Shown piece after piece: positions 1-64,000 of a DNA stretch of 64,000 bases (within the stretch, counting starts at the first letter, position 1; each line of letters opens with the position of its first letter). Source of the stretch: a virus; the IMG/VR virus record IMGVR_UViG_3300018411_000639, positions 48,617-112,616 of that record. One strand, written 5' to 3'. Both the position numbers and the translations under genes were made by a program. The notes under the pieces are model-generated. The model did not search any database. It worked only from the letters and a program-made list of their open reading frames with translations, and was not told the DNA's origin.

Positions 1-2060
1 TAGTTGCCTGCAATCTTCGGTGTCAGGTTGCTTGGCACTTGTGTCAGGGCTGCGTTCGTGCCGATGGTATTGATAGCTGTCTCCATAGTGATATTGGTGT
101 CTTTCAGGACATTGTAGAGTTCCTTGAATGTCGTCTTCTGTTGCGGAGATTTCAGTCTGCCTAGCACTTGATCCGCATTCAAGGTCTTGTCCAATTCACT
201 GACAGAGCCGTTCTTCACAAGGAACGCGATATCTTCCATTCGGGCCGGTCTGCCGAAGGTTTCTCTGAAGGCGATGTTTACGTCCGAGTAAGTGCCGTAC
301 ATCGTTTCAGCGTAACTGAATCCTCGCCCGTTCCCTAGTTGAAACATTCCCTCAAAGTTCCGTCGCGCGCTATCGGAAATCGTGCGGCCTACTTGTTGGT
401 CCACCATGGCAGAAGTCACCTCTCCGGGGTTCAACGGAATGCGGTTCACAGCTTGATTGGACTCCAAAGCGCTTCGCAGTTCCGCTTTCCGTCGGTACTT
501 GCTTCGACCCTGCAAACCAACTTGAGTGGCGTAAGAGCGCAAGCCTTTGAGTGGCATCTGGCTGAAGTCTGTCAGTTCCTCGGCTTCAACGACTGTATGG
601 ATGGAGAGGTCATTCTGGAACAAGGCTTGAATGTCGTCCGGGTTCGATCTGAAAATCGTACCTGTCACATTCTGATTTCCTTCGCCTGCTCCTCGGAACC
701 GAAGAGCGAACAACCCTTCTGCTCCCGGTTGGTTCTTCGCGACTCGACTTGCGATGCTCCCGTCAAGTTCTGCTGTTGGGATGAATTTCATCTCATCCAC
801 CTGATAGAACTGATTGCGGTTCAATGCGTAATCAAGGTGCGGCTGAATCTCTCCGTCAATCGCCATGAAGTCGTATCCGTCTTTGTCGATCTTAACCGCT
901 TTGTTGGCGAACACCACGCTCTCGCCCGCATTGTCTGGTGTGACGGTTCGGTTGTTTGGGTTGGAGCGAATAGCTTCCACACCTTCGAGGACGTCTTGGT
1001 AACTTTTCTGAGCAAGAGTCATGGTCGCTTTCGTATCGGATTCCGCAAGATGGGCGTCAATGTCGATACCGAAGGCCGAAGCCCACGAACCCAGACTACC
1101 CGGACTGCTTCCTGCACTAAAGCTTTCGATGCCTTGGTTGCTGGCGATACCGCTTAACGAAGACAACATTCTTCCTTGATTGGTTGCGCTCAGACCGGTT
1201 CTGGCATCATAGTGGTTCAGCGCCTTGACGGCAGGGATGCCTTGCTCCTGCAGCACGGCGTTCAGGAAAGGAATGTCATAGTTTGTGCCATTGTAGCTGA
1301 GAAGGGCTTTCCCCGGATTGTTGGTTTCGGTGATGGCGTTCCGTAAGGAAATAAGTTGCTGTCTTCCGACGTCTGTCTGGAGTCCTTGCTTGCGGCCTAC
1401 TTTAGCAAGATTGGACAAACCTGACCTTGCCCGACGAAGATCCGTTGGGTCAGGGTCGAGCAGTTTGCCCAGAGCGAAACGTTTGGAACGAGGATTCATC
1501 ACAAAGGCGTTGGGGTCAGAATAGACTGTCAGCCGTTTAATGGTGGACTGCTCAGCTGCACTCAACGTATCCCACCCATCTCCCTCTGCGCGGGCTATCA
1601 ACTCTAGGAAGCCTCTTCGTTGCCGTTCTTCTACACCAAAGGTAAGGACTTCGCTGATTGGCTTATTTGCCTGAATCATACCCGAAGCATTCTTCGTTAC
1701 CTGTTGCCGCACAAGAGCGACTTCCGTCATGGCCAGCAATCCTTTTTCGGACTCCGTTGCGTTTGGTCCGAAGTTCCCAAGGGTTTCCAAGTCGAAACCT
1801 GTAACGTCGCCTCCGTCCACCTCGAAGATGTTGCGGATGTTCTCTGCCTGCTTCTGGATTTCATTGAGGTCAAAACCTTTTGCTGCTTCAGGGTAAGTGG
1901 TGAACGCAAACGGCACACGGGATTGTCTGGCGAGAAGTTGGTTCAGCGTATCTCTTTGTTTCTGGTAAAGCTCCTGTGCGTCGGGATTATCCCACATTGT
2001 CCCAAGGTTGCTGTTGAAACTGCTTCTTGTTGTGTCTCGGTTGATGTCAGCTAAATACAT
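1..2060 (-). CDS. DnaQ-like (DEDDh) exonuclease-domain virion-region protein, partial
   Basis: This gene is open from an ATG at 2060 to the left edge, so at least 686 residues are encoded and the C-terminus is missing. An AAGGAGG site lies 7 bases before the ATG, and the stop of the giant gene is 20 bases upstream. The N-terminal half shows the three exonuclease motifs of the DnaQ/PolC-epsilon superfamily: FDLET (D90, E92), SYNGTNYDIPFL (N258, D262) and HLAESD (H337, D342), with normal spacing. The four acidic residues that bind two metal ions and the histidine are all present, so 3'-5' exonuclease activity is likely. Such domains usually serve DNA polymerases or RNA turnover; here the gene follows tail genes, so the product may be a virion protein. 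That placement is inference; the rest of the protein (about 350 to 686) is not recognised. Confidence 0.8.
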   Translation of the reverse strand, partial: MYLADINRDTTRSSFNSNLGTMWDNPDAQELYQKQRDTLNQLLARQSRVPFAFTTYPEAAKGFDLNEIQKQAENIRNIFEVDGGDVTGFDLETLGNFGPNATESEKGLLAMTEVALVRQQVTKNASGMIQANKPISEVLTFGVEERQRRGFLELIARAEGDGWDTLSAAEQSTIKRLTVYSDPNAFVMNPRSKRFALGKLLDPDPTDLRRARSGLSNLAKVGRKQGLQTDVGRQQLISLRNAITETNNPGKALLSYNGTNYDIPFLNAVLQEQGIPAVKALNHYDARTGLSATNQGRMLSSLSGIASNQGIESFSAGSSPGSLGSWASAFGIDIDAHLAESDTKATMTLAQKSYQDVLEGVEAIRSNPNNRTVTPDNAGESVVFANKAVKIDKDGYDFMAIDGEIQPHLDYALNRNQFYQVDEMKFIPTAELDGSIASRVAKNQPGAEGLFALRFRGAGEGNQNVTGTIFRSNPDDIQALFQNDLSIHTVVEAEELTDFSQMPLKGLRSYATQVGLQGRSKYRRKAELRSALESNQAVNRIPLNPGEVTSAMVDQQVGRTISDSARRNFEGMFQLGNGRGFSYAETMYGTYSDVNIAFRETFGRPARMEDIAFLVKNGSVSELDKTLNADQVLGRLKSPQQKTTFKELYNVLKDTNITMETAINTIGTNAALTQVPSNLTPKIAGN

Positions 2061-2079
2061 GCCAACCCTCCTTCATTCG

Positions 2080-5000
2080 TTATACGAGTTTGGATGTGCG
2101 AATCTTCTCTTCGATTTCCTGTCGCTTATCCTTCTTCATTTTTACATCTACACCCACATCGCGGGTGCTGTAGCGGTAATCTACCTCTATATCTTCTAAG
2201 CCCATCTCGGTAAGGACATCCATAAGTTTGTTTCTCACCGTCAGGGCATTACTGCGGACATTCATTTTCGGAAGAGGGATTTCTCCTTCTGCATTGGCTT
2301 GGTCGATTTGATCCTGCCAAACATCGAACTCCCCGAAGTCCAGTCCCTGCTGCTTAATCATCTTGATTTTCACACTGTCGAGGTCTGTCTCCTCGTTCCA
2401 CCCTTCCCACTCTGCATCGGGCAGAACGTTCTCCTGGAAGTACGCATCCAGAGAAGGCTTATCTTCGACAGGCATTCCCCATGTACTCTCTAAAGCTCGT
2501 CGCAGGTACTTTGGAGCCAGACTCAGAATCTTGCCCTTCTCTTCTTCCGGAGCCTTCATAAAGTACTTCATGTACTGGCGGTCTGTCTTTGGTAACGCAG
2601 CTAGAATGTTGGCCAGAGGATCTCCACGATCATAACCGTACATCGTCTTCTCCGATTTGTTGTAGTAGTCGATGGCTTTGGTGGCATCTGAGGACAGGCG
2701 AGTGACGCTTCTGTCGCTTTGGATCTCGGTCAGCTCCTTATTGATTTGACCGACAATGAGTGACTGAGAGGCTTGCATGTCAACGTACTTTGGCGCACCT
2801 GTCTTGAACTCGAACTGATCTCTGTCTGCGTAGTTCATCTTGATGAATTTCTTGAAGTCCATCAGATCCCGTTTGCGGGCTTTCTTGTCCTGTCCGTTGA
2901 ACTCGGCACTCTTCATGAAGGCTTTCACGTCGAAGCCTTCTTCTTTGAGCGTCTTTTGTGCGTACTCCTCGTAGAGTCCGCGGTACTTCACGTATTTCAA
3001 GGTGTCGATGTATTCGTTCAGATTGCGTTCCTTCTGGCGTGTTTCTGGTATCCAGCGTTCGCCTGTCGTAGCTTCTTTTGTTCCGACAATAGCTTTCCCG
3101 ATGGCGGTGACAGAGAAACCTGTCAAGGCTCCCAATATCTTTCCGTAACGGGTAGATCCGAACGCTGACCCGAGCAACGTCCCCCAAATCAAACCACTTG
3201 GTCGGTTGATGCTTTCCCGAATGGCAGGAATCAGGAAGTCACGTACAGGATGCGTCCAGTTCTGGAAATCCTTGCCGTACACTTCTCGTTGCTCGTAACT
3301 CTCTGCCGCACTTCTTACCTGAAGGACTTTCGTATGAAACGGTGTGTTCAGATGGGACACAGCCTCCCATGCTTTCCCGAAGGCGATCTCCATCGGATTG
3401 TAGCGGGCATGGATGGATGCAGGAGTGAAGTCATCCTCTTTCTCCGTAGCAAGGCCGCGCTTCACCATGGTCTTGTTTACATTCAATCCGTTGCTGTAGA
3501 CCACGGCCCGAATACTGTTGACGGTATCTTTTGTGACCTGATTGGCTTCATCCATATCGTAACCGATTCTCACGGATCGACCGGGTTTCAGCAGCTGAGC
3601 CAGTTGCTTGCTCGCTTCCTCTCCCGTTCCATCTGCCATCGCTTCGCTTACGTGTACTCCGGCTAGTTTGATTGGATTGTCGGGCATCTCGTTCGCGATA
3701 AAGGTGTTGTTGCTCAGCATCTTTTTGACGGTCACAGTCTTCATTTCAAGGTTCGCCGTTTTGAATCGGTACGGATAAATCCGCATCGGCTCTTTGGCTT
3801 CGGTGACGCGATTGTCGATGGCAGACACTTCTTCTTGCTCTTCTGTTGTGATCTTCATCTTGGACAGCATAGCCTTTGTTTCTGCATATTCTCGCGAGTA
3901 CGGAGCCACATCGCCTAATATCCTCAGGCGGTCAATCGGATCGTAAAGTTCTCCTCTGCCAATCGACCCATCCGCTATACCGTTCCGGATGTAATCACGG
4001 GCTGTCCGAAGGTTATTCAAGGACTCCTGAAGCAAATCATCGCTATATTTGAATTTTGCTGTATACGTCTGATTTGGGTCGTCCCGGTTTATATATTGAA
4101 CATACCCGTTCCCCTTTTCTTGTCCTAGCGCCCACATATAATAATTCACTTGTTTGTGGTGGTCTGCTCGAGCCTCTCCTGTTTTGAGGACCTCTCTAAA
4201 GCCTTTGTCACTAATTGTCTTGATGTCGACTACACCTATCTTTGTTCTCGAAGATTCGTCATGAATGACGGCATCGTAGAAACCGAGGACGCCGTTCTCT
4301 TCGTCTTCGATCTTCCCTTCTGTATCAAGGGCGAGGCCGGACTTCAACCACATATCTTCTATTTTTTTGTGGTACTCCGTTCCTTCATCAACGATACTCT
4401 GCAAGCCTTCGTCCGTAATCGGGTCTTGGTTCAGCAAGTGCTTGATGATTTCCTCGGGTTCTTTTCCTAGAGTGGACGAACCGACACGAAGCGCCGTAGG
4501 GTCTTTGATGTTCCACGTTCGCTCGTAGCCTTCTCCAGGTAGTCGCATCTCTCCCTTGGCTACTTTCGTATAAGGGTCACCTGTTTGGAAGTTGGTAAAG
4601 TAATCCTCGCCCGGCATCCATTCTGGCATCGTGTTCTTGATTGGGTTGATGTACGCAACATCATTCCTTCTTTTCGGCAAGAAGCGTCGGAAGATTTCCG
4701 AGAACTCTCCTCCGAGCCCGCCAGCGTTCTGATCCCAGAACTGGCGATTGAACGACATAGACCAACCCGGGGTGTCTATAACTTCTTTTTCAGCTTGCGC
4801 TTCACCGGTAACGAATCCTTGGATTGCAAAGCCGTAAATACCAGCTATATCGCCCCACTGGTTCGCCTGTTCGCTCAAGCTATGCCCTACACTGTTTGGT
4901 GAAGCAACATCCCCTATTGTAGGTTCAGGCGTTACTGGTGGAGTCGTGTCCACTCGCGTGTCCGCACTTACAGCTTTGCTTAGCGCATACTTCCTTAGAT

Positions 5001-7812
5001 CGAAGTTGACTTCGGATAGGCCTAAGCTATTGTCTATGTTGATGACCTGCATTCCGCCGCTCGGCGTCTGGTAAACTTCGTAGGATTCATCCTTCGGTCG
5101 TGCGCCTGCAGTTGTGCCAATATCGACACCCAGTTCCTGTAGTTTTGGGGTCAGCAGATCGCCTGCGACAGCCGCATCGTCGGGCATCGCTCGTGATGGA
5201 GAACCTCCCGATGAAACTTGGGCTGCAGCTTCCTCTCCGCCTTCGGTAGAAGGAGCCGAACCCTGTTGCCCAGGAATCGCCGCTTGCAGACTCGGATCGA
5301 CAAGTGGTTCCGTGTAAGAGGTTGCTCCGCCCTTCTGCCAATACTCTTCATGCATCCGAAGACGCGGCTTGAGGATACGACCGATAGTAGCGCCGAAGGC
5401 CGGCCCGATGACAGGGATATTCTCGCCCTCTGGGGAAGTCATGAGGTATGGTCTGTCGTTGTAGTGCTTGCGGTCATAATAATACTTGTCGGTGACGAAG
5501 TGACGAATCGGAGCCAATGGCTGCGTGAGTGTCGGGAACCATGCGTTCTTGAAGTATTCTTCACGGCTTCCGAACTTACTGTCGGAGAATTCTGCGTCAC
5601 CCATGATTCTTCTGTAAAGGTTGGGTTGGAAGTATTGGATCTTTCCACCTGTCAAAGGCGTATTACCCATGTCCCAATAGCGTCCCTTTCTTACTTCCGT
5701 CATACCGCTCTCGTAATATTCTTCCCGTTCCTCTGTGGTGCTGGTCCAGTCTACGACGTTGATGCCGGGAATGTCTGCGATCTGTTCCGATCCTGGAGTC
5801 AGGTCGGCAATCTCTTTGGCGACTTTGGTGATGCCCAAGGAGTCCTTTACGCGATGCCAGCCGAGGTCAAAGTTCTTAACGTTCCTTGCGGTTCGCATCG
5901 TGATGTTGTCAGGGCTTCCGTTCTCGTCCTCGTCTCCGCCCTCGGTCAGGTAGTTCAGGTATTGATACCCCTGATAGGCTCCGTAGACAGGAAGGAATCG
6001 TTTCAGGACGAGGTTCGCTGCGATGTGTCCGACAGAGGCTTTGCTTTCGTTACTCATGCCCGGACCGAACATCCCGATAGCTTGATCCATTCGGTCAAAC
6101 ATGAAGTACGGCAAACTCGTTCTGGATGTGACGTTATCTCCGATGGTGTCCGGCCCGCCCTCTACCTTCTTGCGTCCGGCAACGAATTGGTGCGCCCAAT
6201 CTTTCAGGTCATACCCTTTGTCTTCTTTGAAGGCATCACGGAGGTTGTGGCTGTCACGGAAGGCGACAATCAGATCCTCTCCTTCTGGTGCGTTACCGAA
6301 AGCCCCCGATAGGTCGTGCTGAGATGTGACGGACTTGGACGCATGGAACATGTTCGTCTTGCCCAACTTGCGTCCCATCTCTTCGATGTAATGGTCCGGC
6401 TTGAAGATGTCAGCAAGACCTGTTTCTTGTTGATAGAGGTGCTCAACGGCCTTATCTTGAAAGCCGAGGTCAAGTGTTTCCATCATCTTGCCGTAAAGCC
6501 GTTGGTAGGTTTTACTTTTCTCATCGTGATGCTCGTAGTCCACCAAGTTCAGGTTTGCCATCTTCCGCATCTGATCGACTTCCCGAGGCAGCCCATACGG
6601 GCCCTGTTTCTCTTTGGGTATCTTCCAGACATGGTAGTTGCTCCCGACTTTCTCAAGACCACCCATATCATCGTTGATCCTGAACACATTCCCGTCCGAG
6701 AAGAGGAGAGGTTTGTCACCAAAGACATCCTTTATTTTGCTGTCTGTTCTGCCTGCGAGCTTGGTAACGTGAGGTTGGTACGTGTTGGCGTGCAGAAGTC
6801 CTGAAGATAGCTTGGTCCGGTTCATCTGATCGACGTCGAACAAGCGGAGCGGATTGATGCCTACAGCCGGAATCTTGAAGTCTGTTGCAAGGGAGTGGAC
6901 GAGATTATTCTTCGCCTTATCTGCCTTCCGGACGTCAATGAACTCCCCGAACTCGTCCACCATGATGTTTTTATCAAGCACGATGTTCTTGTACTTGTTA
7001 GATGAAAGCAGTGTTTCGGTTACGCCTTCCTCTGTGGTGTAGGCTGTGTTGATAAACTGATTGATCCTGTCAAGCGTCCCATCTTTGTCATCCAGACGGA
7101 TGCGGTCGGTACGGGATTGCACGCCCCCGTTCTTCGCTACATGGATAAGGTCTTCCAGTGTGGCAGAACGGTAGCCTGACCGTTTCATCTTCTTCTGCCC
7201 CTCTTCGGCTGCCTGCGTCATCTTTCTGCTGACATCCTGCATGAGTTGCGACTGGACAGGTTTCCTCGCCTGAGCGACCCCTGCTTTGTTCAGTCCATCT
7301 AAAGTTGACTTCATGCGGCCCATCTCGTACCCAAGGTCAGTGTCCGAGTAAGTATGGAGCGTAACGTCTTTTGCTGCCTCGGATAGCTTTTTGTTTTTGC
7401 TGATGACTTCCTTGTTCAGGTTCTTGATGTCGCGTCGTGTTTCTGACATCATCTCATTGAAGTTCCGGGGATTCGTCATGCGCTTCAGGTTGGCTTTCGT
7501 AGGCTCCATCCGCAACAGACTTGCCTTCGGAGCTTCGGTATTGTTCTTGCTCCAACGACGCATGGTCTGCATCGTAGTGTCCCCGTACCCCTGAAAGTCA
7601 TCTGCGTAGCGGAGCAGCTCTTTGATACCGCCTTTCAGCAAGCCCGATCGGTAAGCGGCGATACCCGCGATGCCGATAGCGGAAGCGATGAGTGTACGCT
7701 TTAGTGAGCTATTCTCTCGGGCCATACCTGTCGTATCGTCTTCCGTATAATCGCTATCTCTCGATCTGACTCTCTGTGTTCTTCGCTTTTCCCATTTGCG
7801 TTCGGATTGCAT
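2080..7812 (-). CDS. Giant 1910-aa protein at tape-measure position with PD-(D/E)XK and SNase-like domains
   Basis: The product follows two chaperone-like genes, where a tape measure protein is expected, and overlaps the preceding gene by 59 bp; GAGGGTG precedes its ATG. A hydrophobic helix lies at about 37-55 and a second hydrophobic Gly/Ala stretch near 1540-1575. Residues about 1100-1290 look like a RecB/Cas4-type PD-(D/E)XK nuclease: H1148 in EGTEYH, D1180 in GFYDAV, D1196 and K1198 in VVDIK, and Q1221 with YY in QVNYY. All these catalytic positions are intact. Residues about 1360-1480 resemble a staphylococcal-nuclease OB fold (IKLAGVHVSEA, then VNKTMVKRGLA), but the two catalytic arginines appear replaced, so this domain is probably inactive. 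The rest is not recognised. It could be a tape measure with embedded domains or an ejected internal virion protein. Confidence 0.75.
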   Translation of the reverse strand: MQSERKWEKRRTQRVRSRDSDYTEDDTTGMARENSSLKRTLIASAIGIAGIAAYRSGLLKGGIKELLRYADDFQGYGDTTMQTMRRWSKNNTEAPKASLLRMEPTKANLKRMTNPRNFNEMMSETRRDIKNLNKEVISKNKKLSEAAKDVTLHTYSDTDLGYEMGRMKSTLDGLNKAGVAQARKPVQSQLMQDVSRKMTQAAEEGQKKMKRSGYRSATLEDLIHVAKNGGVQSRTDRIRLDDKDGTLDRINQFINTAYTTEEGVTETLLSSNKYKNIVLDKNIMVDEFGEFIDVRKADKAKNNLVHSLATDFKIPAVGINPLRLFDVDQMNRTKLSSGLLHANTYQPHVTKLAGRTDSKIKDVFGDKPLLFSDGNVFRINDDMGGLEKVGSNYHVWKIPKEKQGPYGLPREVDQMRKMANLNLVDYEHHDEKSKTYQRLYGKMMETLDLGFQDKAVEHLYQQETGLADIFKPDHYIEEMGRKLGKTNMFHASKSVTSQHDLSGAFGNAPEGEDLIVAFRDSHNLRDAFKEDKGYDLKDWAHQFVAGRKKVEGGPDTIGDNVTSRTSLPYFMFDRMDQAIGMFGPGMSNESKASVGHIAANLVLKRFLPVYGAYQGYQYLNYLTEGGDEDENGSPDNITMRTARNVKNFDLGWHRVKDSLGITKVAKEIADLTPGSEQIADIPGINVVDWTSTTEEREEYYESGMTEVRKGRYWDMGNTPLTGGKIQYFQPNLYRRIMGDAEFSDSKFGSREEYFKNAWFPTLTQPLAPIRHFVTDKYYYDRKHYNDRPYLMTSPEGENIPVIGPAFGATIGRILKPRLRMHEEYWQKGGATSYTEPLVDPSLQAAIPGQQGSAPSTEGGEEAAAQVSSGGSPSRAMPDDAAVAGDLLTPKLQELGVDIGTTAGARPKDESYEVYQTPSGGMQVINIDNSLGLSEVNFDLRKYALSKAVSADTRVDTTPPVTPEPTIGDVASPNSVGHSLSEQANQWGDIAGIYGFAIQGFVTGEAQAEKEVIDTPGWSMSFNRQFWDQNAGGLGGEFSEIFRRFLPKRRNDVAYINPIKNTMPEWMPGEDYFTNFQTGDPYTKVAKGEMRLPGEGYERTWNIKDPTALRVGSSTLGKEPEEIIKHLLNQDPITDEGLQSIVDEGTEYHKKIEDMWLKSGLALDTEGKIEDEENGVLGFYDAVIHDESSRTKIGVVDIKTISDKGFREVLKTGEARADHHKQVNYYMWALGQEKGNGYVQYINRDDPNQTYTAKFKYSDDLLQESLNNLRTARDYIRNGIADGSIGRGELYDPIDRLRILGDVAPYSREYAETKAMLSKMKITTEEQEEVSAIDNRVTEAKEPMRIYPYRFKTANLEMKTVTVKKMLSNNTFIANEMPDNPIKLAGVHVSEAMADGTGEEASKQLAQLLKPGRSVRIGYDMDEANQVTKDTVNSIRAVVYSNGLNVNKTMVKRGLATEKEDDFTPASIHARYNPMEIAFGKAWEAVSHLNTPFHTKVLQVRSAAESYEQREVYGKDFQNWTHPVRDFLIPAIRESINRPSGLIWGTLLGSAFGSTRYGKILGALTGFSVTAIGKAIVGTKEATTGERWIPETRQKERNLNEYIDTLKYVKYRGLYEEYAQKTLKEEGFDVKAFMKSAEFNGQDKKARKRDLMDFKKFIKMNYADRDQFEFKTGAPKYVDMQASQSLIVGQINKELTEIQSDRSVTRLSSDATKAIDYYNKSEKTMYGYDRGDPLANILAALPKTDRQYMKYFMKAPEEEKGKILSLAPKYLRRALESTWGMPVEDKPSLDAYFQENVLPDAEWEGWNEETDLDSVKIKMIKQQGLDFGEFDVWQDQIDQANAEGEIPLPKMNVRSNALTVRNKLMDVLTEMGLEDIEVDYRYSTRDVGVDVKMKKDKRQEIEEKIRTSKLV

Positions 7813-8479
7813 TCATCACACCCTCATTCTGCCAATGGACGCCTCCGATGAGAGGGAAGTCCATGAAGTCTTTCTTCTGGTTAAATTCGTCTTTGAAGTA
7901 TATCATCGGATCCATTCCGTTAGCCCTCAGTTCATCCACAAACGCTTTGTTGTCAGAACCCGAGTTCTCGGCGTACTCCTCTACTTCTTGTTGGTTGGTG
8001 GTGAGTTGGATGTTATGACCTTTCAGGTTCAGGATTCTCTCTGCCCTTGCTACCGCCAGCATCAAGCGATCCCATGTCCAGTCTTCCATCTGCTCGTAGG
8101 AGTATTCCGGCATAGCCGCCTTGACGACAGCCATACACTCCTGGTCGAATTGCTTGGTCTTTCTCTTCCCTTTCTCGTAGGCATCCAGAACGGAACCCAA
8201 ACTGGTGAAGTTTGAAGCCTCGACGATCATCGGGCACGCATACGCCGACACCCCCGCAAGAGGGTAGTTCTCGAAGTCAATGTCTGCGGGCTCAAGGATG
8301 GCCGCTTGGCAGATGGCATCTTCCATGTCGTGGTCATCCTGCGTCAAGTTGGTGATGTCCCGATACTCTTTTCGCGTCAGGGTCCGAAAGACGAATTCTT
8401 TATTCTGAAAAAGGACATAAATCACTTTATGTCCTTCATGTGCTTCTTTGTGGTAAAACAAATCATAGATGGAGATCAT
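7754..8479 (-). CDS. Tail assembly chaperone-like protein B
   Basis: This 241-residue protein is a clear relative of the product of the next gene upstream: both contain VFRTL-R-EY, then a C-x(2)-A/T patch about 30 residues later and a P-x(3)-DF segment. Two such proteins between tail tube and the giant gene fit the position of tail assembly chaperones, which coat the tape measure before tube assembly. No frameshift site linking the two genes was seen; they are separated by 11 bp with a GGGGG site before this ATG. The 3' end overlaps the giant gene by 59 bp in another frame. The family assignment rests on position and the paralogy, not on a recognised domain. Confidence 0.65.
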   Translation of the reverse strand: MISIYDLFYHKEAHEGHKVIYVLFQNKEFVFRTLTRKEYRDITNLTQDDHDMEDAICQAAILEPADIDFENYPLAGVSAYACPMIVEASNFTSLGSVLDAYEKGKRKTKQFDQECMAVVKAAMPEYSYEQMEDWTWDRLMLAVARAERILNLKGHNIQLTTNQQEVEEYAENSGSDNKAFVDELRANGMDPMIYFKDEFNQKKDFMDFPLIGGVHWQNEGVMNAIRTQMGKAKNTESQIER

Positions 8480-8490
8480 TGCATTGCCCC

Positions 8491-9096
8491 CTATAATATC
8501 TGGATGGAGTAGTCTTTTGTGAATCCGCTATTCTCCATGACGATCTGTGCATAGGTTGACGGGATGCCCGCTTTTCCGATAGCCATCTTACGGAAGTCGT
8601 ACTTGCTTGGCCAAAGCGTACAGGTCTCACAAATGATTTCTTCTCTCTGCAGAGGGTCAAGGTTTGGGATAGCTGCGAGCTGTTTGTACTCGAAGCGGTT
8701 CAGAGTGCGGAAGACGAAGTACTGTCCCATGATTTCGATAGCCATAAGGTTGTAGTCTTCCCATTGGCGCTTCCACGTTTCGACTTGTGTGATGGTAGGT
8801 CCACCCACAAAGAGGGGTTCGTCATAAGCGTAGAGTTCAGGGTTGTCGCCGAGTTCTCCTTCTTCCGGCTCGCTTCTCAGCGTAGGTAGGTCTTCCCACT
8901 CTTCCGGTTCGTTCTGCAGATGAACACTTTCCTCGGTTTCTTCGCTTGTGTCGGAATTGACACCTTCAACTACTTCATTGTCATCTCGGAACGATGCGTA
9001 CAGGTCTTCGTTTGCTGCAGGTTCCTCACTGATTTGCTTGGATAGTTTTTCTTTGGCTTGCTTTGCTAATTGATCTAGGTTTCCTCCGCTGAACAT
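8491..9096 (-). CDS. Tail assembly chaperone-like protein A
   Basis: The 201-residue product has an acidic, low-complexity N-terminal half (residues 1-90, rich in Glu/Asp/Ser) and a C-terminal half homologous to the following gene (VFRTLNRFEY, then EEIICETC, then WPSKYDFRK). The paralogy and position upstream of the giant tape-measure-position gene suggest a tail assembly chaperone. The acidic N-terminal segment contains one copy of the 14-bp TGTC operator-like motif at 8949-8962, read as G-V-N-S-D-T. Function is inferred from location. Confidence 0.65.
   Translation of the reverse strand: MFSGGNLDQLAKQAKEKLSKQISEEPAANEDLYASFRDDNEVVEGVNSDTSEETEESVHLQNEPEEWEDLPTLRSEPEEGELGDNPELYAYDEPLFVGGPTITQVETWKRQWEDYNLMAIEIMGQYFVFRTLNRFEYKQLAAIPNLDPLQREEIICETCTLWPSKYDFRKMAIGKAGIPSTYAQIVMENSGFTKDYSIQIL
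8949..8962 (-). promoter_or_regulatory. Dispersed operator-like motif (intragenic, exact copy)
   Basis: TGTCGGAATTGACA on the plus strand, extended to GTGTC/GACAC arms (8948-8963). It lies inside the chaperone A gene. No convincing promoter is seen beside it. Confidence 0.6.
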
Positions 9097-9115
9097 TTAC
9101 ATTCCTCACTCTCTC

Positions 9116-9631
9116 TTAGTCCGTGCTTTCCTCAATATCCTGTGCAATGAAATCGTAGGTCTTGAAAAGGGGGTTCCCTGACGCATCCACTTCCACACCT
9201 GAACTACGCAAGAACACGCGCTTTAAGGTTGTGTTCAAGGGATGGTTCGCTCCAAAGTCCACTCGGATCTCCAGATCGTTCCCTCTCAATGCTTCCGTGT
9301 TACCTTCTTTGAAGAAGGGTGTATGTTTGGGTGTCCCATCGTACTTAGGAACGCCGCCCGCTTCCTCTTCTTGTTCATATCCGGCCATAGCGTTCGTAAC
9401 CAGAGCACCGTACTCTTCTTCCAGTTTAGCCTTTGTGTTGGCGTCCAGTCTCCCTGTTGCGGTCAGACCTTTCTTGGTCTGGTAAGCTTTAACGGCTTCC
9501 TCGTAAGCAAGGGTGTACTCTTTCCCGATCGCATACCCGTTCAAAGCCCCGACAGCGTTCAACATAATGCCCACTTCCTGAACCTCATCTGAGATATAAG
9601 GACTTCCGGGGACATACTTTAGTTCTGACAT
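9116..9631 (-). CDS. Tail-region protein with N-terminal peptidoglycan-binding domain
   Basis: This 171-residue protein begins with a PG_binding_1-type three-helix module (residues about 14-72; YEEAVKAYQTKKGLTATG followed by a D-x-T-x-KL helix is typical). The remaining 100 residues contain a beta-rich segment (DLEIRVDFGANHP) that is not recognised. It is the third gene in a row in this cluster with a peptidoglycan-binding module, after the two tube-like proteins upstream, and may be the small end piece of that set. It has its own likely promoter at 9656-9684. A virion role in cell-wall contact is inference. Confidence 0.75.
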   Translation of the reverse strand: MSELKYVPGSPYISDEVQEVGIMLNAVGALNGYAIGKEYTLAYEEAVKAYQTKKGLTATGRLDANTKAKLEEEYGALVTNAMAGYEQEEEAGGVPKYDGTPKHTPFFKEGNTEALRGNDLEIRVDFGANHPLNTTLKRVFLRSSGVEVDASGNPLFKTYDFIAQDIEESTD

Positions 9632-9655
9632 AATAGCACCTCTTTTATCTTCTCC

Positions 9656-9684
9656 ATTTTACCATTTAACTTTGACCTTCACAA
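9656..9684 (-). promoter_or_regulatory. Sigma-A-like promoter with extended -10
   Basis: On the minus strand: TTGTGA (9679-9684), 17-bp spacer, TAAAAT (9656-9661) preceded by TGG, an extended -10. It sits in the only sizeable gap of this cluster and would transcribe the peptidoglycan-binding protein at 9116-9631, the chaperone-like genes and the giant gene. No TGTC operator motif overlaps it. Confidence 0.5.
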
Positions 9685-9685
9685 T

Positions 9686-10549
9686 CTAGGCTTTGGGGAT
9701 ATATACGCCAGGTTCACCTGTTTTGGAGATGTACCCTTTTGTTCCGTTGCTGAGCTGGACATAGTACCAATCCGATACAGTGCGCAGAATCCTTACGTTA
9801 GTGGATTGCTCCAGTGTTGTGATGGTTGGGTAAGTCATACCCGGACCTGTCCGTATCGCCGTATCAGGAGCCACAAATAAGTTTGCGAACGACCCTGTGT
9901 TCAATCCTTGGATGACCGCAAGTGTTTCGGTATCGAGCACGCCGGATTGATTCAAGTTGTAGTCACTCTGGATTTGACGGACGACACCCTTTGTCTTCGT
10001 GTCGTAGAACCCGTTGATCTCGACAGCATAACCCAACTTCAGGAGTTGCGTCTGTGTTTTCCGTAATTCGTCGCTGAACTCTTTGTCCTCCAAAGACTGC
10101 AGGGAATTCAGTCTGCTTTCCTCTGCAGAGCTTGGACGGGATGAAGCTTTCCACGTAGAGCCGGACAAAGGCTGCAGGTGAGATAAGGCGCTCTCCACCC
10201 ATCCGGGGTAATTGTTCTTCTTCGCTTCCTCTGCAACTTCTTCATTCACTGAATCAACAATGGCTTCGATTTCTCTTGTGCTGTTCTCTTCGGGATTGTG
10301 GATCGGCACGCGCAACATCCCCACGACAATCCGATTCCCGATAGCGACATCATCAAAGGTACGAGAAGCGTAGCCAAAGATCGGTTTCAGTTGCTCCTGT
10401 ATCTGATAACTCAAGCCAGAGATATGCGTCAGCTTTTCCCCGTTGACGTAAATAGCGACGTCGGCGCCTGAAAAGTATTCCTCGGTAAAGATGTTATGCT
10501 CCCGCGTATCGCCAGAGTTGTACTTTAAGGTAAGGCGGTCATCTGCCAT
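9686..10549 (-). CDS. Tail-tube-like protein fused to peptidoglycan-binding and SH3 domains (paralog 3)
   Basis: Residues about 20-100 of this 287-residue protein match the N-terminal part of the tail tube (YFSGADVAIYVNG, then GLSYQIQEQLKPIFGYAS, parallel to FSGADLVVSFA and ISYAIQREKAPVFTLGS in the tube). They are followed by a PG_binding_1 module (157-216) and a C-terminal SH3-type module (225-287; IRTGPGMTYPTITTL, WYYVQL, GYISK). The start ATG lies directly at the end of the preceding gene, so translation is coupled. A tube-fold protein bearing wall-binding modules probably forms a specialised layer of the tail, perhaps near the tip; this is inference. A conventional baseplate hub would normally have an enzymatic domain, and none is seen. 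Confidence 0.75.
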   Translation of the reverse strand: MADDRLTLKYNSGDTREHNIFTEEYFSGADVAIYVNGEKLTHISGLSYQIQEQLKPIFGYASRTFDDVAIGNRIVVGMLRVPIHNPEENSTREIEAIVDSVNEEVAEEAKKNNYPGWVESALSHLQPLSGSTWKASSRPSSAEESRLNSLQSLEDKEFSDELRKTQTQLLKLGYAVEINGFYDTKTKGVVRQIQSDYNLNQSGVLDTETLAVIQGLNTGSFANLFVAPDTAIRTGPGMTYPTITTLEQSTNVRILRTVSDWYYVQLSNGTKGYISKTGEPGVYIPKA

Positions 10550-12207
10550 CAGTTATTCCTCCTTGTTTCAATGGTCCACTTCCACGGCGTTTCTCCTTGA
10601 GGGTAAACAATCAGCTCCACTTGAGTCGGTTCGCTTCCTTGGTCGGGATTGTAGAGGAGCGCATCCTGTACGTCCTGCAGCGTCATCGAACGCGAGGAGT
10701 TGGCCGGAATGATGATAGTCTTCGTAAAGACCTCCTTCTTGCCGTTAGCGTACTTGGCGATGGCGGAAACCTTCACCACTTGCGGTACGTCTTGGGTTAC
10801 GCAGTCCATACCGAAAGTCTGACTGACCTCTTGCATGTTGTCCTGATAGATCAAAGTAGACTTACCTGGTTGCTTTAAGAAGAGGTACTGTGTGCCGTTC
10901 ACCTGCTCTTGTTTCTCTAGTCCGGCTTCGCTTTCCAATGTCTGCCACAACTCCCGATCGACAACGCCATCAGCAGTCAGGCCGCTTTGTCGCTGAGCCT
11001 CTTTTACTGTGAGGATGGTAGCTTCATCCATTAGACCATTCACGACCACACGCCCTGCGATATACTCACGGTCAGCTAGGCTGTTGAGTGCCTTCTGTAG
11101 GACGGAAACCAAGGCCCCTTTATCGCCTTCCCTGAGTTCAGGGTAAGTACTCTCTTCTCTCTGATTCCTGTAAGCATAGACATCATATTTGGACACGTAG
11201 CCCATCCTTGTTTCGTACCAGTCGCCTTCTTCTCCTGCTATAACCAGATCCTCTTTGTACGGATAGACAGTCAATGGTACAGACAGAACCGAAGGACTCT
11301 CGTAAACGAGTGCGCCGCTTTTATTTGTCACGACAGCTGACGGATTGATTGGCGCGCCCCCGGCCTCATAAGACTGTAGCAACAGATAGGTTTCATCGTC
11401 CACACCGCCACTGACGCGCAAGCCCTGGCTGGATTGGAAGGCACGAACCGCATCATAAGTACGGGTGTCGTAAATGCCAGTAGAGACCAAACTGTCGTGC
11501 CCTGCAGCCCGCAGAAGGTCTTGCACTCTTCTGACATCCTGGCCACTCAAGGTGTTGGCCGGGTCCAGTGAGAGGTTTCGCTTCAAGTCCGTGCGGTAAG
11601 AGCGAAGATTCTCTGCATTCAAATCTTTGTCATAACGGATATCGAAGTCCGTCAAGGTTCGGATTGTGGCAGACCCTTGCCCCTCTGTACTGTTTCCGAA
11701 CGCTTCTCCTGTGAAATTCGTCAGATCCCTTGCAACAAAGCTGAAGGTGTTCTCTGTGAAGATATCCTCTATGGAAAGAACTTGTCCTTCGTCTGTAATA
11801 TCCACACCGTAAATGAACATCTGGACAGCTGAACCGTACTCATTAGCGCAGATGATCATGAGATCAAACAGAGGAAGTTCATCCGCCTTCAGTTTCCCGA
11901 ACTTCTTGAGCCATGGTGCTTGGTCCAGTAACTCGTTTACCCAATGCTGATTGATAAGTGTAAAGACCATCGTGCCTGCATAGATTCGCGTCCCACGGGT
12001 AAACCCGCCAACGTTGACCTTTCCGATCAATGGAACAGGCTTCTTGTCTCGGAACATGGAATAGGAGAAGGTAGTCAGAGAACCCAGTACGATTGGCTTT
12101 GTTTGTGGCAGTAAGGCAAACACCAGAGCATCCGTACCAGAGAAGGTTCGGTAGTATTTCGGAATAGATGAATCGGTCATTCGGCTCGCTTCGTTGTATT
12201 CTGGCAA
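10549..12207 (-). CDS. Tail-tube-like protein with two peptidoglycan-binding domains and an SH3 module (paralog 2)
   Basis: The ORF is open from an ATG at 12231, but that ATG overlaps the T-run of a terminator. AAAGGAG lies 8 bases before an in-frame TTG at 12207, which is the better start (552 residues). Residues about 15-165 match the tail tube (SYSMFRDKKPVPLIG, GFTRGTRIYAGTMVFTL, LPLFDL, CANEYGSAVQMFIYGVDI, FVARDL). Then follow PG_binding_1 (about 222-279), an SH3-like module (about 295-347) and a second PG_binding_1 (about 358-424). The C-terminal 125 residues are beta-rich and unrecognised. It is one of three tube paralogs in a row; its wall-binding modules suggest it sits at the cell-proximal part of the tail, which is inference. 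Confidence 0.78.
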   Translation of the reverse strand: MPEYNEASRMTDSSIPKYYRTFSGTDALVFALLPQTKPIVLGSLTTFSYSMFRDKKPVPLIGKVNVGGFTRGTRIYAGTMVFTLINQHWVNELLDQAPWLKKFGKLKADELPLFDLMIICANEYGSAVQMFIYGVDITDEGQVLSIEDIFTENTFSFVARDLTNFTGEAFGNSTEGQGSATIRTLTDFDIRYDKDLNAENLRSYRTDLKRNLSLDPANTLSGQDVRRVQDLLRAAGHDSLVSTGIYDTRTYDAVRAFQSSQGLRVSGGVDDETYLLLQSYEAGGAPINPSAVVTNKSGALVYESPSVLSVPLTVYPYKEDLVIAGEEGDWYETRMGYVSKYDVYAYRNQREESTYPELREGDKGALVSVLQKALNSLADREYIAGRVVVNGLMDEATILTVKEAQRQSGLTADGVVDRELWQTLESEAGLEKQEQVNGTQYLFLKQPGKSTLIYQDNMQEVSQTFGMDCVTQDVPQVVKVSAIAKYANGKKEVFTKTIIIPANSSRSMTLQDVQDALLYNPDQGSEPTQVELIVYPQGETPWKWTIETRRNN

Positions 12208-12235
12208 AGCATAACACTCCTTTCGTATCATATAG

Positions 12236-12260
12236 AAAAAGGCCGACCAAATGGCCGGCC
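12236..12260 (-). terminator. Intrinsic terminator after tail tube gene
   Basis: On the minus strand GGCCGGCC, loop ATTT, GGTCGGCC (one G-U pair), then TTTTTC. It lies 11 bp after the tail tube stop and just before the next gene, so it probably attenuates read-through and keeps the tube paralogs at lower levels than the tube. Confidence 0.75.
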
Positions 12261-12271
12261 CTGTTCTATGT

Positions 12272-13069
12272 CTATAAGCTTGCGCTTGTAGGTTGAACGC
12301 CTTTCAGCGAGCCACCCATTTCGCGACTGTAAACGCCACGAACTAGCGGAGACAATCGTCTAGCGATGTAAGTCATCTGTCTTTCCATCACTACCGTATC
12401 TACAGACACACCGGAACTTTCGTTCAAGATGTCGATGTCATAGATTTTTTGGAATGCGGTTTGACCGTACTCATTCGCAAAAGTCAGCGTTGCATCGAAC
12501 GGAGGCAATGTATCAGCGTACAAGATGTTTTCTCCACGAATCGGAGAGAACCCAGCCGGAACGTATACGTCCGCAGCGTCTTCATAGCTTTCAACAAAGT
12601 AACCTGTGTCGTCGAAGTTCGGTTTGCCGTTACTTCCGGGTTGAGCGTTCGCCACGATTTGGCTTGTTCCGCTGAATCCGTATCCTGGGTTGTTCAGGTT
12701 AGCAGCAGCACTAGCGTTCACATTCCATTTCAGCATATTTAAAGCATCCGTAAATGCTTCGGATTTTGCTTGCACCGCGTTGCCGGCAGCTGTAAACATT
12801 GCAGCAGGAGCCACTTTGTCCCAGATAGATTGCATAGCAGTGATCAAGGAATCGTGATCGAAGACTGCGAAGACCATAGAGCCAGCAATTCCGCGTTTTC
12901 CGCGAGAAAACGAACGAGCATCAGCAGATCCCAATGTGAATACCGGAGCTTTTTCACGCTGGATCGCATAAGAGATTTGTTGCAATTCACCTACGACTTG
13001 GTTTGCGAAGCTGACAACTAGGTCGGCACCACTGAAAGACGTTAAAGTGTTAATGGTTGGGCTTGCCAT
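12272..13069 (-). CDS. Tail tube protein
   Basis: This 265-residue protein follows the sheath gene and is the shortest, unadorned member of the three tube-like proteins. It has the pattern FSGADLVVSF, ISYAIQREKAPVFTLGS, FSRGKRGIAGSMVFAVFD, LPPFDATLTFANEYGQTAF and VMERQMTYIARRLSPL. In contractile phages the tube polymerises inside the sheath and conducts DNA. The start is an ATG with a good GGAGG. A hairpin precedes the gene and an intrinsic terminator follows, as expected for a very highly expressed cistron. Confidence 0.85.
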   Translation of the reverse strand: MASPTINTLTSFSGADLVVSFANQVVGELQQISYAIQREKAPVFTLGSADARSFSRGKRGIAGSMVFAVFDHDSLITAMQSIWDKVAPAAMFTAAGNAVQAKSEAFTDALNMLKWNVNASAAANLNNPGYGFSGTSQIVANAQPGSNGKPNFDDTGYFVESYEDAADVYVPAGFSPIRGENILYADTLPPFDATLTFANEYGQTAFQKIYDIDILNESSGVSVDTVVMERQMTYIARRLSPLVRGVYSREMGGSLKGVQPTSASL

Positions 13070-13105
13070 TGAGATTCCTCCTTTGTTTATGTGGCCTGAC
13101 TATTG

Positions 13106-13125
13106 CCGGGGCTTTTACACCCCGG
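13106..13125 (-). other. Intercistronic hairpin between sheath and tube genes
   Basis: CCGGGG and CCCCGG arms with an 8-base loop, no T-run. Probably an mRNA stabilising or processing hairpin in the sheath-tube transcript. Confidence 0.5.
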
Positions 13126-13144
13126 ATTGGTCGGCGTTGCTAGA

Positions 13145-15508
13145 TTAAGAAGCTTTTAATCCTACAACAGTTGTGATGCGACGCAATTCTTGAGGAGGAA
13201 CGATCGTTAATTCGATACGAGCCTGACCTAAGACTTGGTCTTGGACGCTTGATGTTACGATGAAGTCGTAATCTAAGATCACGCCTTTTTCTTTCAAGAG
13301 ACCTAATCGTTTGCTGATAGCAGCAGACAATGCGTTCATTTGTTCAGTTGTGTTCGCTTCACCGATGTAAGGCTCGGATACGTCGCGGATTTGGTCAACG
13401 GTTTCACGGATTACTTTCGTTGTCGTCAAGCGCGCGTAGTCGGAACCAGCTGCGGCAGAGGTGATGCCATCTACAACGTAAGCAGCCCCTGCGTTTGCAC
13501 CTTGTTGGTCAAACTTAGTTTTGAACACTACGATTCGGTTGCCCAAGATAGCGTTCATTTGTGGGTTAGACAAGCGGTAACGCAAGCCTCTTACACCCGC
13601 AAGGCGTTTGTTCGCTGGAGCAGAATGAACCGGGATAACAGCGTTCAAGCCAACGTAAGCGACAGCAGGAGATCCGTAAGAACGTCCCAATGCTCTGCTT
13701 TGGTAAACTGGCTCAGGAGAACCGACTACTGTCAGGAAGCTACCCAAGTCGATTGGCTTACCATCGTTGTCGATGATGATGTTACCCACTTCATCGCGCA
13801 TCAGGTACGTGTTTGGCATGTTCGCCAATTTGTTCGCGTGAGCCTGAATGCCTGCCAAAGAAGTGTCTGTTGCAGGACGAACGTCGATTGCGCCCAAGGT
13901 AATCTTGCTGCGGTACGAAAGCACCGTGCAGAACAAACCTAGTTCGTAAGCGAAGTTCTGGTAGCGGCCAGGAAGAACGTCGTCAGCGTAAACGCCTAGA
14001 GGAACAACCCAATCCGTTTGGTAATCTTCTAGCAACTGGTAAGCCCCTTGTACGCTGACAAAGCCTTCACTATCACGGACACCAGATAGCGCCTCGAACA
14101 ATTTAGTCTTGTCTGTCGTAATGCCGTTGTCGCCACCGATGAAGTTTACGCCATCAGCGCCGCCCTCTGCCAAGTTAGAAACCAATTCTGATACCAAAGC
14201 GTCAGGGAAGACTGTTTTCGCGCGGTAGACGCTGTTGCTGTAGTCGCCGTTGATTGCTTCTACTAACTGACCGAAAGTAGGGTAGTCGATTGAAGTGAAC
14301 ACCATTGGTTGCTCAGCGACTTGTTTTCTCTTCGACAACGGTTTGATGATTTTCACAGTTTTACCTGCGACATCTCCGTTCGCGTCCAAGATATCCTCGA
14401 CGATGACCGTACTCTGGTTGTAGACTTCACCTGCGAAGTAAGAGGAGATTTCGATGTTGCGCTCTACCAACTGTACATCTTCGTAGCTGTACGTTACGGC
14501 AACTTGAGACCCTAGTGGGTAGAATTTCTTCTCCAATTTTACGGTTTTCGCTGTAGCGTCTACGATGAAAGCAATCGGGTTTGTCATCTCAACGCCATTC
14601 ACGTAAACATGAACCGATCCGCTAACTGGTGTGTGTGCGATGGTTTTGCTTTGCAAGCTAGTTGCAGCTGTGTAAGGTGTTACGCCGTCGCCTGTTTCAG
14701 TCGCATGGAATACGTCGGTTGTGATACCTGTGTAGTCCACTTTGATTTCGTCGCCCGCTTGTGCTGGGTTTCCGACTGCGTAAGTTGTGATTTTCACTGT
14801 GCGGTCTGTGACTTGGTAGCCGCCTTCAGCAATTTCCAATCCGCCGACAAACACATGGATAGCACCCTTTGGCTTGTAAGCTAACTCTAAGCTAGTTTCT
14901 TCATCCAACAAGTGCGTTTCCTTTACAACTTCGGTAGTACGGTAGTGATCGTATTGCACTTGCAAGGAAGCCCCTGCGTCGCACACATTAGGAGCCAAGA
15001 TGACTTGACCATCCGTTTCGTTTACGGTCACACCACCAGTGATCAATACACCTTTAGCGTAAACTTTAGTAGAAGCCTGTACGATGGTACCGTTTTGCAA
15101 CTGGATAGTAGTCAGGTCGTTACCCTCTGCATAGCCTAATTCTTCCGTTGACGTTTCTACGGTAGTAAGTGTTTCTGGCGTCTTCTTCAAAGACGTTTTT
15201 GCACGTGTACCAGTTACACGCATCAAGCGAATATCTCGTACCCCGTTCTCGTATAACTCTTTTGCAGCCTTAACTAAGGTTGATCCGTTAGGGGCTCCGT
15301 TTGCGTTGATCTCTTTACCGAAGACTGTCTCCAGTGTGTTGATGTCAATCGCGACAGGTTCCATTACGGGACCGTCTACTGCTGTTCCCAGCAATAGCAC
15401 GCTATCTGTCTGAGCTGCAGAGATGTCACTGCGTAGAGCCAACCCACCATCTTTAAATTCAACCAGATGGCCCGGTAAGTTCGGGTATTGGTTCGTCATG
15501 CCAGCCAT
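13145..15508 (-). CDS. Tail sheath protein
   Basis: This 787-residue protein has the usual contractile sheath plan: an N-terminal segment (SVLLLGTAVDGPVMEP, then FG-x-E, KAAKELYENGVRDIRLMRV), a central core (NFIGGDNGI; WVVPLGVYADDVLPGRY) and the C-terminal polymerisation domain (VIRETVDQIRDVSEPYIGE, ILDYDFIVTSS). It is longer than usual because residues about 125-355 hold an insertion with at least two domains of the type VFVGGLE-x-GYQV and VHVYVNGVEM-x-V-L. The same domain type occurs in the fibre proteins of this window; on the sheath it would decorate the outer tail surface. A second sheath-like gene lies two genes upstream. Confidence 0.88.
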   Translation of the reverse strand: MAGMTNQYPNLPGHLVEFKDGGLALRSDISAAQTDSVLLLGTAVDGPVMEPVAIDINTLETVFGKEINANGAPNGSTLVKAAKELYENGVRDIRLMRVTGTRAKTSLKKTPETLTTVETSTEELGYAEGNDLTTIQLQNGTIVQASTKVYAKGVLITGGVTVNETDGQVILAPNVCDAGASLQVQYDHYRTTEVVKETHLLDEETSLELAYKPKGAIHVFVGGLEIAEGGYQVTDRTVKITTYAVGNPAQAGDEIKVDYTGITTDVFHATETGDGVTPYTAATSLQSKTIAHTPVSGSVHVYVNGVEMTNPIAFIVDATAKTVKLEKKFYPLGSQVAVTYSYEDVQLVERNIEISSYFAGEVYNQSTVIVEDILDANGDVAGKTVKIIKPLSKRKQVAEQPMVFTSIDYPTFGQLVEAINGDYSNSVYRAKTVFPDALVSELVSNLAEGGADGVNFIGGDNGITTDKTKLFEALSGVRDSEGFVSVQGAYQLLEDYQTDWVVPLGVYADDVLPGRYQNFAYELGLFCTVLSYRSKITLGAIDVRPATDTSLAGIQAHANKLANMPNTYLMRDEVGNIIIDNDGKPIDLGSFLTVVGSPEPVYQSRALGRSYGSPAVAYVGLNAVIPVHSAPANKRLAGVRGLRYRLSNPQMNAILGNRIVVFKTKFDQQGANAGAAYVVDGITSAAAGSDYARLTTTKVIRETVDQIRDVSEPYIGEANTTEQMNALSAAISKRLGLLKEKGVILDYDFIVTSSVQDQVLGQARIELTIVPPQELRRITTVVGLKAS

Positions 15509-15525
15509 TATGTTTCCTCCTGTCT

Positions 15526-16293
15526 CTATAAATCATAAGTAATGTCTGAAGCTTTATAAATATCGGGTTCAGCCCCTATATCTACCGTAGGTTCGGCATT
15601 GACCTCTAAGTCAATGCGCTTGATGGTACTGAGTCGCACGGCACTAATCCGTTCCAGACGGATGTAGTACATCAGACTTCGCATCGGGATACCATCTAAG
15701 AAGTGCATGGATTGACGAGGATTTACTTCCTTGAGGAAGAAGATCTCGCTGATGCCCTGTCTTTTCAGATATCCTGCGTAAGCTCCGATTAGTCCTTCGA
15801 ACCGAGCCATCAGCTTGCGGGTCTCTAGGTTGGTCCTGCCCCAAAAGTTGAACTCCACAATGCAATCGAACCACTGTCGGTATAGATTGAATGCGTCACC
15901 CGTCTTCTGTCCGGCCACCACTTCGAAAACCGTATCTGTTAGCGTGGGCTTGATGGATGTTTTTTCAGCAACCTCTCTGCTGTTCACATCGAAGGTAATC
16001 TGAGGAAGAACCAGTTTGTCCGGATCTTCCCCTCTCGGATAGTCCAGTGAGAGGACCCCCCACCCGTCACCCCATGCTGCGTTGAGAACTCTACGCAACA
16101 AAATCCCAAGCTGTTCGATATCGTCGATGTTTTCATCGGCTGCCATGCGAGCCTTCTCGCTCTCAACCGAACTTTCATCCGACTGAATGTAAGAGATGGC
16201 TTCCGGAGCCTTCTTTCGTGTCGGAATTGACACATCTGACGAAGGCTTTCCGAAATAGCTATCGTAAGCTACCTGATCTATCCCACTGGACAT
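15526..16293 (-). CDS. Putative tail terminator / neck protein
   Basis: A 255-residue protein between the two sheath genes. The N-terminal 60 residues are hydrophilic; the remainder (ITFDVNSREVAEKTSIKPT, then IVEFNFWGRTNLETRKLMARFE, then YYIRLERI) has the alternating beta/helix character of tail-completion proteins, but I recognise no named family with certainty. Genes in this position usually seal the tail tube top or join tail to head. One exact TGTC operator-like motif lies in its first 80 bases (16219-16232). The functional call is inferred from place and fold impression. Confidence 0.55.
   Translation of the reverse strand: MSSGIDQVAYDSYFGKPSSDVSIPTRKKAPEAISYIQSDESSVESEKARMAADENIDDIEQLGILLRRVLNAAWGDGWGVLSLDYPRGEDPDKLVLPQITFDVNSREVAEKTSIKPTLTDTVFEVVAGQKTGDAFNLYRQWFDCIVEFNFWGRTNLETRKLMARFEGLIGAYAGYLKRQGISEIFFLKEVNPRQSMHFLDGIPMRSLMYYIRLERISAVRLSTIKRIDLEVNAEPTVDIGAEPDIYKASDITYDL
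16219..16232 (-). promoter_or_regulatory. Dispersed operator-like motif (intragenic, exact copy)
   Basis: TGTCGGAATTGACA on the plus strand with GTGTC/GACAC arms (16218-16233), about 60 bp inside the start of the neck-type gene; it encodes V-S-I-P-T there. No clear promoter is seen beside it. Confidence 0.6.
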
Positions 16294-16310
16294 TCCTTTC
16301 CCTCCTTGCT

Positions 16311-17876
16311 TTATGTGGTCTGGATGGCGAAGCCACCCTCCACTTTTACGCCCTCAATCATGTATTGCGTCTGCAACACGAGAATGAAGCGCAATTCTCC
16401 TTCTTCCCAGTTGACACGAAAATCCACTTCAAAAGAGAGGAGGACATCTTTCGTAGCCAAGATGTTCAGAATGTACTCAACGTCTTTCCGCAAGACACCG
16501 TTTTCGATGACGCCCGTGATATCTTCCCCGATGTAACCCTCTAATGTTTTTCGGACATAAGAGATCACCAGTTGCACCATCCGCACATTGCACAAAAGAT
16601 GCAAATCCGTCTTGGCACTCTCGGCAGGCGTTACACCGCTAAAGACCACGACCCGCTCAAAGAACGGGCTATGACGAAAAGAGACAACACCCATATCCGC
16701 CAACCGGCGAAGCGTACCCTCTTCCATTTCGTTGAAGAGAAGAATGCTTTCCGGTAATGGGACGTTGGTTGTATTGCTCGGAACGCTCAGACTGGCTATC
16801 AATCCGGCATAAGCGGTGCACCCATTGGATACGCTCTGCCCGTACCGATACCCTAGGTCCCCTGCCACAATCGAGACCAAGAAACGCAGGTCTTCGTATG
16901 TAGTGTCCTGGAAGTTCAGAGCAAGACTTGCCTCGACCACGCGGAAGGTGTACTCGTCTTCCTGTCCGAAAAGGCTCGGGTCATACGTGGGATTGAATCC
17001 CATTACACCATGTGTGATCAGACCGAAGCGCATCTGCCTTGCACAGAAGTCAAGCAGCTGACCATAGTAGGTCAACAGTGGGCTCCCGTCCTTCGTTGTC
17101 AGGTAATCTCGGTCATCCTGATAAAACAAAGTGCCGTATTCCGCTTGACCGTAAGAGTACCTTTCCGGTGCAACGTCATCCATGTACGCTTCGACTGGCA
17201 CAATCACGTCAACATCCGAACCCTCCAGTAAATCATAGCTCTGTTGGAGTGCATGATAGTATTGGTTCTTCTTGTAACTCAGACCGCTATCCCCTCCGTA
17301 GAGGAAGACCTCTTCTGGATTACAAGGAGCAAGGCTCCCCAACAAGGGGGTGGATGGATCGACCAGGCACTGTGCGTGAATCAGGTTCAATCCATTTTCG
17401 GTGTCGGTATTGATTGCGGAGACCAGTTGCCCGAACAGTTCGTATTCCTCGAAACGGTAGATTCGGACTTGTGACCCGAACTCTACTGGAAAGTGGAACG
17501 TCAGCTCTTCTTCGTGAAGCGTGATCTTCACGTTATTATATGCCTCATTGGACTCACTGGCCTTCAGTACGAATCCGTCCTCCATGATGCCACCGTCGCT
17601 GATGTTTACGTTGAAGTACGTGATCGCATGAGTCCCGGTAGTCTTTACAACATATACGTCATTTTCTTGAGAAGCCTCTTTTACAGATTGGAAGGCGTCA
17701 ATCAAGCTCCCTTTCAACCCGAAGCGCTTTTGCAGCTGCCCTAAACTCTTGATCAGAACAGGTCGGTTAGTGGGTCCAAACTCGGAAGAGCCTAGCAGGT
17801 AAATTTTACGCCCATGAAGTTCACTGTTCAGTATCTCCTGAGCAATCTCTTCTGTTAGCTTTTTTGTGCCGGCCAT
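16311..17876 (-). CDS. Second sheath-like protein
   Basis: This 521-residue protein shares the sheath outline without the insertion: LLGSSEFGPTNRPVLIKS near the N-terminus, FLYGGDSGLS, VIVPVEAYMDDVAPERYSY (compare WVVPLGVYADDVLPGRYQ in the main sheath), and a C-terminal GYIGE segment. It is diverged, so it is not a recent copy. It may form the first or last sheath ring, cap the sheath at the neck, or be a structural variant. It overlaps the preceding zinc-finger neck gene by 22 bp, so translation is probably coupled. Confidence 0.75.
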   Translation of the reverse strand: MAGTKKLTEEIAQEILNSELHGRKIYLLGSSEFGPTNRPVLIKSLGQLQKRFGLKGSLIDAFQSVKEASQENDVYVVKTTGTHAITYFNVNISDGGIMEDGFVLKASESNEAYNNVKITLHEEELTFHFPVEFGSQVRIYRFEEYELFGQLVSAINTDTENGLNLIHAQCLVDPSTPLLGSLAPCNPEEVFLYGGDSGLSYKKNQYYHALQQSYDLLEGSDVDVIVPVEAYMDDVAPERYSYGQAEYGTLFYQDDRDYLTTKDGSPLLTYYGQLLDFCARQMRFGLITHGVMGFNPTYDPSLFGQEDEYTFRVVEASLALNFQDTTYEDLRFLVSIVAGDLGYRYGQSVSNGCTAYAGLIASLSVPSNTTNVPLPESILLFNEMEEGTLRRLADMGVVSFRHSPFFERVVVFSGVTPAESAKTDLHLLCNVRMVQLVISYVRKTLEGYIGEDITGVIENGVLRKDVEYILNILATKDVLLSFEVDFRVNWEEGELRFILVLQTQYMIEGVKVEGGFAIQTT

Positions 17877-18418
17877 ACATACCGCTTCCTCTCTGCCAAG
17901 ATGCGTTTCGCTTTCAACGGCAGCCTCTGGATGGTAGTCCTTACTTGCCCCAATAGATCCGGCTTCATTTTGACAGAAGCGTCATAGAACTCCACCCGTC
18001 CATCGTCCCCCCGAACTTCGTTGATCCCGGAAATCTCGTAGACCCGTTTCACATCAGCAGGTCTGCCGTCCTTGTCCCACCCCACCACGATAATGATGTC
18101 CCGGCTTTTCGGCCGGATTTGGTAGTCAAGAAAAAACTGCTCGATTGATTGTGATACGGCTCCGACATCCGTGATGCGAAGCTTATTGGAGGAACTGGCT
18201 GAGGATGGCTTCGTTTGAATGCCCCTGATCTTTTCGATGCTGGACAAATGACCGTTTCCGAAACAGACGGGACAGCTTGCATCGCCCGAATTGTAGAGGG
18301 GAGAGAAACACCTACAACGAATGTATCTCGTCGCCCTCACATACAATATATCCATCGAAAAGGCGTTTTGTAATACGTTGAACTCTTTTCTTAGGTCAAT
18401 TCCACGATCGCCCAGCAT
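17855..18418 (-). CDS. Neck-type protein with a four-cysteine zinc motif
   Basis: In this 187-residue protein, residues about 30-60 contain IRCRCF, then 12 residues, then CPVCFGNG: a CxC...CxxC pattern that suggests a structural zinc site. The C-terminal part is beta-rich (IIIVVGWDKDGRP, VYEISGINEV). Such proteins sit between capsid and sheath genes in large contractile phages and probably belong to the head-tail connection, but I can only support a structural role from context. Its stop overlaps the second sheath-like gene and its start abuts the preceding gene. Confidence 0.6.
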   Translation of the reverse strand: MLGDRGIDLRKEFNVLQNAFSMDILYVRATRYIRCRCFSPLYNSGDASCPVCFGNGHLSSIEKIRGIQTKPSSASSSNKLRITDVGAVSQSIEQFFLDYQIRPKSRDIIIVVGWDKDGRPADVKRVYEISGINEVRGDDGRVEFYDASVKMKPDLLGQVRTTIQRLPLKAKRILAERKRYVWPAQKS

Positions 18419-19260
18419 TAGAAGCTATCCCTTGTGGCTCGAGGGTACGCATAACTCGTCCCCGCCTTCACAAAACTAAGGGACAATGCGGGCGCCGCTT
18501 GAAACATTCCTTCCAGTGGAGCAAAGAGCGCCTTGAATCGGGCAAGCATCTCACCCAACTTCGGAAGGGTGACCTCGTCTTCGATTTGAATCTCGCTGAT
18601 GCGTTTGGAACGTGATCCGGAAAGACCTGCCAACGAGAGATAGATGGCATTGATAAGATCAAGGTTCGTCTTGTAGCGCACCCATTTCTTCAACCTTCTT
18701 TCGAAAGATACTTCGTTGTCGATGGTATTCTCTTCCAAGAACTCATCCTTGTTCTCGTCGGCTTCCTTGCTGTTGAAGTAGATGACGCGCCCGATCTCTT
18801 CGTCCGTCGCGCCGTTCAGAAGGTCGCCTGTATCGGATCGGATCTTGCTGATGCTTGCGTGGAAGGGATCGCACTTGGACACGAAGCTCCACGAAACATC
18901 GCCACGTCTTGTAGCGATGAAAACCTGAAACACGCTGTTAGGTGCTAACTTTTCCACTGACCCATACTTCGTGTAAATCGCATGGATGTTTTTCGGATTG
19001 CTAGAGATAACATCCACCACCAGTTGATCACTGGCAAACATGGACGCAATGATGAGTCGGTCGCCTTCCTCCAGTTCGTAATTGAACAGGATGGTCCGGC
19101 TGTCCACCTCGATGTAATCTGATTCTTCCCCACCCACAACCAGAATCCCGTTAAGGTAGACCATCAGTGTTCCTCCGATGTAAGGCTTGGATGTCCGGAA
19201 AACTCTTTGGCCGACTGTTGCGGTTAAGTGGTCATAGATGAAATATCCTTCTTCTGTCAT
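18418..19260 (-). CDS. Structural protein with N-terminal VYLNG-type domain
   Basis: Residues about 5-72 of this 280-residue protein form one copy of the repeated domain of this phage: GQRVFRTSKPYIGGTLMVYLNG, then ESDYIEVDSRTILFNYELEEGDRLII. The rest is mainly helical, with an acidic/basic segment (residues 150-200) and a C-terminal helix pair, and is not recognised. It is the first gene after a promoter with an overlapping operator at 19278-19306, and leads the neck-sheath-tube run. A neck or collar role is possible. Confidence 0.65.
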   Translation of the reverse strand: MTEEGYFIYDHLTATVGQRVFRTSKPYIGGTLMVYLNGILVVGGEESDYIEVDSRTILFNYELEEGDRLIIASMFASDQLVVDVISSNPKNIHAIYTKYGSVEKLAPNSVFQVFIATRRGDVSWSFVSKCDPFHASISKIRSDTGDLLNGATDEEIGRVIYFNSKEADENKDEFLEENTIDNEVSFERRLKKWVRYKTNLDLINAIYLSLAGLSGSRSKRISEIQIEDEVTLPKLGEMLARFKALFAPLEGMFQAAPALSLSFVKAGTSYAYPRATRDSF

Positions 19261-19277
19261 GTTTTCACCTCGGCTTC

Positions 19278-19306
19278 ATTATACTATAGGGTGTCGGAAT
19301 TGACAA
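19278..19306 (-). promoter_or_regulatory. Sigma-A-like promoter with operator over -35 and spacer
   Basis: Minus strand: TTGTCA (19301-19306), 17-bp spacer, TATAAT (19278-19283), then GAGGTG and the ATG at 19260. The exact operator-like motif (19292-19305) covers the -35 box and upstream spacer, so a bound protein should block RNA polymerase. The motif also lies in a 9-bp inverted repeat, ATAGGGTGT/ACACCCTAT (about 19286-19315). Confidence 0.75.
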
Positions 19307-19355
19307 ACACCCTATTGAACTCACTTGCTCAGAAAGAGCGACACGCCAACCAATT

Positions 19356-19586
19356 TCAGTGGGTCGGCACAACGGCCTTCCACTCCAAGGGGAGTGTCCT
19401 CGGTTTCGAGATGGGTACCTTCTCTACTTCTTTTGTGGACAGACTGTAACCGTAACTTACCTTCGCAACTCTGCCTCCCCCGACAGATCCCGGAAAGAGG
19501 TTCACCACTCCGGGTCTAGGCACTACAGGTTTGACGCCCACTTTTACGTCTGGTGCGGACCTTGTTAGTCCCTGATAAATTGCCAT
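19356..19586 (-). CDS. Small basic proline/glycine-rich protein
   Basis: A 76-residue protein with AGAAGG before its ATG, lying between the promoter at 19.3 kb and the larger gene at 19.6-20.75 kb. It is rich in Pro, Val, Gly and Lys (VGVKPVVPRPGVVNLFPG) with no recognised domain. Position and ribosome binding site support it as real. It is the last gene of the adhesin block before the 19.3-kb promoter. Confidence 0.5.
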   Translation of the reverse strand: MAIYQGLTRSAPDVKVGVKPVVPRPGVVNLFPGSVGGGRVAKVSYGYSLSTKEVEKVPISKPRTLPLEWKAVVPTH

Positions 19587-19601
19587 CTTTAAACCTTCTT
19601 T

Positions 19602-20750
19602 CTAAGCTATCTGGATTGCAAACGCACTCGTAGAGAATGATGTAGTCAAATAGGACTGAGCAAAGAAAACTTGAAACTGCTTAGCCCCCTCCTGAATGAT
19701 GTCTCCGCTCAATATGTTCTGGGTGGGCAAAGTAAAGATACCCGTAAGCTTCCCTCTCATTCCACTAAAGGCGCTTCCGTAATACATCTCGGAAAGAATG
19801 TACTTGCCTGCGGCGTTGGGGTTTTTTGGGGTAAGAGAGGATTGAACGGTCTCTGCGACAGAGACCGAGGAAGGCGTGTACTCGCTAGGGAAGTCCGTGA
19901 CAGCCACGGAAGTTGCGCCTGGCCCTGCGCAAGAGACCGCAAACAGCAGCCCGTTCGACCCTCCTTCTGCGCTATAGACTTCATCAGGTATTCCGATATA
20001 GTACAGCGCCCGACCTAAATTCAACTCCGAGGGGTACTCTAACATCAAGATGAGACGATTAGCATTAACGTGGTATTTGTAATTGATAACGACAGTCTCT
20101 CTGTTGAGGACTGTGGTTGCAGCGGCGGGGACGAGGTGTACGACCCTCCAAGCTTCGCCCGTCCTTCTTGGCGAAGTCCCGGCGCTGGTTACGGGCTCCA
20201 CCCGTGTCGTAACGCTTGCTCCTGTACCTGTGACTGTCGGAGTGGTTGCTCCTTCGTAGGTCGGCCTTTGTGTCAAACTTATCTTCGTCGCGTCTACGAC
20301 CGCCGCCGTGTACTGGAGACCTAGAGTGGCGCTATGGATAACGTTAATGAGATTGACCAGATGTTCCGCCGTCCTCCAGTTAGACGTTCCATTCCCACTT
20401 GCAGAATAAGTGAGGGAGAGGTTGTTGAGTGTAACAGTTGCAGCTCCAAAAGTAAGCTCGTAAACGCCCGCAGTGATGTTGGTCGCAGGCACGTATTCTT
20501 TTATCAGGCGCAGCCCCATGATGTGGCCGTCCGTAGTTCTGACGTCCGTAGCGACGTCCCCTCCGTTGTTAGGTCTTAGTTGCAAGATGAGATTTCGATT
20601 CCCTTCCGTGCCAGGAGACGACAGAACAACCGAATCGAGCCTCTCGTTCGTGGAGATGTTTGTCCAACCGTTATTCGTAAACAGGTTCAGTATGGTGTCG
20701 TACAAGTTCTTTTTCAGGCAAGAGCCTGATGAAAAAATATAGTCAGTCAC
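19602..20750 (-). CDS. Beta-rich virion/adhesin protein
   Basis: This 382-residue protein is rich in Thr, Ser, Asn and Val with many short beta strands, and no domain is recognised. The N-terminus (LYDTILNLFTNNGWTNIS) is helical, and the body has strand-turn patterns typical of phage fibre or lectin-like proteins. It belongs to the adhesin block by position. The 3' end is followed after 16 bp by the small gene at 19356-19586. Confidence 0.55.
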   Translation of the reverse strand: MTDYIFSSGSCLKKNLYDTILNLFTNNGWTNISTNERLDSVVLSSPGTEGNRNLILQLRPNNGGDVATDVRTTDGHIMGLRLIKEYVPATNITAGVYELTFGAATVTLNNLSLTYSASGNGTSNWRTAEHLVNLINVIHSATLGLQYTAAVVDATKISLTQRPTYEGATTPTVTGTGASVTTRVEPVTSAGTSPRRTGEAWRVVHLVPAAATTVLNRETVVINYKYHVNANRLILMLEYPSELNLGRALYYIGIPDEVYSAEGGSNGLLFAVSCAGPGATSVAVTDFPSEYTPSSVSVAETVQSSLTPKNPNAAGKYILSEMYYGSAFSGMRGKLTGIFTLPTQNILSGDIIQEGAKQFQVFFAQSYLTTSFSTSAFAIQIA

Positions 20751-20764
20751 TGTAAATTCCTCCT

Positions 20765-21010
20765 TTACCCGATTCCGTATCTAAATTTTAATTGCTTGAC
20801 AACGCTCGTCTCTGTTACGGCGAACAGTTGCTCTTTGATGTTTTCAATCGTGGCTTCGTTTACTACCTTCTTTTCGTTTTCGGAGATGCCATCCAGATAT
20901 AGCCCTGCGGAAAAATAATCCTTAAACGCATTGAGCTCTTCTTCTGTTATTGCATCCACGCTAACCCCATATATCTTTCCAACGAAAGATAGTACTAGCT
21001 CTTTATTCAT
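20765..21010 (-). CDS. Small alpha-helical protein of unknown function
   Basis: An 81-residue, acidic, helix-rich protein (ITEEELNAFKDYFSAGLYLDG) between two fibre-type genes, with 10-15 bp gaps on both sides. No family is recognised. It may be a small fibre chaperone or connector; only its operon context supports this. Confidence 0.55.
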   Translation of the reverse strand: MNKELVLSFVGKIYGVSVDAITEEELNAFKDYFSAGLYLDGISENEKKVVNEATIENIKEQLFAVTETSVVKQLKFRYGIG

Positions 21011-21020
21011 GTGAACCCTC

Positions 21021-21680
21021 CTACGCCAGACTGGTCAACTTGATACTTAGATCCAAGTTAACTGTGCCGGCCCCGTTGTTTTCGATTGTGATATGTATCT
21101 TGTCTGTTGCATCCTTGTCTTCGCACGGTGCGTTTACGATGTCATACGCGCTCACTGCGTCCAGACTTTGGTAAACCGTGAAGCCACCGGTCGATTGGTC
21201 CTTAATTTTAAGAGTAACCAGTCCCGTCGAACCGAAGTACACGGTTCGGATGTCGTACTTGCTGAATCCTACATCCAGATGCACTTCTTTAGATGTTCTC
21301 GCCAGCAATGTGTCTGTGTGATTCACTTCTTTTAATTTCGGCACCCCTAGCTCTCCCTCCATGAGTCCAGTCATCAACTCTTTCAGTATGTTCTCGACGC
21401 TCTTTGTTTCGGAAGAGAATAGATTACCTGCATCCGCAACGATGATACTGCTCGCGTCACTGATAGCTATCTCCGTTCCGTTATACAGCAAGGCCCCTGT
21501 TCCAGAGACGGTCAAGCCGTCGAGTGTAGCGAGGTTCCCGTGATCATGAGTCGTGCCGGCAATTTGAAGAGCCTGTTCTATTTTCGTCATGTCGGCAGGA
21601 GCCACAAACTGCCTGTCCTGCGTTTCGACGATCATGTCAGCCGGAATGGCGTCCAGCATCTTAGGGGGTATCTTGCTCAC
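21021..21680 (-). CDS. Fibre-type protein
   Basis: A 219-residue protein. The N-terminus (MLDAIPADMIVETQDRQFVAPADMTKIEQAL) resembles that of the next fibre gene (AAKIVETTEKRFVTDAEKASL), a pattern common at the start of phage fibre and adhesin proteins. The C-terminal 90 residues (VHLDVGFSKYDIRTVYFGSTG, VNLDLSIKLTSL) are predicted beta-sandwich. It probably forms a short trimeric fibre or a tip module. Confidence 0.6.
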   Translation of the reverse strand: MSKIPPKMLDAIPADMIVETQDRQFVAPADMTKIEQALQIAGTTHDHGNLATLDGLTVSGTGALLYNGTEIAISDASSIIVADAGNLFSSETKSVENILKELMTGLMEGELGVPKLKEVNHTDTLLARTSKEVHLDVGFSKYDIRTVYFGSTGLVTLKIKDQSTGGFTVYQSLDAVSAYDIVNAPCEDKDATDKIHITIENNGAGTVNLDLSIKLTSLA

Positions 21681-21768
21681 TTCAACCCCTCCTTCGTATT
21701 TAAAAAGAGGAAAGGAGTTACCCCTCCCTCTCTTCTGATGGATGAAACTCTAGATCAATACGTGTAGC

Positions 21769-22572
21769 TTATCCGATCTGTGTGAATGCGATGGTGATTT
21801 CGTCAGTGGCTTCCAATGCGAAGCTACGGTCTGTCCAAGTCACGATCAATTCATTTGCAACAAAGGCTATTGTGTAGTCTTTGTCTGCGCCCACTTGTTG
21901 GATGAAACCATTGACGGCCAAAATAATATCCGTGAAAGTGGAGAAGTGTGCGCCCGTGCCATCGTTCTTGATTCCTGTGCTGATGGTTGTTGCGTTGTCC
22001 AACACATTAACCGCAATGGTTTTAGAGTACGCCTGAGGGGCTGTGATAGGGAATTCAACCCAAGAAGTCGTAGTCAGGTCGTAGCGGAAGACTTTGTTCG
22101 TGTCAGCGATGGTTACCATCCAACCTTCCTCTGGTGTCGGGTAAGCCGTCACAATATCAGCGAAAGTTGCTACAGGTGTCTTCCATGTCAGGCCCGCGAT
22201 AGCATTCGTGATTTGAGAAGACAATGTTGTTTGGATCGAGTCAGCGTAAGCCTTAGCCGCCGTTTCAGCTGCCCCCGCTTTTGTCGCTGCATCCGAAGCC
22301 GCCGCCGCGATAGCTGCCGCCTCTGCCGCTGTTGCTTTTGCTTCCGCGTCTGCCGCCGCTGTTGCGATAGCCTCTGCTTCAGCTGTATTAGCGTAGCCTT
22401 TAGCGGTAGTCAGCGCAGTAGAGATGCTTGTGTCTGCCTCCGCTTTCGTGTACTTGTCCGCCAGAGACGCTTTTTCTGCATCAGTGACGAAGCGCTTCTC
22501 AGTTGTTTCAACGATTTTAGCTGCTGCTACGTTCTGGAGTTGCTTGGATTTGATTAAGGCCATAATGTACAA
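21769..22572 (-). CDS. Fibre protein with long Ala-rich coiled coil
   Basis: This 267-residue protein has an N-terminal KIVETTEKRFVTDAEK segment, an Ala/Glu/Lys-rich helix at about residues 45-120 with clear coiled-coil character, and a C-terminal beta domain (VNGFIQQVGADKDYTI, then SFALEATDEITIAF). The C-terminal domain is shared with the following gene (SKDFALEADDTIYVIYD). A trimeric stalk with a globular end is the likely architecture. Whether it sits on the head or the tail cannot be told. Confidence 0.7.
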   Translation of the reverse strand: MYIMALIKSKQLQNVAAAKIVETTEKRFVTDAEKASLADKYTKAEADTSISTALTTAKGYANTAEAEAIATAAADAEAKATAAEAAAIAAAASDAATKAGAAETAAKAYADSIQTTLSSQITNAIAGLTWKTPVATFADIVTAYPTPEEGWMVTIADTNKVFRYDLTTTSWVEFPITAPQAYSKTIAVNVLDNATTISTGIKNDGTGAHFSTFTDIILAVNGFIQQVGADKDYTIAFVANELIVTWTDRSFALEATDEITIAFTQIG

Positions 22573-22582
22573 TTCCCCTTTG

Positions 22583-23092
22583 CTATCTGAATTTTAGTAT
22601 GTCGTAAATGACATAGATTGTGTCATCCGCTTCAAGAGCGAAATCTTTTGACACCCACCGGATCTGCATCTTGCCTATGTCGGTTGGGTTTTCTTCTGGG
22701 ATGTAATCGGCGGTTGGGTACTGCCATTGTCCGTTGATCACAATACCAACCGACTTCAGGTCAACCACGCCTCCGTCAATCCCGATACCGATAGGAGTCA
22801 GCAATACGCCCAGATGTTCGTCCGATGAAGTCAGAAGCGTCATACGGCGCTCTGCCGTGGCGATCTGTTTTCTCCTCCACCCCGCCACTAGTTCGTCCCA
22901 GACATAGATGGTAGCCTCATCAAGCACTACCCGCATCTGTCCGTTGACATCCCCTCGGACTGGAAGAAGTGACCGCGTCGCAACCGGGGCTTCGAGGTGC
23001 TTGGCTCCCGCAAGCAGGACCTCCAATTCTTTTTGGAGGTTTTCTTGGGTGATGCCGGAGACCTGACGAGCCTTCAGTAATTGTTGTCTCAT
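22583..23092 (-). CDS. Short fibre-type protein
   Basis: A 169-residue protein with a short N-terminal helix (LLKARQVSGITQENLQKEL), a middle domain (ATIYVWDELVAGWRR) and a C-terminal beta domain homologous to that of the preceding fibre protein (IVINGQWQYPTADY, then SKDFALEADDTIYVIYD). It may be a paralog lacking the stalk, perhaps a partner tip protein. Confidence 0.65.
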   Translation of the reverse strand: MRQQLLKARQVSGITQENLQKELEVLLAGAKHLEAPVATRSLLPVRGDVNGQMRVVLDEATIYVWDELVAGWRRKQIATAERRMTLLTSSDEHLGVLLTPIGIGIDGGVVDLKSVGIVINGQWQYPTADYIPEENPTDIGKMQIRWVSKDFALEADDTIYVIYDILKFR

Positions 23093-23112
23093 GGTCGATC
23101 CTACTTTCTTAC

Positions 23113-23382
23113 TTAGGCGACGCTAACCGTCACCCTTGTTACGTTTTTCGTTGCCGGGTCATAGGTGTAAGTCTTTGTGGTTGTACGTCCACCTTCCACG
23201 GTTGTTTCCGTTTCGATGTTATCGTCAACATCGTAAGTGTATGCCGTGTTTCGTTCGATTGCGCCAGTCAGGGTTTCTGTGATGATGTGACCCTGTACGT
23301 CGTATTCGTAATCTACAGCATACGCGCCTTCGGTTACGCCGGCAAAGATTTCCAATGACCGCAGTCGTTTAAGTGCTCTCAT
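23113..23382 (-). CDS. Small YD-repeat-like protein
   Basis: An 89-residue protein with three YD/RHS-like strands: YEYDVQGHI, YTYDVDDNIET and YTYDPATKNV. Similar strands occur in the 321-residue protein at 29107-30072 (YEYNPNGDIT, YTYDGQGNIT, YEYDGLGQLL). YD repeats normally build large RHS shells and are found in tips and toxins; a fragment this small probably serves as an adhesin module. It lies in the fibre block. Confidence 0.6.
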   Translation of the reverse strand: MRALKRLRSLEIFAGVTEGAYAVDYEYDVQGHIITETLTGAIERNTAYTYDVDDNIETETTVEGGRTTTKTYTYDPATKNVTRVTVSVA

Positions 23383-23432
23383 ACTGTCACGCTCCTATTG
23401 TGTTTGATGGGACTTGCTTACGTTAGTGAGCC

Positions 23433-23448
23433 AGGAGCCGAAGCCCCT
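23433..23448 (-). other. Intercistronic hairpin with UUCG tetraloop
   Basis: Minus strand AGGGGC, loop TTCG, GCTCCT (one G-U pair), in the 91-bp gap between two fibre genes. UUCG loops closed by C-G are very stable. No T-run follows, so it looks like an mRNA stability or processing element rather than a terminator. Confidence 0.5.
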
Positions 23449-23473
23449 ATTCCACTAAACGAGAGTGCTGTCC

Positions 23474-24814
23474 TTACGGTGCCACTACGGTCAAGCTAAC
23501 TGAAGCTGTTTTAGTTTCTCCGTCCAACTCAGCCGTTACAGTTACTTCAACCGTTCCTTCAGCTAAAGCCGTGAATAGACCTGATGCATCGACTGAGCCG
23601 ATAGAAGCATTGTCTACGCCGAACGAGAAGCTTGCAGGGGCGACTGTTGTATCCTGGTACTCTGCCGAAGCTGTCAGCTGTTCTGTTGCTCCGATCAAGA
23701 TAGTCCCTGATCCTGCGCGACTAAGAAGTACCGTCTGAAGGAATCGAATCAACTCAGCAATCAAGCTGCCACTCGTCACCTTTAGGTTGTACTCCCACCC
23801 TGTAACAGTGTCCACTAGGGGGGCGAATGCCGGAGCGGGCGCTTCCTCTAGAACAGTTACACGGCCACTCAAGTCAGTCACGCTCTGTGTGCTTGCTTTG
23901 GCTGCTACCTCTGTTTCGACTGTTCCCACTCTTCCAGAAAGAGCTGTCAAATCAGCTTCTTCGGCTTTGTTCTTTACATCTCCACTCAAGGCCGTCAGTG
24001 TTGCTCCGAGAGCGTCCACTACAGACTGTTCAGCCTTGTTTGTGATCAGCGTTGTCAAGCCTCCGTCTGCCAATTCCCATTGCGCCTTCAAGTCAGTCAG
24101 CGCATCAAGGATCTGACCGTCGGCATCTGCATCCAGGACGGCAAGGATGTTCGTTACCTTTGTTTGCAGGCCAGTGATGTCGGTTCTGGCTAACCCCAAG
24201 GTTTCCTCTATCGCCGTGATACTGGCTTGAACCTCTGTGTCACTGTACGCTGCAGGAATCAAAGCAACAATCGCATCCAGACGAGCTTGCAGGCTTTCGC
24301 TTGCACCTCTTGCTCCTGTCAACTCAGCGATGACCGCATCCACCACAGCCTGCTCCACCTTGTTGTTGATCAAAGTAGCTAGGCTTCCGTCTGCGCCTTC
24401 CCATTGCGCCTTGATGTTTGCGATGGTATCAAGGATAGAGCCGTCTCCATCTTCATCCATTGCAGCTACGATGCCCGCCACTTTGTCACGCAACTCCGTG
24501 TCGTCGTAAGCGGGGTTGTTCACCGTAAAGCGCGGGATGCCGACAACTTCTGTCGTAGCAAGAACAATATCCCCACTGGTCAAACCTTTCGTAAACACGA
24601 TAGTCTGCCCGTCTTGCAGTGTGTAATCCGTCCCATGGATTGCAAGGACTCCGTCCACGAACACTTTGAGAAGGTGGCCGGTTGTACTGAATACGCCAGA
24701 TGTAATAAAAGTGGTCTGACCACTTGTTGCCGTAAATGTTTCATAGATACCACCGTACTCGGTATCCATTCGTTTACGGACTTTGTTTGCGATTTGCATA
24801 GATAATACGTCCAT
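23474..24814 (-). CDS. Fibre protein with coiled-coil repeats and C-terminal Ig-like domain
   Basis: A 446-residue protein. Residues about 20-90 form a VFVDG-type module (FTATSGQTTFITSG, LKVFVDGVLAIHGTDYTLQDG). The middle (90-340) is a coiled-coil stalk with internal repeats, for example KAQWEGADGSLATLINNKVEQ-type strings repeated as LKAQWELADGGLTTLITNKAEQ-like copies. The C-terminal 85 residues are a BIG2-type Ig domain (ILIGATEQLTASAEY, ASIGSVDASGLFTALAEG, VTVTAELDG). A trimeric stalk with an Ig tip is likely. Confidence 0.75.
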   Translation of the reverse strand: MDVLSMQIANKVRKRMDTEYGGIYETFTATSGQTTFITSGVFSTTGHLLKVFVDGVLAIHGTDYTLQDGQTIVFTKGLTSGDIVLATTEVVGIPRFTVNNPAYDDTELRDKVAGIVAAMDEDGDGSILDTIANIKAQWEGADGSLATLINNKVEQAVVDAVIAELTGARGASESLQARLDAIVALIPAAYSDTEVQASITAIEETLGLARTDITGLQTKVTNILAVLDADADGQILDALTDLKAQWELADGGLTTLITNKAEQSVVDALGATLTALSGDVKNKAEEADLTALSGRVGTVETEVAAKASTQSVTDLSGRVTVLEEAPAPAFAPLVDTVTGWEYNLKVTSGSLIAELIRFLQTVLLSRAGSGTILIGATEQLTASAEYQDTTVAPASFSFGVDNASIGSVDASGLFTALAEGTVEVTVTAELDGETKTASVSLTVVAP

Positions 24815-24932
24815 AAAATCACCTCACTCTTTTACTAGAACAATCCTATTGCAGGACTACCCTGCATTAACCATATACCAGAAGACGAGCTGCATTTGTA
24901 GCAACCCGTCCATGGCTCTTCTTGGTTTCCCT

Positions 24933-27900
24933 CTAAAGAAGGATGACTTTGAAGCGTTTCTTTGTTCCTGATTTATTTTGGAGAATCATCCGCTTGTCGT
25001 TCTCGTAATAACGAAGTCCCGCCGTAGAGGGGTCAATGATATCGAAGTGACGAGTGGATTCGGACTCGGTATGAAGAAACGACACGCTTCTCAGTACCGG
25101 TGTCTTGAATATGTCCGTCGTCTCAAAGATGGCACGAATATATAGCGTCCCTTTGTTCAGCAGATCTAGTTGCGTTTTAGTCAGGGAGAGCAGTGTTTCG
25201 ATGCTCATGGAACTCGCTATGGTTGGGTTCGCCGTGGTGACCCATGTCGCGCCGCTCCAATACTTCCATGCGCTTGCGTTAGGAGAGTCAGATAGAGCAA
25301 AGCGCATTTCAGCGGGATTGTGGTCGATAAAGCGATCAACTTGGATTTGGCTGAATTCGCTCCAATTGGAGGTGTCGATCCCGGTTTTGTTCTGGATGTA
25401 CCCCTCTGAGTTGTGAACGTAACGAACGGGGCAGTAGAGGATGTTCACGTTCTTGAACGTAACTATCCCCTTACCTTTGCTGCTCGAGTACGGTCGCTCT
25501 AACCGAATCCGGACAAACCTAAGTTCTTTCTTGAAATCTACATTTATCCCCAGTTTCGAGTAGGCAGAAGTCCCGTTTTGCGTATAGAGTGTCTCATATT
25601 CTTTTCCATCCAAGGACCACGCAAAAGACGTAATCTGCTGAGCTATCACATAGGCATCCGTGAAGCTGCCCTCATTTCTCCTGAAACCGAACTGAACATT
25701 GGACAACTTATCAATGTAGACGTTGTTCCTGAAGTCGATAACGATATCAACCCATCTCTGGTCCTCTCCAGGGAGATCCCAGTATACGGTGTCATGCTTA
25801 GTAACGTACCACATCTCATCACGATCGCCTGTCGTCGATCCGTGCTCACCTTGGTTATCCAGGATTCTCTGGAACGGGGCAGTGCCGAAACGTGGATCTA
25901 CCGTGTTACTGGGAGCTAGAGTGGAGGATACGTCAAACATGTGTGTAGAAAATGACAACGTAGAATATGACAGAATGTCCTCGGGCGCCATGTACGGGTT
26001 GTCTCTGTCGTAGTCTGACGCCAGTAAACCTCCGTCATTTTCAATTACCGTCTGGTAGGCGAGAAAACGATCCTTTGTGCTTTCGTTCAAGAGCAGGTGC
26101 TCGCTATAAGGGACATAGGCGTCTTTTGACTCCCACACTTGTACACCTCTAAGTTTCTCTACGCTCTCAATGGCGAAGGTGTCGTCCGGCTCCACCCAGT
26201 CGCTCTCGAACTCCTTTATGTCCGGAAGAAGTACCGTAGGAAGGTCAACTGGAACAGATCCTGTATTGACGAAGGATTCGTGGAGGAGGCCCACGTTCTG
26301 CTGAAGCAGTTTAGCGAAGCCCAGCGTTTCTTTTTGCTGTTCTGTCAGGCTCAAGACTTCGTCCTTCAGGCTGTCTGTTGTGTCGATTACACCTGTCCGG
26401 TTTTCAATCAGAGTCCGAACGACACGAAGAATGACCGGCTCGGTCGTCAGGTTTTCGTACGAGAGCGCGCGATAGCCTACGTCATACTCCTTGATTGTCA
26501 CGTTATCTATTTCCTGCCAACGCACATCTCGCCAGTTCAAGACATCGTGACCGCTCACGGCGTATCGCTCGCTTGGGATGTAGTTGCTCATGGATGTCGC
26601 AAGATAAAAGAACCTCGTTTGAGACAGAACGTCGGCTCGGAGCGTGCCAGGTTTCATTCTTTGGAGAGAAGGGAGCGTCATGCCCTTCGACTGAACCTCA
26701 CCCTCTTCGATCACAACGAAAGCGTCCGACTGCATCTGTACATCAATTTGGGACACCTCGGAGTTGACCTCGTAGAAGATAATCTTCAGATAAAGCCATT
26801 CGCTCCCGTGACGGATCTTTTCGAAGGCTCCTTCGGGAATGGACGTGAGTGCCTGGGATGTCATTTGAGCTACCGCAAAAGGAACCCATGTGTCGGTTTC
26901 TACATCAAACACGTAGTAGGCATCCCCATCAAAAGATAGCGCGTAACGAATAGCATCCGGAGTCAGAGCAACCTCTCTTGGGGAGATGTTGCTGATTTTT
27001 TGGTTTGCGATATAGGTCTTCGTCTCATAGGTCTTCGTCGGAGAAAAGACGGGATTGCGGCTCTCTGAGAAGAAAGCTTGCAGATGAGAATCCACAGCAT
27101 CCTCTAAGTGAGAAGTGTCGGTTGCCAGAAAGACAGTTGCGGGCAGACCGCAGTTCTTCTTTGTGCCGTACCTCTTTTGCAATCGGACGGCGTTCGTGAT
27201 GTCTTCGTTGTCGTAAGCCGAAGAATAACGGCCTGCGTATACATCTTTTCCGATGATAGTTCCGGCAAACCCAGAGACACTTCGATTGAACGGAGAGTAA
27301 TTGTAAATGGCTTGCCCTTGTTCGTTCTCGTGATAATCATAGGTCCGGTAATCCGACCCGAACGCGAAAGTCTGGATGGAGCGATCTTTGGTGTCGATCG
27401 TCTTGTAACTTACGGATGTACTGCTGTCGGTCTGCGTATAGATGGTCGTCTCTTCTTGACGCAACGGAGCATGGAAGACAATGCTGATGTCTTCCGCTAT
27501 GATGTCTTGACCTGTTTGTATGGGCAGGATGTCAACTCGCAGAGATTGTTCTCCGGACACAAGGATTCGGACCTTGAGTTCCACTCCTCCGACAGTCACA
27601 ATGTAAGACCCATTCAGGTTCGCCTCGCTGATAGCAACGACATGCCTTGTCCCGTTCAGCTTGAACTCCACGCCCATCGCAACTTGATCGTCTGTTTGCC
27701 AAGCGTTCGCCACATCTTCAGCATAAGTAGCTCGGTCGATTGAGACAGTTCCAACTTCCCCCGATAAAGTTAGACCGGTGGACTCCACGTCAAGGAATCG
27801 CGCGCACAGTTTCGCGTTGAGGTCACGCAAGTGCCGACTGGACAAAGTGTTCTCGCTTGGACTCATACCACTCTCGTCCCTGAAAAGATTAGGTGTGACA

Positions 27901-29087
27901 GCGATAATCTCAGGGATGTAAGACAGGGTCTCTCTTTCGTCGCGCTCGCTGCTCCATACAGAAAGAGCGTAGCGCGCATCCGAATGAAGAGAAGGCATTA
28001 CATCTGCTCTCGGTTGGATCAGGATATCCTCTTCCGAGTGTGTTGCAATGACGGGCTTTGTTGAGACAATCAAACCCGACTTGCTTTCGTACTGAAGGGT
28101 TTTAATTTGAAGGTTGCTCAAGGTGATCGTCTTGCCGGTCTCTCCTGCTGCTGTCGTGAGCTCTATCCTAAGATACGACATTTTTAGGGCGTTGAAGAAA
28201 GAGGCGACCAAATTCCCTGTCCCTGTTTTTGCTTCCGTCCAAAGAGCGCCGTCTTGGGAGTACTGAACCTTGTACTGTAAAGTGCTGGAGGTTGAGGTGA
28301 TATTCAAGAGAACCTCCTTCACCTGAACAGACCCTTGGAAGGAGAAGTCCAGACGAATATTGCCATTCGCAACAACCCAAGCGAGATTGCTGTTGAAGAT
28401 GTTTGCGAGATGACCAGCGCCCGCCTTTGATGTGTAGTTCGCCACTGCGCTCAGGTGACCGGGTACGGCGACAGCGTCCATGGAACTAACCTCTGACCGT
28501 ATTCGCTCGGCTGTCTCGAGAGGTATCGAGAAGAGATCTGACGCAATCCTTGCACGAACAGCGCCATCCACGACTTGCGATTTGTTTTCGTCAAAAGCAG
28601 CTTTTTCAGTGCTGTCAAAAAGAATAGAGCTCACGGGAACAATGCTGTCGGTTGTTTTCACGTAGGCTTTCGAAATGTAATCCATTCCCAATCCCGGAAG
28701 CAGAGCTGTCTGGTTAGGTCCGACGCTGAGGAAGTCTTCCCTTGTTCGGACTTTGTTTTCCAGAGAAATCAACATCTCTTTGGATGCATCCCGGATGACC
28801 TCGGTAACGTTCTCCGGCATCCGAGCCAAGATCTCTAGTTTTGTCTGCTCAACGTTTTCCAGAACCATGTTCGTATCTACGGCGTGCGTGTTGACGATGC
28901 TCTCCATTGAACGAAGACGGTCATCAATGCTCTGATGACCGCCCCTTGCTCCAATGATTTCGCCGTTTCCGCCAACTTGCTGAAGAACAGTCTCCTCGAT
29001 CGCGTCTTGGAGCGTCGCCCGTTCCCCTTTGAAGTTCTTGATCTCGTTATAGATATTTGCGATGATCGTGTATAGCTTATTCTGCAC
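24933..29087 (-). CDS. Large 1384-aa adhesin with discoidin-like domains
   Basis: The N-terminal 150 residues are helical. Residues about 215-340 look like an F5/8-type C (discoidin) jelly roll (LDFSFQGSVQVKEVLLNI, VQYSQDGALWTEA, MSYLRIELT). A second such domain occurs near residues 1060-1200 (WVDIVIDFRNNVYIDKL, FAWSLDGKEYETL, RFVRIRLERPYSSS). Such domains bind carbohydrates in many surface proteins. It is the largest protein of the adhesin block and probably recognises host wall glycans. No enzymatic motif was found. The gap upstream of its 3' neighbour (24815-24932) holds only a small hairpin (TGCAGG/CCTGCA). Confidence 0.75.
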   Translation of the reverse strand: MQNKLYTIIANIYNEIKNFKGERATLQDAIEETVLQQVGGNGEIIGARGGHQSIDDRLRSMESIVNTHAVDTNMVLENVEQTKLEILARMPENVTEVIRDASKEMLISLENKVRTREDFLSVGPNQTALLPGLGMDYISKAYVKTTDSIVPVSSILFDSTEKAAFDENKSQVVDGAVRARIASDLFSIPLETAERIRSEVSSMDAVAVPGHLSAVANYTSKAGAGHLANIFNSNLAWVVANGNIRLDFSFQGSVQVKEVLLNITSTSSTLQYKVQYSQDGALWTEAKTGTGNLVASFFNALKMSYLRIELTTAAGETGKTITLSNLQIKTLQYESKSGLIVSTKPVIATHSEEDILIQPRADVMPSLHSDARYALSVWSSERDERETLSYIPEIIAVTPNLFRDESGMSPSENTLSSRHLRDLNAKLCARFLDVESTGLTLSGEVGTVSIDRATYAEDVANAWQTDDQVAMGVEFKLNGTRHVVAISEANLNGSYIVTVGGVELKVRILVSGEQSLRVDILPIQTGQDIIAEDISIVFHAPLRQEETTIYTQTDSSTSVSYKTIDTKDRSIQTFAFGSDYRTYDYHENEQGQAIYNYSPFNRSVSGFAGTIIGKDVYAGRYSSAYDNEDITNAVRLQKRYGTKKNCGLPATVFLATDTSHLEDAVDSHLQAFFSESRNPVFSPTKTYETKTYIANQKISNISPREVALTPDAIRYALSFDGDAYYVFDVETDTWVPFAVAQMTSQALTSIPEGAFEKIRHGSEWLYLKIIFYEVNSEVSQIDVQMQSDAFVVIEEGEVQSKGMTLPSLQRMKPGTLRADVLSQTRFFYLATSMSNYIPSERYAVSGHDVLNWRDVRWQEIDNVTIKEYDVGYRALSYENLTTEPVILRVVRTLIENRTGVIDTTDSLKDEVLSLTEQQKETLGFAKLLQQNVGLLHESFVNTGSVPVDLPTVLLPDIKEFESDWVEPDDTFAIESVEKLRGVQVWESKDAYVPYSEHLLLNESTKDRFLAYQTVIENDGGLLASDYDRDNPYMAPEDILSYSTLSFSTHMFDVSSTLAPSNTVDPRFGTAPFQRILDNQGEHGSTTGDRDEMWYVTKHDTVYWDLPGEDQRWVDIVIDFRNNVYIDKLSNVQFGFRRNEGSFTDAYVIAQQITSFAWSLDGKEYETLYTQNGTSAYSKLGINVDFKKELRFVRIRLERPYSSSKGKGIVTFKNVNILYCPVRYVHNSEGYIQNKTGIDTSNWSEFSQIQVDRFIDHNPAEMRFALSDSPNASAWKYWSGATWVTTANPTIASSMSIETLLSLTKTQLDLLNKGTLYIRAIFETTDIFKTPVLRSVSFLHTESESTRHFDIIDPSTAGLRYYENDKRMILQNKSGTKKRFKVILL

Positions 29088-29106
29088 GGTATCACTTTCT
29101 TTCTGC

Positions 29107-30072
29107 TTAGTATTTGACTGTTATAGAGAATCCGTCGATCAGCGGAATAAGGAAGACAATCTTCCCGTTCGTGATCAGGTAATCATTTCCATGCTCGAGC
29201 ATCAAGCCATCAATGTAGACGACCGAGTTACTCGTAACACTTTCCGGAAGATAGTAAGTGTCCTCCGAAGACGTCACATCAAACTCATGCTCTTTATAGG
29301 AGAGAGTTATCCGGTTCTCCAATTCCTGAAGTTTGTCTGTGATGTAAGGCAGGGTAATCAGGTTCGGAAGGTTAGCCGGCAATAGCTGCTCCAGATTCCC
29401 GACACGAGAGGACATTTCCTGAACAAAAGCCATCAGAGTTTCTGCTGTTGCGCTTTCCAGAATCCCTGCAGTCTTTACAAAATCAAGGGCTTCGATCTTG
29501 GCCAGACGAAAAGCCAACTCGTTCGTAATACCTGAGTTCGTCACAACCTGAAGGACTTCGCCACCTGAAGAACTTGACCGCAATAACTGGCCAAGCCCGT
29601 CGTACTCGTACTCCTTCTGTCCGATCAAAAGTCCCTCGGTATCGTAGAAGGCTTCTTTTGTGATATTTCCTTGTCCATCGTAGGTGTAGTGGGTGTCATA
29701 ATTCAGCTCACCACGAACCGTCTCCTTGGTTATGTCTCCGTTGGGATTGTATTCGTAGGTGCGAGCAACCGTCAACCTCTCCAATACCTCGGTAGCACGG
29801 AACAGATCCATGTTCGTCAGTCGTTCATTCAGCGAAGCATTGAACCCTCTCGCGTCAGCAATCTCTTGCTCGAGCGCCTCTGTGGAAAGGGCCGCTCCGT
29901 CGATTGTTTCCTGTACGGCAGCTTGCACGGTAGCCATCCGGCCTTCCAGTTCGATGACTTTTCCTGCGTTCGCCTCCGTCTCGACATGGAGACCTCGAAT
30001 TTCTTCTCCGAGGTCTTTGTACTGAGGATCGGTAGCTTTGATGTACTTTAGCTTATTCGTTGTAGCGGGCAA
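29107..30072 (-). CDS. Fibre-type protein with YD-repeat and VYIDG modules
   Basis: This 321-residue protein starts at a TTG (30072) with AGGTGAG 5 bases upstream; no ATG is better placed. It has an N-terminal coiled coil (residues about 15-100), three YD-like strands (YEYNPNGDIT, YTYDGQGNIT, YEYDGLGQLL; residues about 107-165), a helical stretch, and a C-terminal repeat-type domain (EDTYYLPESVTSNSVVYIDG, NDYLITNGKIVF). It shares modules with the small YD protein at 23.1 kb and several fibres, so domain shuffling within the block is evident. Confidence 0.7.
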   Translation of the reverse strand: MPATTNKLKYIKATDPQYKDLGEEIRGLHVETEANAGKVIELEGRMATVQAAVQETIDGAALSTEALEQEIADARGFNASLNERLTNMDLFRATEVLERLTVARTYEYNPNGDITKETVRGELNYDTHYTYDGQGNITKEAFYDTEGLLIGQKEYEYDGLGQLLRSSSSGGEVLQVVTNSGITNELAFRLAKIEALDFVKTAGILESATAETLMAFVQEMSSRVGNLEQLLPANLPNLITLPYITDKLQELENRITLSYKEHEFDVTSSEDTYYLPESVTSNSVVYIDGLMLEHGNDYLITNGKIVFLIPLIDGFSITVKY

Positions 30073-30082
30073 TTACGCTCAC

Positions 30083-30232
30083 CTACCTCTCGCTCGATTT
30101 AACAGACTTTGTAGCCCTTTTCTGTTTGGGGGAGGTTGCTGCCTTCAAGGATTCATTCTCTTTCCTGAGGGCCTCGTTTTCTTTCTTGAGAGCGACTGAC
30201 ACGCTCTCTATGGTTTCGAACTTAAATCCCAT
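30083..30232 (-). CDS. Small coiled-coil protein with basic tail
   Basis: A 49-residue gene with AGAGAGGTGAG before its ATG at 30232, ending TAG at 30083. Residues 10-31 form a heptad-like charged helix (VALKKENEALRKENESL), and residues 34-49 are a Ser/Lys/Arg-rich tail. It lies between two fibre genes, filling a 175-bp gap. Function is unknown; a chaperone or clip for trimeric stalks is possible. Confidence 0.6.
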   Translation of the reverse strand: MGFKFETIESVSVALKKENEALRKENESLKAATSPKQKRATKSVKSSER

Positions 30233-30247
30233 ATCTTCTCACCTCTC

Positions 30248-33238
30248 TTATAGACTATACAGGAACGCCATAGCGCTTAGTGCTGCATCTGGAGACAGTA
30301 ACTCTGCTTTCAGGATAAGCTCGGTGCTTTGGTTCCCGAATGTGTGCAGACTGTCTGCGTTAACCGGATCAAAGTCCTCTCCACCATCGCCGTTATCGAC
30401 GTAGAAACTTACATCGCCGATGGTCTGTGCCGTAAGGATGATGTGTTGGTACATCTCCAGCGTCAGCTCACGGAAAACCACGGCTCCCGGCTTGGACTTG
30501 TCAATCAATCGCATCAAGTGAAGGTTCCCGTCGTAGTAGACATTGTGGCTTCCGGTTGTATTAAATTCAGGCGGAGAGATATCCGATGCCGCCTTTCCGT
30601 CATCCAGAATGACCTGACCCTCTGTGACGAAAGTAGGAGTTTCGTAAATCTTCTTGAAATCGCCCAGGTTCTCGGACGTCATGAGTTTGATGTTGGTGAC
30701 TTCGATACGTTCGCCGTTGGAACTGGAGAAGAAGATCACGCGGAACTTCAGTGCGTTGACCTCATCGAAAGTAAGGGCAATGTGATTATTCCACACATTG
30801 TTGTCGTAAACGACATTGCTCACGATTGATCCCGTAAAGTCTGAGGGAATACCTTGCTCTCCTATCCGCAGATCTGTAACAGGTAACCACAGAGGGTTTG
30901 CGTAGGCGTCGTTGACTTTCGCTAACGGGTCGCTTGCATACTGCAAGGCAAAACTCTTGCCCGCCGTTCTTTGCTTCCCAAAGAACAACAGTACCTTGTT
31001 TAGCGACTCAACTGTAGGCGTTGCAATCAGGAGAGACTTCGGTTGTGTCACGGTAGGCGCAACGTCGGAATGCCCGAAGGTGGCTGTGTTCGCGATTATG
31101 TTGGAGGCTCCTTGCCCGCCTGTTGACCACTCAATCGTCGTCCCTGCTACTTGGCCAAAAACATTCTTCGTCTTCGACATCACGATGTTGTCGATATAGA
31201 GTTCCTGATCTACCAAGAGATTATCAAACCTCATCAGGATATTCTGGATACTTTCTGCGTTTGTCCCTCCTGGAATCGGCAGATAGTGTCGATGCCAACG
31301 GTCGAGGGCTTCGTCATCGAAGTAGTCCAAATCGAACCCGCTCGCATCGCTCTTACCTAACTGCAAGGCACTCACGAGGTAAGCTGTATTGTCTAGGCTC
31401 ACGATGTCCGTTGTTGCAATACTACCCAACCAGTCTTCGCCTTCAAGCCCTCTCCCCAGATTACTGTCAACGTGCCAACTGAAAGCAACACTGGTACCCG
31501 AGAGGAGATGCATTACTCTCCCGAAAGCCACAGTGAAGGTGATGACGTAACTGCCGAACGCATCAGGAGGGAACGTTATAGGTATCCAGTCACTCGTTTG
31601 GACTGCCGTGGTCGGCGTACCCTCGTAGCCGTTCTTCCCGCCAAATGTAATCGGGACCGGCCTGTTGAACGCAGGATAAGCGGAATCCACGGCACCTACT
31701 CCCGCAGATACGTTGTCTAGGTGCAAATGAAAGTTCTCAATCTTCACATACTCCCCGACAGGAAGGCTAATGGAGATCCTGAAGCGATCGTGTTCCGGTC
31801 TTACTGTCGGAGTCGCCTCACGGACACGTGTTCGAATCGTCCTCCCTGTCATGTCGATAGCTGTTGGCAGATTTGTTGCCCATTCTGAGAGGACGGAAGC
31901 CACGGCTTCGTTCGAGCGCATCAGAGCCATTTTGGCTTTTTGGTGGTTCTGGTTGGACTTCACATCAACCTTTAACGTGCCGTAACTGGACATGTTTAAT
32001 GGTGAGGCAAATTCTTTCCGGACAGTAGCGTGCACAGAACTGCGTTCGCTCCATAAGCGCAGGTTTACCAGATTACAGAATTGAGGCGTTCTGTTGATGA
32101 CGACTTTGATGCCGGTGATGTTTGCGACAGCGCTGAACAAGAATACGTTGGTTGGGCGGGTGTTGTCTGTGATTGCGCCGTCAGATGACACTTGACCATC
32201 TGTAGCGATGTTCAGTTCCTCACCTCTTAGCGTCTTCGGTTTGACCAGTGATTCGAATCGCTTCCAGCCCAGTCCGGTGTACTCTGTTACGAAAGTATCG
32301 GTTGTATAGAAGATCTCGTAGTCAGCAGGCACGTTCGCAGGGCTCTTATCCCAAACAAGGTCCAGTCTGTTCGTGTTGCCTTTGTTGTTGATGCCGATCA
32401 CATAAGCGATGGCGTTGCTGTTCGGAATAGCCGTGCTGAGCGGAGATGAACCTGTCACGACTCGTTTGCCGATACCGGCAGCCAAGTCTCTTCGTCCAAT
32501 GAAAGTCGAGCCACTGATAGGCCGACCTTTAAGGTTCAGCTTCAGGGATCCGTGACCGGATGTTTTGTCCGAGCCTTCGACTGTTATCTTCATGTTCTCC
32601 GGGTTCTGCCATTCCGTCAGGCTTTCGTTCTCGACAAGCAGGCGTTCCGCATCCCCTTCGGTACGGTAGATGACAGCCCCCTCGTTTCCTGCAGGGATAT
32701 TCTTCAGCTTCAATTCAACCGAGTTGTTCGCGCCTGCGCCAGTTGTGATTGTTTCAGCGTTTGCGATGTTCGTCTCTCCGTACTTACTCTTGTACGTTAC
32801 GCCATAGGAGTAGCGTTTATTGGGTTGGAGCGTGCCTAGTTCGGGCCCATTCGTGATGTTCGTCAGTTCCGGAACCGATCCTGATCGCATTCCGTAGTCG
32901 ATGGAACTGTCGTCGTCAAACTCCTCTTTGACGGATTTATCTAAGCCGTATTTTGTAGAGTTGACCAACATGCCTAGCTTCAGCAACTGAACGTCGCGCT
33001 CTTCGTTTGTGTAGATACCTTGCGGGCCGCCACCACCTCCCGTATGGAAGTGCAGGTGGTCAGCGTTCCCCATCTGCGTTAATGTGTTTCGTTGCGAAAG
33101 AGTTAGGTCCGCCTCGTTGCTGTGAGTCGGATGGTCTAGCACCATCTTGTCTTCGTTTAAGCGGAAGCTCGGATGCAAGTGTTTTTCTTCTACCTGCCCG
33201 TCACCGATACGATGTCCTTTTACTTTTGACGATACCAT
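30248..33238 (-). CDS. 996-aa adhesin with multiple beta-sandwich modules
   Basis: The N-terminus shares a pattern with the next two upstream genes (GHRIGDGQVEEKHLHPSF, then LDHPTHSNEADLTLSQRN), probably the segment that attaches it to a common virion anchor. A His-rich loop follows (HLHFHTGGG). The remainder holds Fn3/Ig-like strands (NKRYSYGVTYKSKYGETNIA) and at least two carbohydrate-binding-type jelly rolls (SYGTLKVDVKSNQNHQKA, LYIDNIVMSKT). It is likely a receptor-binding or accessory fibre. No catalytic motif was seen. Confidence 0.7.
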   Translation of the reverse strand: MVSSKVKGHRIGDGQVEEKHLHPSFRLNEDKMVLDHPTHSNEADLTLSQRNTLTQMGNADHLHFHTGGGGGPQGIYTNEERDVQLLKLGMLVNSTKYGLDKSVKEEFDDDSSIDYGMRSGSVPELTNITNGPELGTLQPNKRYSYGVTYKSKYGETNIANAETITTGAGANNSVELKLKNIPAGNEGAVIYRTEGDAERLLVENESLTEWQNPENMKITVEGSDKTSGHGSLKLNLKGRPISGSTFIGRRDLAAGIGKRVVTGSSPLSTAIPNSNAIAYVIGINNKGNTNRLDLVWDKSPANVPADYEIFYTTDTFVTEYTGLGWKRFESLVKPKTLRGEELNIATDGQVSSDGAITDNTRPTNVFLFSAVANITGIKVVINRTPQFCNLVNLRLWSERSSVHATVRKEFASPLNMSSYGTLKVDVKSNQNHQKAKMALMRSNEAVASVLSEWATNLPTAIDMTGRTIRTRVREATPTVRPEHDRFRISISLPVGEYVKIENFHLHLDNVSAGVGAVDSAYPAFNRPVPITFGGKNGYEGTPTTAVQTSDWIPITFPPDAFGSYVITFTVAFGRVMHLLSGTSVAFSWHVDSNLGRGLEGEDWLGSIATTDIVSLDNTAYLVSALQLGKSDASGFDLDYFDDEALDRWHRHYLPIPGGTNAESIQNILMRFDNLLVDQELYIDNIVMSKTKNVFGQVAGTTIEWSTGGQGASNIIANTATFGHSDVAPTVTQPKSLLIATPTVESLNKVLLFFGKQRTAGKSFALQYASDPLAKVNDAYANPLWLPVTDLRIGEQGIPSDFTGSIVSNVVYDNNVWNNHIALTFDEVNALKFRVIFFSSSNGERIEVTNIKLMTSENLGDFKKIYETPTFVTEGQVILDDGKAASDISPPEFNTTGSHNVYYDGNLHLMRLIDKSKPGAVVFRELTLEMYQHIILTAQTIGDVSFYVDNGDGGEDFDPVNADSLHTFGNQSTELILKAELLSPDAALSAMAFLYSL

Positions 33239-33243
33239 TTTAA

Positions 33244-34239
33244 TCAGTACCTCCTCTTACATATAGTCAGATTGCAGTTAGCGGGCATTGGTAACACCAT
33301 TTGGATCTGATGTTCGCCTACTTCCAAAAAGTCTTCCCCGGCTTGAAGCAACAGCCCATCTTCGTAGACAACCAGTTCATCAAGCCCTGGTGTGTACGAG
33401 AAGACAGTGTCAACTGCCGTCTGGTCTGCCACACTCTTCATCCGGTAAATCCAGTCGTAAAGTCTGCCGGCATTTGTTCCGATGACACGAAGTTTCGTTC
33501 CCGCAGGGAGAACTTCGTTCAAGAGAACACTGGTGCCATTTACCTCTGTGTAGTCGTTATCTGCTCCTGGCATAAGGAGCAAAGGTCCTTCATAAATCAT
33601 AAGCGAGCCATCTCCTAAGCGATAAGGGTTCGGCAGAATAATCTCTTGTTGGTTCTCCTGCAGTTCAATAGTGGTTTCCCACGTGCTCATCGCCTGAATG
33701 GTGATGTCACCCGTTCCGATCTCACCCGTTCCGCTTCCGGCGCTAGCTAGACTGTTCAGCTTGGATGTCAGCGTAGTGAAGTCCCCTTTGGCGTTACTAA
33801 TGTCTTCGTAAAGAATGTCGAGGTCTTTATGGCCTCTTACCCCTGCGTGACTGTTGATCTTGTCGTCAAGGCTTATCTGGATGGCATCCAGTGCCGCCTT
33901 TAAAGAGACCTCGTCCCCGACAGCTTCTCCGACAAGATCAACCAACTCGTCCACGGCAGTCTTGCTGGCTTTGCCTTTCAGTGTGTTCTGGAGAGTCAAG
34001 CCCTCTTCTCGCGCATTGGCGATTTCCATGATGGCGAGAACAACGTCTTTCAAGTCGAGTTCCTTCACTAGCTGCGGGTTCGTGTTCTTGATCAGATCCA
34101 ACGTCGCTTTGTTCTCGTGGTTGTGTGTCCCGTGATTCAACTGAATATTTCTTTCCGGAATGCGGAGGTCATTACTTAGATGCTCCGTCTTGATGGACTT
34201 GTGCGCCAAGCGATTGCCACCCAATTTCGTTCTGGACAT
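33244..34239 (-). CDS. Fibre protein with two repeat domains
   Basis: A 331-residue protein whose N-terminus (LGGNRLAHKSIKTEHLSNDL, then LNHGTHNHENKATLDLI) resembles the anchor region of the adjacent 996-residue adhesin. A helical stalk (70-170) follows, then two copies of the repeated domain: LMIYEGPLLLMPGADNDYTE and LVVYEDGLLLQAGEDFLEV. It stops 6 bp before the adhesin start, so the two are tightly coupled. Confidence 0.7.
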   Translation of the reverse strand: MSRTKLGGNRLAHKSIKTEHLSNDLRIPERNIQLNHGTHNHENKATLDLIKNTNPQLVKELDLKDVVLAIMEIANAREEGLTLQNTLKGKASKTAVDELVDLVGEAVGDEVSLKAALDAIQISLDDKINSHAGVRGHKDLDILYEDISNAKGDFTTLTSKLNSLASAGSGTGEIGTGDITIQAMSTWETTIELQENQQEIILPNPYRLGDGSLMIYEGPLLLMPGADNDYTEVNGTSVLLNEVLPAGTKLRVIGTNAGRLYDWIYRMKSVADQTAVDTVFSYTPGLDELVVYEDGLLLQAGEDFLEVGEHQIQMVLPMPANCNLTICKRRY

Positions 34240-34243
34240 TCCG

Positions 34244-35524
34244 TCACCTCCTCTTGTAAACTGTGATCCTTGAGCCGAATGGCGGCTCTTCCAAAAGTTG
34301 GATAACGCGGTTGCTTAGTTCTGCATAGTCTTCGTCTACCGTTAGTTGCAGTCCGTTTTCGTAGACGAGAATATCGTTTCTGCCGGTATAGAACACGTTC
34401 GTCAGATTGAAGACCGTCTGACCTTCCACACTGACGAATCGCTCATTCCAGTTAAGAAGAGCAGCGATACAAGTAACCTTGATTTGTTCCCCTTCTTCCA
34501 GAGGATAATTGAAGCGGATCTGCTTCTCGTCCACTTCCATGTAATCGAAGCCTTTCCCTAGCCACTGCACAAGGCCGCTTGCGCTAACCAGAAGCATATT
34601 GGCGCCGGGGATATAGGTTTCCGAAAGATCGAAGATGGTCTGACCTTCTGTCGCCACAAAGTCTAGCGACCAGGACTGTTGCTGATAGTCGTGTCCGTGA
34701 TAAAGGACTTGTCCGGCCGCCTGCACTCCTTCTTGTCGAAAGACGAACTTCGTTGCTGCGGGATAAGGGGCTCTCAGTAATCTGACGCGATAAGCATCCA
34801 GTTCTTCGTAGTCATCTCCTTCGGTCAACCGCAAGCCATTTACAAAGACAGAGAGGGAGTGATCACCCCTCATGTATTTGTTCTGAACAATGAAATCGGT
34901 TTGACCATCCGAGCTGATAACTTCTTCATGAAGCGGAGAGAAGACAGTGTGCGTTGTTTCTGTCAAGAAAGACAGGTACACTTCCGGCTCCAGAGGATAG
35001 AGCATCCTCACGTGCGTATCTGATACTTCCGTGTAATCCAGATCAGGCGTCAAGAGTTCTCCATCACGGAATACGCGCAGGTGCTGATTGTCAGCCACAA
35101 ATGTATGCAGGAGATGGAAGTCCACCTCTTCGCCTTCCGTCAGGAACTCTTCACGGAAACCGGAACGGTAAGCGAAGCTGATTGTCGCATCCCCTTCTGT
35201 CCCTTCCATTCCCTCCCCGCTAGCGCTCAACGCATCCTTTATCGCCTGTACGTCTGCAGCAATCTGAGTAATATCTCCGTCGATAACGAGGATCTTTTCA
35301 TCTGTGCTGCTGACGACTTCAGACAGGTCGTCCTGCGTAACCACCGAGAAACTCAAGTCCGAGGAAGGGATCCCTGTCATCGGTTTTGTATACTTCTCAC
35401 TTAACGCTTCCTGTAGTCCTGTGATGGATTCAATAGGATGCTGATTAGCCAATCCTCTATTGAAGAGGAGATTATGATCGTTATTGATGTTGGTATTGCC
35501 TTTTCGCACAATGCGGATTGCCAT
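34244..35524 (-). CDS. Fibre protein with four tandem repeat domains
   Basis: The 426-residue product has an N-terminal attachment motif (NQHPIESITGLQEALSEKY), a short helix and then four tandem copies of a domain of about 75 residues, each with a GQT-x-F strand, a VFVNGLRL- or VYENGLQL-type turn, a DY-x-E strand and a G-x-x-x-V end. It is the clearest multi-copy example of the domain found in many proteins of this window. A repeated beta shaft with adhesin function is the likely role. Confidence 0.75.
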   Translation of the reverse strand: MAIRIVRKGNTNINNDHNLLFNRGLANQHPIESITGLQEALSEKYTKPMTGIPSSDLSFSVVTQDDLSEVVSSTDEKILVIDGDITQIAADVQAIKDALSASGEGMEGTEGDATISFAYRSGFREEFLTEGEEVDFHLLHTFVADNQHLRVFRDGELLTPDLDYTEVSDTHVRMLYPLEPEVYLSFLTETTHTVFSPLHEEVISSDGQTDFIVQNKYMRGDHSLSVFVNGLRLTEGDDYEELDAYRVRLLRAPYPAATKFVFRQEGVQAAGQVLYHGHDYQQQSWSLDFVATEGQTIFDLSETYIPGANMLLVSASGLVQWLGKGFDYMEVDEKQIRFNYPLEEGEQIKVTCIAALLNWNERFVSVEGQTVFNLTNVFYTGRNDILVYENGLQLTVDEDYAELSNRVIQLLEEPPFGSRITVYKRR

Positions 35525-35535
35525 AGCTTCTCCTC

Positions 35536-36627
35536 CTATTCGAGAATGATTTTAAATCGGTAACTGTCTGCGAAGGCCGGTCCGAACTGCGTGATGTCTC
35601 TGTCTATCTTAATCAGGAAATCGTAGCTGACATTAGGGAGCAAGTCAGGTAGTTCCAGTTTCGTCTGGTACGTCGGCGTGTCGCTCGCAAAGGCCAGCGT
35701 AACTTGATCGCCTCCGCGATAATAAGACACAGGCGCCACAGACAAAGCGATACCTCTAAGTGGTTCCGCTTCTCTGCTGATGATGGTTACAGGAAGAACT
35801 GTTTCCTTGCCGGTAACCCTGCCGAGATCAAAGATATTGGCGTTAAGTACCGCTTGCTCTGCTATCAGGACTTCGACGTTGTACGCGTAATCGTACACAT
35901 CCCCTCCGCACAACGTAACGTCTTCAAGTCCACCAATCTCAATTCCGTCTGCACCCACAACCGACAATCTTGCGCTCGTCAGAGGGAGTAGTACTGTAGT
36001 CAGATCAACCAGTGCTTTCCCGTTGGAGTTCTTTACGGCGTCCTGATTCGCAAGGACATTTACGCCATTTTGGTCATAGATGCGAACGGTCGCATCGCTC
36101 GGAACGTTATTGACCGACAGTAGGTTAGATTTGTAGAAAGATACACCCAAGACTCGCAGCATATCTGAAACATAGGTCTGGACTCCATCAATGAAGAATC
36201 CGACTTCGTTCGCATCGTTCATTTCGGAATTACCTGCGTTCACCCAAGTCAGTCCGTCGCGCGAGATACAGAAAGTATGTACGCCCTTTTCTACGCACAG
36301 TTTGATGTAACGAAAGAGACTAAGCTCTTTCGCTCCTGTAAAGTAGTGTTGGCATTCAATCTGGTTCCCTGTATTCGACAAAACCACAAGACCCGAAACG
36401 TCAGATAACGTCTCGGGGTTGTGGTAGATCTGGGCTTGCATGACATAATCGTGAGAAGGTGTCGGAATTGACATGGTGAGACGTTCTTCTCCATGCTCCA
36501 ACCCAACATACCCCGCCTCAAAGACCACCCGACTGTAATCGTTGGGCGACAGGTTCCATAGCAAATTGCTGCTCGCAAAGTCATCTTCGAACAGGTATCC
36601 ACTGGAAACTTTCGTCAAAGTAGCCAT
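35536..36627 (-). CDS. Virion protein with N-terminal lectin-like domain
   Basis: Residues about 10-175 of this 363-residue protein look like a concanavalin-A-type jelly roll (FEDDFASSNLLWNLSP, SGLVVLSNTGNQIECQH, IKLCVEKGVHTFCISRDG, NEVGFFIDGV). The remaining part contains Ig-like strands (PSDATVRIYDQNGVNVLAN; TYQTKLELPDLLPNVSYDF). It probably binds sugars. One exact operator-like motif is present near the start (36460-36473). The start ATG is 10 bp after the preceding gene's stop. Confidence 0.6.
   Translation of the reverse strand: MATLTKVSSGYLFEDDFASSNLLWNLSPNDYSRVVFEAGYVGLEHGEERLTMSIPTPSHDYVMQAQIYHNPETLSDVSGLVVLSNTGNQIECQHYFTGAKELSLFRYIKLCVEKGVHTFCISRDGLTWVNAGNSEMNDANEVGFFIDGVQTYVSDMLRVLGVSFYKSNLLSVNNVPSDATVRIYDQNGVNVLANQDAVKNSNGKALVDLTTVLLPLTSARLSVVGADGIEIGGLEDVTLCGGDVYDYAYNVEVLIAEQAVLNANIFDLGRVTGKETVLPVTIISREAEPLRGIALSVAPVSYYRGGDQVTLAFASDTPTYQTKLELPDLLPNVSYDFLIKIDRDITQFGPAFADSYRFKIILE
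36460..36473 (-). promoter_or_regulatory. Dispersed operator-like motif (intragenic, exact copy)
   Basis: TGTCGGAATTGACA on the plus strand, read as M-S-I-P-T in the lectin-like protein. No convincing promoter is beside it. Confidence 0.6.
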
Positions 36628-36637
36628 GTTGCACTCC

Positions 36638-37072
36638 TTACTCTAGGCCAACAGTGATATCCATTGGAACGTTCTTGACAACTTTAACGTTCTCTTTCCC
36701 TAACGAACGGATCAACGGCTCTGCTGACTTCATTGCGGATTGTAGAGAAGCGTGGGAAGAACTAGAGAACCAGCACTCGCCTTTTGCACGAGCATATTTC
36801 TCTACGATGATATGGGAAGTCAGGGTACCGGATGTCTCTGCAATCAGAGAGTTGATTTCCTCTACTCCGTCAAACAGGAAGACCATGTCGTATTTTGGAT
36901 TGGATGCTTGTTGCTCAACGAGCATCTCAGCAGAATCGACCCCCGCCGTTTTTCCGTATGCGCGGATGAATTTCGAGTTGAAGTCGTAGACCGACGTTGC
37001 GGTATTGGATACCGGTTTCTTTGTTGTTGGGTGAATGTAACGGTAAAGCACGTTGTATTGTACTGATGCCAT
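36638..37072 (-). CDS. Small structural protein of unknown function
   Basis: A 144-residue protein with a mixed alpha/beta composition (VQYNVLYRYIHPTTKKPVS; MVFLFDGVEEINSLIAE; KGECWFSSSSHASLQSAM). No family is recognised. It is the first full gene downstream of the intragenic promoter at 37365-37392, so it may be needed in more copies than the 1250-residue protein upstream. Confidence 0.55.
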   Translation of the reverse strand: MASVQYNVLYRYIHPTTKKPVSNTATSVYDFNSKFIRAYGKTAGVDSAEMLVEQQASNPKYDMVFLFDGVEEINSLIAETSGTLTSHIIVEKYARAKGECWFSSSSHASLQSAMKSAEPLIRSLGKENVKVVKNVPMDITVGLE

Positions 37073-37090
37073 GAATGTTCACTTTCCTTC

Positions 37091-40000
37091 CTAGGTTTGT
37101 CTGATGGTCTTTCTTTTGCCTTTCGACTTCTTGTTGTGGTGCAAGTCGAAGTAATCCTCGAGGCGCTGAATAAGATCCGTGATCGCCAGATTTCCGTGAA
37201 CCGCATCTTCAAAGAACGATTCATTGTTCTGGTAAAGGTCTTCGTAGATAGCAAGTTTCTTTATCAGTTCGTCTAGGACTCGGTTTCCACTCCCCACCAC
37301 GGGGTGATACTCTGTAATGATGTCCGCCTTAACCATGTCGGAAATGACAACGTTGGCTATGTTTATTATACCACTGCCTTCGCCATGGTAAAGCAATTTC
37401 AATTCGTTTTTCAGTCCATCTCCGGGCTTCAGCAAATCAAAGCTCAGATCCAGAGGAGAACCTTGGAATGCACCCTGTTGTTCTCCGTTCAAGAAGACCT
37501 CAAAAGCCCCTCCTGTCTGATAGGCTTTCATCTTGATAGACGTATTGGCCGGGTTCTCGATGAAGAAGGTAACGGAGCTTTCTTCGGTTACTACCGTATT
37601 CGTTAGGGTGTATTTAGATGTGTCGATGTGCATATTGGTTTTCTCGCAAGGGATAGCACTCTCTCCAGTATGGAAGCCCCCTTGAAGAGGTTCGTAGATA
37701 TAGCTGACACGGTACCGCGAGTTCTTCAGGATAGAAGCCTCTCCGTACCACCTAATCAAGCGTAAGACACGATAGGCTTGTTGCTGTAGGCCTGGCGGAA
37801 TCTCTAGCTGAATGTAGGCGTCCATGAACTCGAGCATCTTAGCGACCGAGTCCCGCATATCCATTGCTCCGAACTTGAAGATGTTCTCCTGCCACGTTTT
37901 GTTGTAAATCAAAATCATGTGACGGAGCAGGCTGACGTTTACATCCAGATACTCTCTGGCGATACCCTTGTACTCCGGCAAAGGGTGTGAGATCGGTCGC
38001 TCAACCAAGAAGGAGCCATCGGCCAATGTGTTGACAAGTTTCAGCGGCTTCAACGTATCCGGATCAATCAGACCTTCTTTATAAGAGGAATAGTCGTAAT
38101 CCAACTGAGGAAGCAGTAGTTCATCGACACCTCCCGCTGTCAAGTTGAGCAAGTCATCATGATCGCTTGCGTTGTACACCCATTCGGTCTTGGGCGTGTA
38201 GCGGAGATCTTTCAGCACTTTAGCTAGGCCGACGTACTTCTCAAGTTCTGGATGCGTCTCAATAGATCTCTTGTCGACCAAGTACCTGCTCGAATTCCGG
38301 TCATAATTGGTGGCGCGGTCTTTCTGCTCAAGTAAGAGGCTACCACCTTCGTCAAGGATACGATAAAGTTTGACCAAAGGAACGTCGCTTTGATGTCTGA
38401 AGATATTCTTCTCAATCTTGAGCGACAGAGAGGCTTGGGTCAGCGTTGTGCTTTTCTCGGCCTTGACCTCCAAGCCGACATCTTCTGGCTTGGGAACTTC
38501 AACGGTCCCCGACACGACCTTAGCTGCTCTCGTGCCATCCTGAAAAACATCCGTACTCTTTTGAGGTGACCCCAAGCGAAGCCCATCCTCTTTGTCTCGA
38601 GCATCGTTGACGACACCATCAAAGCGGGTATCGAGGTCAGCTTCCGTTGTTTCTTTGGAATAACGTCCGAGGCTGATGTCGCTCTCATGGATGCCTGTCG
38701 TCTTGAAAATCGCATCCACTGATGTATCTTTTGTTTCGAATACGGACCGGCCTCTCTGATCTACTTCGATATACAGTCCTTCACAGTTTAGCCCGTTTAC
38801 GGTCGCATCAATCGCAACCATCTCTTTGGCCAGAGCAATAACGTACTCTCTTTTGTCCAGGAAAGAACCGTTGAGTGAGACAGGGTTCATCTTTCGACCT
38901 CTCGCCTGAAGAGTAATTATTCCTTCTTGAATCCCGACAGCCAGTAGCTTCGACAAGTTCTTCTGCTGACTCTCTGTCCAAGCCGCGCCCATCCCTCGAC
39001 CAAAAGAGATATCCTGGAACGGAACATCTATGTCGACTTCCAGTTTTTGGTAGCGAAGACTGAACAGCTCGGAGATGCCCGCTGACAAAGAACTTTTCCC
39101 AGCCGAGACATTTTCCTCCAAGCCGAAGGTCGGCAAGTCTTTCGACAGGAACTGGCCTTCTTCTCCGTACATGAATTGATGTTCAGACCGGGAGGCGGAT
39201 TGCACAGCATCTCTGGAAACACCATAAGACTCCTTCCAGAGAGATGTCATCGCGTCAGATGGATCGTTCTGGAATGTTTTCCTGTCTCGGGATGCACTCT
39301 GGAATGGCCGGCCTTCGTAGAGATCCATGAGGCGACCGAACCAATTCTCCTCTGGTGACAACAGGTCTGCTTGATAGGCGTCTTTCGATAGAATCTGCAC
39401 GCCTTCGATTGACTGCACGCCGTAGGCTTCCTTTTCCAGTATCCAGTCGATAGCACTTACAAGAGCCTGCTTTTCAGGAGAGGACAACCCAACGAAGTTC
39501 AGGTCGTAGAAGTCTTTCGGATCTTTTGTAATCTTCGAGATAAAACTGGCAGCATTGGCAGCATAGACTTCTTTGACGTTACTGTCGCTTGCTATCTGGT
39601 TTTCTTGTACGAGAGCTGACTTGCTTTCTCCTGACGTGAATCGGACAGTTTCCGAACCCAAGTCTTTGTACTCCTTGGACGCACTGTCTTTGTCCGTCAT
39701 GTCTGTGACGTTCTCGCTCATCTCTTTTTTGTTCGCATCCATTTGACAGTCGGAGGAAGATTCAACGCCTTTTGTTCCTGACCCCGCAGAGATTTCATCC
39801 CACTCGAGGAAGAGAGAGAGAAAGAACTTCTCCAGGGCTAGACTTTCCCGAACCAGAGCTGATAATTCCCGAGTGTCCCAAAAAGTAGCCTCAGAGCTTG
39901 ACGCTTCTTTTGGTCTCCCGGGTTCTAGGCTTTGAGGGCCGGAGGAAAAAGCTTCGGGTACGTCTTTTTCGAGGATATGAGTTTCTTCGACACGAGACCC

Positions 40001-40843
40001 CTGTGAGTCCTTCCCTCCGAACAGAGAGGCAGATTCGCCGATCTCAAGGTCGCTCTTTGAAAGAGATGTAGGTGACCCATTGAGAAGAATGCCTTCTCTT
40101 CTCTTTTCTGCTCCGTCTGAGCTTAACTCTCTCAACAGGAGATCCTCTCTGCGTACCTGAAGACCTTCCTCTACCCTCATGTTTCTTTTGTGGTCAATCT
40201 CTGCGCTCTTTAGGTGACTGCTCGGTAGCGAGGTGTTTTTTAAAACCTCCACGAAGACAGCGTAGGCCCATTCACGGAAGTCAGAAGAAGATATCCGTTG
40301 AACAAGTTTTTCGCTCTCTGGTCTGGAGAGATTTATCTGTCTGCCGAGAAACGCCCCCGAGCTTCTTCTTATGCTTTTTGTGTTTTCTTTTGATAAAGAT
40401 TTCCCTCCATCCTCGCCCGGGAAGCGAGTCTCCCGGTACAGGATAGCAGGAAGAGAGGAAGGAAACGGATCTGATGGAATCCATCGACCAGAAGAGAAAC
40501 TCTTCGGTTTACCAACCGAGACCCCTTTCTCTCTACTGTTGTCTGCACCAGACAACACACCCTCCGGAACATGCACAGAAGCCCCTGCGCCAAAAGAAGC
40601 GAAGGCTGTCTCGTTCTGCGCCTTCGCTTCTTTTAACGACTTATGAAAAGGGGTGTGCGCATCATGCAGCTGATAGGAGCTCTTTCCCAGTGATGCGAAC
40701 AAACCTGTCTTGAACAACTCGGTCTGAAAGATCAAATTGTTCAAGTAAGAGAATGTTCTCTCGTAGGGGTGTTGGAGCTCTTCGTACTTTACGTCGTAAG
40801 CGGCGAATCGGTCTAGCAAGTAATTGATAACCACCTCTGCCAT
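37091..40843 (-). CDS. 1250-aa virion protein, mostly charged helical/disordered N-terminal half
   Basis: The first 60 residues are helical (VVINYLLDRFAAYDVKYEEL). Residues about 90-750 are highly charged, Ser/Glu/Lys-rich, with repeating patterns such as LSKDLPTFGLEEN and SKDAYQADLLSPEEN, resembling a long extended or irregular region. The C-terminal 400 residues are folded, with a helical part (SLLRHMILIYNKTWQENI) and a beta domain (KMKAYQTGGAFEVFLNGEQQ). An intragenic promoter lies in the last 300 bp. No family is recognised; size and place suggest a large fibre or appendage protein. Confidence 0.6.
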   Translation of the reverse strand: MAEVVINYLLDRFAAYDVKYEELQHPYERTFSYLNNLIFQTELFKTGLFASLGKSSYQLHDAHTPFHKSLKEAKAQNETAFASFGAGASVHVPEGVLSGADNSREKGVSVGKPKSFSSGRWIPSDPFPSSLPAILYRETRFPGEDGGKSLSKENTKSIRRSSGAFLGRQINLSRPESEKLVQRISSSDFREWAYAVFVEVLKNTSLPSSHLKSAEIDHKRNMRVEEGLQVRREDLLLRELSSDGAEKRREGILLNGSPTSLSKSDLEIGESASLFGGKDSQGSRVEETHILEKDVPEAFSSGPQSLEPGRPKEASSSEATFWDTRELSALVRESLALEKFFLSLFLEWDEISAGSGTKGVESSSDCQMDANKKEMSENVTDMTDKDSASKEYKDLGSETVRFTSGESKSALVQENQIASDSNVKEVYAANAASFISKITKDPKDFYDLNFVGLSSPEKQALVSAIDWILEKEAYGVQSIEGVQILSKDAYQADLLSPEENWFGRLMDLYEGRPFQSASRDRKTFQNDPSDAMTSLWKESYGVSRDAVQSASRSEHQFMYGEEGQFLSKDLPTFGLEENVSAGKSSLSAGISELFSLRYQKLEVDIDVPFQDISFGRGMGAAWTESQQKNLSKLLAVGIQEGIITLQARGRKMNPVSLNGSFLDKREYVIALAKEMVAIDATVNGLNCEGLYIEVDQRGRSVFETKDTSVDAIFKTTGIHESDISLGRYSKETTEADLDTRFDGVVNDARDKEDGLRLGSPQKSTDVFQDGTRAAKVVSGTVEVPKPEDVGLEVKAEKSTTLTQASLSLKIEKNIFRHQSDVPLVKLYRILDEGGSLLLEQKDRATNYDRNSSRYLVDKRSIETHPELEKYVGLAKVLKDLRYTPKTEWVYNASDHDDLLNLTAGGVDELLLPQLDYDYSSYKEGLIDPDTLKPLKLVNTLADGSFLVERPISHPLPEYKGIAREYLDVNVSLLRHMILIYNKTWQENIFKFGAMDMRDSVAKMLEFMDAYIQLEIPPGLQQQAYRVLRLIRWYGEASILKNSRYRVSYIYEPLQGGFHTGESAIPCEKTNMHIDTSKYTLTNTVVTEESSVTFFIENPANTSIKMKAYQTGGAFEVFLNGEQQGAFQGSPLDLSFDLLKPGDGLKNELKLLYHGEGSGIINIANVVISDMVKADIITEYHPVVGSGNRVLDELIKKLAIYEDLYQNNESFFEDAVHGNLAITDLIQRLEDYFDLHHNKKSKGKRKTIRQT
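37336..37392 (-). promoter_or_regulatory. Intragenic sigma-A-like promoter followed by operator-like motif
   Basis: Minus strand: TTTACC (37387-37392), 16-bp spacer, TGG plus TATAAT (37365-37370), an extended -10. The TGTCATTTCCGACA motif (37336-37349) begins 15 bp after the -10 box, near the predicted transcription start. The unit lies in the 3' part of the 1250-residue gene and points at the next gene. Confidence 0.6.
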
Positions 40844-40861
40844 AGCTTACACCCCTTTCCG

Positions 40862-41929
40862 CTACGCTTGTTTGATGATTGTCATCGGGAATGACTTGTT
40901 CTGAGAATACTCTGGCCCTGCTGATGCATTCGAGCTTGCTACCAACTGAAGAACTGTCTCTGCGTTGGTCTCGCCAACGGCTGGACGTGTAACTTGCGCT
41001 ACGAAGTGAGTCCCCGCATCCACAACCTTCAGGTTCGGGTTGGTTGGGTCTGCCGCTCCGCCGGCCGTCATAACTGCCCATGCGAGTGACACAGTAGCTG
41101 CCTCTGGTGAGATAGATACTACATTCTTCGGCAAGATCATGTTTTCCACGACTTGATTCAAGGAAACGTTGTCGCCTTTAATCACAGATGCATCAACCAC
41201 AGAGATAGAGCGGACTACAGCTTCTAAGTTTGTGATAGGAAGTTTCATGACCTTGTTTGCCATAAAGTAGACTGTCTTGGTGACGTCTCCTTTTGACACG
41301 AAACCGGTTAGTGACACTGTACGATCTCCCTCAGAGAAGGATGGGCGCACGACTTTACCAGTAGCAGAGATAGCATCGGCTGCTGTACTTGTCCACGCGA
41401 TCAGGGAGCCGTGAGCTCCTTTGGTAGGAAGCGTCAAGTCTGTGTTGATTTCAGTCCGGATCGCGTTTAGTCCTTTGATGGACTCCCACGAGATTGCTGT
41501 AAGGTCCAAGTCAACCTCTTCTTCGTTCGTCCACGCAACGACGCTCAGCGGGATAACTTTTGTTTCAGTGATGATGCCCTTTTTGATAGTTGCTGTCATC
41601 GTTACTGCGGTAGCTGCCGATCCATTTGCCGGACGTACCACTGTACCGATGTTGTCAACCGTAAGAGGGGCGCTCGATACCCATGTAATGACTGACCCAT
41701 TTGGTCCGACCGATTGCAAGAATAGATTGCGGCGTACCGCTTCTTTTCCTGCAATATCTAGCCAAGTTTTGTCTGCCATGACGACCTGTGTGTCTGTCAT
41801 ACCGGCTTGCTTTACGCTAGCTGGGTATGTTTTGCTTTTTGTTACTGTACCTTTGGTTACAGTAGCGGTGAGGGATAAAACCCCGTCACCGTTACCATAA
41901 GCAGGTCTTGTCACTTTGCCTTTAACCAT
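40862..41929 (-). CDS. Protein of repeated atypical Ig-like domains (starts mid-domain)
   Basis: A GTG at 41935 is possible, but GGAGG lies 9 bases before the ATG at 41929, the better start. The protein (355 residues) is built from repeats of an atypical Ig-like domain: W-x(2)-I-x-G, then SVITWVSS, then G-V-RP, then VTMTATIKKG and a V-P-x-x-V end. The first repeat has only its second half (GKVTRPAYGNGDGVLSLTAT onward); its first half is the C-terminus of the gene upstream. Such domains occur in phage head and tail fibres and bacterial surface proteins. No catalytic site. Confidence 0.7.
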   Translation of the reverse strand: MVKGKVTRPAYGNGDGVLSLTATVTKGTVTKSKTYPASVKQAGMTDTQVVMADKTWLDIAGKEAVRRNLFLQSVGPNGSVITWVSSAPLTVDNIGTVVRPANGSAATAVTMTATIKKGIITETKVIPLSVVAWTNEEEVDLDLTAISWESIKGLNAIRTEINTDLTLPTKGAHGSLIAWTSTAADAISATGKVVRPSFSEGDRTVSLTGFVSKGDVTKTVYFMANKVMKLPITNLEAVVRSISVVDASVIKGDNVSLNQVVENMILPKNVVSISPEAATVSLAWAVMTAGGAADPTNPNLKVVDAGTHFVAQVTRPAVGETNAETVLQLVASSNASAGPEYSQNKSFPMTIIKQA

Positions 41930-41952
41930 CGTCACAAACCTCCGTTAGTGTT

Positions 41953-44490
41953 TTAAATTTCTGTAATCAGGATCAATTCTTCGCTTGAAGATGTCCAGTT
42001 AACAGCTAAGTTATTTGTCGAAGTAGCTGGAAGAACAACGTCTGTTGTTAAACTATGCAAACTACCCACCAGGATATCCAGTCCGTCTATCGCCTCATTG
42101 ACAGCTTCTTCATCCGTGATTGCTTTCGGTCTACGAACAGCCTTCTTGACAGCAAAGCCATACGTCGCATTAGGAGAGCCTGCAAACGGAGAGAAAGGAG
42201 CTGTGATCGGGAAGAAGATGTAAGTTTCCTCTTCTTTTGTCGCATCTTTCTTGAAGTCACGGTTTACGATCAATTCGTCAAACGCGTACAAGGAAGATGT
42301 GTCGATTGCCAAGCAATCTGCCAAGACTCCACGAGGGCCGTCATTTCCGTGAGTAATCTTCAGTTTATCTGCGTAGTACTCGCCAGTGTAAGCTGACTTA
42401 CCGTACTGCTCTTTGGACATGTACTCTTCCGTGCTTGTGAACATCAGGTGATGCTTCTGGAAGTACGCCTTAGAACGCGTATGCAGCATAGAGATGTCAA
42501 CCACGCCAGTCGCAGTGTTCTTGCCGTAGGTGTCCGGTAGGACGATGTCGATTACGTTACCAAATCCATCGCGCGTGATACCTTTTACGGTTTCATACTT
42601 TTCAGTATAGTAATCGTAATTTAGTGTCAGTTGGACCGTTTCAGAAGGAGCGGAGAACAGAGTTACATCTGCCGTCTTTCTGTCAGCAGAGATGGAAACG
42701 ATACAACTTGTCCCATTTGGTAATTCGCTGACAACACCTGTCTGTAAGTCTTCGTGTGTGACGCTGAACGCTCCTAGCGGATCAAACAACTTGCCGCCCT
42801 CCTGGATGACATAAGAGAATTGTGTGGTCTCCCCTGTCCCCATTGCCATCGGCACACTGTCGCTCATCGTGATGCGCTTCTTCTCGGTGGAGGCTGCGCA
42901 CGGCGTTGTAGAGGACGAAGTGAACAACGCAAAGTTGCCGGCAGTGTCGTTGATCGAGTTTTCAAACGATTCGATCTGCCCTAAGTAAGCCGCTGAAATC
43001 AGGTGGCGGTTTCTTCCGAAGTCCAATGAGGGGTTCCCCATGACAACTAACGCCATGCGGTCGTTGTTCGTGTTGATCCAGAAGCGGATACGCGTATCCC
43101 CGTTCAAGCCCGGAGTTTCTACCGGCAGCCACAGCATGCCATCCGTTAGATCGCTTTCGCCGACATCTCCATCCAGTTCGTCAATGCGAACTTCTTCAAA
43201 ATCTTGATACCAGGACAGCTTCGACCATTCTGATATATGGGATTTGAGTTGAAGGATATCGCCCGTGTTTTCGTCGATGACGTTTGGCATAGGTCCGTTG
43301 CCGTCCGAGTTGATCGCATCATACATGCGTGCGTAGATATAATGATTATTGTAAAGCAGTTTCTTGGCTGCAATTACACTTTGCTCTTTTTCGTACGTGT
43401 AAGTTAACACAGGCTGACCAATGGACGCCACTGATCCTGATACGGTTTTCAGTATTTTCAACGTAAAAGTAGAGCGATCATAAGACCACGAGTCGCCAGA
43501 CAGAGGTGTTGATGATCCGCTGTTGTTCAATGACAAGGTTACGGACTCCGCATTGACTTTATCCAGTTCAGGGAGTTGATATTCGAACCCGACATCTATG
43601 ATATAGGATTCATTTATCGCTTTAAGTGTGACGTCAATGCAGAGCGTACTATTTCTGCTAACGTACATGAATACGGTCATGCTGTCCTGCAATAGAACAG
43701 CTTCCTCTGACATGGCCAACTCTTCTGCTGCCATCTTCAGAAACAAAGACCCTTTTAGTTTGAGCATGCTCTCTTTTGACGTAATCCTCTCTGTGATATT
43801 CCAGAGTCCTGTCGGAGTGATGGCAGGGTAAGAAATACCGAGAGCTGTTGCCAGAGAGTTAGTTAGAGATTTGTACGCAGTGTAATCCGACCTATAGAAC
43901 TCCTTGGTCATCACCTTTGTTGTTACAGGGTACTGTGTCGTGTTTTTCGGATGAGATATCGTACGAAGGCTGATTTCTTTTTCCGCCGTGCGATTGGCGA
44001 ACTCTTGGTAAATCCCTCGAGTGATAACGTAAGGCATGATACCTTTTCTCTCGCTCTCAGGATGGTACTGCTCAGGGTCAGCCAAATATTTTGGCTTATA
44101 CAGTTCCACATACATCTCAACAGACTCTTTGTTTAAGTCGTTTTCGATGCCGATATCATCTACTTGGAAGACGCCACTTAGATCTTTGGTTGAGGTCGTT
44201 GTCTTCAGAATGATAGTATTTCCCGATTGAGAAAGTTGGTTCTCGATCTTCGTAGCAAATTCTGCCGGAGTAAGAGCTGACCAGTCCATTACATTCAGAA
44301 GCTCACGCTGAGGTTTTGGATATACGATATCCCAGTTCTTGTCAATGATGATTTCACGGTCACGAATGACCTGCCCATTCGTATCTAGGACCGCTTCCGT
44401 CTTAACCGCAGTAGATAGGACTTTTGCAAGGTCTTTGATAAAGGTGTTGGCCGAAGATGTACCTTCGTAATAGCGCCAAGCGTTACTCAT
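41953..44490 (-). CDS. 845-aa virion protein ending in a half Ig-like domain
   Basis: This large protein has a helix-rich first third (STANTFIKDLAK-type start; LTPAEFATKIENQLSQSG) and a beta-rich remainder with strands such as IIDVGFEYQLPELDKV and VQLTLNYDYYTEKYETV. The last 50 residues (EAIDGLDILVGSLHSLTTDV, then NWTSSSEEL) are the first half of the Ig-like domain that the next gene continues after a stop, 17-bp gap and a new ribosome binding site. It may be a structural subunit that needs the next protein to finish its last domain. No family recognised beyond that. Confidence 0.6.
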   Translation of the reverse strand: MSNAWRYYEGTSSANTFIKDLAKVLSTAVKTEAVLDTNGQVIRDREIIIDKNWDIVYPKPQRELLNVMDWSALTPAEFATKIENQLSQSGNTIILKTTTSTKDLSGVFQVDDIGIENDLNKESVEMYVELYKPKYLADPEQYHPESERKGIMPYVITRGIYQEFANRTAEKEISLRTISHPKNTTQYPVTTKVMTKEFYRSDYTAYKSLTNSLATALGISYPAITPTGLWNITERITSKESMLKLKGSLFLKMAAEELAMSEEAVLLQDSMTVFMYVSRNSTLCIDVTLKAINESYIIDVGFEYQLPELDKVNAESVTLSLNNSGSSTPLSGDSWSYDRSTFTLKILKTVSGSVASIGQPVLTYTYEKEQSVIAAKKLLYNNHYIYARMYDAINSDGNGPMPNVIDENTGDILQLKSHISEWSKLSWYQDFEEVRIDELDGDVGESDLTDGMLWLPVETPGLNGDTRIRFWINTNNDRMALVVMGNPSLDFGRNRHLISAAYLGQIESFENSINDTAGNFALFTSSSTTPCAASTEKKRITMSDSVPMAMGTGETTQFSYVIQEGGKLFDPLGAFSVTHEDLQTGVVSELPNGTSCIVSISADRKTADVTLFSAPSETVQLTLNYDYYTEKYETVKGITRDGFGNVIDIVLPDTYGKNTATGVVDISMLHTRSKAYFQKHHLMFTSTEEYMSKEQYGKSAYTGEYYADKLKITHGNDGPRGVLADCLAIDTSSLYAFDELIVNRDFKKDATKEEETYIFFPITAPFSPFAGSPNATYGFAVKKAVRRPKAITDEEAVNEAIDGLDILVGSLHSLTTDVVLPATSTNNLAVNWTSSSEELILITEI

Positions 44491-45232
44491 TAGTGTTGCC
44501 TCCTTCTAGTAAACTTTCTTTTTCTGTCAACATTCGGATGCCGAGCCAGAGGATCTTGCTTGTCCCGCTGTCGTTAAAAAACTCCAACTTGAGGCGCGTT
44601 CCCGGTGCGGCCCGATAAACATAAGTGGAGGAGCCTAAGAATAGACCTTCCTTCACCTCTTGCAAGTACCAGTTCTTGAACCAGAGCTGATCATCACAGT
44701 AAAGATCGTACTTGTCACTTTCGCCGTAGCCGGTGGCTGTGACCGTAAGCCCGAGGATTTCAACGGGTTTGTCTAAGGGGGTGACGTATTCAACGGAGTA
44801 CATCCCTGCTATTGCGGGGACAGCCAGTTGAACCATTTCGTTATAAGGCTGAGTGAATTGCGCGAACCCGTCAATAGAGCCGATACGCTCGACTTCGTTC
44901 ACGGTGTTCAGTGTTCCGCCTGCCAGATTTCCGACATTATCAACCTGTTTTACGAGGTCAATCGTACCGCCTTGGATGTTCCCAATTTCTTCTACGAGCC
45001 TTACATTCTCAATATTCTGAACATTCTCTAGGTTTGTAACATTGTCAACTTGGCCCAGCTTTTCCAACATCTCAATCCGCTTGACCAACTCAACAACGGT
45101 TACTTCGTCAATGACGCCACCAAGGATGGTATCGACTTGCTTCACTCTATCTAGGACACCGCCGAGGATTGCTTTGAGGCTTTTTACCTCATCAATGACA
45201 CCGCCGGCATTGTAGTTTACATTAAAGCCCAT
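44483..45232 (-). CDS. Protein with GG(V/T)-x-D repeats and C-terminal beta domain
   Basis: Residues 10-130 of this 249-residue protein contain five copies of a GG(V/T)(I/L)(D/N)-x-V motif (GGVIDEVKSLKAI, GGVLDRVKQVDTI, GGVIDEVTVV, GGTIDLVKQVDNV, GGTLNTVNEVERI), separated by about 15 residues in most cases, plus similar ENV/DNV strings. This periodicity suggests a beta-helix or trimeric shaft. The C-terminal 110 residues (VPAIAGMYSVEYVTPLDKPV, LEFFNDSGTSKILWLGIRM) look like a small beta-sandwich. The start overlaps the end of its neighbour. Probably a fibre or spike. Confidence 0.65.
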   Translation of the reverse strand: MGFNVNYNAGGVIDEVKSLKAILGGVLDRVKQVDTILGGVIDEVTVVELVKRIEMLEKLGQVDNVTNLENVQNIENVRLVEEIGNIQGGTIDLVKQVDNVGNLAGGTLNTVNEVERIGSIDGFAQFTQPYNEMVQLAVPAIAGMYSVEYVTPLDKPVEILGLTVTATGYGESDKYDLYCDDQLWFKNWYLQEVKEGLFLGSSTYVYRAAPGTRLKLEFFNDSGTSKILWLGIRMLTEKESLLEGGNTNE

Positions 45233-45235
45233 CTG

Positions 45236-46240
45236 CTAGACACCTCTCTCAACTGGAGAGAATACAAGGTAGCTGACATCACGTGCTTCGTCGTAGATAA
45301 GAGTCCACTCGCCCGCTACAGGTCCTTGTGGTTCGTCCTCGTCTTCTTCGTCAAAGGGACTCCCATATAGGTAGGAGTTCTCGAAGTCAACGTCCGAAGT
45401 CCCTATCCTTCCTACCATCTTGATATAGACGACATTCGTCTTCAAGCTGACACCAAAGCTTTTGTCATCCGGGAACATTTCCAAAACCTCAATCGGAGCC
45501 ACGAAGCTCGCATCCAGATCGCCTAAAAATAGGTCCTCATAGGCGTCTTCTCGGCTGACGACCTCTTGGACTTCCCTCTTGATAAAGAACTGAATAGGGT
45601 CGCTCCAGTGACCATTCACGGCCTTCACCCTTGCGTAGTACAATCCTTCTGTCAGGTTCAACGAGGGGAGGTATTCACTTTTCGCGTATTCACCTACGTT
45701 GTTGATCAGAAGTTCGTCACACAAGAGCGTCTCGAAAGTTTCCTCTCGCGACAACTGGAAGGTGTATGCCTTCGTTTGCTCGTCACCCCACGTGAAGACA
45801 GGAATCTCTGACGAGATCGTGCCGAAGCGAGGTGAGAGGAATGTCGGCTTAGCCCCTGTTGCGCTGCTCTCCGTATAGAAGATGCCCACAAAATCAGTTG
45901 CCAACCCTCTCCCAAGAACATCCGTTAGCCCTCCTGCCCGAATGAACACAAGGTATCGCCTATTCTCCGCTAAAGGATTCGTAGGACTGAAGATGATTGT
46001 CCGATCATCATACGAGGCTTTCCCTTGTACCGTTTCGTACTGAGAACGGTCCATCGAAGCGAGGTTCACAAAATGCAAACCCGGATCGGAGAGGACAACA
46101 AGATTGCCAATGATGGAACCTGTGTCTAGGTCAGAGTTAAAGCGGATGCGAATGTCCTCATGTACATCCACGCCAATCGACTGCATTGCCGGGGTCATTG
46201 ACTCCACCCGAAGGCCCATCGTTTCGACAGAACTCTTCAT
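45236..46240 (-). CDS. Virion protein with Big_5-type Ig domain
   Basis: In this 334-residue protein, residues about 8-130 resemble an SbsA/Big_5 Ig-like domain (VESMTPAMQSIGVDVHEDIR, IRFNSDLDTGSI, IIFSPTNPLAENRRYLVFIR). A second domain (PTFLSPRFGTISSEIPVFTW, LYYARVKAVNGHW) is Fn3-like. The acidic C-terminal part (GSPFDEEDEDEPQGP) is not recognised. It follows the capsid region and may decorate the head or begin the appendage block. Confidence 0.65.
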   Translation of the reverse strand: MKSSVETMGLRVESMTPAMQSIGVDVHEDIRIRFNSDLDTGSIIGNLVVLSDPGLHFVNLASMDRSQYETVQGKASYDDRTIIFSPTNPLAENRRYLVFIRAGGLTDVLGRGLATDFVGIFYTESSATGAKPTFLSPRFGTISSEIPVFTWGDEQTKAYTFQLSREETFETLLCDELLINNVGEYAKSEYLPSLNLTEGLYYARVKAVNGHWSDPIQFFIKREVQEVVSREDAYEDLFLGDLDASFVAPIEVLEMFPDDKSFGVSLKTNVVYIKMVGRIGTSDVDFENSYLYGSPFDEEDEDEPQGPVAGEWTLIYDEARDVSYLVFSPVERGV

Positions 46241-46268
46241 GCAATATCACCTACTTCCGAGGTTATTC

Positions 46269-46718
46269 TTATTCCTTTTTAGCAGCAGCTTTTTTGGCCG
46301 GAGCTTTCTTTGCAGGAGCGGCTTCAACTACTTCTTCTGTAGTTTCAACTACTTCTTCAACTACTTCTTCTGTAGTTTCTTCCGCAGTTTCAACCGTTTC
46401 AATGGTCTCTTCAACTTTTTCTTCTGCAATTTCAACTACTTCCACTTCTTCAACTACTTCTAGTTCTTTCAGTGCTTCAGCCATAGCTGCTTGTTTCTCT
46501 GCAGTCTCAGCTGTTTCGGTTTTCAGTTCACCGGCTTTGATGTCTACAACACCATTCACGTCAATCAATGTCTTTCCTCTTAGTCCTCTCAGAATAGAAG
46601 CGCTAAGCCGAGGGGAAGACCCCCTCGGCTTGAGTACGCTTAAATGGAGAGGAGCCTCTGGACAAAAGAACACGTAATTATCTCGAACCGCTGGGTTCAG
46701 TTGTAATACAATACTCAT
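46269..46718 (-). CDS. Acidic coiled-coil protein with Lys/Ala-rich tail
   Basis: The first 70 residues of this 149-residue protein form a short folded domain (LQLNPAVRDNYVFFCPEAPL). Residues about 70-135 are a Glu/Val/Thr repeat (EEVVE, ETTEE strings), and the last 15 residues (AAPAKKAPAKKAAAKKE) resemble histone H1 or HU-type basic tails. GGAGG precedes the ATG. It lies directly after the capsid protein, so it could be a capsid-associated or DNA-contacting protein. The coding strand contains a strong 11-bp hairpin. Confidence 0.6.
   Translation of the reverse strand: MSIVLQLNPAVRDNYVFFCPEAPLHLSVLKPRGSSPRLSASILRGLRGKTLIDVNGVVDIKAGELKTETAETAEKQAAMAEALKELEVVEEVEVVEIAEEKVEETIETVETAEETTEEVVEEVVETTEEVVEAAPAKKAPAKKAAAKKE
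46310..46462 (-). repeat. Short tandem-like repeats encoding Glu/Val/Thr stretch
   Basis: Repeated CAACTACTTC-TTCTGTAGTTTC-type units on the plus strand, reading as EEVVE/ETTEE in the acidic protein. Length could vary by slippage. Confidence 0.6.
46605..46631 (-). other. Strong 11-bp hairpin inside coding sequence
   Basis: AAGCCGAGGGG, loop of 5, then CCCCTCGGCTT, a perfect 11-bp stem in the 5' half of the acidic-protein gene. It is not followed by a T-run on the minus strand. Unusual inside a gene; it may slow ribosomes or RNA polymerase. Confidence 0.7.
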
Positions 46719-46753
46719 CGTCTAGGCCTCCATTCCTTTAGTCTTGTTTGTGA

Positions 46754-47935
46754 TTATTGTGTGATGTTGATAGAACGTTCTGCTTGAGGGTAACCTTTCG
46801 CCATGGAAATGTTTCTACCTACACAGATTGCGCGTCCTTCGTTGTAAGTACCGAAGCCGTAACGTTCGATGACTTTCAGGTTACGCAAGTCGCGTGATGG
46901 GTCACGGAACTCTTCAGTTGTCAGGTCATCTTTCACGATGTTTACGCCGACGTTGTTTGCATCTACAGAGAAGATGTCGAATGTTTTGTTCACTTTGTCG
47001 ATTGGTGCGAATGGTGACAAGTTAACGTTGAATCCGAATGGAATACGTCCTTGGATGCTTTCTGGTCCCAATTTGAATTGAGCATTCGGCATGTCGCGTT
47101 TTGCTTCGCGATCGAAAGGAGCGCTTAAAGCACCAGTTAGGCCATTCTTGGCGAATGTCGTCCAAGCAAGTGGATGCATTACCAAATCTGTGGGAGTGTA
47201 CTCGTTGTTGTAGACTGCGATCAGCAAGTCCAACAAGTCGTCGATTGACATTGTGTCATTCAAGTTATTGTAGAAATCGACACCAGTCGTTCCTGCATCC
47301 TTGAAGCGGATTGGGTCTTGTTTGCGCAAGTTGTTATCGAAGACAACCCATCCATGAGTCAAGAACTCGTTGAAGGCTTTTTGTTCTTTGTGGCGAGCCA
47401 TAGCGCGGCCTGCCTCAGAAGTCATGATGCCTACAAGGTCAAACTCAACTTCTTTCAATAACTCGTCAGAGAATTGAATACGAACCCCTGATTTACCAAC
47501 TTGGATCAAGGAGTTCTTGTGTGTTTGCCAGTCTAAGGATTCCTGTGGAATTTCTTGACCTTCAGCCACATCGTGTGCACGCATTACGCCGATAGATGGG
47601 AACATAACCGCTTGGCCTGACTTCAAGCGTAATTTTTTGTAGAAGTTAGAAGCTAAGTACAACGGATCAGCTGCTTTACGCATTGCGCCTACGACTACGC
47701 GAGGGATCAATACTTTAGCTTGAGGAGTTGACAAGAAATCTTGAAGAGTGAAGCCCGGTACGTTTTCGCCGTCTACGACACGTTGGAAGACATTCATTAC
47801 CTCTTTGTCTTTGTCTGTAAGTTTATACAGTTTTACTTCTGAATCGCTCAACATGTCACCGCGATCTAATTTACCTGCGATGGAGTCTTGGATTTTTGTT
47901 TCTTGCTCTTGAATTTTGTCCAAAATCGTTAACAT
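46754..47935 (-). CDS. Major capsid protein, HK97-like
   Basis: The 393-residue protein has the features of HK97-type major capsid proteins: an N-terminal helical arm (residues 1-60), the E-loop/P-domain region (GQAVMFPSIGVMRAHDVAEG, QEIPQESLDWQT), a spine helix (MTSEAGRAMARHKEQKAFNE) and the A-domain (TPTDLVMHPLAWTTFAKNGL; IPFGFNVNLSPFAPID). It lies after portal and protease in the usual order. Hairpins flank the gene on both sides, consistent with very high expression. Confidence 0.88.
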   Translation of the reverse strand: MLTILDKIQEQETKIQDSIAGKLDRGDMLSDSEVKLYKLTDKDKEVMNVFQRVVDGENVPGFTLQDFLSTPQAKVLIPRVVVGAMRKAADPLYLASNFYKKLRLKSGQAVMFPSIGVMRAHDVAEGQEIPQESLDWQTHKNSLIQVGKSGVRIQFSDELLKEVEFDLVGIMTSEAGRAMARHKEQKAFNEFLTHGWVVFDNNLRKQDPIRFKDAGTTGVDFYNNLNDTMSIDDLLDLLIAVYNNEYTPTDLVMHPLAWTTFAKNGLTGALSAPFDREAKRDMPNAQFKLGPESIQGRIPFGFNVNLSPFAPIDKVNKTFDIFSVDANNVGVNIVKDDLTTEEFRDPSRDLRNLKVIERYGFGTYNEGRAICVGRNISMAKGYPQAERSINITQ

Positions 47936-47967
47936 GGGTGTGTTCCTCCTCAGTGGGGTTTAAATAT

Positions 47968-47987
47968 TGGGGGAGAAGCCTCCCCCA
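47968..47987 (-). other. Intercistronic hairpin before major capsid gene
   Basis: TGGGGGAG, 4-base loop, CTCCCCCA, a perfect 8-bp stem between the second head protein and the capsid gene. No T-run; the RBS of the capsid gene follows shortly. Likely an mRNA processing or stability element. Confidence 0.55.
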
Positions 47988-47994
47988 CCTGTTA

Positions 47995-49194
47995 TTAGCG
48001 TTTCAACAATACGTGTACAGAACCAACCACGCCTTTGAAGTCCATGTATGTTGGAGTTCCGTAGTGGAAGGCTTTGAAGTCAGCTGTTACTTCTTTAGTA
48101 GCATCTAACTCTTCCAAGTTCACTGTGATGATACCTTTACCATAGTCGATTGTTACGCGCTCAGCTGCAACAACCACGCCTGCGATCTTAACAACGACGC
48201 CTTCTTGCAAGTTCTTCATTACGCCGCCTGCGTAATCTTTCGCTTGGAACGCCATCAAAGTGCCTGCTTGAACAGTGTCACCTACAGTACCCAGAGCCAT
48301 GTCTGTGTATTGCGTGTCGTTCTTGCCGTAGCCTAAGAAGTTACCTGTTCCGTCGTGTAAACCAGGAATACCAGTTGGGTTGTTGATCAACGAAGACTGG
48401 TACTGTTGGAACGTAGTGTTTCCTTCAGCATAAGCTGGGTCGTAAGGGTAGCCACCGTCTGAAGGCAGGTTTGAAGCGCCTGAACGGTTTAAGAATGCGT
48501 CGTCTTCTTTACGAGCTGACTCATCCCATAGCATCCACTGCATCCAGCCCCAAGGCTCAGAGTTCATGTCAGAAGCAAGTACCTGACCCACGATGTCGAT
48601 TGGGTTGTCAGTGTCTTTGATCCACTTAGTCAAACGACCAGATGGAGTCGCTTTAACGTAGTCGCCATCTTGTACGCCGGCACCGATAACAGAACCCCAA
48701 GGCATTTTCAGGTCAACTGTTAATGCTTGTTCTTCTGCCAGGACACCTTGTTTCGTGAAGCGAGCATCCGCTTCTACGCCTGGGATGTACGGCAATGTGA
48801 TGTAGTCTTGTGTGATGATAGAAGGTTGATTTCCACCAAAACGGTCTGACTGCAAGTAGTCTTTTGTAATGTTGTAAGGAACAACCCCGATTGGGTTCTT
48901 CGTTAAGGACATACCCGGTAATGTTAAAGTTGAACGGAACTTCTTAGTGACAAAGCTCTTAGAAGCTTTACCGTTGGCAACCACACGGCCTTTAGGGATA
49001 ACAACGTCTGTCATACCTGCGCCACCGTATTCGTAGTTCATCAGAACGCCGTTACGGAAAACACCTGACATATCTTGGTCTTGGAAGCTAGGGTCCAGTA
49101 ACCATTCTTCAGCTGGGGAAGCATGTCCACTCTTCACTAGGTGGGTATTGCTTCTTGAGCCTTCTACTCTATTAAAGCCTTCGTATAATGCCAT
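47995..49194 (-). CDS. Head protein, probably capsid decoration or minor capsid protein
   Basis: A 399-residue protein between the protease/scaffold and the major capsid gene. It is beta-rich (MTDVVIPKGRVVANGKAS; LTVDLKMPWGSVIGAG; TLMAFQAKDYAGGVMKN) with an acidic-aromatic middle (WGWMQWMLWDESARKEDD). In many large phages a gene here encodes a capsid decoration or capsid-stabilising protein, but no family is recognised. The abundance of Gly and short strands fits a surface protein. It ends before a hairpin that precedes the capsid gene. Confidence 0.6.
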   Translation of the reverse strand: MALYEGFNRVEGSRSNTHLVKSGHASPAEEWLLDPSFQDQDMSGVFRNGVLMNYEYGGAGMTDVVIPKGRVVANGKASKSFVTKKFRSTLTLPGMSLTKNPIGVVPYNITKDYLQSDRFGGNQPSIITQDYITLPYIPGVEADARFTKQGVLAEEQALTVDLKMPWGSVIGAGVQDGDYVKATPSGRLTKWIKDTDNPIDIVGQVLASDMNSEPWGWMQWMLWDESARKEDDAFLNRSGASNLPSDGGYPYDPAYAEGNTTFQQYQSSLINNPTGIPGLHDGTGNFLGYGKNDTQYTDMALGTVGDTVQAGTLMAFQAKDYAGGVMKNLQEGVVVKIAGVVVAAERVTIDYGKGIITVNLEELDATKEVTADFKAFHYGTPTYMDFKGVVGSVHVLLKR

Positions 49195-49216
49195 TTTTTA
49201 GTCCTCCTCGACTGGT

Positions 49217-50728
49217 TTATCTTGAGATAAGGTTGATGATGGTGTCTTCAAAATCTTTCATTGTCGCAACAGGTTCCTTCTTAGCTTTAGCAGCCTCGTT
49301 GTCCCCAATTACGACAGCGTTTGGATCTTCATGGTCCACAAGGCCCGGGTTCGCAATGCTGCCCACTACCGTAGTGGTAGAGGTAGTCTTAACAGAACTC
49401 CAGTCCAATCCGTCAACCAATGCCGTCAGATCCTTTGCACTCATGCCGACAAGTTCGCTTGCGCGAGTTTCTCTCTCGTCGTCTGCTAGAGCACCAGATA
49501 AACGCTCAAAGTCCATTGCGCGTTCCGCCAACACCTTCTTGCTCAGAAGAGCTAGTTTGATGTTTTGTTGACGCACGTTTTGAGCGTCAGAGGTAGAAGA
49601 GCTGCTTTCTTGCTTCAATGTCTCGATCTCTTCCGACAGGTCTTCGACTTGTTGGGTGAAATCCGCCACACGTTGCTCCAAAGCTTCCTTATCCGCCGTT
49701 AACTGAGCCACTTCGTCTTTTAGTTCGTCGCGCTCTGCGATCGCCCGGTCCAGAACTCCTTGATCTCCGTCTTCATCCGATGTATCTGAAGTAGTGTCGC
49801 CACTATCGTCGGAACCATCTTCGGAACCATCTTCTGCAGCAAGACCTTCTTGAGTGCCTTCATTCGCTTCCCCTCCTTCTGGCTGACCATCTGTTGCGTC
49901 AGTCAAAGAGTCCATGATGGAAAGGATGTCGTCTTCTTCGTCTTTGATTGACGTTGAACCTGCTTGACCCTCTTCATCTTTCGTGGCCGCTTTTTCGGTC
50001 ACGACGGTAATCTTTTTGACTTGCGCCCAATCATCAGCAGGAGCGTTCACAACAGACCCTTCTTTGTACTCGATGTCCCGCGCGTTCCAGAAAGCTTTCT
50101 GGCCGTCGTAGGTTTCACCGCGCCAATGTCCGCAGAACTTCAAGACGCCATCTTTCACGATATCCTTGTTGCAGATGCTACAAGAAACATGTCCGACAGA
50201 GCCTCCGATACTCATCGTCTGGTAGCGACCGTCGAGAAACTTCTCGATTGCGTCACTGTCCGTAATCCGATAGGTGACATTGATCGTGTCGCGGTCTGCG
50301 ACAAATTGAGACGGACCATGTTCAAAGTCCACTACCCGACCCATCGGTTCTGCGTACATGTTGTGGTTCTTTAGGAAGGGTTTGGCGAATGGTGCTTTCC
50401 AACTGGCCGCATCTGCCTCCATGCTGTCGGAATGGTAGATGAATGAATTTCGATTTCGTCCGGAGTGCGTCGCTTCAAACTGTACGTCGATCGCTTTTGG
50501 CAAGCGGCCCGCATTGGACCCCGCTTCGTCCGAGAGCGTCGTCAAGTCGAATGCTGCGCCGGACGAGTCTACGATACTGGGTTTAAAGTCAGCCATGAAC
50601 GCTTTGTCTTCGTCAGACAACCCGGTATCAGCCGCGTCGCCATCTAAGTCTGTCGTCATGTCGGTAATGTCGCTCAAAGAAACTTCGAACTCTTTCCCGT
50701 TTGCGTCTGTAATCTTAATCTTTTTCAA
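49217..50728 (-). CDS. Prohead protease with C-terminal scaffold region
   Basis: The start is a TTG (50728) overlapping the portal TGA, with AAAGGAG 10 bases upstream. Residues about 75-240 carry a phage prohead protease domain: H122 in LKNHN and a Ser in SIGGS (S173 or S177), the usual serine-protease dyad region, and a zinc-type site C183-x2-C186, C199, H201. From about 265 the protein is acidic and then coiled coil (RAIAERDELKDEVAQLT), the scaffold part. Combined protease and scaffold in one gene is common in large phages. It would assemble the prohead and cleave the scaffold. Confidence 0.82.
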   Translation of the reverse strand: MKKIKITDANGKEFEVSLSDITDMTTDLDGDAADTGLSDEDKAFMADFKPSIVDSSGAAFDLTTLSDEAGSNAGRLPKAIDVQFEATHSGRNRNSFIYHSDSMEADAASWKAPFAKPFLKNHNMYAEPMGRVVDFEHGPSQFVADRDTINVTYRITDSDAIEKFLDGRYQTMSIGGSVGHVSCSICNKDIVKDGVLKFCGHWRGETYDGQKAFWNARDIEYKEGSVVNAPADDWAQVKKITVVTEKAATKDEEGQAGSTSIKDEEDDILSIMDSLTDATDGQPEGGEANEGTQEGLAAEDGSEDGSDDSGDTTSDTSDEDGDQGVLDRAIAERDELKDEVAQLTADKEALEQRVADFTQQVEDLSEEIETLKQESSSSTSDAQNVRQQNIKLALLSKKVLAERAMDFERLSGALADDERETRASELVGMSAKDLTALVDGLDWSSVKTTSTTTVVGSIANPGLVDHEDPNAVVIGDNEAAKAKKEPVATMKDFEDTIINLISR

Positions 50729-52551
50729 ACTCTCACTTCTCCTTTCTCTATCGTCTCGACCAACTCTGACTCTGTGAGATCAAGAATCGCTCCAATCAAA
50801 TTCGTCGCTTCCGTATAGTCTGCGAGAGAGATGAAGGAATCGTGAATGTCACTCCGGAAGCGATCTAGGATGGCTTGTGACCGGCTAGTAAGAGCTGCGA
50901 CATCATAGCTTTCTGCATCAAGGTTGACCTGAATAACGGTTAGGATATCCTGAAGTGCTCCGTGAGCATAACTATCTATTTTGTCTTTCTCGATAACTGT
51001 TTGTTTGGCTGAGCAATCCTGCAGGTACGCTTTGACTCGGTCGCTCATGTCATTCATCGCATCCCTTAACAGGCCGACGGTGATTTGTTCTGAGTTGGTC
51101 ACTTTCTTGGGTGACGTCTTGGTTCCATGCTGATTGCTCGGCTTTTGCTTGTTGTCGGTTTCCTTCGTGCCACTCGCTGCTTCCGAAGAAGAGGAGCCAC
51201 CTGAACCGACACTTGCGAGATGGGTTGCGTTAGCTTGCGTGATAAGCATCTGATGCATCTTCGCACGATCCGTAATTGGGTCTTGTCCAAGTTCGCCGCG
51301 CATTTCGTCTTCGGAAGTGGCGTTGTGTTCGAACTTGTAGATAGCGTGCGTCTCCGCTTTGATTTTCGCATCCAGGTCATTCTCTCTAAACTTGAACTCG
51401 ACTTTGTGTTCGAGGTTCAGGATTGGATCGAAGCCACCCTCCATCAAGATCTCCTTGACGATGAAGTGGTTGATGAACATTTCGATGGTCCGCTGCATCG
51501 CTTTGATGCGGTCAGACATCTCGGATGCCATGTTGTCGCCTGTACTTCTGTTGGCTGTGTTGCCACGACCAAACATGATAGCGGGGATACCCATACCACT
51601 GAAGACACGTTCCTCCAAATAGTTCAGGTAAGGCTCAGCGTTGATGACCTGATCGGTTGCGATCGGTTTGATCGTCACGCGACTGCTTGTCACAATACCG
51701 CCTTCGACTTCCATGTTATCTGCTACACCTTGCAACTCCGCGATCTCTGCCGGTGTTCCGGGAGCATCCTTGTCCCCTACTGCCATGTGGTAGAACGGGT
51801 AGATGTTGCGGTACATCATTCGGAGGACATTTTCCTCCGCTTGTCGGAGAGCGCGCACGTCGTCCAATACGGGGATCAAGAATCCCGTACCGAAAGCCGC
51901 ACCTTTCTCCCTTTTGTAATAGATGTGGACGATGTCCTCTGACTTGAAGCCGACAGTTGCGTCACTTCCCGAAACTTCTTGCTGCCAACGTTTGACTGTG
52001 CCATTCTTGTCCCTTTGGACGCTCATGGAAGTCACGTTAAGGCAGAAGTAACCTGCGACGGGATTTGAGCCGTTCAGTCCGGTCACCTTAGAGGAAGGAG
52101 GAAGCACGGATGCATCTTTGGCTCTAGCCTTTGCGATAATAGCGTTACCGTACTTCACAACGTCCTCTGCAATGTCGATCAGCAACTGACTGGTTGGGAC
52201 GCCGGTAGCTTCCGCCATGTATTCCATACGCAAACGCAAGTAGTCCACGACATTCGTGTCTTTGCCAAAGAAGTCGTATCCTTCTTTAAAGATCTGATCC
52301 ACATACTTGTCAATCCCTTGACGGATATAGGAGTCAGTGTTGTAACCGTTGTAAACAGCTGTCAGGTCGAAATCGGGGGGCTCAAACTCCGTAGTGTTTG
52401 TTGTGTCCCCCATTCGCAACCCGATCTTTTTGACTAAGCCGGTGACAAGCTGACGAGAACCCGATGCATCGCGCACCTGCGACGGCGTGTCTTCTCCGGT
52501 TAGAAAGTCACTGAAGAATGTCCGCGCAGCCCAAAGCTTGATTCGATTCAC
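50725..52551 (-). CDS. Portal protein
   Basis: This 608-residue protein matches phage portal proteins: YNGYNTDSYIRQGIDKYVDQ, an inner barrel region (GNAIIAKARAKDASV; VAGYFCLNVTSMSVQRDKNG), an EDIVHIYYKREKGAAFGTGF segment and the crown/wing helices (LNYLEERVFSGMGIPAIMFG). It starts at a GTG (52551) with AAGGTGA upstream. A C-terminal Ser/Lys-rich linker (SGGSSSSEAASGTKETDNKQ) precedes a helical end. It forms the ring through which DNA enters. Confidence 0.88.
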   Translation of the reverse strand: MNRIKLWAARTFFSDFLTGEDTPSQVRDASGSRQLVTGLVKKIGLRMGDTTNTTEFEPPDFDLTAVYNGYNTDSYIRQGIDKYVDQIFKEGYDFFGKDTNVVDYLRLRMEYMAEATGVPTSQLLIDIAEDVVKYGNAIIAKARAKDASVLPPSSKVTGLNGSNPVAGYFCLNVTSMSVQRDKNGTVKRWQQEVSGSDATVGFKSEDIVHIYYKREKGAAFGTGFLIPVLDDVRALRQAEENVLRMMYRNIYPFYHMAVGDKDAPGTPAEIAELQGVADNMEVEGGIVTSSRVTIKPIATDQVINAEPYLNYLEERVFSGMGIPAIMFGRGNTANRSTGDNMASEMSDRIKAMQRTIEMFINHFIVKEILMEGGFDPILNLEHKVEFKFRENDLDAKIKAETHAIYKFEHNATSEDEMRGELGQDPITDRAKMHQMLITQANATHLASVGSGGSSSSEAASGTKETDNKQKPSNQHGTKTSPKKVTNSEQITVGLLRDAMNDMSDRVKAYLQDCSAKQTVIEKDKIDSYAHGALQDILTVIQVNLDAESYDVAALTSRSQAILDRFRSDIHDSFISLADYTEATNLIGAILDLTESELVETIEKGEVRV

Positions 52552-52577
52552 TGGTTCACCTTGCCTTTGTCATGTTT

Positions 52578-52593
52578 GCCTGTTTTTACAGGC
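52578..52593 (-). other. Intercistronic hairpin between holin and portal genes
   Basis: GCCTGT, loop of 4, ACAGGC, a perfect 6-bp stem directly after the holin gene, with no T-run on the minus strand. Probably an mRNA element separating lysis from head messages. Confidence 0.4.
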
Positions 52594-52600
52594 AGCCATC

Positions 52601-52816
52601 TTAGTTCGTAGTGTCTTCATCCATAAAGCCGGTTCCGGCAGTTGGGTTGTTCACGATACCCGCAGCCACAAGGACTGCTAGGAACGCGTTGGCCAACTGA
52701 TCAAAGTCGTCCTGAACAAGTTCCACACCGAATGCCTTCGCTACGAGAGGAGCAAGAGCAATGAGGGATATCCAGAATGCTTTGTTCTTCATTCTTTTTT
52801 TCAGCACATTTTTCAT
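52601..52816 (-). CDS. Holin, phi-LC3 type
   Basis: The ORF is open from 52834, but AAAGGAG lies between that ATG and the ATG at 52816, so the latter is the real start (71 residues). The product matches the phage_holin_1 family: basic N-terminus (KNVLKKRMKNKAFW), one hydrophobic segment (ISLIALAPLVAKAF), a second hydrophobic one (FLAVLVAAGIV) and the NNPTAGTGFMDEDTTN end. It forms membrane lesions for lysis. It follows the amidase directly. Confidence 0.8.
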   Translation of the reverse strand: MKNVLKKRMKNKAFWISLIALAPLVAKAFGVELVQDDFDQLANAFLAVLVAAGIVNNPTAGTGFMDEDTTN

Positions 52817-52833
52817 AAGATCTCTCCTTTTCA

Positions 52834-53997
52834 CTAGACGTTCAGGTAGTCGCTATGGACAAACCCGCCGTTATCTCCAAAGTAGATATTCCACCAAGTG
52901 CCAATCTTCTTACCAAGACGAACTTTCTCGCCCTTCTTGAGTTGACCGACGATCTTAGCTGATGTATTGCCTCTGGCACGAACATTCAAGACGTCCGCGT
53001 TCACCGTGCCCCACACCTCTTTCTCTGCCGCTTTCACGGGAGAAACCGATGCAGTTCCCACTTTCAGGTATGAACCGTGAACGAATCCACCGCTATCCCC
53101 GAAGTAGATGTTCCACCAGTCACCATGTTTGCTACCAAGCTGAATTTTCTGTTCGCCTTGTAACTGACCGATGACAGCGTAGCTTGTGGAAGGACCTTGA
53201 CGGACGTTAAGATTCTCGCCTTTCGGCAGATTCACGACCGCATAGCCGCTTCCTACAGTTGCTGCCGAAACTACTTTGACTTCTTCTTTCAGCTTCAAGA
53301 TCTGTCCTGCTTTGATGAGGTTTCCGGTCAAGCCGTTGATCAACCGTAGAGAACCTACAGAGACCTTCGTTTTGGTTGCTATCCCGAAAAGCGTGTCACC
53401 TTGCTGAACCGTGTATGTGCTGCCAGATGGTGTCGGAGTTGACACATTAGAAGCTCCCGTACTGCCGGATTGAAGTTCTTTGATACGAGCTTTCAATCGC
53501 TTCTTGAAGGCGGCCCACTTTGCTTCGTCAATGTACATGATCGGACAAATCTTGCCCGTCACGTCGAAGTGACGAATGAGTGCAACGTCTGGCGCTCCCA
53601 TTTCAATAGCTTTCTTGGCTGCGAAATCAATCGTATTCTCGACAGTCTGCTCCCAGTCATTGTCTGTGTTAACGCACATCTCGAATCCGACTGTAAAATC
53701 ATTCGGACGCGTTGCGCCGCTAAGTGCGAAGGTGGACTTGGCATAAGCTGTGTACTTCGTACCGCCTGCGTGCCAAGATACCCAGCCTGCTTCAATGCAC
53801 TCCACTACTTCAGAGTCGTCAATGTTGTAATTGGCGGAAGCTCCGATTGCGGGGTGGTTCTGGAAGTAGTTCCGGTTTGCGCGGGCATTTGCGCCTTTGC
53901 TGTAGTTCGCGGTGTAGTGGAAGACGAACGCTTTCAGTGACTTGATTTTGCGCTTTGGATTGTTGTTGGTGATAGGCATTTTGATAATTGCATACAT
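52834..53997 (-). CDS. Endolysin: N-acetylmuramoyl-L-alanine amidase with LysM and two SH3 domains
   Basis: Amidase_2 domain: H27 in FHYT, H76 in SWHAGG, H143 with K149 and C151 in RHFDVTGKIC, the zinc and catalytic residues. It is followed by a LysM domain (YTVQQGDTLFGIATKT; residues about 195-240) and two SH3-type modules (about 252-318 and 330-387; WWNIYFGDSGGFVHGSYL and WWNIYFGDNGGFVHSDYL). It cleaves the peptide link of cell-wall peptidoglycan. The gene has its own promoter with an operator at 54022-54079. A single-mismatch operator motif also lies inside it, in the linker. Confidence 0.9.
   Translation of the reverse strand: MYAIIKMPITNNNPKRKIKSLKAFVFHYTANYSKGANARANRNYFQNHPAIGASANYNIDDSEVVECIEAGWVSWHAGGTKYTAYAKSTFALSGATRPNDFTVGFEMCVNTDNDWEQTVENTIDFAAKKAIEMGAPDVALIRHFDVTGKICPIMYIDEAKWAAFKKRLKARIKELQSGSTGASNVSTPTPSGSTYTVQQGDTLFGIATKTKVSVGSLRLINGLTGNLIKAGQILKLKEEVKVVSAATVGSGYAVVNLPKGENLNVRQGPSTSYAVIGQLQGEQKIQLGSKHGDWWNIYFGDSGGFVHGSYLKVGTASVSPVKAAEKEVWGTVNADVLNVRARGNTSAKIVGQLKKGEKVRLGKKIGTWWNIYFGDNGGFVHSDYLNV
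53431..53444 (-). promoter_or_regulatory. Dispersed operator-like motif (intragenic, one mismatch)
   Basis: TGTCGGAGTTGACA on the plus strand; read as V-S-T-P-T in the linker between amidase and LysM domains. Confidence 0.5.
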
Positions 53998-54021
53998 GTA
54001 CCTGGACCCCTTTCCTCGGCC

Positions 54022-54081
54022 AAAGGTGTCGGAAATGACACCTTTCAGCCATTATAGCATACTGCTTTTTGCAGTGCAAAA
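54022..54081 (-). promoter_or_regulatory. Promoter-operator of the lysis/head operon
   Basis: Minus strand: TTGCAC (54074-54079), 17-bp spacer, TATAAT (54051-54056) preceded by TGC, an extended -10. The operator-like motif (54027-54040) lies about 10 bp downstream of the -10 box, within a perfect 9-bp inverted repeat AAAGGTGTC/GACACCTTT (54022-54045). A second 15-bp palindrome, TTTTGCA-G-TGCAAAA (54067-54081), covers the -35 box. It should drive the amidase, holin, portal and capsid genes. Confidence 0.78.
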
Positions 54082-54083
54082 CA

Positions 54084-54153
54084 GCCTCCGTTGAGCGAAT
54101 GATCGCCCTTCCGCTCTGACCCCTCTAAGAGAGAGCATAAGCGAATAGGAGGC
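54084..54153 (-). other. Structured gene-free stretch upstream of the lysis promoter
   Basis: In the 200-bp gap between the gene at 54200 and the lysis promoter, GCCTCC (54084-54089) can pair with GGAGGC (54148-54153), enclosing GCGA/TCGC and GCTCT/AGAGC smaller stems. On the minus strand the outer stem is followed by TGTTTT, so it may be a complex terminator for the packaging operon. Confidence 0.45.
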
Positions 54154-54199
54154 GTCCAACTCCCTACAACTTCAATATACGCAAAGTTCATTCGGATTG

Positions 54200-55222
54200 T
54201 TACACAAGCGATCCATAAATCTTCCTGTAATAATCCTTCTCCTCTAACGTCTTCAGGTAACTGTCACGGTATATCGTCTGGGAAATGGATGCTTTCGTAA
54301 GTTCCACCATCTCAGTCAGCAGCCCTTCTCTTGCGACAGAAACGGCCTTGCTTAGGATACCGGAGCGTTGCAGAGAGGCGTGATCGAGCGTGTCCTTCGC
54401 AAGCAACATGCGGTTTACTTCGTTTCGTTTTTCGACCAGCTGATAGATGGACCGAGGTAAAACTTGCTGCTTCGTCTGGCGGGCGACACCCTCTTGGTCG
54501 GACAAGTTCTTTTCGTTCACATCCCGGAAGAGCGTAACGATTGTATCATCCACGGCCAGAGTCTTTGTTACGGGCGAGTAAAACGAGGCGTCCGTTACAA
54601 GAGAAGCTAGCTCCTTCGTGTAACTGGAGAGAACTTGACTGTATCCGGTTATCGTCTTACCTAGAACCGCATCCACGCTCAACGCAAGATAGTTAACCTT
54701 GGGGCTGTCTTCTTCTTTCTCGAACTCCAGGAGGCGACTCTCGTATGCCTGATCCTTTGCTACCGCCTGCTCCTTGGTGATGTTCTCGTCACCATAAAAG
54801 AGCGTTGACTGGATTCGTTTCAACTCCCGCAATTCCTTTACGGCTCCAAAAATCGCTTGATGGGCTTCAACTGCCGTCTTGCCTTCGATGTTGTCCCTGT
54901 GCGCTTCCACGTAAGGGATGGCTGATGCGAGATCACCTTGCGAAAGAGCTGTTTTGTAGGATTCAAAGGACATCCCTTCAATCGAATCGTCTGCTAAAGT
55001 TTTGGCCAGAAAGGAGAGGATCGTTTCAGCGTCATCGAGCGTGCTCATCAGAGCCATCAATGTACTGGACGGTTTGTTCTGTAAAAAGGATGCCAGAGCG
55101 CTTGTTGCTTTGGATGCAACTTCTTCCGGAGAAGATGCCGTGTCCGTTCTCACGCTCTTTTGCTGTTCCAGTGACGGCCTGTAGGCGATCACCTCAGCAT
55201 CTTGAAATAATTGTCTGTCCAC
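54200..55222 (-). CDS. Helix-rich protein next to terminase, unknown function
   Basis: A 340-residue, mainly alpha-helical protein (ASKATSALASFLQNKPSSTL, LMALMSTLDDAETILSFLAK, KAVSVAREGLLTEMVELTKA). No family is recognised. It is the last gene of the packaging operon, 11 bp after the terminase stop. A role in capsid filling, virion completion or as an internal protein is possible. Confidence 0.55.
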   Translation of the reverse strand: MDRQLFQDAEVIAYRPSLEQQKSVRTDTASSPEEVASKATSALASFLQNKPSSTLMALMSTLDDAETILSFLAKTLADDSIEGMSFESYKTALSQGDLASAIPYVEAHRDNIEGKTAVEAHQAIFGAVKELRELKRIQSTLFYGDENITKEQAVAKDQAYESRLLEFEKEEDSPKVNYLALSVDAVLGKTITGYSQVLSSYTKELASLVTDASFYSPVTKTLAVDDTIVTLFRDVNEKNLSDQEGVARQTKQQVLPRSIYQLVEKRNEVNRMLLAKDTLDHASLQRSGILSKAVSVAREGLLTEMVELTKASISQTIYRDSYLKTLEEKDYYRKIYGSLV

Positions 55223-55233
55223 AGTACCTCTCC

Positions 55234-57129
55234 TTAGAAGCTTGCACGGGCAAACCCGCGAGCCTGTCTTTGTTCTCTTGCGACATGATTCTTACCTCTT
55301 CCCGCGATCGTTCCAACATAAGCGTCTTGCCCACCTGCTTTAAACATCTGGGCCGGTTTTTGCTTGGTTTCGATTGACCTTGTTCGGATGTTATCTTGCT
55401 GTGCCAGTCCATCGAAGAACATGACTTTTGTCGCAATCACCTGACGCAAGAGTTCGCCGTACTTCTGTTCGAAGATCAACAGGCATAGGTTCATGGCGTC
55501 AATGGCGTGTTCGTTGTCGGATGAGAATGTCGGCAGCCCGTTTGTCGAGATGGACTGGATGCGGTAGCCTTCTAACTGCTCCGTCATCGTGCGGTCATTC
55601 GGATTCAGGATGATCTTGTTCTTCTCGAACAGGTTGACGGAATTGTTTACCATGAACGGCTTCATGGCTTTCTTGTCTTTCTTCATCGTGTAAGGGTCAC
55701 GAACCTCGATCTTTTCAGAGAACTGATAGCCGACAACCTTCTCGGCCAGACCTGTGTTCGGGTTCTCGATCCCGTGCTTATGAAGCAATTCCAGTTGTGT
55801 CTCTCCGTACCCTCGGTCAACCGCAATCCAGTCAAAGTCGAACTGTTGGTTCAGCTCAATGATCTTGTTGATGGCATTGACGTAAGTGAACTCGGAACGG
55901 GGAATCTCAACCCTAAAGAGCACCTTGAACGTAGGCATTAGGCGGCCTTCTTTATCTCGATGATACTTGTCCAACTGAACACAGACCATATTGGTAGCGG
56001 CCGAGTACTTGTCCCAGTCCACGCCCAGAATTCTTGGACCTGTACGAGGAAGGCGAATGAATTCGTCAATCTCATTAGGTGTTAAGTCAAGGATGTATTT
56101 GTGATCAATACGACGACCCTCTTCGATAGCAGCCTCGATGTATTTCTTCTGATAAACGCCCATCTCTTCTTCACCGAACTCTGCCATAACCTCTTGCAGG
56201 TATCTCATTTCCGATAACTCGTCCTTGATGTCCTGTAGGTAAGTCTGCTCTGTATCCGGGTTCTGTTTCAGCAACTCTCTGTTTACGACAGAAGGCGCGC
56301 AGATCTCTATCCAACCATTTCCACGCTTGTTCTCTTGTATCTGGTAGCCATTGAACTCGAAGTTGTCGATGTCCTTTTTCAGAGGAGCATACTTAACCGA
56401 GGCATTCGTACACCAACGATAATACTCTTCGTGTTTCCCTGAAGGCGTGGATGCGGCGATAACTTTGATTCGCTCCGGTGCCTCGTTTCGGATATTGATG
56501 ATGTTGGTCAGGTTTGCGGATCCGATATAGTCGGCTTCGTCAAAGATAATGACATCGGCACGAAGTCCACGGGTATTAGCTGCACCTGAACCGGAACCTG
56601 CTCCTGCTGTGATACCTGTAATCTTGGCACCATTGGAAAGCTGAATGCGGTGATACACGTTACGGGACACCATGTCTTGCAACAAAGGTGAGCCGGCAAT
56701 CAGTTGTTTGAGGCGGTCGAAAATCAGATCCACCTGTGTTTCGTATGGCCCGATAACCAGAACGTCGTACTGCTCATTGGGTCCTTTGTTGATTTGAGTG
56801 TAAGCATACCAGAGCATCAGCACGCACATCGTATCTGTCTTCCCAAGACGCCGACCCAAACGAAGAACAATCTTCTTCCCCTTTTTCGCATTGGCCATGA
56901 TCGACAGCTGATAATCCCGCGCTTCCCAATCCAGATAGACTTTCGCCCATAGCGTCGGATTGTTGACGACAATGAACTCCAGAGCCTCTGCTCGAGAAAC
57001 ACCTGTCTGCGTAACGACATGGCACAGGCGAGGGATGATACTCTTGTCGAGATGCTGAATCTCCTTGATTACTACATCAATCTGCTTGTCATCCAGTTGA
57101 CTAATACTATAGGCAGCTTTTACGGCCAT
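55234..57129 (-). CDS. Terminase large subunit
   Basis: A 631-residue DNA-packaging ATPase/nuclease. Walker A is GRRLGKT (92-98), Walker B is IIFDEA (D197, E198), and the coupling motif is AASTPSGK. The C-terminal RNase H-fold nuclease has D371 in GVDWD, D438 in AVDRG and D544 in HAIDAM, all the expected acids. It pumps and cuts DNA at the portal. The start overlaps the preceding gene by one base. Confidence 0.93.
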   Translation of the reverse strand: MAVKAAYSISQLDDKQIDVVIKEIQHLDKSIIPRLCHVVTQTGVSRAEALEFIVVNNPTLWAKVYLDWEARDYQLSIMANAKKGKKIVLRLGRRLGKTDTMCVLMLWYAYTQINKGPNEQYDVLVIGPYETQVDLIFDRLKQLIAGSPLLQDMVSRNVYHRIQLSNGAKITGITAGAGSGSGAANTRGLRADVIIFDEADYIGSANLTNIINIRNEAPERIKVIAASTPSGKHEEYYRWCTNASVKYAPLKKDIDNFEFNGYQIQENKRGNGWIEICAPSVVNRELLKQNPDTEQTYLQDIKDELSEMRYLQEVMAEFGEEEMGVYQKKYIEAAIEEGRRIDHKYILDLTPNEIDEFIRLPRTGPRILGVDWDKYSAATNMVCVQLDKYHRDKEGRLMPTFKVLFRVEIPRSEFTYVNAINKIIELNQQFDFDWIAVDRGYGETQLELLHKHGIENPNTGLAEKVVGYQFSEKIEVRDPYTMKKDKKAMKPFMVNNSVNLFEKNKIILNPNDRTMTEQLEGYRIQSISTNGLPTFSSDNEHAIDAMNLCLLIFEQKYGELLRQVIATKVMFFDGLAQQDNIRTRSIETKQKPAQMFKAGGQDAYVGTIAGRGKNHVAREQRQARGFARASF

Positions 57130-57527
57130 TAACCTAGCCCCCTATAGTAGGAACGCGCTTCGCTCCCCAACACAGAGCGAGCATTCATCCCATTCTGTTG
57201 GATTGCCTGAAGTCCTCGTTGCCTCATCGTTGCAGCGTTACTGGAGTCACGGAAGTTTCCACCGAAATTAGCCTTGTAATGTCTGGACTGTGTGGCGGCT
57301 GTTTCTCTTCCTGCTGCATTTACGGCACCAAAAGCGGCACCGGCAATATCTTTCGCCATAAAAGCGAATCCTACCGGGCCGGGGAGAAGCTCAAATAGAG
57401 CATACTCTCCGACTGCTTTTCCGATAGAATAGGCGGCCCCGTGTCCTTGGCTCTTGGAGTCCTTGTAGGATGCGACTCCGCCGAGTATATTCCCTCCTTC
57501 AAAGAGGGCTGTTTTTACAAAACCCAT
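57129..57527 (-). CDS. Small Gly/Ala-rich virion-region protein
   Basis: A 132-residue protein with a Gly/Ala-rich middle hydrophobic stretch (ELLPGPVGFAFMAKDIAGAA) and a basic C-terminus ending MRQRGLQAIQQNG, MNARSVLGSEARSYYRGLG. No family is recognised by me. It is the third of three such proteins in a row before the terminase; their membrane-active look suggests internal/ejection proteins, which is inference. Stop and terminase start overlap. Confidence 0.55.
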   Translation of the reverse strand: MGFVKTALFEGGNILGGVASYKDSKSQGHGAAYSIGKAVGEYALFELLPGPVGFAFMAKDIAGAAFGAVNAAGRETAATQSRHYKANFGGNFRDSSNAATMRQRGLQAIQQNGMNARSVLGSEARSYYRGLG

Positions 57528-57541
57528 CGGGCGTCACCTCG

Positions 57542-57949
57542 TTATCTTAGATTATGCAGAGCAAAGACCAAGTCTCCCTCTGCTCCGTATGTGTTTCGTG
57601 TTACTTTTTTGAACATCCGATCCTGTTCCTCTTGAAAGGCTTTCGGGTCCGTCTCGGCTAGTTGCATCGTTTTGTCCAACAGAGGGGAACGCGTGAAGCT
57701 GACCATGTTCGCAAGTTCGTCCGACTGAATCGTTCCAAGCTTGTTCCTGTTCTGGGTACGGAGCGCTTCAGGGATCACCGTCGCGGCAGTAGATACACCA
57801 ATCGCCGTAGCTGCGACGGGAGTCGAGAAGCGGTACGGAATGACCTTCTGAAAGACGCTCTCGGCTCCGTCCATCGCCTCGTCATCGAGTTTAGTGAACG
57901 CCTTTCCGAGAACCTTTTTAGCAAACCTGCCTGTACTTTTAACACTCAT
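57542..57949 (-). CDS. Small protein with one hydrophobic segment
   Basis: A 135-residue protein with a basic N-terminus (RFAKKVLGKAFTKL), a hydrophobic Ala/Val/Thr-rich segment (TPVAATAIGVSTAATVI) and a hydrophilic C-terminus. It resembles neighbours in composition and is likely part of the same virion set. Function unknown. Confidence 0.5.
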   Translation of the reverse strand: MSVKSTGRFAKKVLGKAFTKLDDEAMDGAESVFQKVIPYRFSTPVAATAIGVSTAATVIPEALRTQNRNKLGTIQSDELANMVSFTRSPLLDKTMQLAETDPKAFQEEQDRMFKKVTRNTYGAEGDLVFALHNLR

Positions 57950-57960
57950 TCCTTAGCCTC

Positions 57961-58548
57961 CTAAAAGAACGGAAGTCCTGCGATATCCCGCTCACCTTGA
58001 TTGTTGTAACCTACCGATCCGCCAGTAAGAGATCGACCGATAAAGTTAGCCCCCATATAAGCTCCGGCGGTAGCTCCTGCGCGGATGGCGTTCGTCTTTT
58101 TGCTGCCACTGCGGTAGTACCCTGCCGTAGCACTACCGAACGTCGCAAGGTTTCCCCCAAGTGTGTCGTCTTTACCCTTTATGTCGCGCAAAGCCCCGAA
58201 GTTTTCTCCGACTCCTTTGCCTTTCATGTTCTCGACAGCTGCCTTTTGCCTAGTCCAATCGCCGTCGTACATTTCTTTGTTGTCCTGATACCAGTTGCTG
58301 ACAGATTGAGCTTTGTCGATGTCTTTCTTGGCTTTGCCTTCGAACTGCTTAGCGAAGCCCTCATCGTCCATCAGATTCTTGAATTGTCTACTGACATCGC
58401 TTTTGCTTGCCTTTCCTTCGGCGATGGAGCTGGCTGTTTTTATGAAGCTGTCCGTCTGGTTGAATATTTTCTGACCTCCGCGCTGAATCGCCTCATTGCT
58501 ACCTAAGACCGTGCGGCCTAAGCCTTTCATACTTTTCATAAAGCTCAT
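57961..58548 (-). CDS. Gly-rich protein with C-terminal zipper-like region
   Basis: A 195-residue protein with a helical N-terminus, a basic middle, and a C-terminal Gly/Ala-rich region (NAIRAGATAGAYMGANFIGR, then GGSVGYNNQGERDIAGLPFF). The small-residue pattern looks like a membrane-interacting glycine zipper. Unknown function; by context a virion protein. Confidence 0.5.
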   Translation of the reverse strand: MSFMKSMKGLGRTVLGSNEAIQRGGQKIFNQTDSFIKTASSIAEGKASKSDVSRQFKNLMDDEGFAKQFEGKAKKDIDKAQSVSNWYQDNKEMYDGDWTRQKAAVENMKGKGVGENFGALRDIKGKDDTLGGNLATFGSATAGYYRSGSKKTNAIRAGATAGAYMGANFIGRSLTGGSVGYNNQGERDIAGLPFF

Positions 58549-58550
58549 TT

Positions 58551-59324
58551 TTATTCTTCCCCTTTCGTTGGTCCTAAGTTTTCGTCCGGTTCCATCTCGA
58601 TAATCTCTCCATCAAAGGTGAGTTCGTCGATGTCCGGCATAAGCTCGGCCACTTTCTTGAATATACTTACGGCTCTCTCGGACGGATTCATTGCTCCGCC
58701 TGACCCACTTCTGTCTTTGCGGGTCGAGTTCAACAGGTTGAAGATCTTGTACCTCTTTTCCTGCAGGTGATTCTTATACTCTGCTTCAGGGGATACCGTG
58801 TCCTCGTAATACACCTTGCCGCGGTTGTCTATCTCTGCGATTGTCTTAGAGATGAATCCGGCATTGATGGCTACAAGGTTCTCTGCACGAAGCATCATGA
58901 TTTCGTTCTCGACCAGATCCCGTATCAAAGAAGCATCAACCAAGTCTTCGTCCAGGATCGCTTCTCCGGTTATGTCAATCTCAAAGTGACGGCACCAAGA
59001 TTCGTAGCGCGCAATAACGGCACCGGCCTCCATCGGACAACGCTGACCGACAATGCGGAACGCTGGGTTGATGATACACACCTCTGCGAAAGGACAGTCC
59101 GGACCTTTACAGATGATCGGAACCCCTGCGAACATACCGTGCTTGATCTTGTAAACCTGCGAAGCCTCTTGCGCTACTTGAATCATGGCCGGATGCATCC
59201 CCCACATCCGTTCCATGATATTGCCCGAGTTGACTGTCGGAGCGTTCCCTGTCGTCAGGTGAGAAGATGGACCTGCAGGCGACAGCTCACTTACTTCATT
59301 TCCGTCTATTTCTTCATTCATATT
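58551..59324 (-). CDS. Candidate terminase small subunit with a cysteine cluster
   Basis: The ORF is open from a GTG at 59333, but the ATG at 59324 is better placed after GGTGG and overlaps the preceding stop (257 residues). It lies shortly after the palindromic gene-free region and upstream of the large terminase, the usual place for a small terminase subunit. It has four cysteines (CKGPDCPFAEVC, then RCPMEAG), which suggests a metal site, and a helical middle and C-terminus. DNA-binding fold is not obvious, so it could instead be another packaging or virion protein. Confidence 0.45.
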   Translation of the reverse strand, partial: NMNEEIDGNEVSELSPAGPSSHLTTGNAPTVNSGNIMERMWGMHPAMIQVAQEASQVYKIKHGMFAGVPIICKGPDCPFAEVCIINPAFRIVGQRCPMEAGAVIARYESWCRHFEIDITGEAILDEDLVDASLIRDLVENEIMMLRAENLVAINAGFISKTIAEIDNRGKVYYEDTVSPEAEYKNHLQEKRYKIFNLLNSTRKDRSGSGGAMNPSERAVSIFKKVAELMPDIDELTFDGEIIEMEPDENLGPTKGEE

Positions 59325-59326
59325 TT

Positions 59327-59524
59327 TCACCACCCTTCGATGCTCTTGGCGCCTTTGTTCGTAAATTCTTTGGATGAATCGAAGCCGTAAGCGATCTTGC
59401 TCTTCATACGCTGATAGAGAGCGTCGTTCGTCTGTACGCCTTGATTGCCTGTCATGATAACCTTGCCGTAAATACTATGTTCGTTTGCTTCTGCGTTGGC
59501 TCGAAGCCCTGCCGGAGTTCGCAT
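59327..59524 (-). CDS. Small protein of unknown function
   Basis: A 65-residue gene with AGAAAGAGG before its ATG, overlapping the start of the next gene by 1-4 bases. The product is hydrophilic with no recognised domain. It is the first gene after the palindromic gene-free region. Confidence 0.5.
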   Translation of the reverse strand: MRTPAGLRANAEANEHSIYGKVIMTGNQGVQTNDALYQRMKSKIAYGFDSSKEFTNKGAKSIEGW

Positions 59525-59561
59525 CGAAACACCTCTTTCTGTTGTACTGTCTGTGCTGACT

Positions 59562-59635
59562 CCAATCCAAACCCATCGAATTCGAGGGGGTTAAACAGGC
59601 CCCACTCCAAACTGGTCGAATTCGACCAGTTTAAA
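59562..59635 (-). repeat. Two imperfect 34-bp direct repeats, 40 bp apart, with palindromic core
   Basis: Both copies read, on the minus strand, TTTAA, then C, TCGAATTCGA, GTTTGGA and TGG at fixed positions (26 of 34 matched). Copies lie at 59562-59595 and 59602-59635. In the right copy the core extends to a perfect 24-bp palindrome (59609-59632). The 40-bp offset puts them on the same face of DNA. Confidence 0.75.
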
Positions 59636-59656
59636 AACTTCCTGTTATTTTTGTCT

Positions 59657-59702
59657 ATACGAAAACCGGGCCACACAAGGGAGATGGGGTGTGGCCCGGT
59701 TT
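59657..59702 (-). terminator. Intrinsic terminator of the 60-kb regulatory transcript
   Basis: A perfect 14-bp stem: AAACCGGGCCACAC (59663-59676) and its complement (59689-59702), 12-base loop, followed on the minus strand by TTTT. It lies 134 bp after the HTH gene. Confidence 0.75.
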
Positions 59703-59835
59703 AGGTGAGAGGAATGTAGGTAGTCGTATTGCGGGTACGACTTCCGGGATAAGGAGGTAAAGAGTTGGAATTGAAAGGTGAATTTCCATTCGACCCTTCA
59801 CTTACGATATACGGTTCAACCTCTGCCTTTGTAAC

Positions 59836-60096
59836 TTACTTGCGCTTGCTCTCGCAGTCAGGACAGGTGGTCTTCCTGCGTTCTTTACGGCGGATCGTAA
59901 TAGACTTCAAGCACGTATTGCACTCATAGACTTTGTCTTTCTTATTTTGCAGATTAGCTCGAGGGATGTCGTGCTCCAAACGGGTACGATTAACCGTTGC
60001 GCGCGAGCAGCCGATGATGTCTGCGATTTCGTTGTCGTTCAGTCCTTCTTCAGAACTCAACCGTTCAATCTCTTTTACTATAAAGCTGATAGCCAT
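59836..60096 (-). CDS. HTH plus zinc-ribbon DNA-binding protein
   Basis: An 86-residue protein with a helix-turn-helix (residues about 18-46; DNEIADIIGCSRATVNRTRL) followed by a zinc-ribbon pattern (C59-x2-C62, C78-x2-C81). Both parts are DNA-binding folds. An operator-like motif lies 37 bp upstream of its ATG and the transcript ends at a terminator. It is the best local candidate for the regulator that reads the TGTC motif, and could autoregulate; it could also be a packaging-site recognition protein. Confidence 0.7.
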   Translation of the reverse strand: MAISFIVKEIERLSSEEGLNDNEIADIIGCSRATVNRTRLEHDIPRANLQNKKDKVYECNTCLKSITIRRKERRKTTCPDCESKRK

Positions 60097-60133
60097 TTGC
60101 GGGGGACTCTCCTTCTGTGCGTGGATGTGATGG

Positions 60134-60147
60134 TGTCGGAATTGATA
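60134..60147 (-). promoter_or_regulatory. Dispersed operator-like motif (one mismatch)
   Basis: TGTCGGAATTGATA on the plus strand, directly downstream of the basic coiled-coil gene and 37 bp before the HTH gene. No good promoter was seen at this site. Confidence 0.55.
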
Positions 60148-60417
60148 CTATTGAGCCTTCTCTGGTTTGCGAGCTGACGACATGCGATACATGTTCTTCG
60201 TTAGCTTAGTGAGGCCCTTGTCGAATGCCTTGCGTAGACGGGACTTCTCTGCGGGAGCGGTAGCTTGCTCTTCCAACTCCTGAAGACGCTTGAGTTTTGT
60301 AGTCAATCGCATCGCCTCTCGCTGTAGTTCTTCTGCCGCTTCCCTCTTCTTAGTGGGTGTCTGCTTAGCCTTGTTTGTTTCCCATGATTTTAGTTGACGC
60401 TTGCTCTTTGTGTTCAT
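60148..60417 (-). CDS. Lys/Arg-rich coiled-coil protein
   Basis: An 89-residue, strongly basic helix-rich protein (KTKSKRQLKSWETNKAK-type start, then LQREAMRLTTKLKRLQELEE). AAAGGACGG precedes its ATG. It leads the 60.4-kb transcript under a promoter with an operator. It could bind nucleic acid or act as a co-regulator; no domain is recognised. Confidence 0.6.
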   Translation of the reverse strand: MNTKSKRQLKSWETNKAKQTPTKKREAAEELQREAMRLTTKLKRLQELEEQATAPAEKSRLRKAFDKGLTKLTKNMYRMSSARKPEKAQ

Positions 60418-60438
60418 AATAGGCCGTCCTTTCTATGG

Positions 60439-60497
60439 TGTCAATTCCGACACGTTATCTTTCTGTCATTATACCCTTTCTGCTTCATCTGTGTCAA
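60439..60497 (-). promoter_or_regulatory. Sigma-A-like promoter followed by exact operator motif
   Basis: Minus strand: TTGACA (60492-60497), 18-bp spacer, TATAAT (60468-60473); the motif (60439-60452) begins 15 bp after the -10 box, near the transcription start. This copy has the opposite orientation to the other eight. It drives the basic coiled-coil and HTH genes. Confidence 0.78.
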
Positions 60498-61002
60498 TCT
60501 GCTACAAAACCTATTAGGGGTAAAAATTGGAGCAAATATTTTTAGAGGTCGTGCTCAGCGTCCAATACTAGCCTTCTAAGGTTCTGCCCCACCCCTCCCG
60601 CACAAGTCTTTGAGAGCGAAGCGAACGCGCTCCAGTGAGCATTTACGCCCCTTTTCCTGATGATAGCGTTCGTTTGGCTCTGTCTTGGTCTTGGCGTCCG
60701 CAAGGACGATGGATACTCCGCCTCTCTGCCTTGTCTGCTGTTCCCCCCCCTTTCCGCTTCTGTGATCCTCTCGCTCTCTCTTGTGGTTCTCTGCCGTGAC
60801 TGCCCGCTCTCACACCGCCGGCCATAGGTGTGTAAAAATAGAGATATTTTTGCTGGGTACCAGGTCCTATATATGTGAGTGTTTTCTTTAGATTAATGCC
60901 CCACCCTATCTGAGCGAGCACATCACATACTAGGAGGAGTTCATCACCAAGAATACACTGTCGCACTGTCACTCAAGCACCCATCCTGAGGAGGAAACCA
61001 TC
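60498..61002. other. Divergent intergenic region
   Basis: A 500-bp stretch without a supported gene, between minus- and plus-strand transcripts. It has two A/T inverted repeats with AAAAAT arms (60522-60543; AAAAATA/TATTTTT at 60834-60851), a C-rich run and an AGGAGG-like site at about 60931-60937 without a start codon. A minus-strand ORF of 109 codons is rejected as unsupported. No consensus promoter for the plus genes is visible; a phage-specific promoter or an origin is possible. Confidence 0.4.
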
Positions 61003-61968
61003 ATGAATAACACACAATTAGCATCAAGAATCGCAGCAACTTTATCAGACGGAACACGCATCGACGTAACACCAACAGAAGCTATCTCTCTATCTAGCGT
61101 AGTAGAGCTACACTCTGTAATCAGATCCATCGTTCCATCTAACAAGAAAGGTCTTGCTATCACTTCCGCTACTGCATACGGATCAGACAACAAGGTCATC
61201 TCTTTGCCAATCGTCGCTGTCACTGAAGCCAACACATCCAAGGAGGATACAAACATGAACAAGAAGACAAGAGCAGAACTAGAAGAAGAACTGAAAGCAG
61301 CTAGAGCATGTGGCGTAAAGATAGCCGATAAGATGTTCAGAACCGAAGACGAAGCAGCCAGAGATGTACTAAACGAAGAACTGAATACCATCGCGGGCCG
61401 CCTTGTGGAGCTAACTGATGAGCTATCCGGAGAGGCTGACATCGAACCTGAGACTGAGAGTAACGAGTCATTCTTCGACAAAGAGTTTGATGCAACAGTA
61501 GAAGAGCTAGAGGCAGCCGTAGAAGAAGCTGTAAAAGACTTGAAAGGAGCTAAAGCTAAACAGTACATCAAAGCCCTGTTCTCTGCTGACGACAAAGACG
61601 TATACGACACACTGTTGCGTTCTATCAATGGAGCCGTACATAACTCTAGTATTGCCATGTCTACACGCCGTAAACTGAAAGATAACTTCAGCAAGATCGA
61701 CGCTAAGTCTTTCCTTATCCTTGACGGTGTAGATGTGTCTAAGAAGGCTGAGGTACTTGCTAAATTGAAACTGATGATCACTTTGGTTGTCCGTAAAACA
61801 CTGGCTCTACTAGAAGGAACTGCATTCTTTGTATTTGATGCGACTTCTATCCTTGGTGTAATGGTCTCTCGTATTGCCTACACAACTGCACGTGAAGTGG
61901 TCTACGCTTCTAGCTCTCTTATCTCTGCATTCAAAGGGGATATCCTTGAGCATGTCAAACAAGCCTAA
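61003..61968 (+). CDS. Acidic coiled-coil protein with internal start
   Basis: GAGGAGG lies before the ATG. This 321-residue protein has an N-terminal 84-residue part and a C-terminal part beginning at M85, where AAGGAGG (61240-61246) and ATG (61255) form a second in-frame start. The middle is acidic coiled coil (EEELKAARACGVKIAD; TVEELEAAVEEAVKDLKG), and the end is hydrophobic-helical (LKLMITLVVRKTLALLE). Two isoforms of 321 and 237 residues are likely. No family recognised. An intrinsic terminator follows. Confidence 0.65.
   Translation: MNNTQLASRIAATLSDGTRIDVTPTEAISLSSVVELHSVIRSIVPSNKKGLAITSATAYGSDNKVISLPIVAVTEANTSKEDTNMNKKTRAELEEELKAARACGVKIADKMFRTEDEAARDVLNEELNTIAGRLVELTDELSGEADIEPETESNESFFDKEFDATVEELEAAVEEAVKDLKGAKAKQYIKALFSADDKDVYDTLLRSINGAVHNSSIAMSTRRKLKDNFSKIDAKSFLILDGVDVSKKAEVLAKLKLMITLVVRKTLALLEGTAFFVFDATSILGVMVSRIAYTTAREVVYASSSLISAFKGDILEHVKQA
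61240..61257 (+). promoter_or_regulatory. Internal ribosome binding site and start
   Basis: AAGGAGG followed by 8 bases and ATGAAC, in frame with the gene at 61003-61968. The strength equals that of the main start, so a shorter product is likely. Confidence 0.65.
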
Positions 61969-61989
61969 CAACTAACTGAATACAACTCA

Positions 61990-62019
61990 GGGTATAGGGG
62001 TAACTCTATGCCCTTTTTT
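61990..62019 (+). terminator. Intrinsic terminator
   Basis: GGGTATAG, 8-base loop, CTATGCCC (one G-U pair), then TTTTTT. It closes the 61003 gene. Confidence 0.8.
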
Positions 62020-62084
62020 ATATTGTCCACTTGCATACAGGACATTAACTATGTATGACTACTAACCTACTGGAGGAAACAACA

Positions 62085-62456
62085 ATGAACACAACTACTA
62101 CTAACACAACTACTCGCAACGAAATGGTAAGACGCAACCGACGTAACCTAGCATGGATCGCAGTGGGCTTGATTGCTGCTATCGGGGTATTCCTTTGTTG
62201 GGATGCGATTACCTACATGGTTCAGTATAACTGGTCTCCTGTACCTCATTCTCATAATCGTGATGTTATGGCTTATGAAGTAACAGATGCCCTTACTACG
62301 CAGGCAGGGATACTGAATATGTTCACATTGCCTCTATTCCTTGTGATCGCTGTAAATACTGTATCTCTTGTTGTTCGTATCTATGTCAACCGTAACAAAT
62401 ACTCTGCACAGGTAGTCAACACAGAGTCCGTCGTTACTGCTAAGAAAGCTGCTTAA
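62085..62456 (+). CDS. Small membrane protein with two TM segments
   Basis: The ORF is open from 62055, but TGGAGG lies 7-8 bases before the ATG at 62085, which is the better start (123 residues). After a Thr/Asn-rich N-terminus and a basic stretch (RRNRRN) there are two hydrophobic helices (AWIAVGLIAAIGVFLCWDAI and MFTLPLFLVIAVNTVSLVV), with a soluble loop between them. Function unknown; a phage membrane protein of the accessory region. Confidence 0.65.
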   Translation: MNTTTTNTTTRNEMVRRNRRNLAWIAVGLIAAIGVFLCWDAITYMVQYNWSPVPHSHNRDVMAYEVTDALTTQAGILNMFTLPLFLVIAVNTVSLVVRIYVNRNKYSAQVVNTESVVTAKKAA

Positions 62457-62491
62457 TCTTTACCCATACAAACATATTAGGAGGAATTATC

Positions 62492-63058
62492 ATGCAAACA
62501 ACTAACCTTAACACTATCAGCCGCATCAAGAACAATCTAAGACTACACGTTCGTATCGTCACATCAGCTAGTGACATCATCAGAACGATGAAGGACGAGA
62601 GTCTGAACCTCGTGGAGTACCAAGTGATGGAGTCCTTCGAGGGAATCACTGTAGTCAAGTCCGAGCAAACGCTAGGTGTATTGGGCGCCGCTGTTGCTTG
62701 CGTCACTTATGACATGTTTGGTGATCGGATCATCTACGTGGACAGCTTCTTTGAAGCCTTATCCCCTGACGCGCAGGAGTTCGTCTTATGGCATGAGGTA
62801 GGTCACACCAAGGATGCAGAGCTTGTTCCGGCCCATCTCCTTGTAGGTCAAGTCAGGCGCAGAGTTTCTCTGTTGAGAGGTGAGGTTTCTCGAGAGGAAG
62901 CTTTCGCAGACGACTACGCTGCTTCAAAGATGGGATCTGATCGAGCAGTTTATGCACTAAATGAGCTGCTTCTCTTTTCATCATCTCTCAAGGTTTTGGG
63001 TACGGATGCTGAGGTGAAGCTCAGAATTGATCGCATCCAAGCAGGACGCAGAATCTAA
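62492..63058 (+). CDS. Zinc metalloprotease-like protein (HExxH)
   Basis: AGGAGG precedes the ATG. This 188-residue protein has HEVGH (H101, E102, H105) in LWHEVGHTKD, and a downstream REEAFADDYA (E135/E136, D140) that fits the third ligand of gluzincin or ImmA-like zincins. No signal peptide is seen, so it likely acts in the cytoplasm. Possible roles are cleavage of a host or phage regulator. The fold is not confirmed. Confidence 0.72.
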   Translation: MQTTNLNTISRIKNNLRLHVRIVTSASDIIRTMKDESLNLVEYQVMESFEGITVVKSEQTLGVLGAAVACVTYDMFGDRIIYVDSFFEALSPDAQEFVLWHEVGHTKDAELVPAHLLVGQVRRRVSLLRGEVSREEAFADDYAASKMGSDRAVYALNELLLFSSSLKVLGTDAEVKLRIDRIQAGRRI

Positions 63059-63209
63059 ACACCCTGTATCAAACTCGTTAGGGCGAGTATAAACAGACTT
63101 TAAGCCCTAAGCGTCTAGCCTCTCTATGGGGGCTAGGGTAGTAACTAGATTTACTAGCAGAGCACACTGCAAACAAAGCCGTGCATTTGCACAAAGAAAG
63201 GACTCTATC
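63059..63209 (+). other. Gene-free region with a possible pseudoknot
   Basis: ACTCG-TTAGGG-CGAGT forms a hairpin (63073-63088) whose loop TTAGGG can pair with CCCTAA at 63105-63110, an H-type pseudoknot. A second stem CTAGCC/GGCTAG (63115-63136) follows. No T-run and no gene seen. Confidence 0.4.
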
Positions 63210-64000
63210 ATGACTACATCTACTACTCAATTCAACACAATGACTAAGGCAGCTCTATTCGCTTTTGCTGCAGAAAAAGGCATCAAAGTCTTGAAGAAGA
63301 TGGACAAAGCAACTCTTATCCAAACGATCGTGACAGCTCTTGCTCAACAGCCTGCTGAGGCGCCAGCCGAAGCACCTACTGAACAAGTAGAGGAGATTGT
63401 TGTCCTTGGCTCTATCCTTGGCGGTGTGAACTACGACGATCTAGCGGAGATTGTTGAGATCGCAGAGGAAGAAGAAGTCGTAGAAGAGGAAGTTGTTGCC
63501 CCTACACAAGAACCAGTTCAACCCGTAGCTGTCGGTAGCTATGTGAAATGGGTGAAAGGTCCTTCTTACTTCAAGGTGAACCGCTATGGCTACAAGGACT
63601 CTGTCTACACTGCTGAACTTGTATCCAAGAAGAACGCTACAGACAAAGAGCTGTCTTTCCACTATGTACCTGCTGACTTCATCGGTACAGTCCAAGGGGT
63701 TACGTTCGTACCTGTTACTCGTCAAGAGGTCGCTCTGGCATACAAAGCGAAGTCAGCCCCTAAGTCACCCATCAAGTCAGCCCCTAAGTCTGCACCTGCT
63801 GTTCGTGAAACGACTCATGCGAACTCTAAGCGTTTCGTTGTGAACGTGACAGAGAACAGATTCGGCTACCGTAACTGGTCCATCACAGACAAAGTGACTA
63901 AGAACACCTTCCCTGTAGAAGAAGGCAAGTCTGTTACTCGCATGGTGCGCTCTTACCAAGCCCGCGTTAAAGGTGTGGCTGCTAAGGTGACGATCACAGA
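63210..64000 (+). CDS. Acidic/basic-linker protein, partial
   Basis: Open from an ATG at 63210 (AGAAAGGA upstream) to the right edge, at least 263 residues. The N-terminal 45 residues (TKAALFAFAAEKGIKVLKKM) look like a small SAP/Rho-N-type helical motif. Then come an Ala/Pro/Glu-rich stretch, a folded region (SYVKWVKGPSYFKVNRYGYK), a SAPKSP-type Lys/Pro linker and another folded region (FVVNVTENRFGYRNWS) similar in pattern to the first. Function unknown; a nucleic-acid-associated role is possible. Confidence 0.65.
   Translation, partial: MTTSTTQFNTMTKAALFAFAAEKGIKVLKKMDKATLIQTIVTALAQQPAEAPAEAPTEQVEEIVVLGSILGGVNYDDLAEIVEIAEEEEVVEEEVVAPTQEPVQPVAVGSYVKWVKGPSYFKVNRYGYKDSVYTAELVSKKNATDKELSFHYVPADFIGTVQGVTFVPVTRQEVALAYKAKSAPKSPIKSAPKSAPAVRETTHANSKRFVVNVTENRFGYRNWSITDKVTKNTFPVEEGKSVTRMVRSYQARVKGVAAKVTIT

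Follow-up and report, generated by a model that had tools for sequence, protein, structure and literature searches.

A Cas4-like nuclease domain in a gp145-like tail protein and a predicted DEDDh exonuclease domain in the neighbouring tape measure protein of a 0305phi8-36-like myovirus lineage

The locus considered here raises the question of what an apparently intact DNA-cutting domain is doing inside a giant phage tail protein, and whether that protein is the tape measure protein (TMP) of the tail or a neighbour of it. The window, by which we mean the whole stretch of DNA that was analysed, comprises 64,000 nucleotides of an IMG/VR virus record (IMGVR_UViG_3300018411_000639, positions 48,617 to 112,616).

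Identity and neighbourhood of the 1910-residue protein

In phage 0305phi8-36, the tail genes include a paralogous pair of tail chaperonins, gp143/gp144, and orf146, which encodes the TMP (Hardies et al., 2007; PMC2147016). The genes of the window that bear on the comparison are the following.

3..2060, minus strand: TMP, first 686 of 3024 residues, in the position of orf146 (PMC2147016); no cysteine; the gene continues outside the window
2080..7812, minus strand: gp145-like virion protein of 1910 residues with no cysteine, assigned from its translation, homologues, synteny and cysteine count
7754..8479, minus strand: tail chaperonin-like gene 2, PHROG 29368, cross-matching 29362; position and paralogy as for gp143/gp144 of 0305phi8-36
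8491..9096, minus strand: tail chaperonin-like gene 1, PHROG 29362, cross-matching 29368
13145..15508, minus strand: tail sheath protein, PHROG 16991 (E=1.8e-208), in the context of a contractile tail

The two genes at 7754-8479 and 8491-9096 match each other's PHROGs, as is expected of a paralogous chaperonin pair, and the 1910-residue protein is encoded directly after them. A first-pass annotation of this DNA had placed the protein in the tape-measure position. This label does not hold, as the protein is not the product of the length-setting giant gene downstream of the chaperonins; synteny and the neighbouring gene, whose 3024-residue product (full gene G000:C1:41602-50676) matches orf146 of 0305phi8-36 in position, rule it out as the TMP. 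At the textbook value of 0.15 nm per residue, the 3024-residue TMP would span about 450 nm.

Moorella phage MTATph1, Bacillus phage KLEB27-3 and Acinetobacter phage ME3 encode relatives of the 1910-residue protein, and gp145-family loci number more than 100 in IMG/VR, where a first scan gave 187 loci, of which 80 were retained. In the relatives examined, the order chaperonin, chaperonin, gp145-like gene, giant gene is conserved, and homology to the family extends along the protein. The KLEB27-3 and ME3 homologues carry structural annotations, which together with Hardies et al. bears out the assignment of the family to the virion and tail that had been made at first pass. By homology and gene order, the protein is thus the gp145 homologue of a 0305phi8-36-like myovirus lineage, encoded between the chaperonin pair and the TMP. 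The genome that we take to be 0305phi8-36, partly on its gene order (L014, 218,948 bp), has a gp145 that is like the window protein in gene position and in carrying a nuclease domain with an intact motif, but differs in having an extra insert, with 35-48% identity between the two.

Two side observations concern this neighbourhood. One member of the gp145 family (L025:2927-11230) is about 2764 residues long, some 800 residues longer than the others, with no SNase fold recognised in it. At 9116-13069, flanked by the chaperonin pair and the sheath gene, the window holds genes with peptidoglycan-binding or endolysin-like PHROG matches, which have in common an N-terminal domain shared with the gene at 12272-13069 (PHROG 9206/34314); these are possibly tail-tube paralogues with wall-binding domains.

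Nuclease folds in two adjacent proteins

Within the gp145-like protein, two folds lie next to each other.

3943..4491, minus strand: PD-(D/E)XK (Cas4/lambda-exonuclease-like) domain, residues ~1108-1290, from sequence profiles and a structure model
4369-4371, 4273-4275, 4225-4227, 4219-4221 and 4150-4152, minus strand: catalytic codons of H1148, D1180, D1196, K1198 and Q1221, respectively
3433..3786, minus strand: staphylococcal-nuclease (OB) fold, residues ~1343-1460, with the active site lost family-wide

The first-pass annotation had proposed a PD-(D/E)XK nuclease with all five of these catalytic residues intact, and this is what was found: the residues are as stated (H1148 in GTEYHKK, D1180 in GFYDA, D1196/K1198 in VDIK, Q1221 in QVNYY), and sequence profiles, structure prediction and Foldseek agree on the fold. 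The domain matches PHROG 1706 ("CRISPR/Cas system associated", E=4.3e-14, and 5e-16 in a second search), the Cas4 exonuclease PHROG 1990 (1.3e-6) and a RecE-like family (0.0036), and the nuclease domain alone as query scores at the cut-off for Pfam PDDEXK_1. Alignments were needed for the more distant comparisons, as neither a PDB search with the single sequence nor a scan of viral contigs with the single protein gave a match; with 12 homologues aligned, the best PDB profile match was the Cas4 protein SSO0001 (4ic1, 3.8e-5). An AlphaFold2 model of residues 1061-1485, built from 19 aligned sequences, has a mean pLDDT of 89, and its nuclease half is matched by Foldseek to LHK-Exo (3e-6), Cas4 4ic1 (9e-6) and lambda exonuclease (1.5e-5), while the best match among viral structures is A7KUR9 (E=3e-45). 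All five catalytic residues are kept in 10 of 12 distinct homologues at 25-48% identity, which excludes chance.

The core fold, the D...(D/E)xK motif and the RecB/Cas4-type H and Q place the domain in the PD-(D/E)XK superfamily, and its sequence similarity to Cas4 is above chance. Cas4 and the phage Cas4-like exonucleases of PHROGs 1706 and 1990 are the closest sequence family, with which it has in common the H, D, (D/E)xK and Q motifs and an N-terminal SSxxG motif. The embedded domain differs from Cas4 in lying inside a 1910-residue structural protein and in having no cysteine, so that the C-terminal Cys motif, and with it the four cysteines that hold a 4Fe-4S cluster, is absent; it is expected to be without the cluster for this reason. 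None of 13 embedded nuclease domains contains a cysteine, as against 4-6 in stand-alone relatives of type B, arranged in the C...CxxC...C pattern of the Fe-S Cas4 enzymes. Judged on these motifs, the embedded nuclease is Cas4-like and not an Fe-S-type Cas4. Lambda exonuclease and LHK-Exo, among the best structural matches, are free recombination enzymes with 10-17% sequence identity to the domain. Profiles and model together show that the domain belongs to the same family as the stand-alone phage Cas4-like exonucleases, with its predicted catalytic centre intact.

The adjoining fold was likewise described correctly at first pass, as an SNase-like domain without its catalytic arginines. It is matched by Pfam SNase (E=0.0033), by SNase PDB profiles (E~1e-4) and, for the second part of the model, by staphylococcal nuclease in Foldseek (7e-6; target-normalised TM 0.58-0.71). 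Read by eye, a profile alignment shows other residues at the positions of SNase D21, D40 and R87, and no conservation of R35 and E43 across the gp145 family. On this alignment the fold has clearly ceased to be an enzyme and is retained for structure, and its role beside the nuclease would be a structural one. A staphylococcal nuclease domain has also been described in the baseplate hub of BtI1, a homologue of gp147, where its utility was called obscure (PMC2147016); this too is a nuclease-fold domain in a tail protein of the same lineage, but the protein is a different one.

The neighbouring TMP holds a domain of its own.

951..1901, minus strand: DEDDh exonuclease domain in the TMP, residues 54-370, with D90/E92 in FDLETLG, D262 in NGTNYD (NGTNYDIPFL) and H337/D342 in HLAESD

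In this protein Pfam gives a weak RNase_H_2 match. In an alignment of 11 TMPs with 17-29% identity, eight columns are invariant, among them those of D90, E92, D262 and H337, and D342 is nearly so, so that the ExoI DxE, the ExoII D and the ExoIII HxxxxD are all in place; members of this set match RNase_H_2 (three), RNase_T (two) and a phage DNA-polymerase exonuclease PHROG (four). A PDB profile search placed the DinG exonuclease first, followed more weakly by T7 polymerase and TREX1. The model of the domain (pLDDT 88, pTM 0.85) has the expected fold, and Foldseek matches it to RNase T (2.6e-5), TREX2, TREX1 and ExoI. Conserved motifs and modelled fold thus show that the TMP contains a predicted DEDDh exonuclease domain of the 3'-5' type. 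The earlier remark that a DNA nuclease would be unusual for a TMP understated the case, as the actual TMP, next door to the protein then meant, has a DEDDh domain as well. The motifs lie mid-TMP in L015, L016, L014 and MTATph1 (weakest in L014 and L016), and the domain was not recognised in the TMPs of L117, L025, L030 and ME3. In KLEB27-3 it is present though the nuclease site of gp145 is empty.

In a literature search with subscription journals mostly outside its reach, there was no published Cas4-like domain in gp145-type proteins, that of 0305phi8-36 included, and no published DEDDh domain in TMPs. Injected enzymes, virion nucleases such as T4 gp4, and TMPs with enzymatic domains are each already known. 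The TMPs of mycobacteriophage TM4 and of SPO1 (gp11.2) likewise carry an enzymatic domain on a tail-core protein, but these are peptidoglycan hydrolases for the wall and not nucleases.

Loss of the embedded domain and its free relatives

The state of the nuclease site in the gp145 family was scored by the distance between conserved flanking anchors, which comes to 1-11 residues where the site is empty and to 174-239 where it is filled. The site is filled in 12 distinct divergent lineages, including L014, and is empty in most sampled relatives. A remnant matching the end of the nuclease is left in L016, with 27 residues, in L026, with 77, and, less clearly, in L020, with 23; since L016 falls within a group of filled alleles in the flank tree, it is best read as a deletion. 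That tree rejects the union of all filled alleles in one clade (AU p=0.009), though its deep placements are unsafe owing to the long branches of L117 and L004. The embedded domains themselves cluster with weak support (70/61), and nuclease and flank distances are correlated (Mantel r 0.79, a value reached in 0 of 5000 permutations; 0.88 when the two deepest rows are left out). An old domain that was lost several times would fit this pattern, and a second gain is possible given the long basal branches.

In a few alleles the domain is present in degenerate form, with H replaced by R and DIK by QIQ in L088/L121, and H by Q in L089. Given the degenerate alleles and the mostly empty sites, the domain cannot be needed for any step that is essential throughout the lineage, and the nuclease is accessory, having been lost or inactivated repeatedly across lineages. 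As a side observation, L121 comes from an Acholeplasmataceae assembly, and L088/L121 offer a natural inactive version for comparison.

A separate observation was made in KLEB27-3, where the gp145 homologue is split by an HNH-like endonuclease gene (L003:21521-22620, gp031-gp033) that seems to lie in a group I intron (Rfam Intron_gpI, 19.6 bits, under the gathering threshold). The interruption lies about 30 codons upstream of the nuclease site, and each half has its own annotation as a structural protein.

Members of the embedded-domain family also occur as a free gene of 252-289 residues in KLEB27-3, MTATph1, G012, G013 and G019, all of which have an empty site. The KLEB27-3 gene (gp092) is annotated as a Cas4 family exonuclease, and that of MTATph1 (CDS0075) adjoins the DNA polymerase. 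This free type is found in 0/11 filled-site records as against 5/14 (one-sided hypergeometric p ~0.04, with kinship uncorrected and several records being fragments). A strict rule by which the nuclease is either embedded or stand-alone was clean with the A4 profile and was broken under a broader one, which recovered a third, related stand-alone type, common to ME3, in the filled-site genomes G009 and G010; the freshwater clade has neither this type nor the free type of the embedded family. The distribution gives a hint that the embedded domain may have taken over the job of a free recombination-type exonuclease.

Most genomes, filled or empty, also have a different free PD-(D/E)XK gene, here called type A. 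In the clade closest to the window phage (L143, L144, L145, L148; G002-G005), the type A protein has seemingly lost its (D/E)xK motif, which reads LMKFR, IIKFQ or VMKFN.

Cysteine exclusion and possible roles of the two nucleases

The gp145 family contains 1 cysteine in 37,347 residues (19 records) and the TMPs next to gp145-like genes contain 5 in 46,882, giving 6 in 84,229 for both, as against 357 in 65,352 residues (0.55%) in neighbouring ORFs; these counts treat related sequences as independent. A control set of three TMPs, lambda gpH, T4 gp29 and SPO1 gp11.2, has no cysteine in 853, 590 and 890 residues, respectively. The simplest reading is that cysteine-poor chains cross the tail tube and cell envelope unfolded and refold afterwards. 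The main argument that gp145 is a protein of the tube lumen, an indirect one, is the near-absence of cysteine that it shares with the TMPs. Low cysteine could instead reflect exposure outside the cell and not transit, and gp145 could be a tail-tip or neck protein. Two hydrophobic segments of the gp145-like protein, from a Kyte-Doolittle scan, are given below.

3082..3138, minus strand: Gly-rich hydrophobic segment, residues 1559-1577 (Kyte-Doolittle, a weak predictor)
7636..7692, minus strand: N-terminal hydrophobic segment, residues 41-59 (Kyte-Doolittle, a weak predictor)

Segments similar to the Gly-rich one are present in most relatives by the same weak predictor, and ejection, which had been suggested at first pass, is compatible both with such segments and with the shared near-absence of cysteine.

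Two large Cys-free tail-core proteins with seemingly working DNA-cutting enzymes suggest, from sequence and models, that the lineage may deliver nucleases with its genome. In the explanation that best joins these results, the gp145-like protein would reside in the lumen of the tail tube, or closely associated with it, alongside the TMP; both would be threaded unfolded through tube and envelope and refolded on the far side, so that a gp145 nuclease and a TMP exonuclease, ejected with the DNA at infection, would process DNA at the entry point. We give this account about an even chance of being correct. The embedded enzyme would then be a virion-delivered version of the recombination or replication exonuclease that sister phages encode as a free gene. 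As is general for TMPs, a virion is expected to hold a tail-core protein in low copy number. The most likely target would be the ends of the incoming linear genome, because of this expected copy number, the location of the proteins at the point of DNA entry, the recombination-type relatives and the terminal repeats of 0305phi8-36. Such repeats have been reported for that phage (PMC2147016).

The main alternative target is the host chromosome or competing DNA, in which case the ejected nuclease would be a conflict effector that attacks prophages, plasmids or superinfecting phages. Its main point in favour is that the domain is patchy, repeatedly lost and sometimes inactivated, as is typical of such effectors, and there is a precedent in the polyvalent/MuF-fused proteins, large multidomain proteins delivered with DNA, some of which have DNase domains (PMC5512222). 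These differ from the gp145-like proteins in their domains and in having no TMP neighbourhood, and TMPs are not mentioned in that study (PMC5512222). The closest relatives of the embedded domain are recombination-type exonucleases, one of them encoded beside replication genes, and a few copies per virion would suit a local job better than the degradation of a chromosome; we therefore consider the attack on host or competing DNA unlikely, though a serious rival to processing of the phage's own ends.

It could also be argued that the domain no longer cuts DNA and persists as a DNA-binding or spacing module whose intact residues are a remnant; the SNase fold beside it has lost its enzymatic function and survives as structure, and catalytic residues are gone from two allele groups. 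This is improbable, given that in most lineages, at 25-48% identity, the catalytic positions rank with the best conserved of the alignment, and that purifying selection, in the one pair tested, is as strong in the nuclease (pN/pS 0.18) as in its flanks (0.22 and 0.17). Quite improbable, too, is a role in assembly, in which the nuclease would trim or release DNA at packaging or head-tail joining with no delivery to the cell. A virion-associated nuclease required for packaging does exist in T4 gp4, a TnsA-like head completion protein (PMC7824862) with a restriction-endonuclease fold like that of the gp145 domain; T4 gp4 is however a head protein, whereas the gp145-like gene belongs to the tail module, in its chaperonin-TMP block, and its product shares the TMP's near-absence of cysteine. 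That the domain is a selfish, homing-endonuclease-like insertion at a hot spot, as the HNH gene of the putative intron just upstream of the site in KLEB27-3 might suggest, is hardly credible, since the nuclease tree tracks that of the host protein, the remnants point to loss and not to recurrent insertion, and Cas4/RecB-like exonucleases are, to our knowledge, not known as homing enzymes.

Returning to delivery with the genome and use at the entry point, a more specific version can be put forward only tentatively: the 0305phi8-36 lineage would possess a pair of tail-core exonucleases of presumed opposite polarity, threaded unfolded and used at entry, one of which would be a free exonuclease that moved into the virion and lost its iron-sulfur cluster.

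The known enzymes of TMPs, such as those of TM4 and SPO1, cut the cell wall. If the present account is true, predicted working exonucleases in two neighbouring tail-core proteins would mean that the apparatus for passing DNA into the cell brings along enzymes for acting on that DNA. What giant proteins of this kind do in jumbo phages, apart from determining the length of the tail, is an old question, and it would become one that point mutants can address. Scarcity of cysteine, for its part, is an easily scored signature by which further ejected proteins of tails might be recognised.

Follow-up and report, generated by a model that had tools for sequence, protein, structure and literature searches.

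The window analysed here is a 64,000-bp stretch of the 112,616-bp virus record IMGVR_UViG_3300018411_000639, from a phage in the 0305phi8-36/MTATph1 giant-myophage lineage. Judging from relatives of 200-244 kb, the record probably represents about half of a genome. Along the window, copies of a 14-bp motif, TGTCGGAATTGACA, lie within virion and lysis genes, at promoter-like sequences and on either side of a small gene for an 89-aa basic protein, which is followed by a gene for an 86-aa helix-turn-helix (HTH) protein (Table 1). Genes were taken from a set of 89 obtained by our own ORF picking, and terminator-like sites were scanned in window positions 52400-63000.

Table 1. Motif copies, promoter-like sequences and associated genes, in window coordinates.
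Feature	Position	Strand	Context
Motif copy, exact	8949..8962	+	inside gene 8491-9096(-), frame VNSDT
Motif copy, exact	16219..16232	+	inside virion protein gene 15526-16293(-), frame SIPT
Motif copy, exact	19292..19305	+	intergenic; overlaps -35 and spacer of promoter-like sequence
Promoter-like TTGTCA-17-TATAAT	19278..19306	-	overlapped by motif copy at 19292
Motif copy, exact	36460..36473	+	inside gene 35536-36627(-), frame SIPT
Motif copy, 1 mismatch	37336..37349	+	close to 3' end of gene 37091-40843(-)
Promoter-like TTTACC-16-TATAAT	37365-37392	-	motif copy 37336 sits 15 bp downstream
Motif copy, 1 mismatch	53431..53444	+	endolysin gene 52834-53997(-), amidase/LysM interdomain
Motif copy, 1 mismatch	54027..54040	+	intergenic; stem reaches 9 bp
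Promoter-like TTTGCA-18-TATAAT	54051-54080	-	precedes endolysin and holin-like gene; motif copy 54027 10 bp downstream
Motif copy, 1 mismatch	60134..60147	+	between 89-aa and 86-aa HTH genes; abuts 89-aa stop codon
Sole reversed motif copy, exact	60439..60452	-	leader of 89-aa/HTH genes, 21 bp upstream of 89-aa ATG
Promoter-like TTGACA-18-TATAAT, 12/12 consensus positions	60468..60497	-	
Second promoter-like sequence	60416-60444		TTGACA supplied by motif copy 60439 itself
89-aa basic protein, predicted all-helical	60148..60417	-	motif copy on either side
86-aa HTH and zinc-ribbon-like protein	59836..60096	-	conserved in lineage; candidate binder of the earlier note

An earlier note on this DNA had reported nine copies in the window (five exact, four with one mismatch); its positions and mismatch counts hold for every one, as does the shared orientation of eight of them. 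The observation is confirmed and is larger than was reported there: the whole record holds 11 exact and eight one-mismatch copies, spread over its 112 kb, with 18 on one strand and one on the other, and the commonest 10-, 12- and 14-mers of the record are words of this motif. The pattern read backwards has no match in the record. The expectation that such a word would occur far less than once is borne out by 20 order-3 Markov simulations of the record, in which copies with at most one mismatch averaged 0.10 and never exceeded 1, compared with 19 observed. When up to three mismatches are allowed, the window contains 21 matches, whereas shuffled sequences average 7.06 and have 16 at most (0 of 100 shuffles reach 21), which excludes a frequency no higher than that of shuffled sequence. 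These shuffle and Markov counts rule out chance as the origin of the motif. TGTC-N6-GACA arms are present in 17 of the 19 copies; the dyad arms are symmetric and the core is polar, with a constant TCCGACA half and a variable TGTCAAT half.

Fourteen of the 19 copies are intragenic and five are intergenic (eight and three, respectively, among exact copies), an intergenic excess (P 0.002) given that 95% of the sequence is coding. Eighteen are oriented with transcription of the minus-strand genes, and four of these lie at promoter-like sequences, of which there are 15 sense matches on the strand (background 0.9%, P 1.7e-5, in a test run after the earlier note had already pointed to promoters). The remaining, reversed copy directly follows a perfect sigma-A consensus promoter. 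Of these five promoter copies, four are located 10-17 bp past the -10 box, and the fifth, at 19292, covers the -35 and spacer, the -35 being part of the motif. The earlier note's count of four copies on or just after promoters was reproduced (19292, 37336, 54027 and 60439). Similarly, all five copies in the related record G014 share one orientation, and two copies in G007 inside plus-strand genes are on the opposite strand and hence also sense; as the G007 copies switch strand with the gene, orientation appears to be tied to transcription and not to the genome.

The proposal that selection acts on DNA stands, because the copies are read in two coding frames (the readings VNSD, VISD and SIPT were reproduced), occur between genes as well, and have only one type of stem around the AATTCC loop. 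A protein repeat (VNSDT) is ruled out by the two frames and the five intergenic copies. In five of the 14 intragenic copies the motif takes the place of other residues in aligned relatives, with mostly ungapped alignments through the site (record positions 31934, 32130, 38014, 85076 and 85952); six further copies lie in gapped or poor alignments and three have no aligned relative. The mostly ungapped alignments also led to the rejection of a mobile 16-mer insertion.

The motif was sought along the full length of G000 and of 51 other records, several of them near-duplicates. At up to one mismatch, copies were found in G001 (the same phage, two copies), G014 (five), G007 (two), G044 (one) and G045 (three), the last of which we take to be 0305phi8-36 because of its lineage and its length of 218,948 bp. 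The other 46 records, closest relatives included, have no copy at this threshold; 11 of these exceed 100 kb and the rest are fragments. Of the 73 genes with a relative, 43 find their best match in G003/G004 or G020, all of them without a copy at this threshold. G014 (37% GC; terminase and portal 53-62% identical) shares the motif, with its five copies at other places, yet is the best match for none of the 73. In 0305phi8-36 a weaker variant is found in mixed orientation. Conservation between related phages, a matter raised by the earlier note, is therefore seen in G014 and weakly in 0305phi8-36, but not in most other relatives examined. Pairs of TGTC-N6-GACA arms number 12 in 0305phi8-36 (3 expected) and six in MTATph1 (about 1.2 expected), where the centres are unrelated. 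When words were counted de novo in MTATph1, KLEB27-3 and six records of the lineage (G009 as two incomplete pieces), nothing else with a similar copy number turned up in MTATph1, KLEB27-3, G007 or G003, whereas G011 showed two hairpin-like repeats. The tables of motifs and sigma homologs in relatives cover parts of G009 (173,152 of 213,152), G012 (200,000 of 210,290), G022 (40,000 of 41,361), G004 (21,815 of 122,948) and G048 (20,000 of 60,014).

A wider 15-mer search returned 45 viral stretches, every one of them with a single match and lacking a further copy when one mismatch is allowed. A degenerate 16-mer matched at least 114 stretches and, among the matches listed, two or more copies under a looser rule were seen in L292, a 6-kb twin of the present phage (also L057), in L354, which is G014, and in L296 and L312, for neither of which the lineage proteins used produced a match. 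A host regulon was provisionally rejected from a broad survey of genome contigs, in which the exact 16-mer is found in 69 stretches, once in each; if the looser rule is applied, two Bacteroidales stretches among them (L363 and L424) gain a further partial copy pointing the other way.

The 86-aa HTH protein that the earlier note put forward as the binder is present in 17 of 30 other records searched, and 15 of these 17 are without the motif at up to one mismatch (seven exceed 100 kb, the others being fragments, some near-duplicates). Its recognition helix in motif-less G004, G020 and G048 is almost identical to that of the present phage, and motif-bearing G014 has the most diverged copy among the records compared (39% identity). 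Because the protein is common in motif-less relatives, and from the comparison of recognition helices, it was judged an unlikely candidate and is probably not the binder. G007 has a reversed motif copy 588 bp upstream of its HTH gene, and G044 has a poor one with two mismatches; these may match the reversed copy here, which at two of 16 other loci (13 with the full 1.5 kb) is suggestive only. The 89-aa protein, possible but unsupported as a binder, is predicted to form three helices (pLDDT 81.8, single-sequence fold); Foldseek matched this fold to no structure at E 0.001 or below, and the only similarity to the protein in 15 other records was a weak, unconvincing one (E 0.007). The record also encodes an XerD-like tyrosine recombinase (PF00589, E 3.8e-35) that seems by eye to retain the catalytic R, K, HxxR, H and Y residues. 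The enzyme occurs in two of 22 records searched, being shared only with MTATph1, and 0305phi8-36 gave no integrase match. Its presence makes lysogeny of the present phage, and a lysogenic repressor, plausible, although it could instead serve dimer resolution.

By analogy, precedents for a regulatory reading are the L5 stoperators, the SPBRE elements of SPbeta and the T1-type repeats. Stoperators of L5 and Cluster A phages are 13-14 bp long and occur in about 20-30 genome-wide copies oriented with transcription, some at promoters (Pleft) and one intergenic upstream of the repressor gene (PMC9283540, PMC6550527). The 19 copies of a 14-bp site here, 18 of them transcription-oriented and some at promoters, are alike in these respects. 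However, L5 sites are asymmetric and mostly in short intergenic spaces, whereas 17 of the 19 sites here have symmetric arms and 14 are intragenic against five intergenic; the L5 repressor is a known monomer with two DNA-binding domains, whereas the binder here is only putative. The earlier note knew of no comparable case in a Bacillota phage, but SPBRE, a 15-bp element in ten promoter regions of SPbeta (Bacillus subtilis) bound by the master repressor MrpR, is one (PMC10516654), being a dispersed motif of about the same size in a large temperate phage. All ten ChAP-seq peaks of SPBRE are in promoter regions, and the relevant part of that report describes no elongation effect (PMC10516654). MrpR has a recombinase fold without catalytic residues; the one tyrosine recombinase found here seemingly keeps them, as judged by eye. 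Identity with SPBRE was rejected as its sequence differs; at up to three mismatches the present motif has 16 matches in SPbeta (18 in the control) and 18 in phi3T (11 in the control), and neither phage has a copy with fewer than two mismatches. T1-like phages (T1, TLS and Stevie) carry dispersed, transcription-oriented repeats likened to stoperators by their authors (PMC4319613, PMC11447400), but these lie wholly or mainly between genes, are asymmetric in Stevie and in T1, and belong to lytic phages. The repeated motif of Nostoc phages A-1 and N-1, suggested as possible stoperators (PMC4916379), differs in being asymmetric, located between ORFs and inconsistently oriented with genes. Within the present lineage, the 218-kb genome of 0305phi8-36 has a dispersed phage-specific motif, 21-bp candidate promoters at 14 sites in noncoding segments (PMC2147016).

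The explanation we favour, at roughly an even chance, is that the 14-bp sites are bound by a phage transcriptional repressor and comprise operators and stoperator-like intragenic sites. The candidate repressor would occupy the operators and keep transcription from starting at the 89-aa/HTH leader, at the lysis genes, at the primase/helicase operon and at two more operons. The intragenic copies, like the stoperators of L5, would halt or delay RNA polymerase during elongation in one direction, keeping the prophage silent. The constant TCCGACA half set against the variable TGTCAAT half suggests that the polar core would give the bound protein a direction in spite of the dyad arms. Against repression by such a protein stand the motif-less closest relatives (G003/G004 and G020), while G014 is the best match for no gene; the four two-mismatch copies (two sense and two antisense), in which the orientation bias is not kept, along with the mixed orientation in 0305phi8-36; and the fact that no repressor gene was found, none being recognised as an immunity repressor among the proteins scanned (part of the gene set, in an incomplete record that is probably half a genome).

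The same sites might act as operators only, the promoter copies being true operators and the intragenic ones auxiliary or decoy sites, which would adjust the level of unbound regulator or bridge DNA without an effect on elongation. Enrichment at promoters, near-palindromic arms that fit a dimeric repressor and the promoter location of SPBRE sites are consistent with this. However, exact intragenic copies outnumber exact intergenic ones, and a symmetric decoy requires no shared orientation, yet 18 of 19 copies share one; we consider this rather unlikely. Positive control of middle or late genes, by a phage activator, sigma-like factor or antiterminator, draws on a sigma-like protein encoded in the record (L009:4647-5504, PF04545) and on the published 21-bp promoter class of 0305phi8-36 (PMC2147016), but is improbable given that most copies are intragenic, that four of the five promoter copies lie past the -10 box of good sigma-A-like promoters and that homologs of the sigma-like protein occur in motif-less relatives.

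Action at the RNA level, with a GUGUC-AAUUCC-GACAC hairpin as a transcript processing or protein-binding element, would account for orientation with transcription and for the 4-5 bp stem of most copies, which reaches 9 bp at 54027 and by eye is longer at two G007 copies. It is nevertheless very improbable: all 11 four-pair hairpins with an AATTCC loop carry TGTC/GACA arms (five variant loops, with six such arms and five others, are uninformative), C follows the site in 15 of 19 copies whereas G precedes it in only 12, both arm changes in the record break pairing, and at 60439 an exact copy points against its own promoter. Least probable of all are dispersed partition, condensation or recombination sites that maintain the DNA of a plasmid-like prophage; the spread over 112 kb and the XerD-like recombinase agree with such sites, but promoter enrichment and transcription-linked orientation are not expected of them.

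On the repressor reading, it is possible, although we lean against it, that stoperator-type silencing evolved independently in a Bacillus/Moorella giant myophage, in which a putative repressor at near-palindromic polar sites within structural genes would stop RNA polymerase one way and hold a lysogen genome of about 200 kb silent. If true, silencing by many oriented roadblocks would not be peculiar to mycobacteriophages, where it has been shown, and a lineage with a lytic type phage would include a temperate branch that has an immunity code of its own. The intragenic sites would then illustrate how regulatory DNA can be overlaid on protein-coding sequence in phages, and the patchy distribution of the motif (in the present phage, G014 and weakly 0305phi8-36, with none in G003/G004 and G020) could be used to follow a lifestyle change.

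All nine copies of the 14-bp near-palindromic motif listed in the earlier note are present in the window, which spans bases 48,617-112,616 of a virus record of 112,616 bp (G000). The whole record carries 11 exact and 8 one-mismatch copies, 19 in all where an order-3 Markov model predicts 0.10; the pattern read backwards has no copy in the full record. ORFs were picked with a simple script, and because nearly all genes lie on the minus strand the motif is read on the coding strand as TGTCAATTCCGACA, with C after it in 15 of the 19 copies and G before it in 12. The strand split is 18 to 1. The TCCGACA half is constant in all 19 copies and every mismatch falls in the TGTCAAT half, a constancy that is descriptive, as the sites were picked by similarity. 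Allowing two mismatches adds four copies, two sense and two antisense. A second repeated word, TTCAACTACTTC, occurs six times in the record, on one strand.

Fourteen copies are intragenic, ten of them in a VNSDT-like frame and four in a SIPT-like one, with the third frame unused; the remaining 5 of 19 are intergenic. The use of two coding frames together with the intergenic copies bears out the proposal that selection acts on DNA rather than protein. At 5 of the 14 intragenic copies the aligned relatives have different residues, mostly in gap-free alignments; for the other nine, alignment to relatives is poor or absent. As for a role in RNA, four-pair hairpins with an AATTCC loop have TGTC/GACA arms in 11 of 11 cases, and hairpins with five variant loops have these arms in six cases and other arms in five. 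The motif is selected as DNA, not as protein and probably not as RNA.

Promoters were called by consensus matching. The minus strand has 15 sense promoter-like matches in all (at most two mismatches). Of the 18 sense motif copies, 4 overlap such a match or trail it by no more than 25 bp, where the background is 0.9% (P 1.7e-5), which upholds the reported association with promoters. Under a looser rule on either strand, 11 of 19 copies lie near a promoter-like match against 3.3 at random, a number reached in 0 of 300 draws, this excess being partly due to TTGACA within the motif itself. A separate scan of window 52400-63000 shows no overall excess of such matches, with 9 where shuffled sequence gives 10.6. 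Three motif copies cluster where the replication operon begins, at record 11833, 11722 and 11449. Another copy lies about 40 bp before the gene of a 329-aa protein with a serine hydrolase domain of the beta-lactamase family (PF13354, E 4.7e-39).

Motif copies at promoter-like sequences and protein genes discussed in the text (L009, a contig stretch)
Feature	Position	Context
Promoter-associated motif copy	record 11833	before 220-aa gene, then primase (9479-10294) and DnaB-like helicase (8200-9276)
Promoter-associated motif copy	record 67908	before 248-aa gene, which is ahead of the sheath genes
Promoter-associated motif copy	record 85952	before 144-aa gene
Promoter-associated motif copy	record 102643	before endolysin and holin-like gene
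Reversed motif copy	window 60439	in leader, after 12-of-12 promoter-like sequence
HTH plus four-cysteine protein, 86 aa	window 59836-60096 (-)	few genes from terminase
HEVGH protein, 188 aa	window 62492-63058 (+)	near regulatory region
Tyrosine recombinase	L009:2547-3578 (+)	
Beta-lactamase-family protein, 329 aa	L009:3629-4618 (-)	left of window

The copies form a real, DNA-selected, transcription-oriented and promoter-enriched set of sites. A phage repressor would bind them; the promoter copies would act as operators, and the intragenic copies may block elongation in a polar manner. Nearest among known systems are the stoperators of L5 and the SPBRE/MrpR system of SPbeta; similar repeats occur, unexplained, in T1-like phages, and a less oriented set in Nostoc phages. 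The naming of L5 stoperators as nearest analogue stands in part: L5 sites are asymmetric and mainly intergenic, whereas the G000 motif showed neither feature when examined for both, and for this reason the set is not filed with L5-type stoperators. No paper combining 'stoperator' with 'Bacillus phage' was found in the literature searched.

PHROG matches to the portal, major head protein, two tail sheaths and terminase, and tblastn matches to Moorella phage MTATph1, Bacillus phage KLEB27-3 and also Acinetobacter phage ME3 (haloarchaeal viruses match only weakly), place the source phage in a giant myophage lineage. With a portal profile, 42 loci were recovered from viral contigs, including that of the phage's own near-identical twin (L057) and several on contigs of 200-244 kb, and a search with a terminase profile led to a record of 218,948 bp (G045) taken as Bacillus phage 0305phi8-36; the G000 record therefore probably covers about half of a genome. 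It encodes a tyrosine recombinase whose nearest solved structure in sequence is XerD, and a PF00589 match was found in 2 of the 22 lineage records searched, G000 and MTATph1. Such a XerD-like enzyme fits lysogeny, under which a repressor would be expected, although Xer-like enzymes may have other roles.

The 86-aa HTH/zinc-ribbon-like protein put forward as the binder is disfavoured. Of the 30 other records searched for it, 17 have it, 15 of them motif-free at one mismatch, and the recognition helix of the protein is nearly identical in the motif-free records G004, G020 and G048 but not in the motif-bearing relative G014. Kept in much of the lineage, its gene is more likely a conserved terminase-proximal one that perhaps encodes a small-terminase-type protein, for which the PHROG matches are weak. 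An 89-aa basic helical protein, its gene flanked by a motif copy on both sides and with no convincing relative among 15 other records, is a candidate binder and no more. The nearby 188-aa protein has an HExxH-type stretch and weak metalloprotease matches.

Conservation of the sites among related phages, which the earlier note had made decisive, is partial. G014 (20,342 bp, 37% GC), a fragment too short to judge lysogeny from, has five one-mismatch copies in one common orientation, in different genes from those of G000 or different places of the same gene. G045 has six copies of TGTCAGAATTGACA (up to one mismatch) against 0.15 expected, in mixed orientation; by eye, the one at 16084 lies behind a TATAGT box and ahead of a gene. 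Two further records, G007 and G044, have a few copies. The motif at up to one mismatch is absent from 46 of 51 other records, 11 of the 46 exceeding 100 kb. Other repeated words were seen: CGTTCGCACGA-type words seven times in G045, perhaps identical with the 21-bp promoter class already published; two hairpin-like words in the 218,431-bp record G011 (L145-L155), each in one orientation, CGGCGTTAGCCG (by complement) eight times and AACAGCAAAGCTGT five times; and a tandem pair, TGTCGTTTCCGACA and TGTCATTTCCGACA, 27 bp apart at L312:5026-5066, on a 5,959-bp contig with no match to the lineage proteins used.

The records G003/G004 and G020, best match for 43 of the 73 genes with a relative, have no copy at up to one mismatch, and no gene of G000 has its best match in G014. 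The distribution of the motif does not track overall relatedness, which favours a trait that is gained, lost or swapped within the lineage and speaks against a core function.
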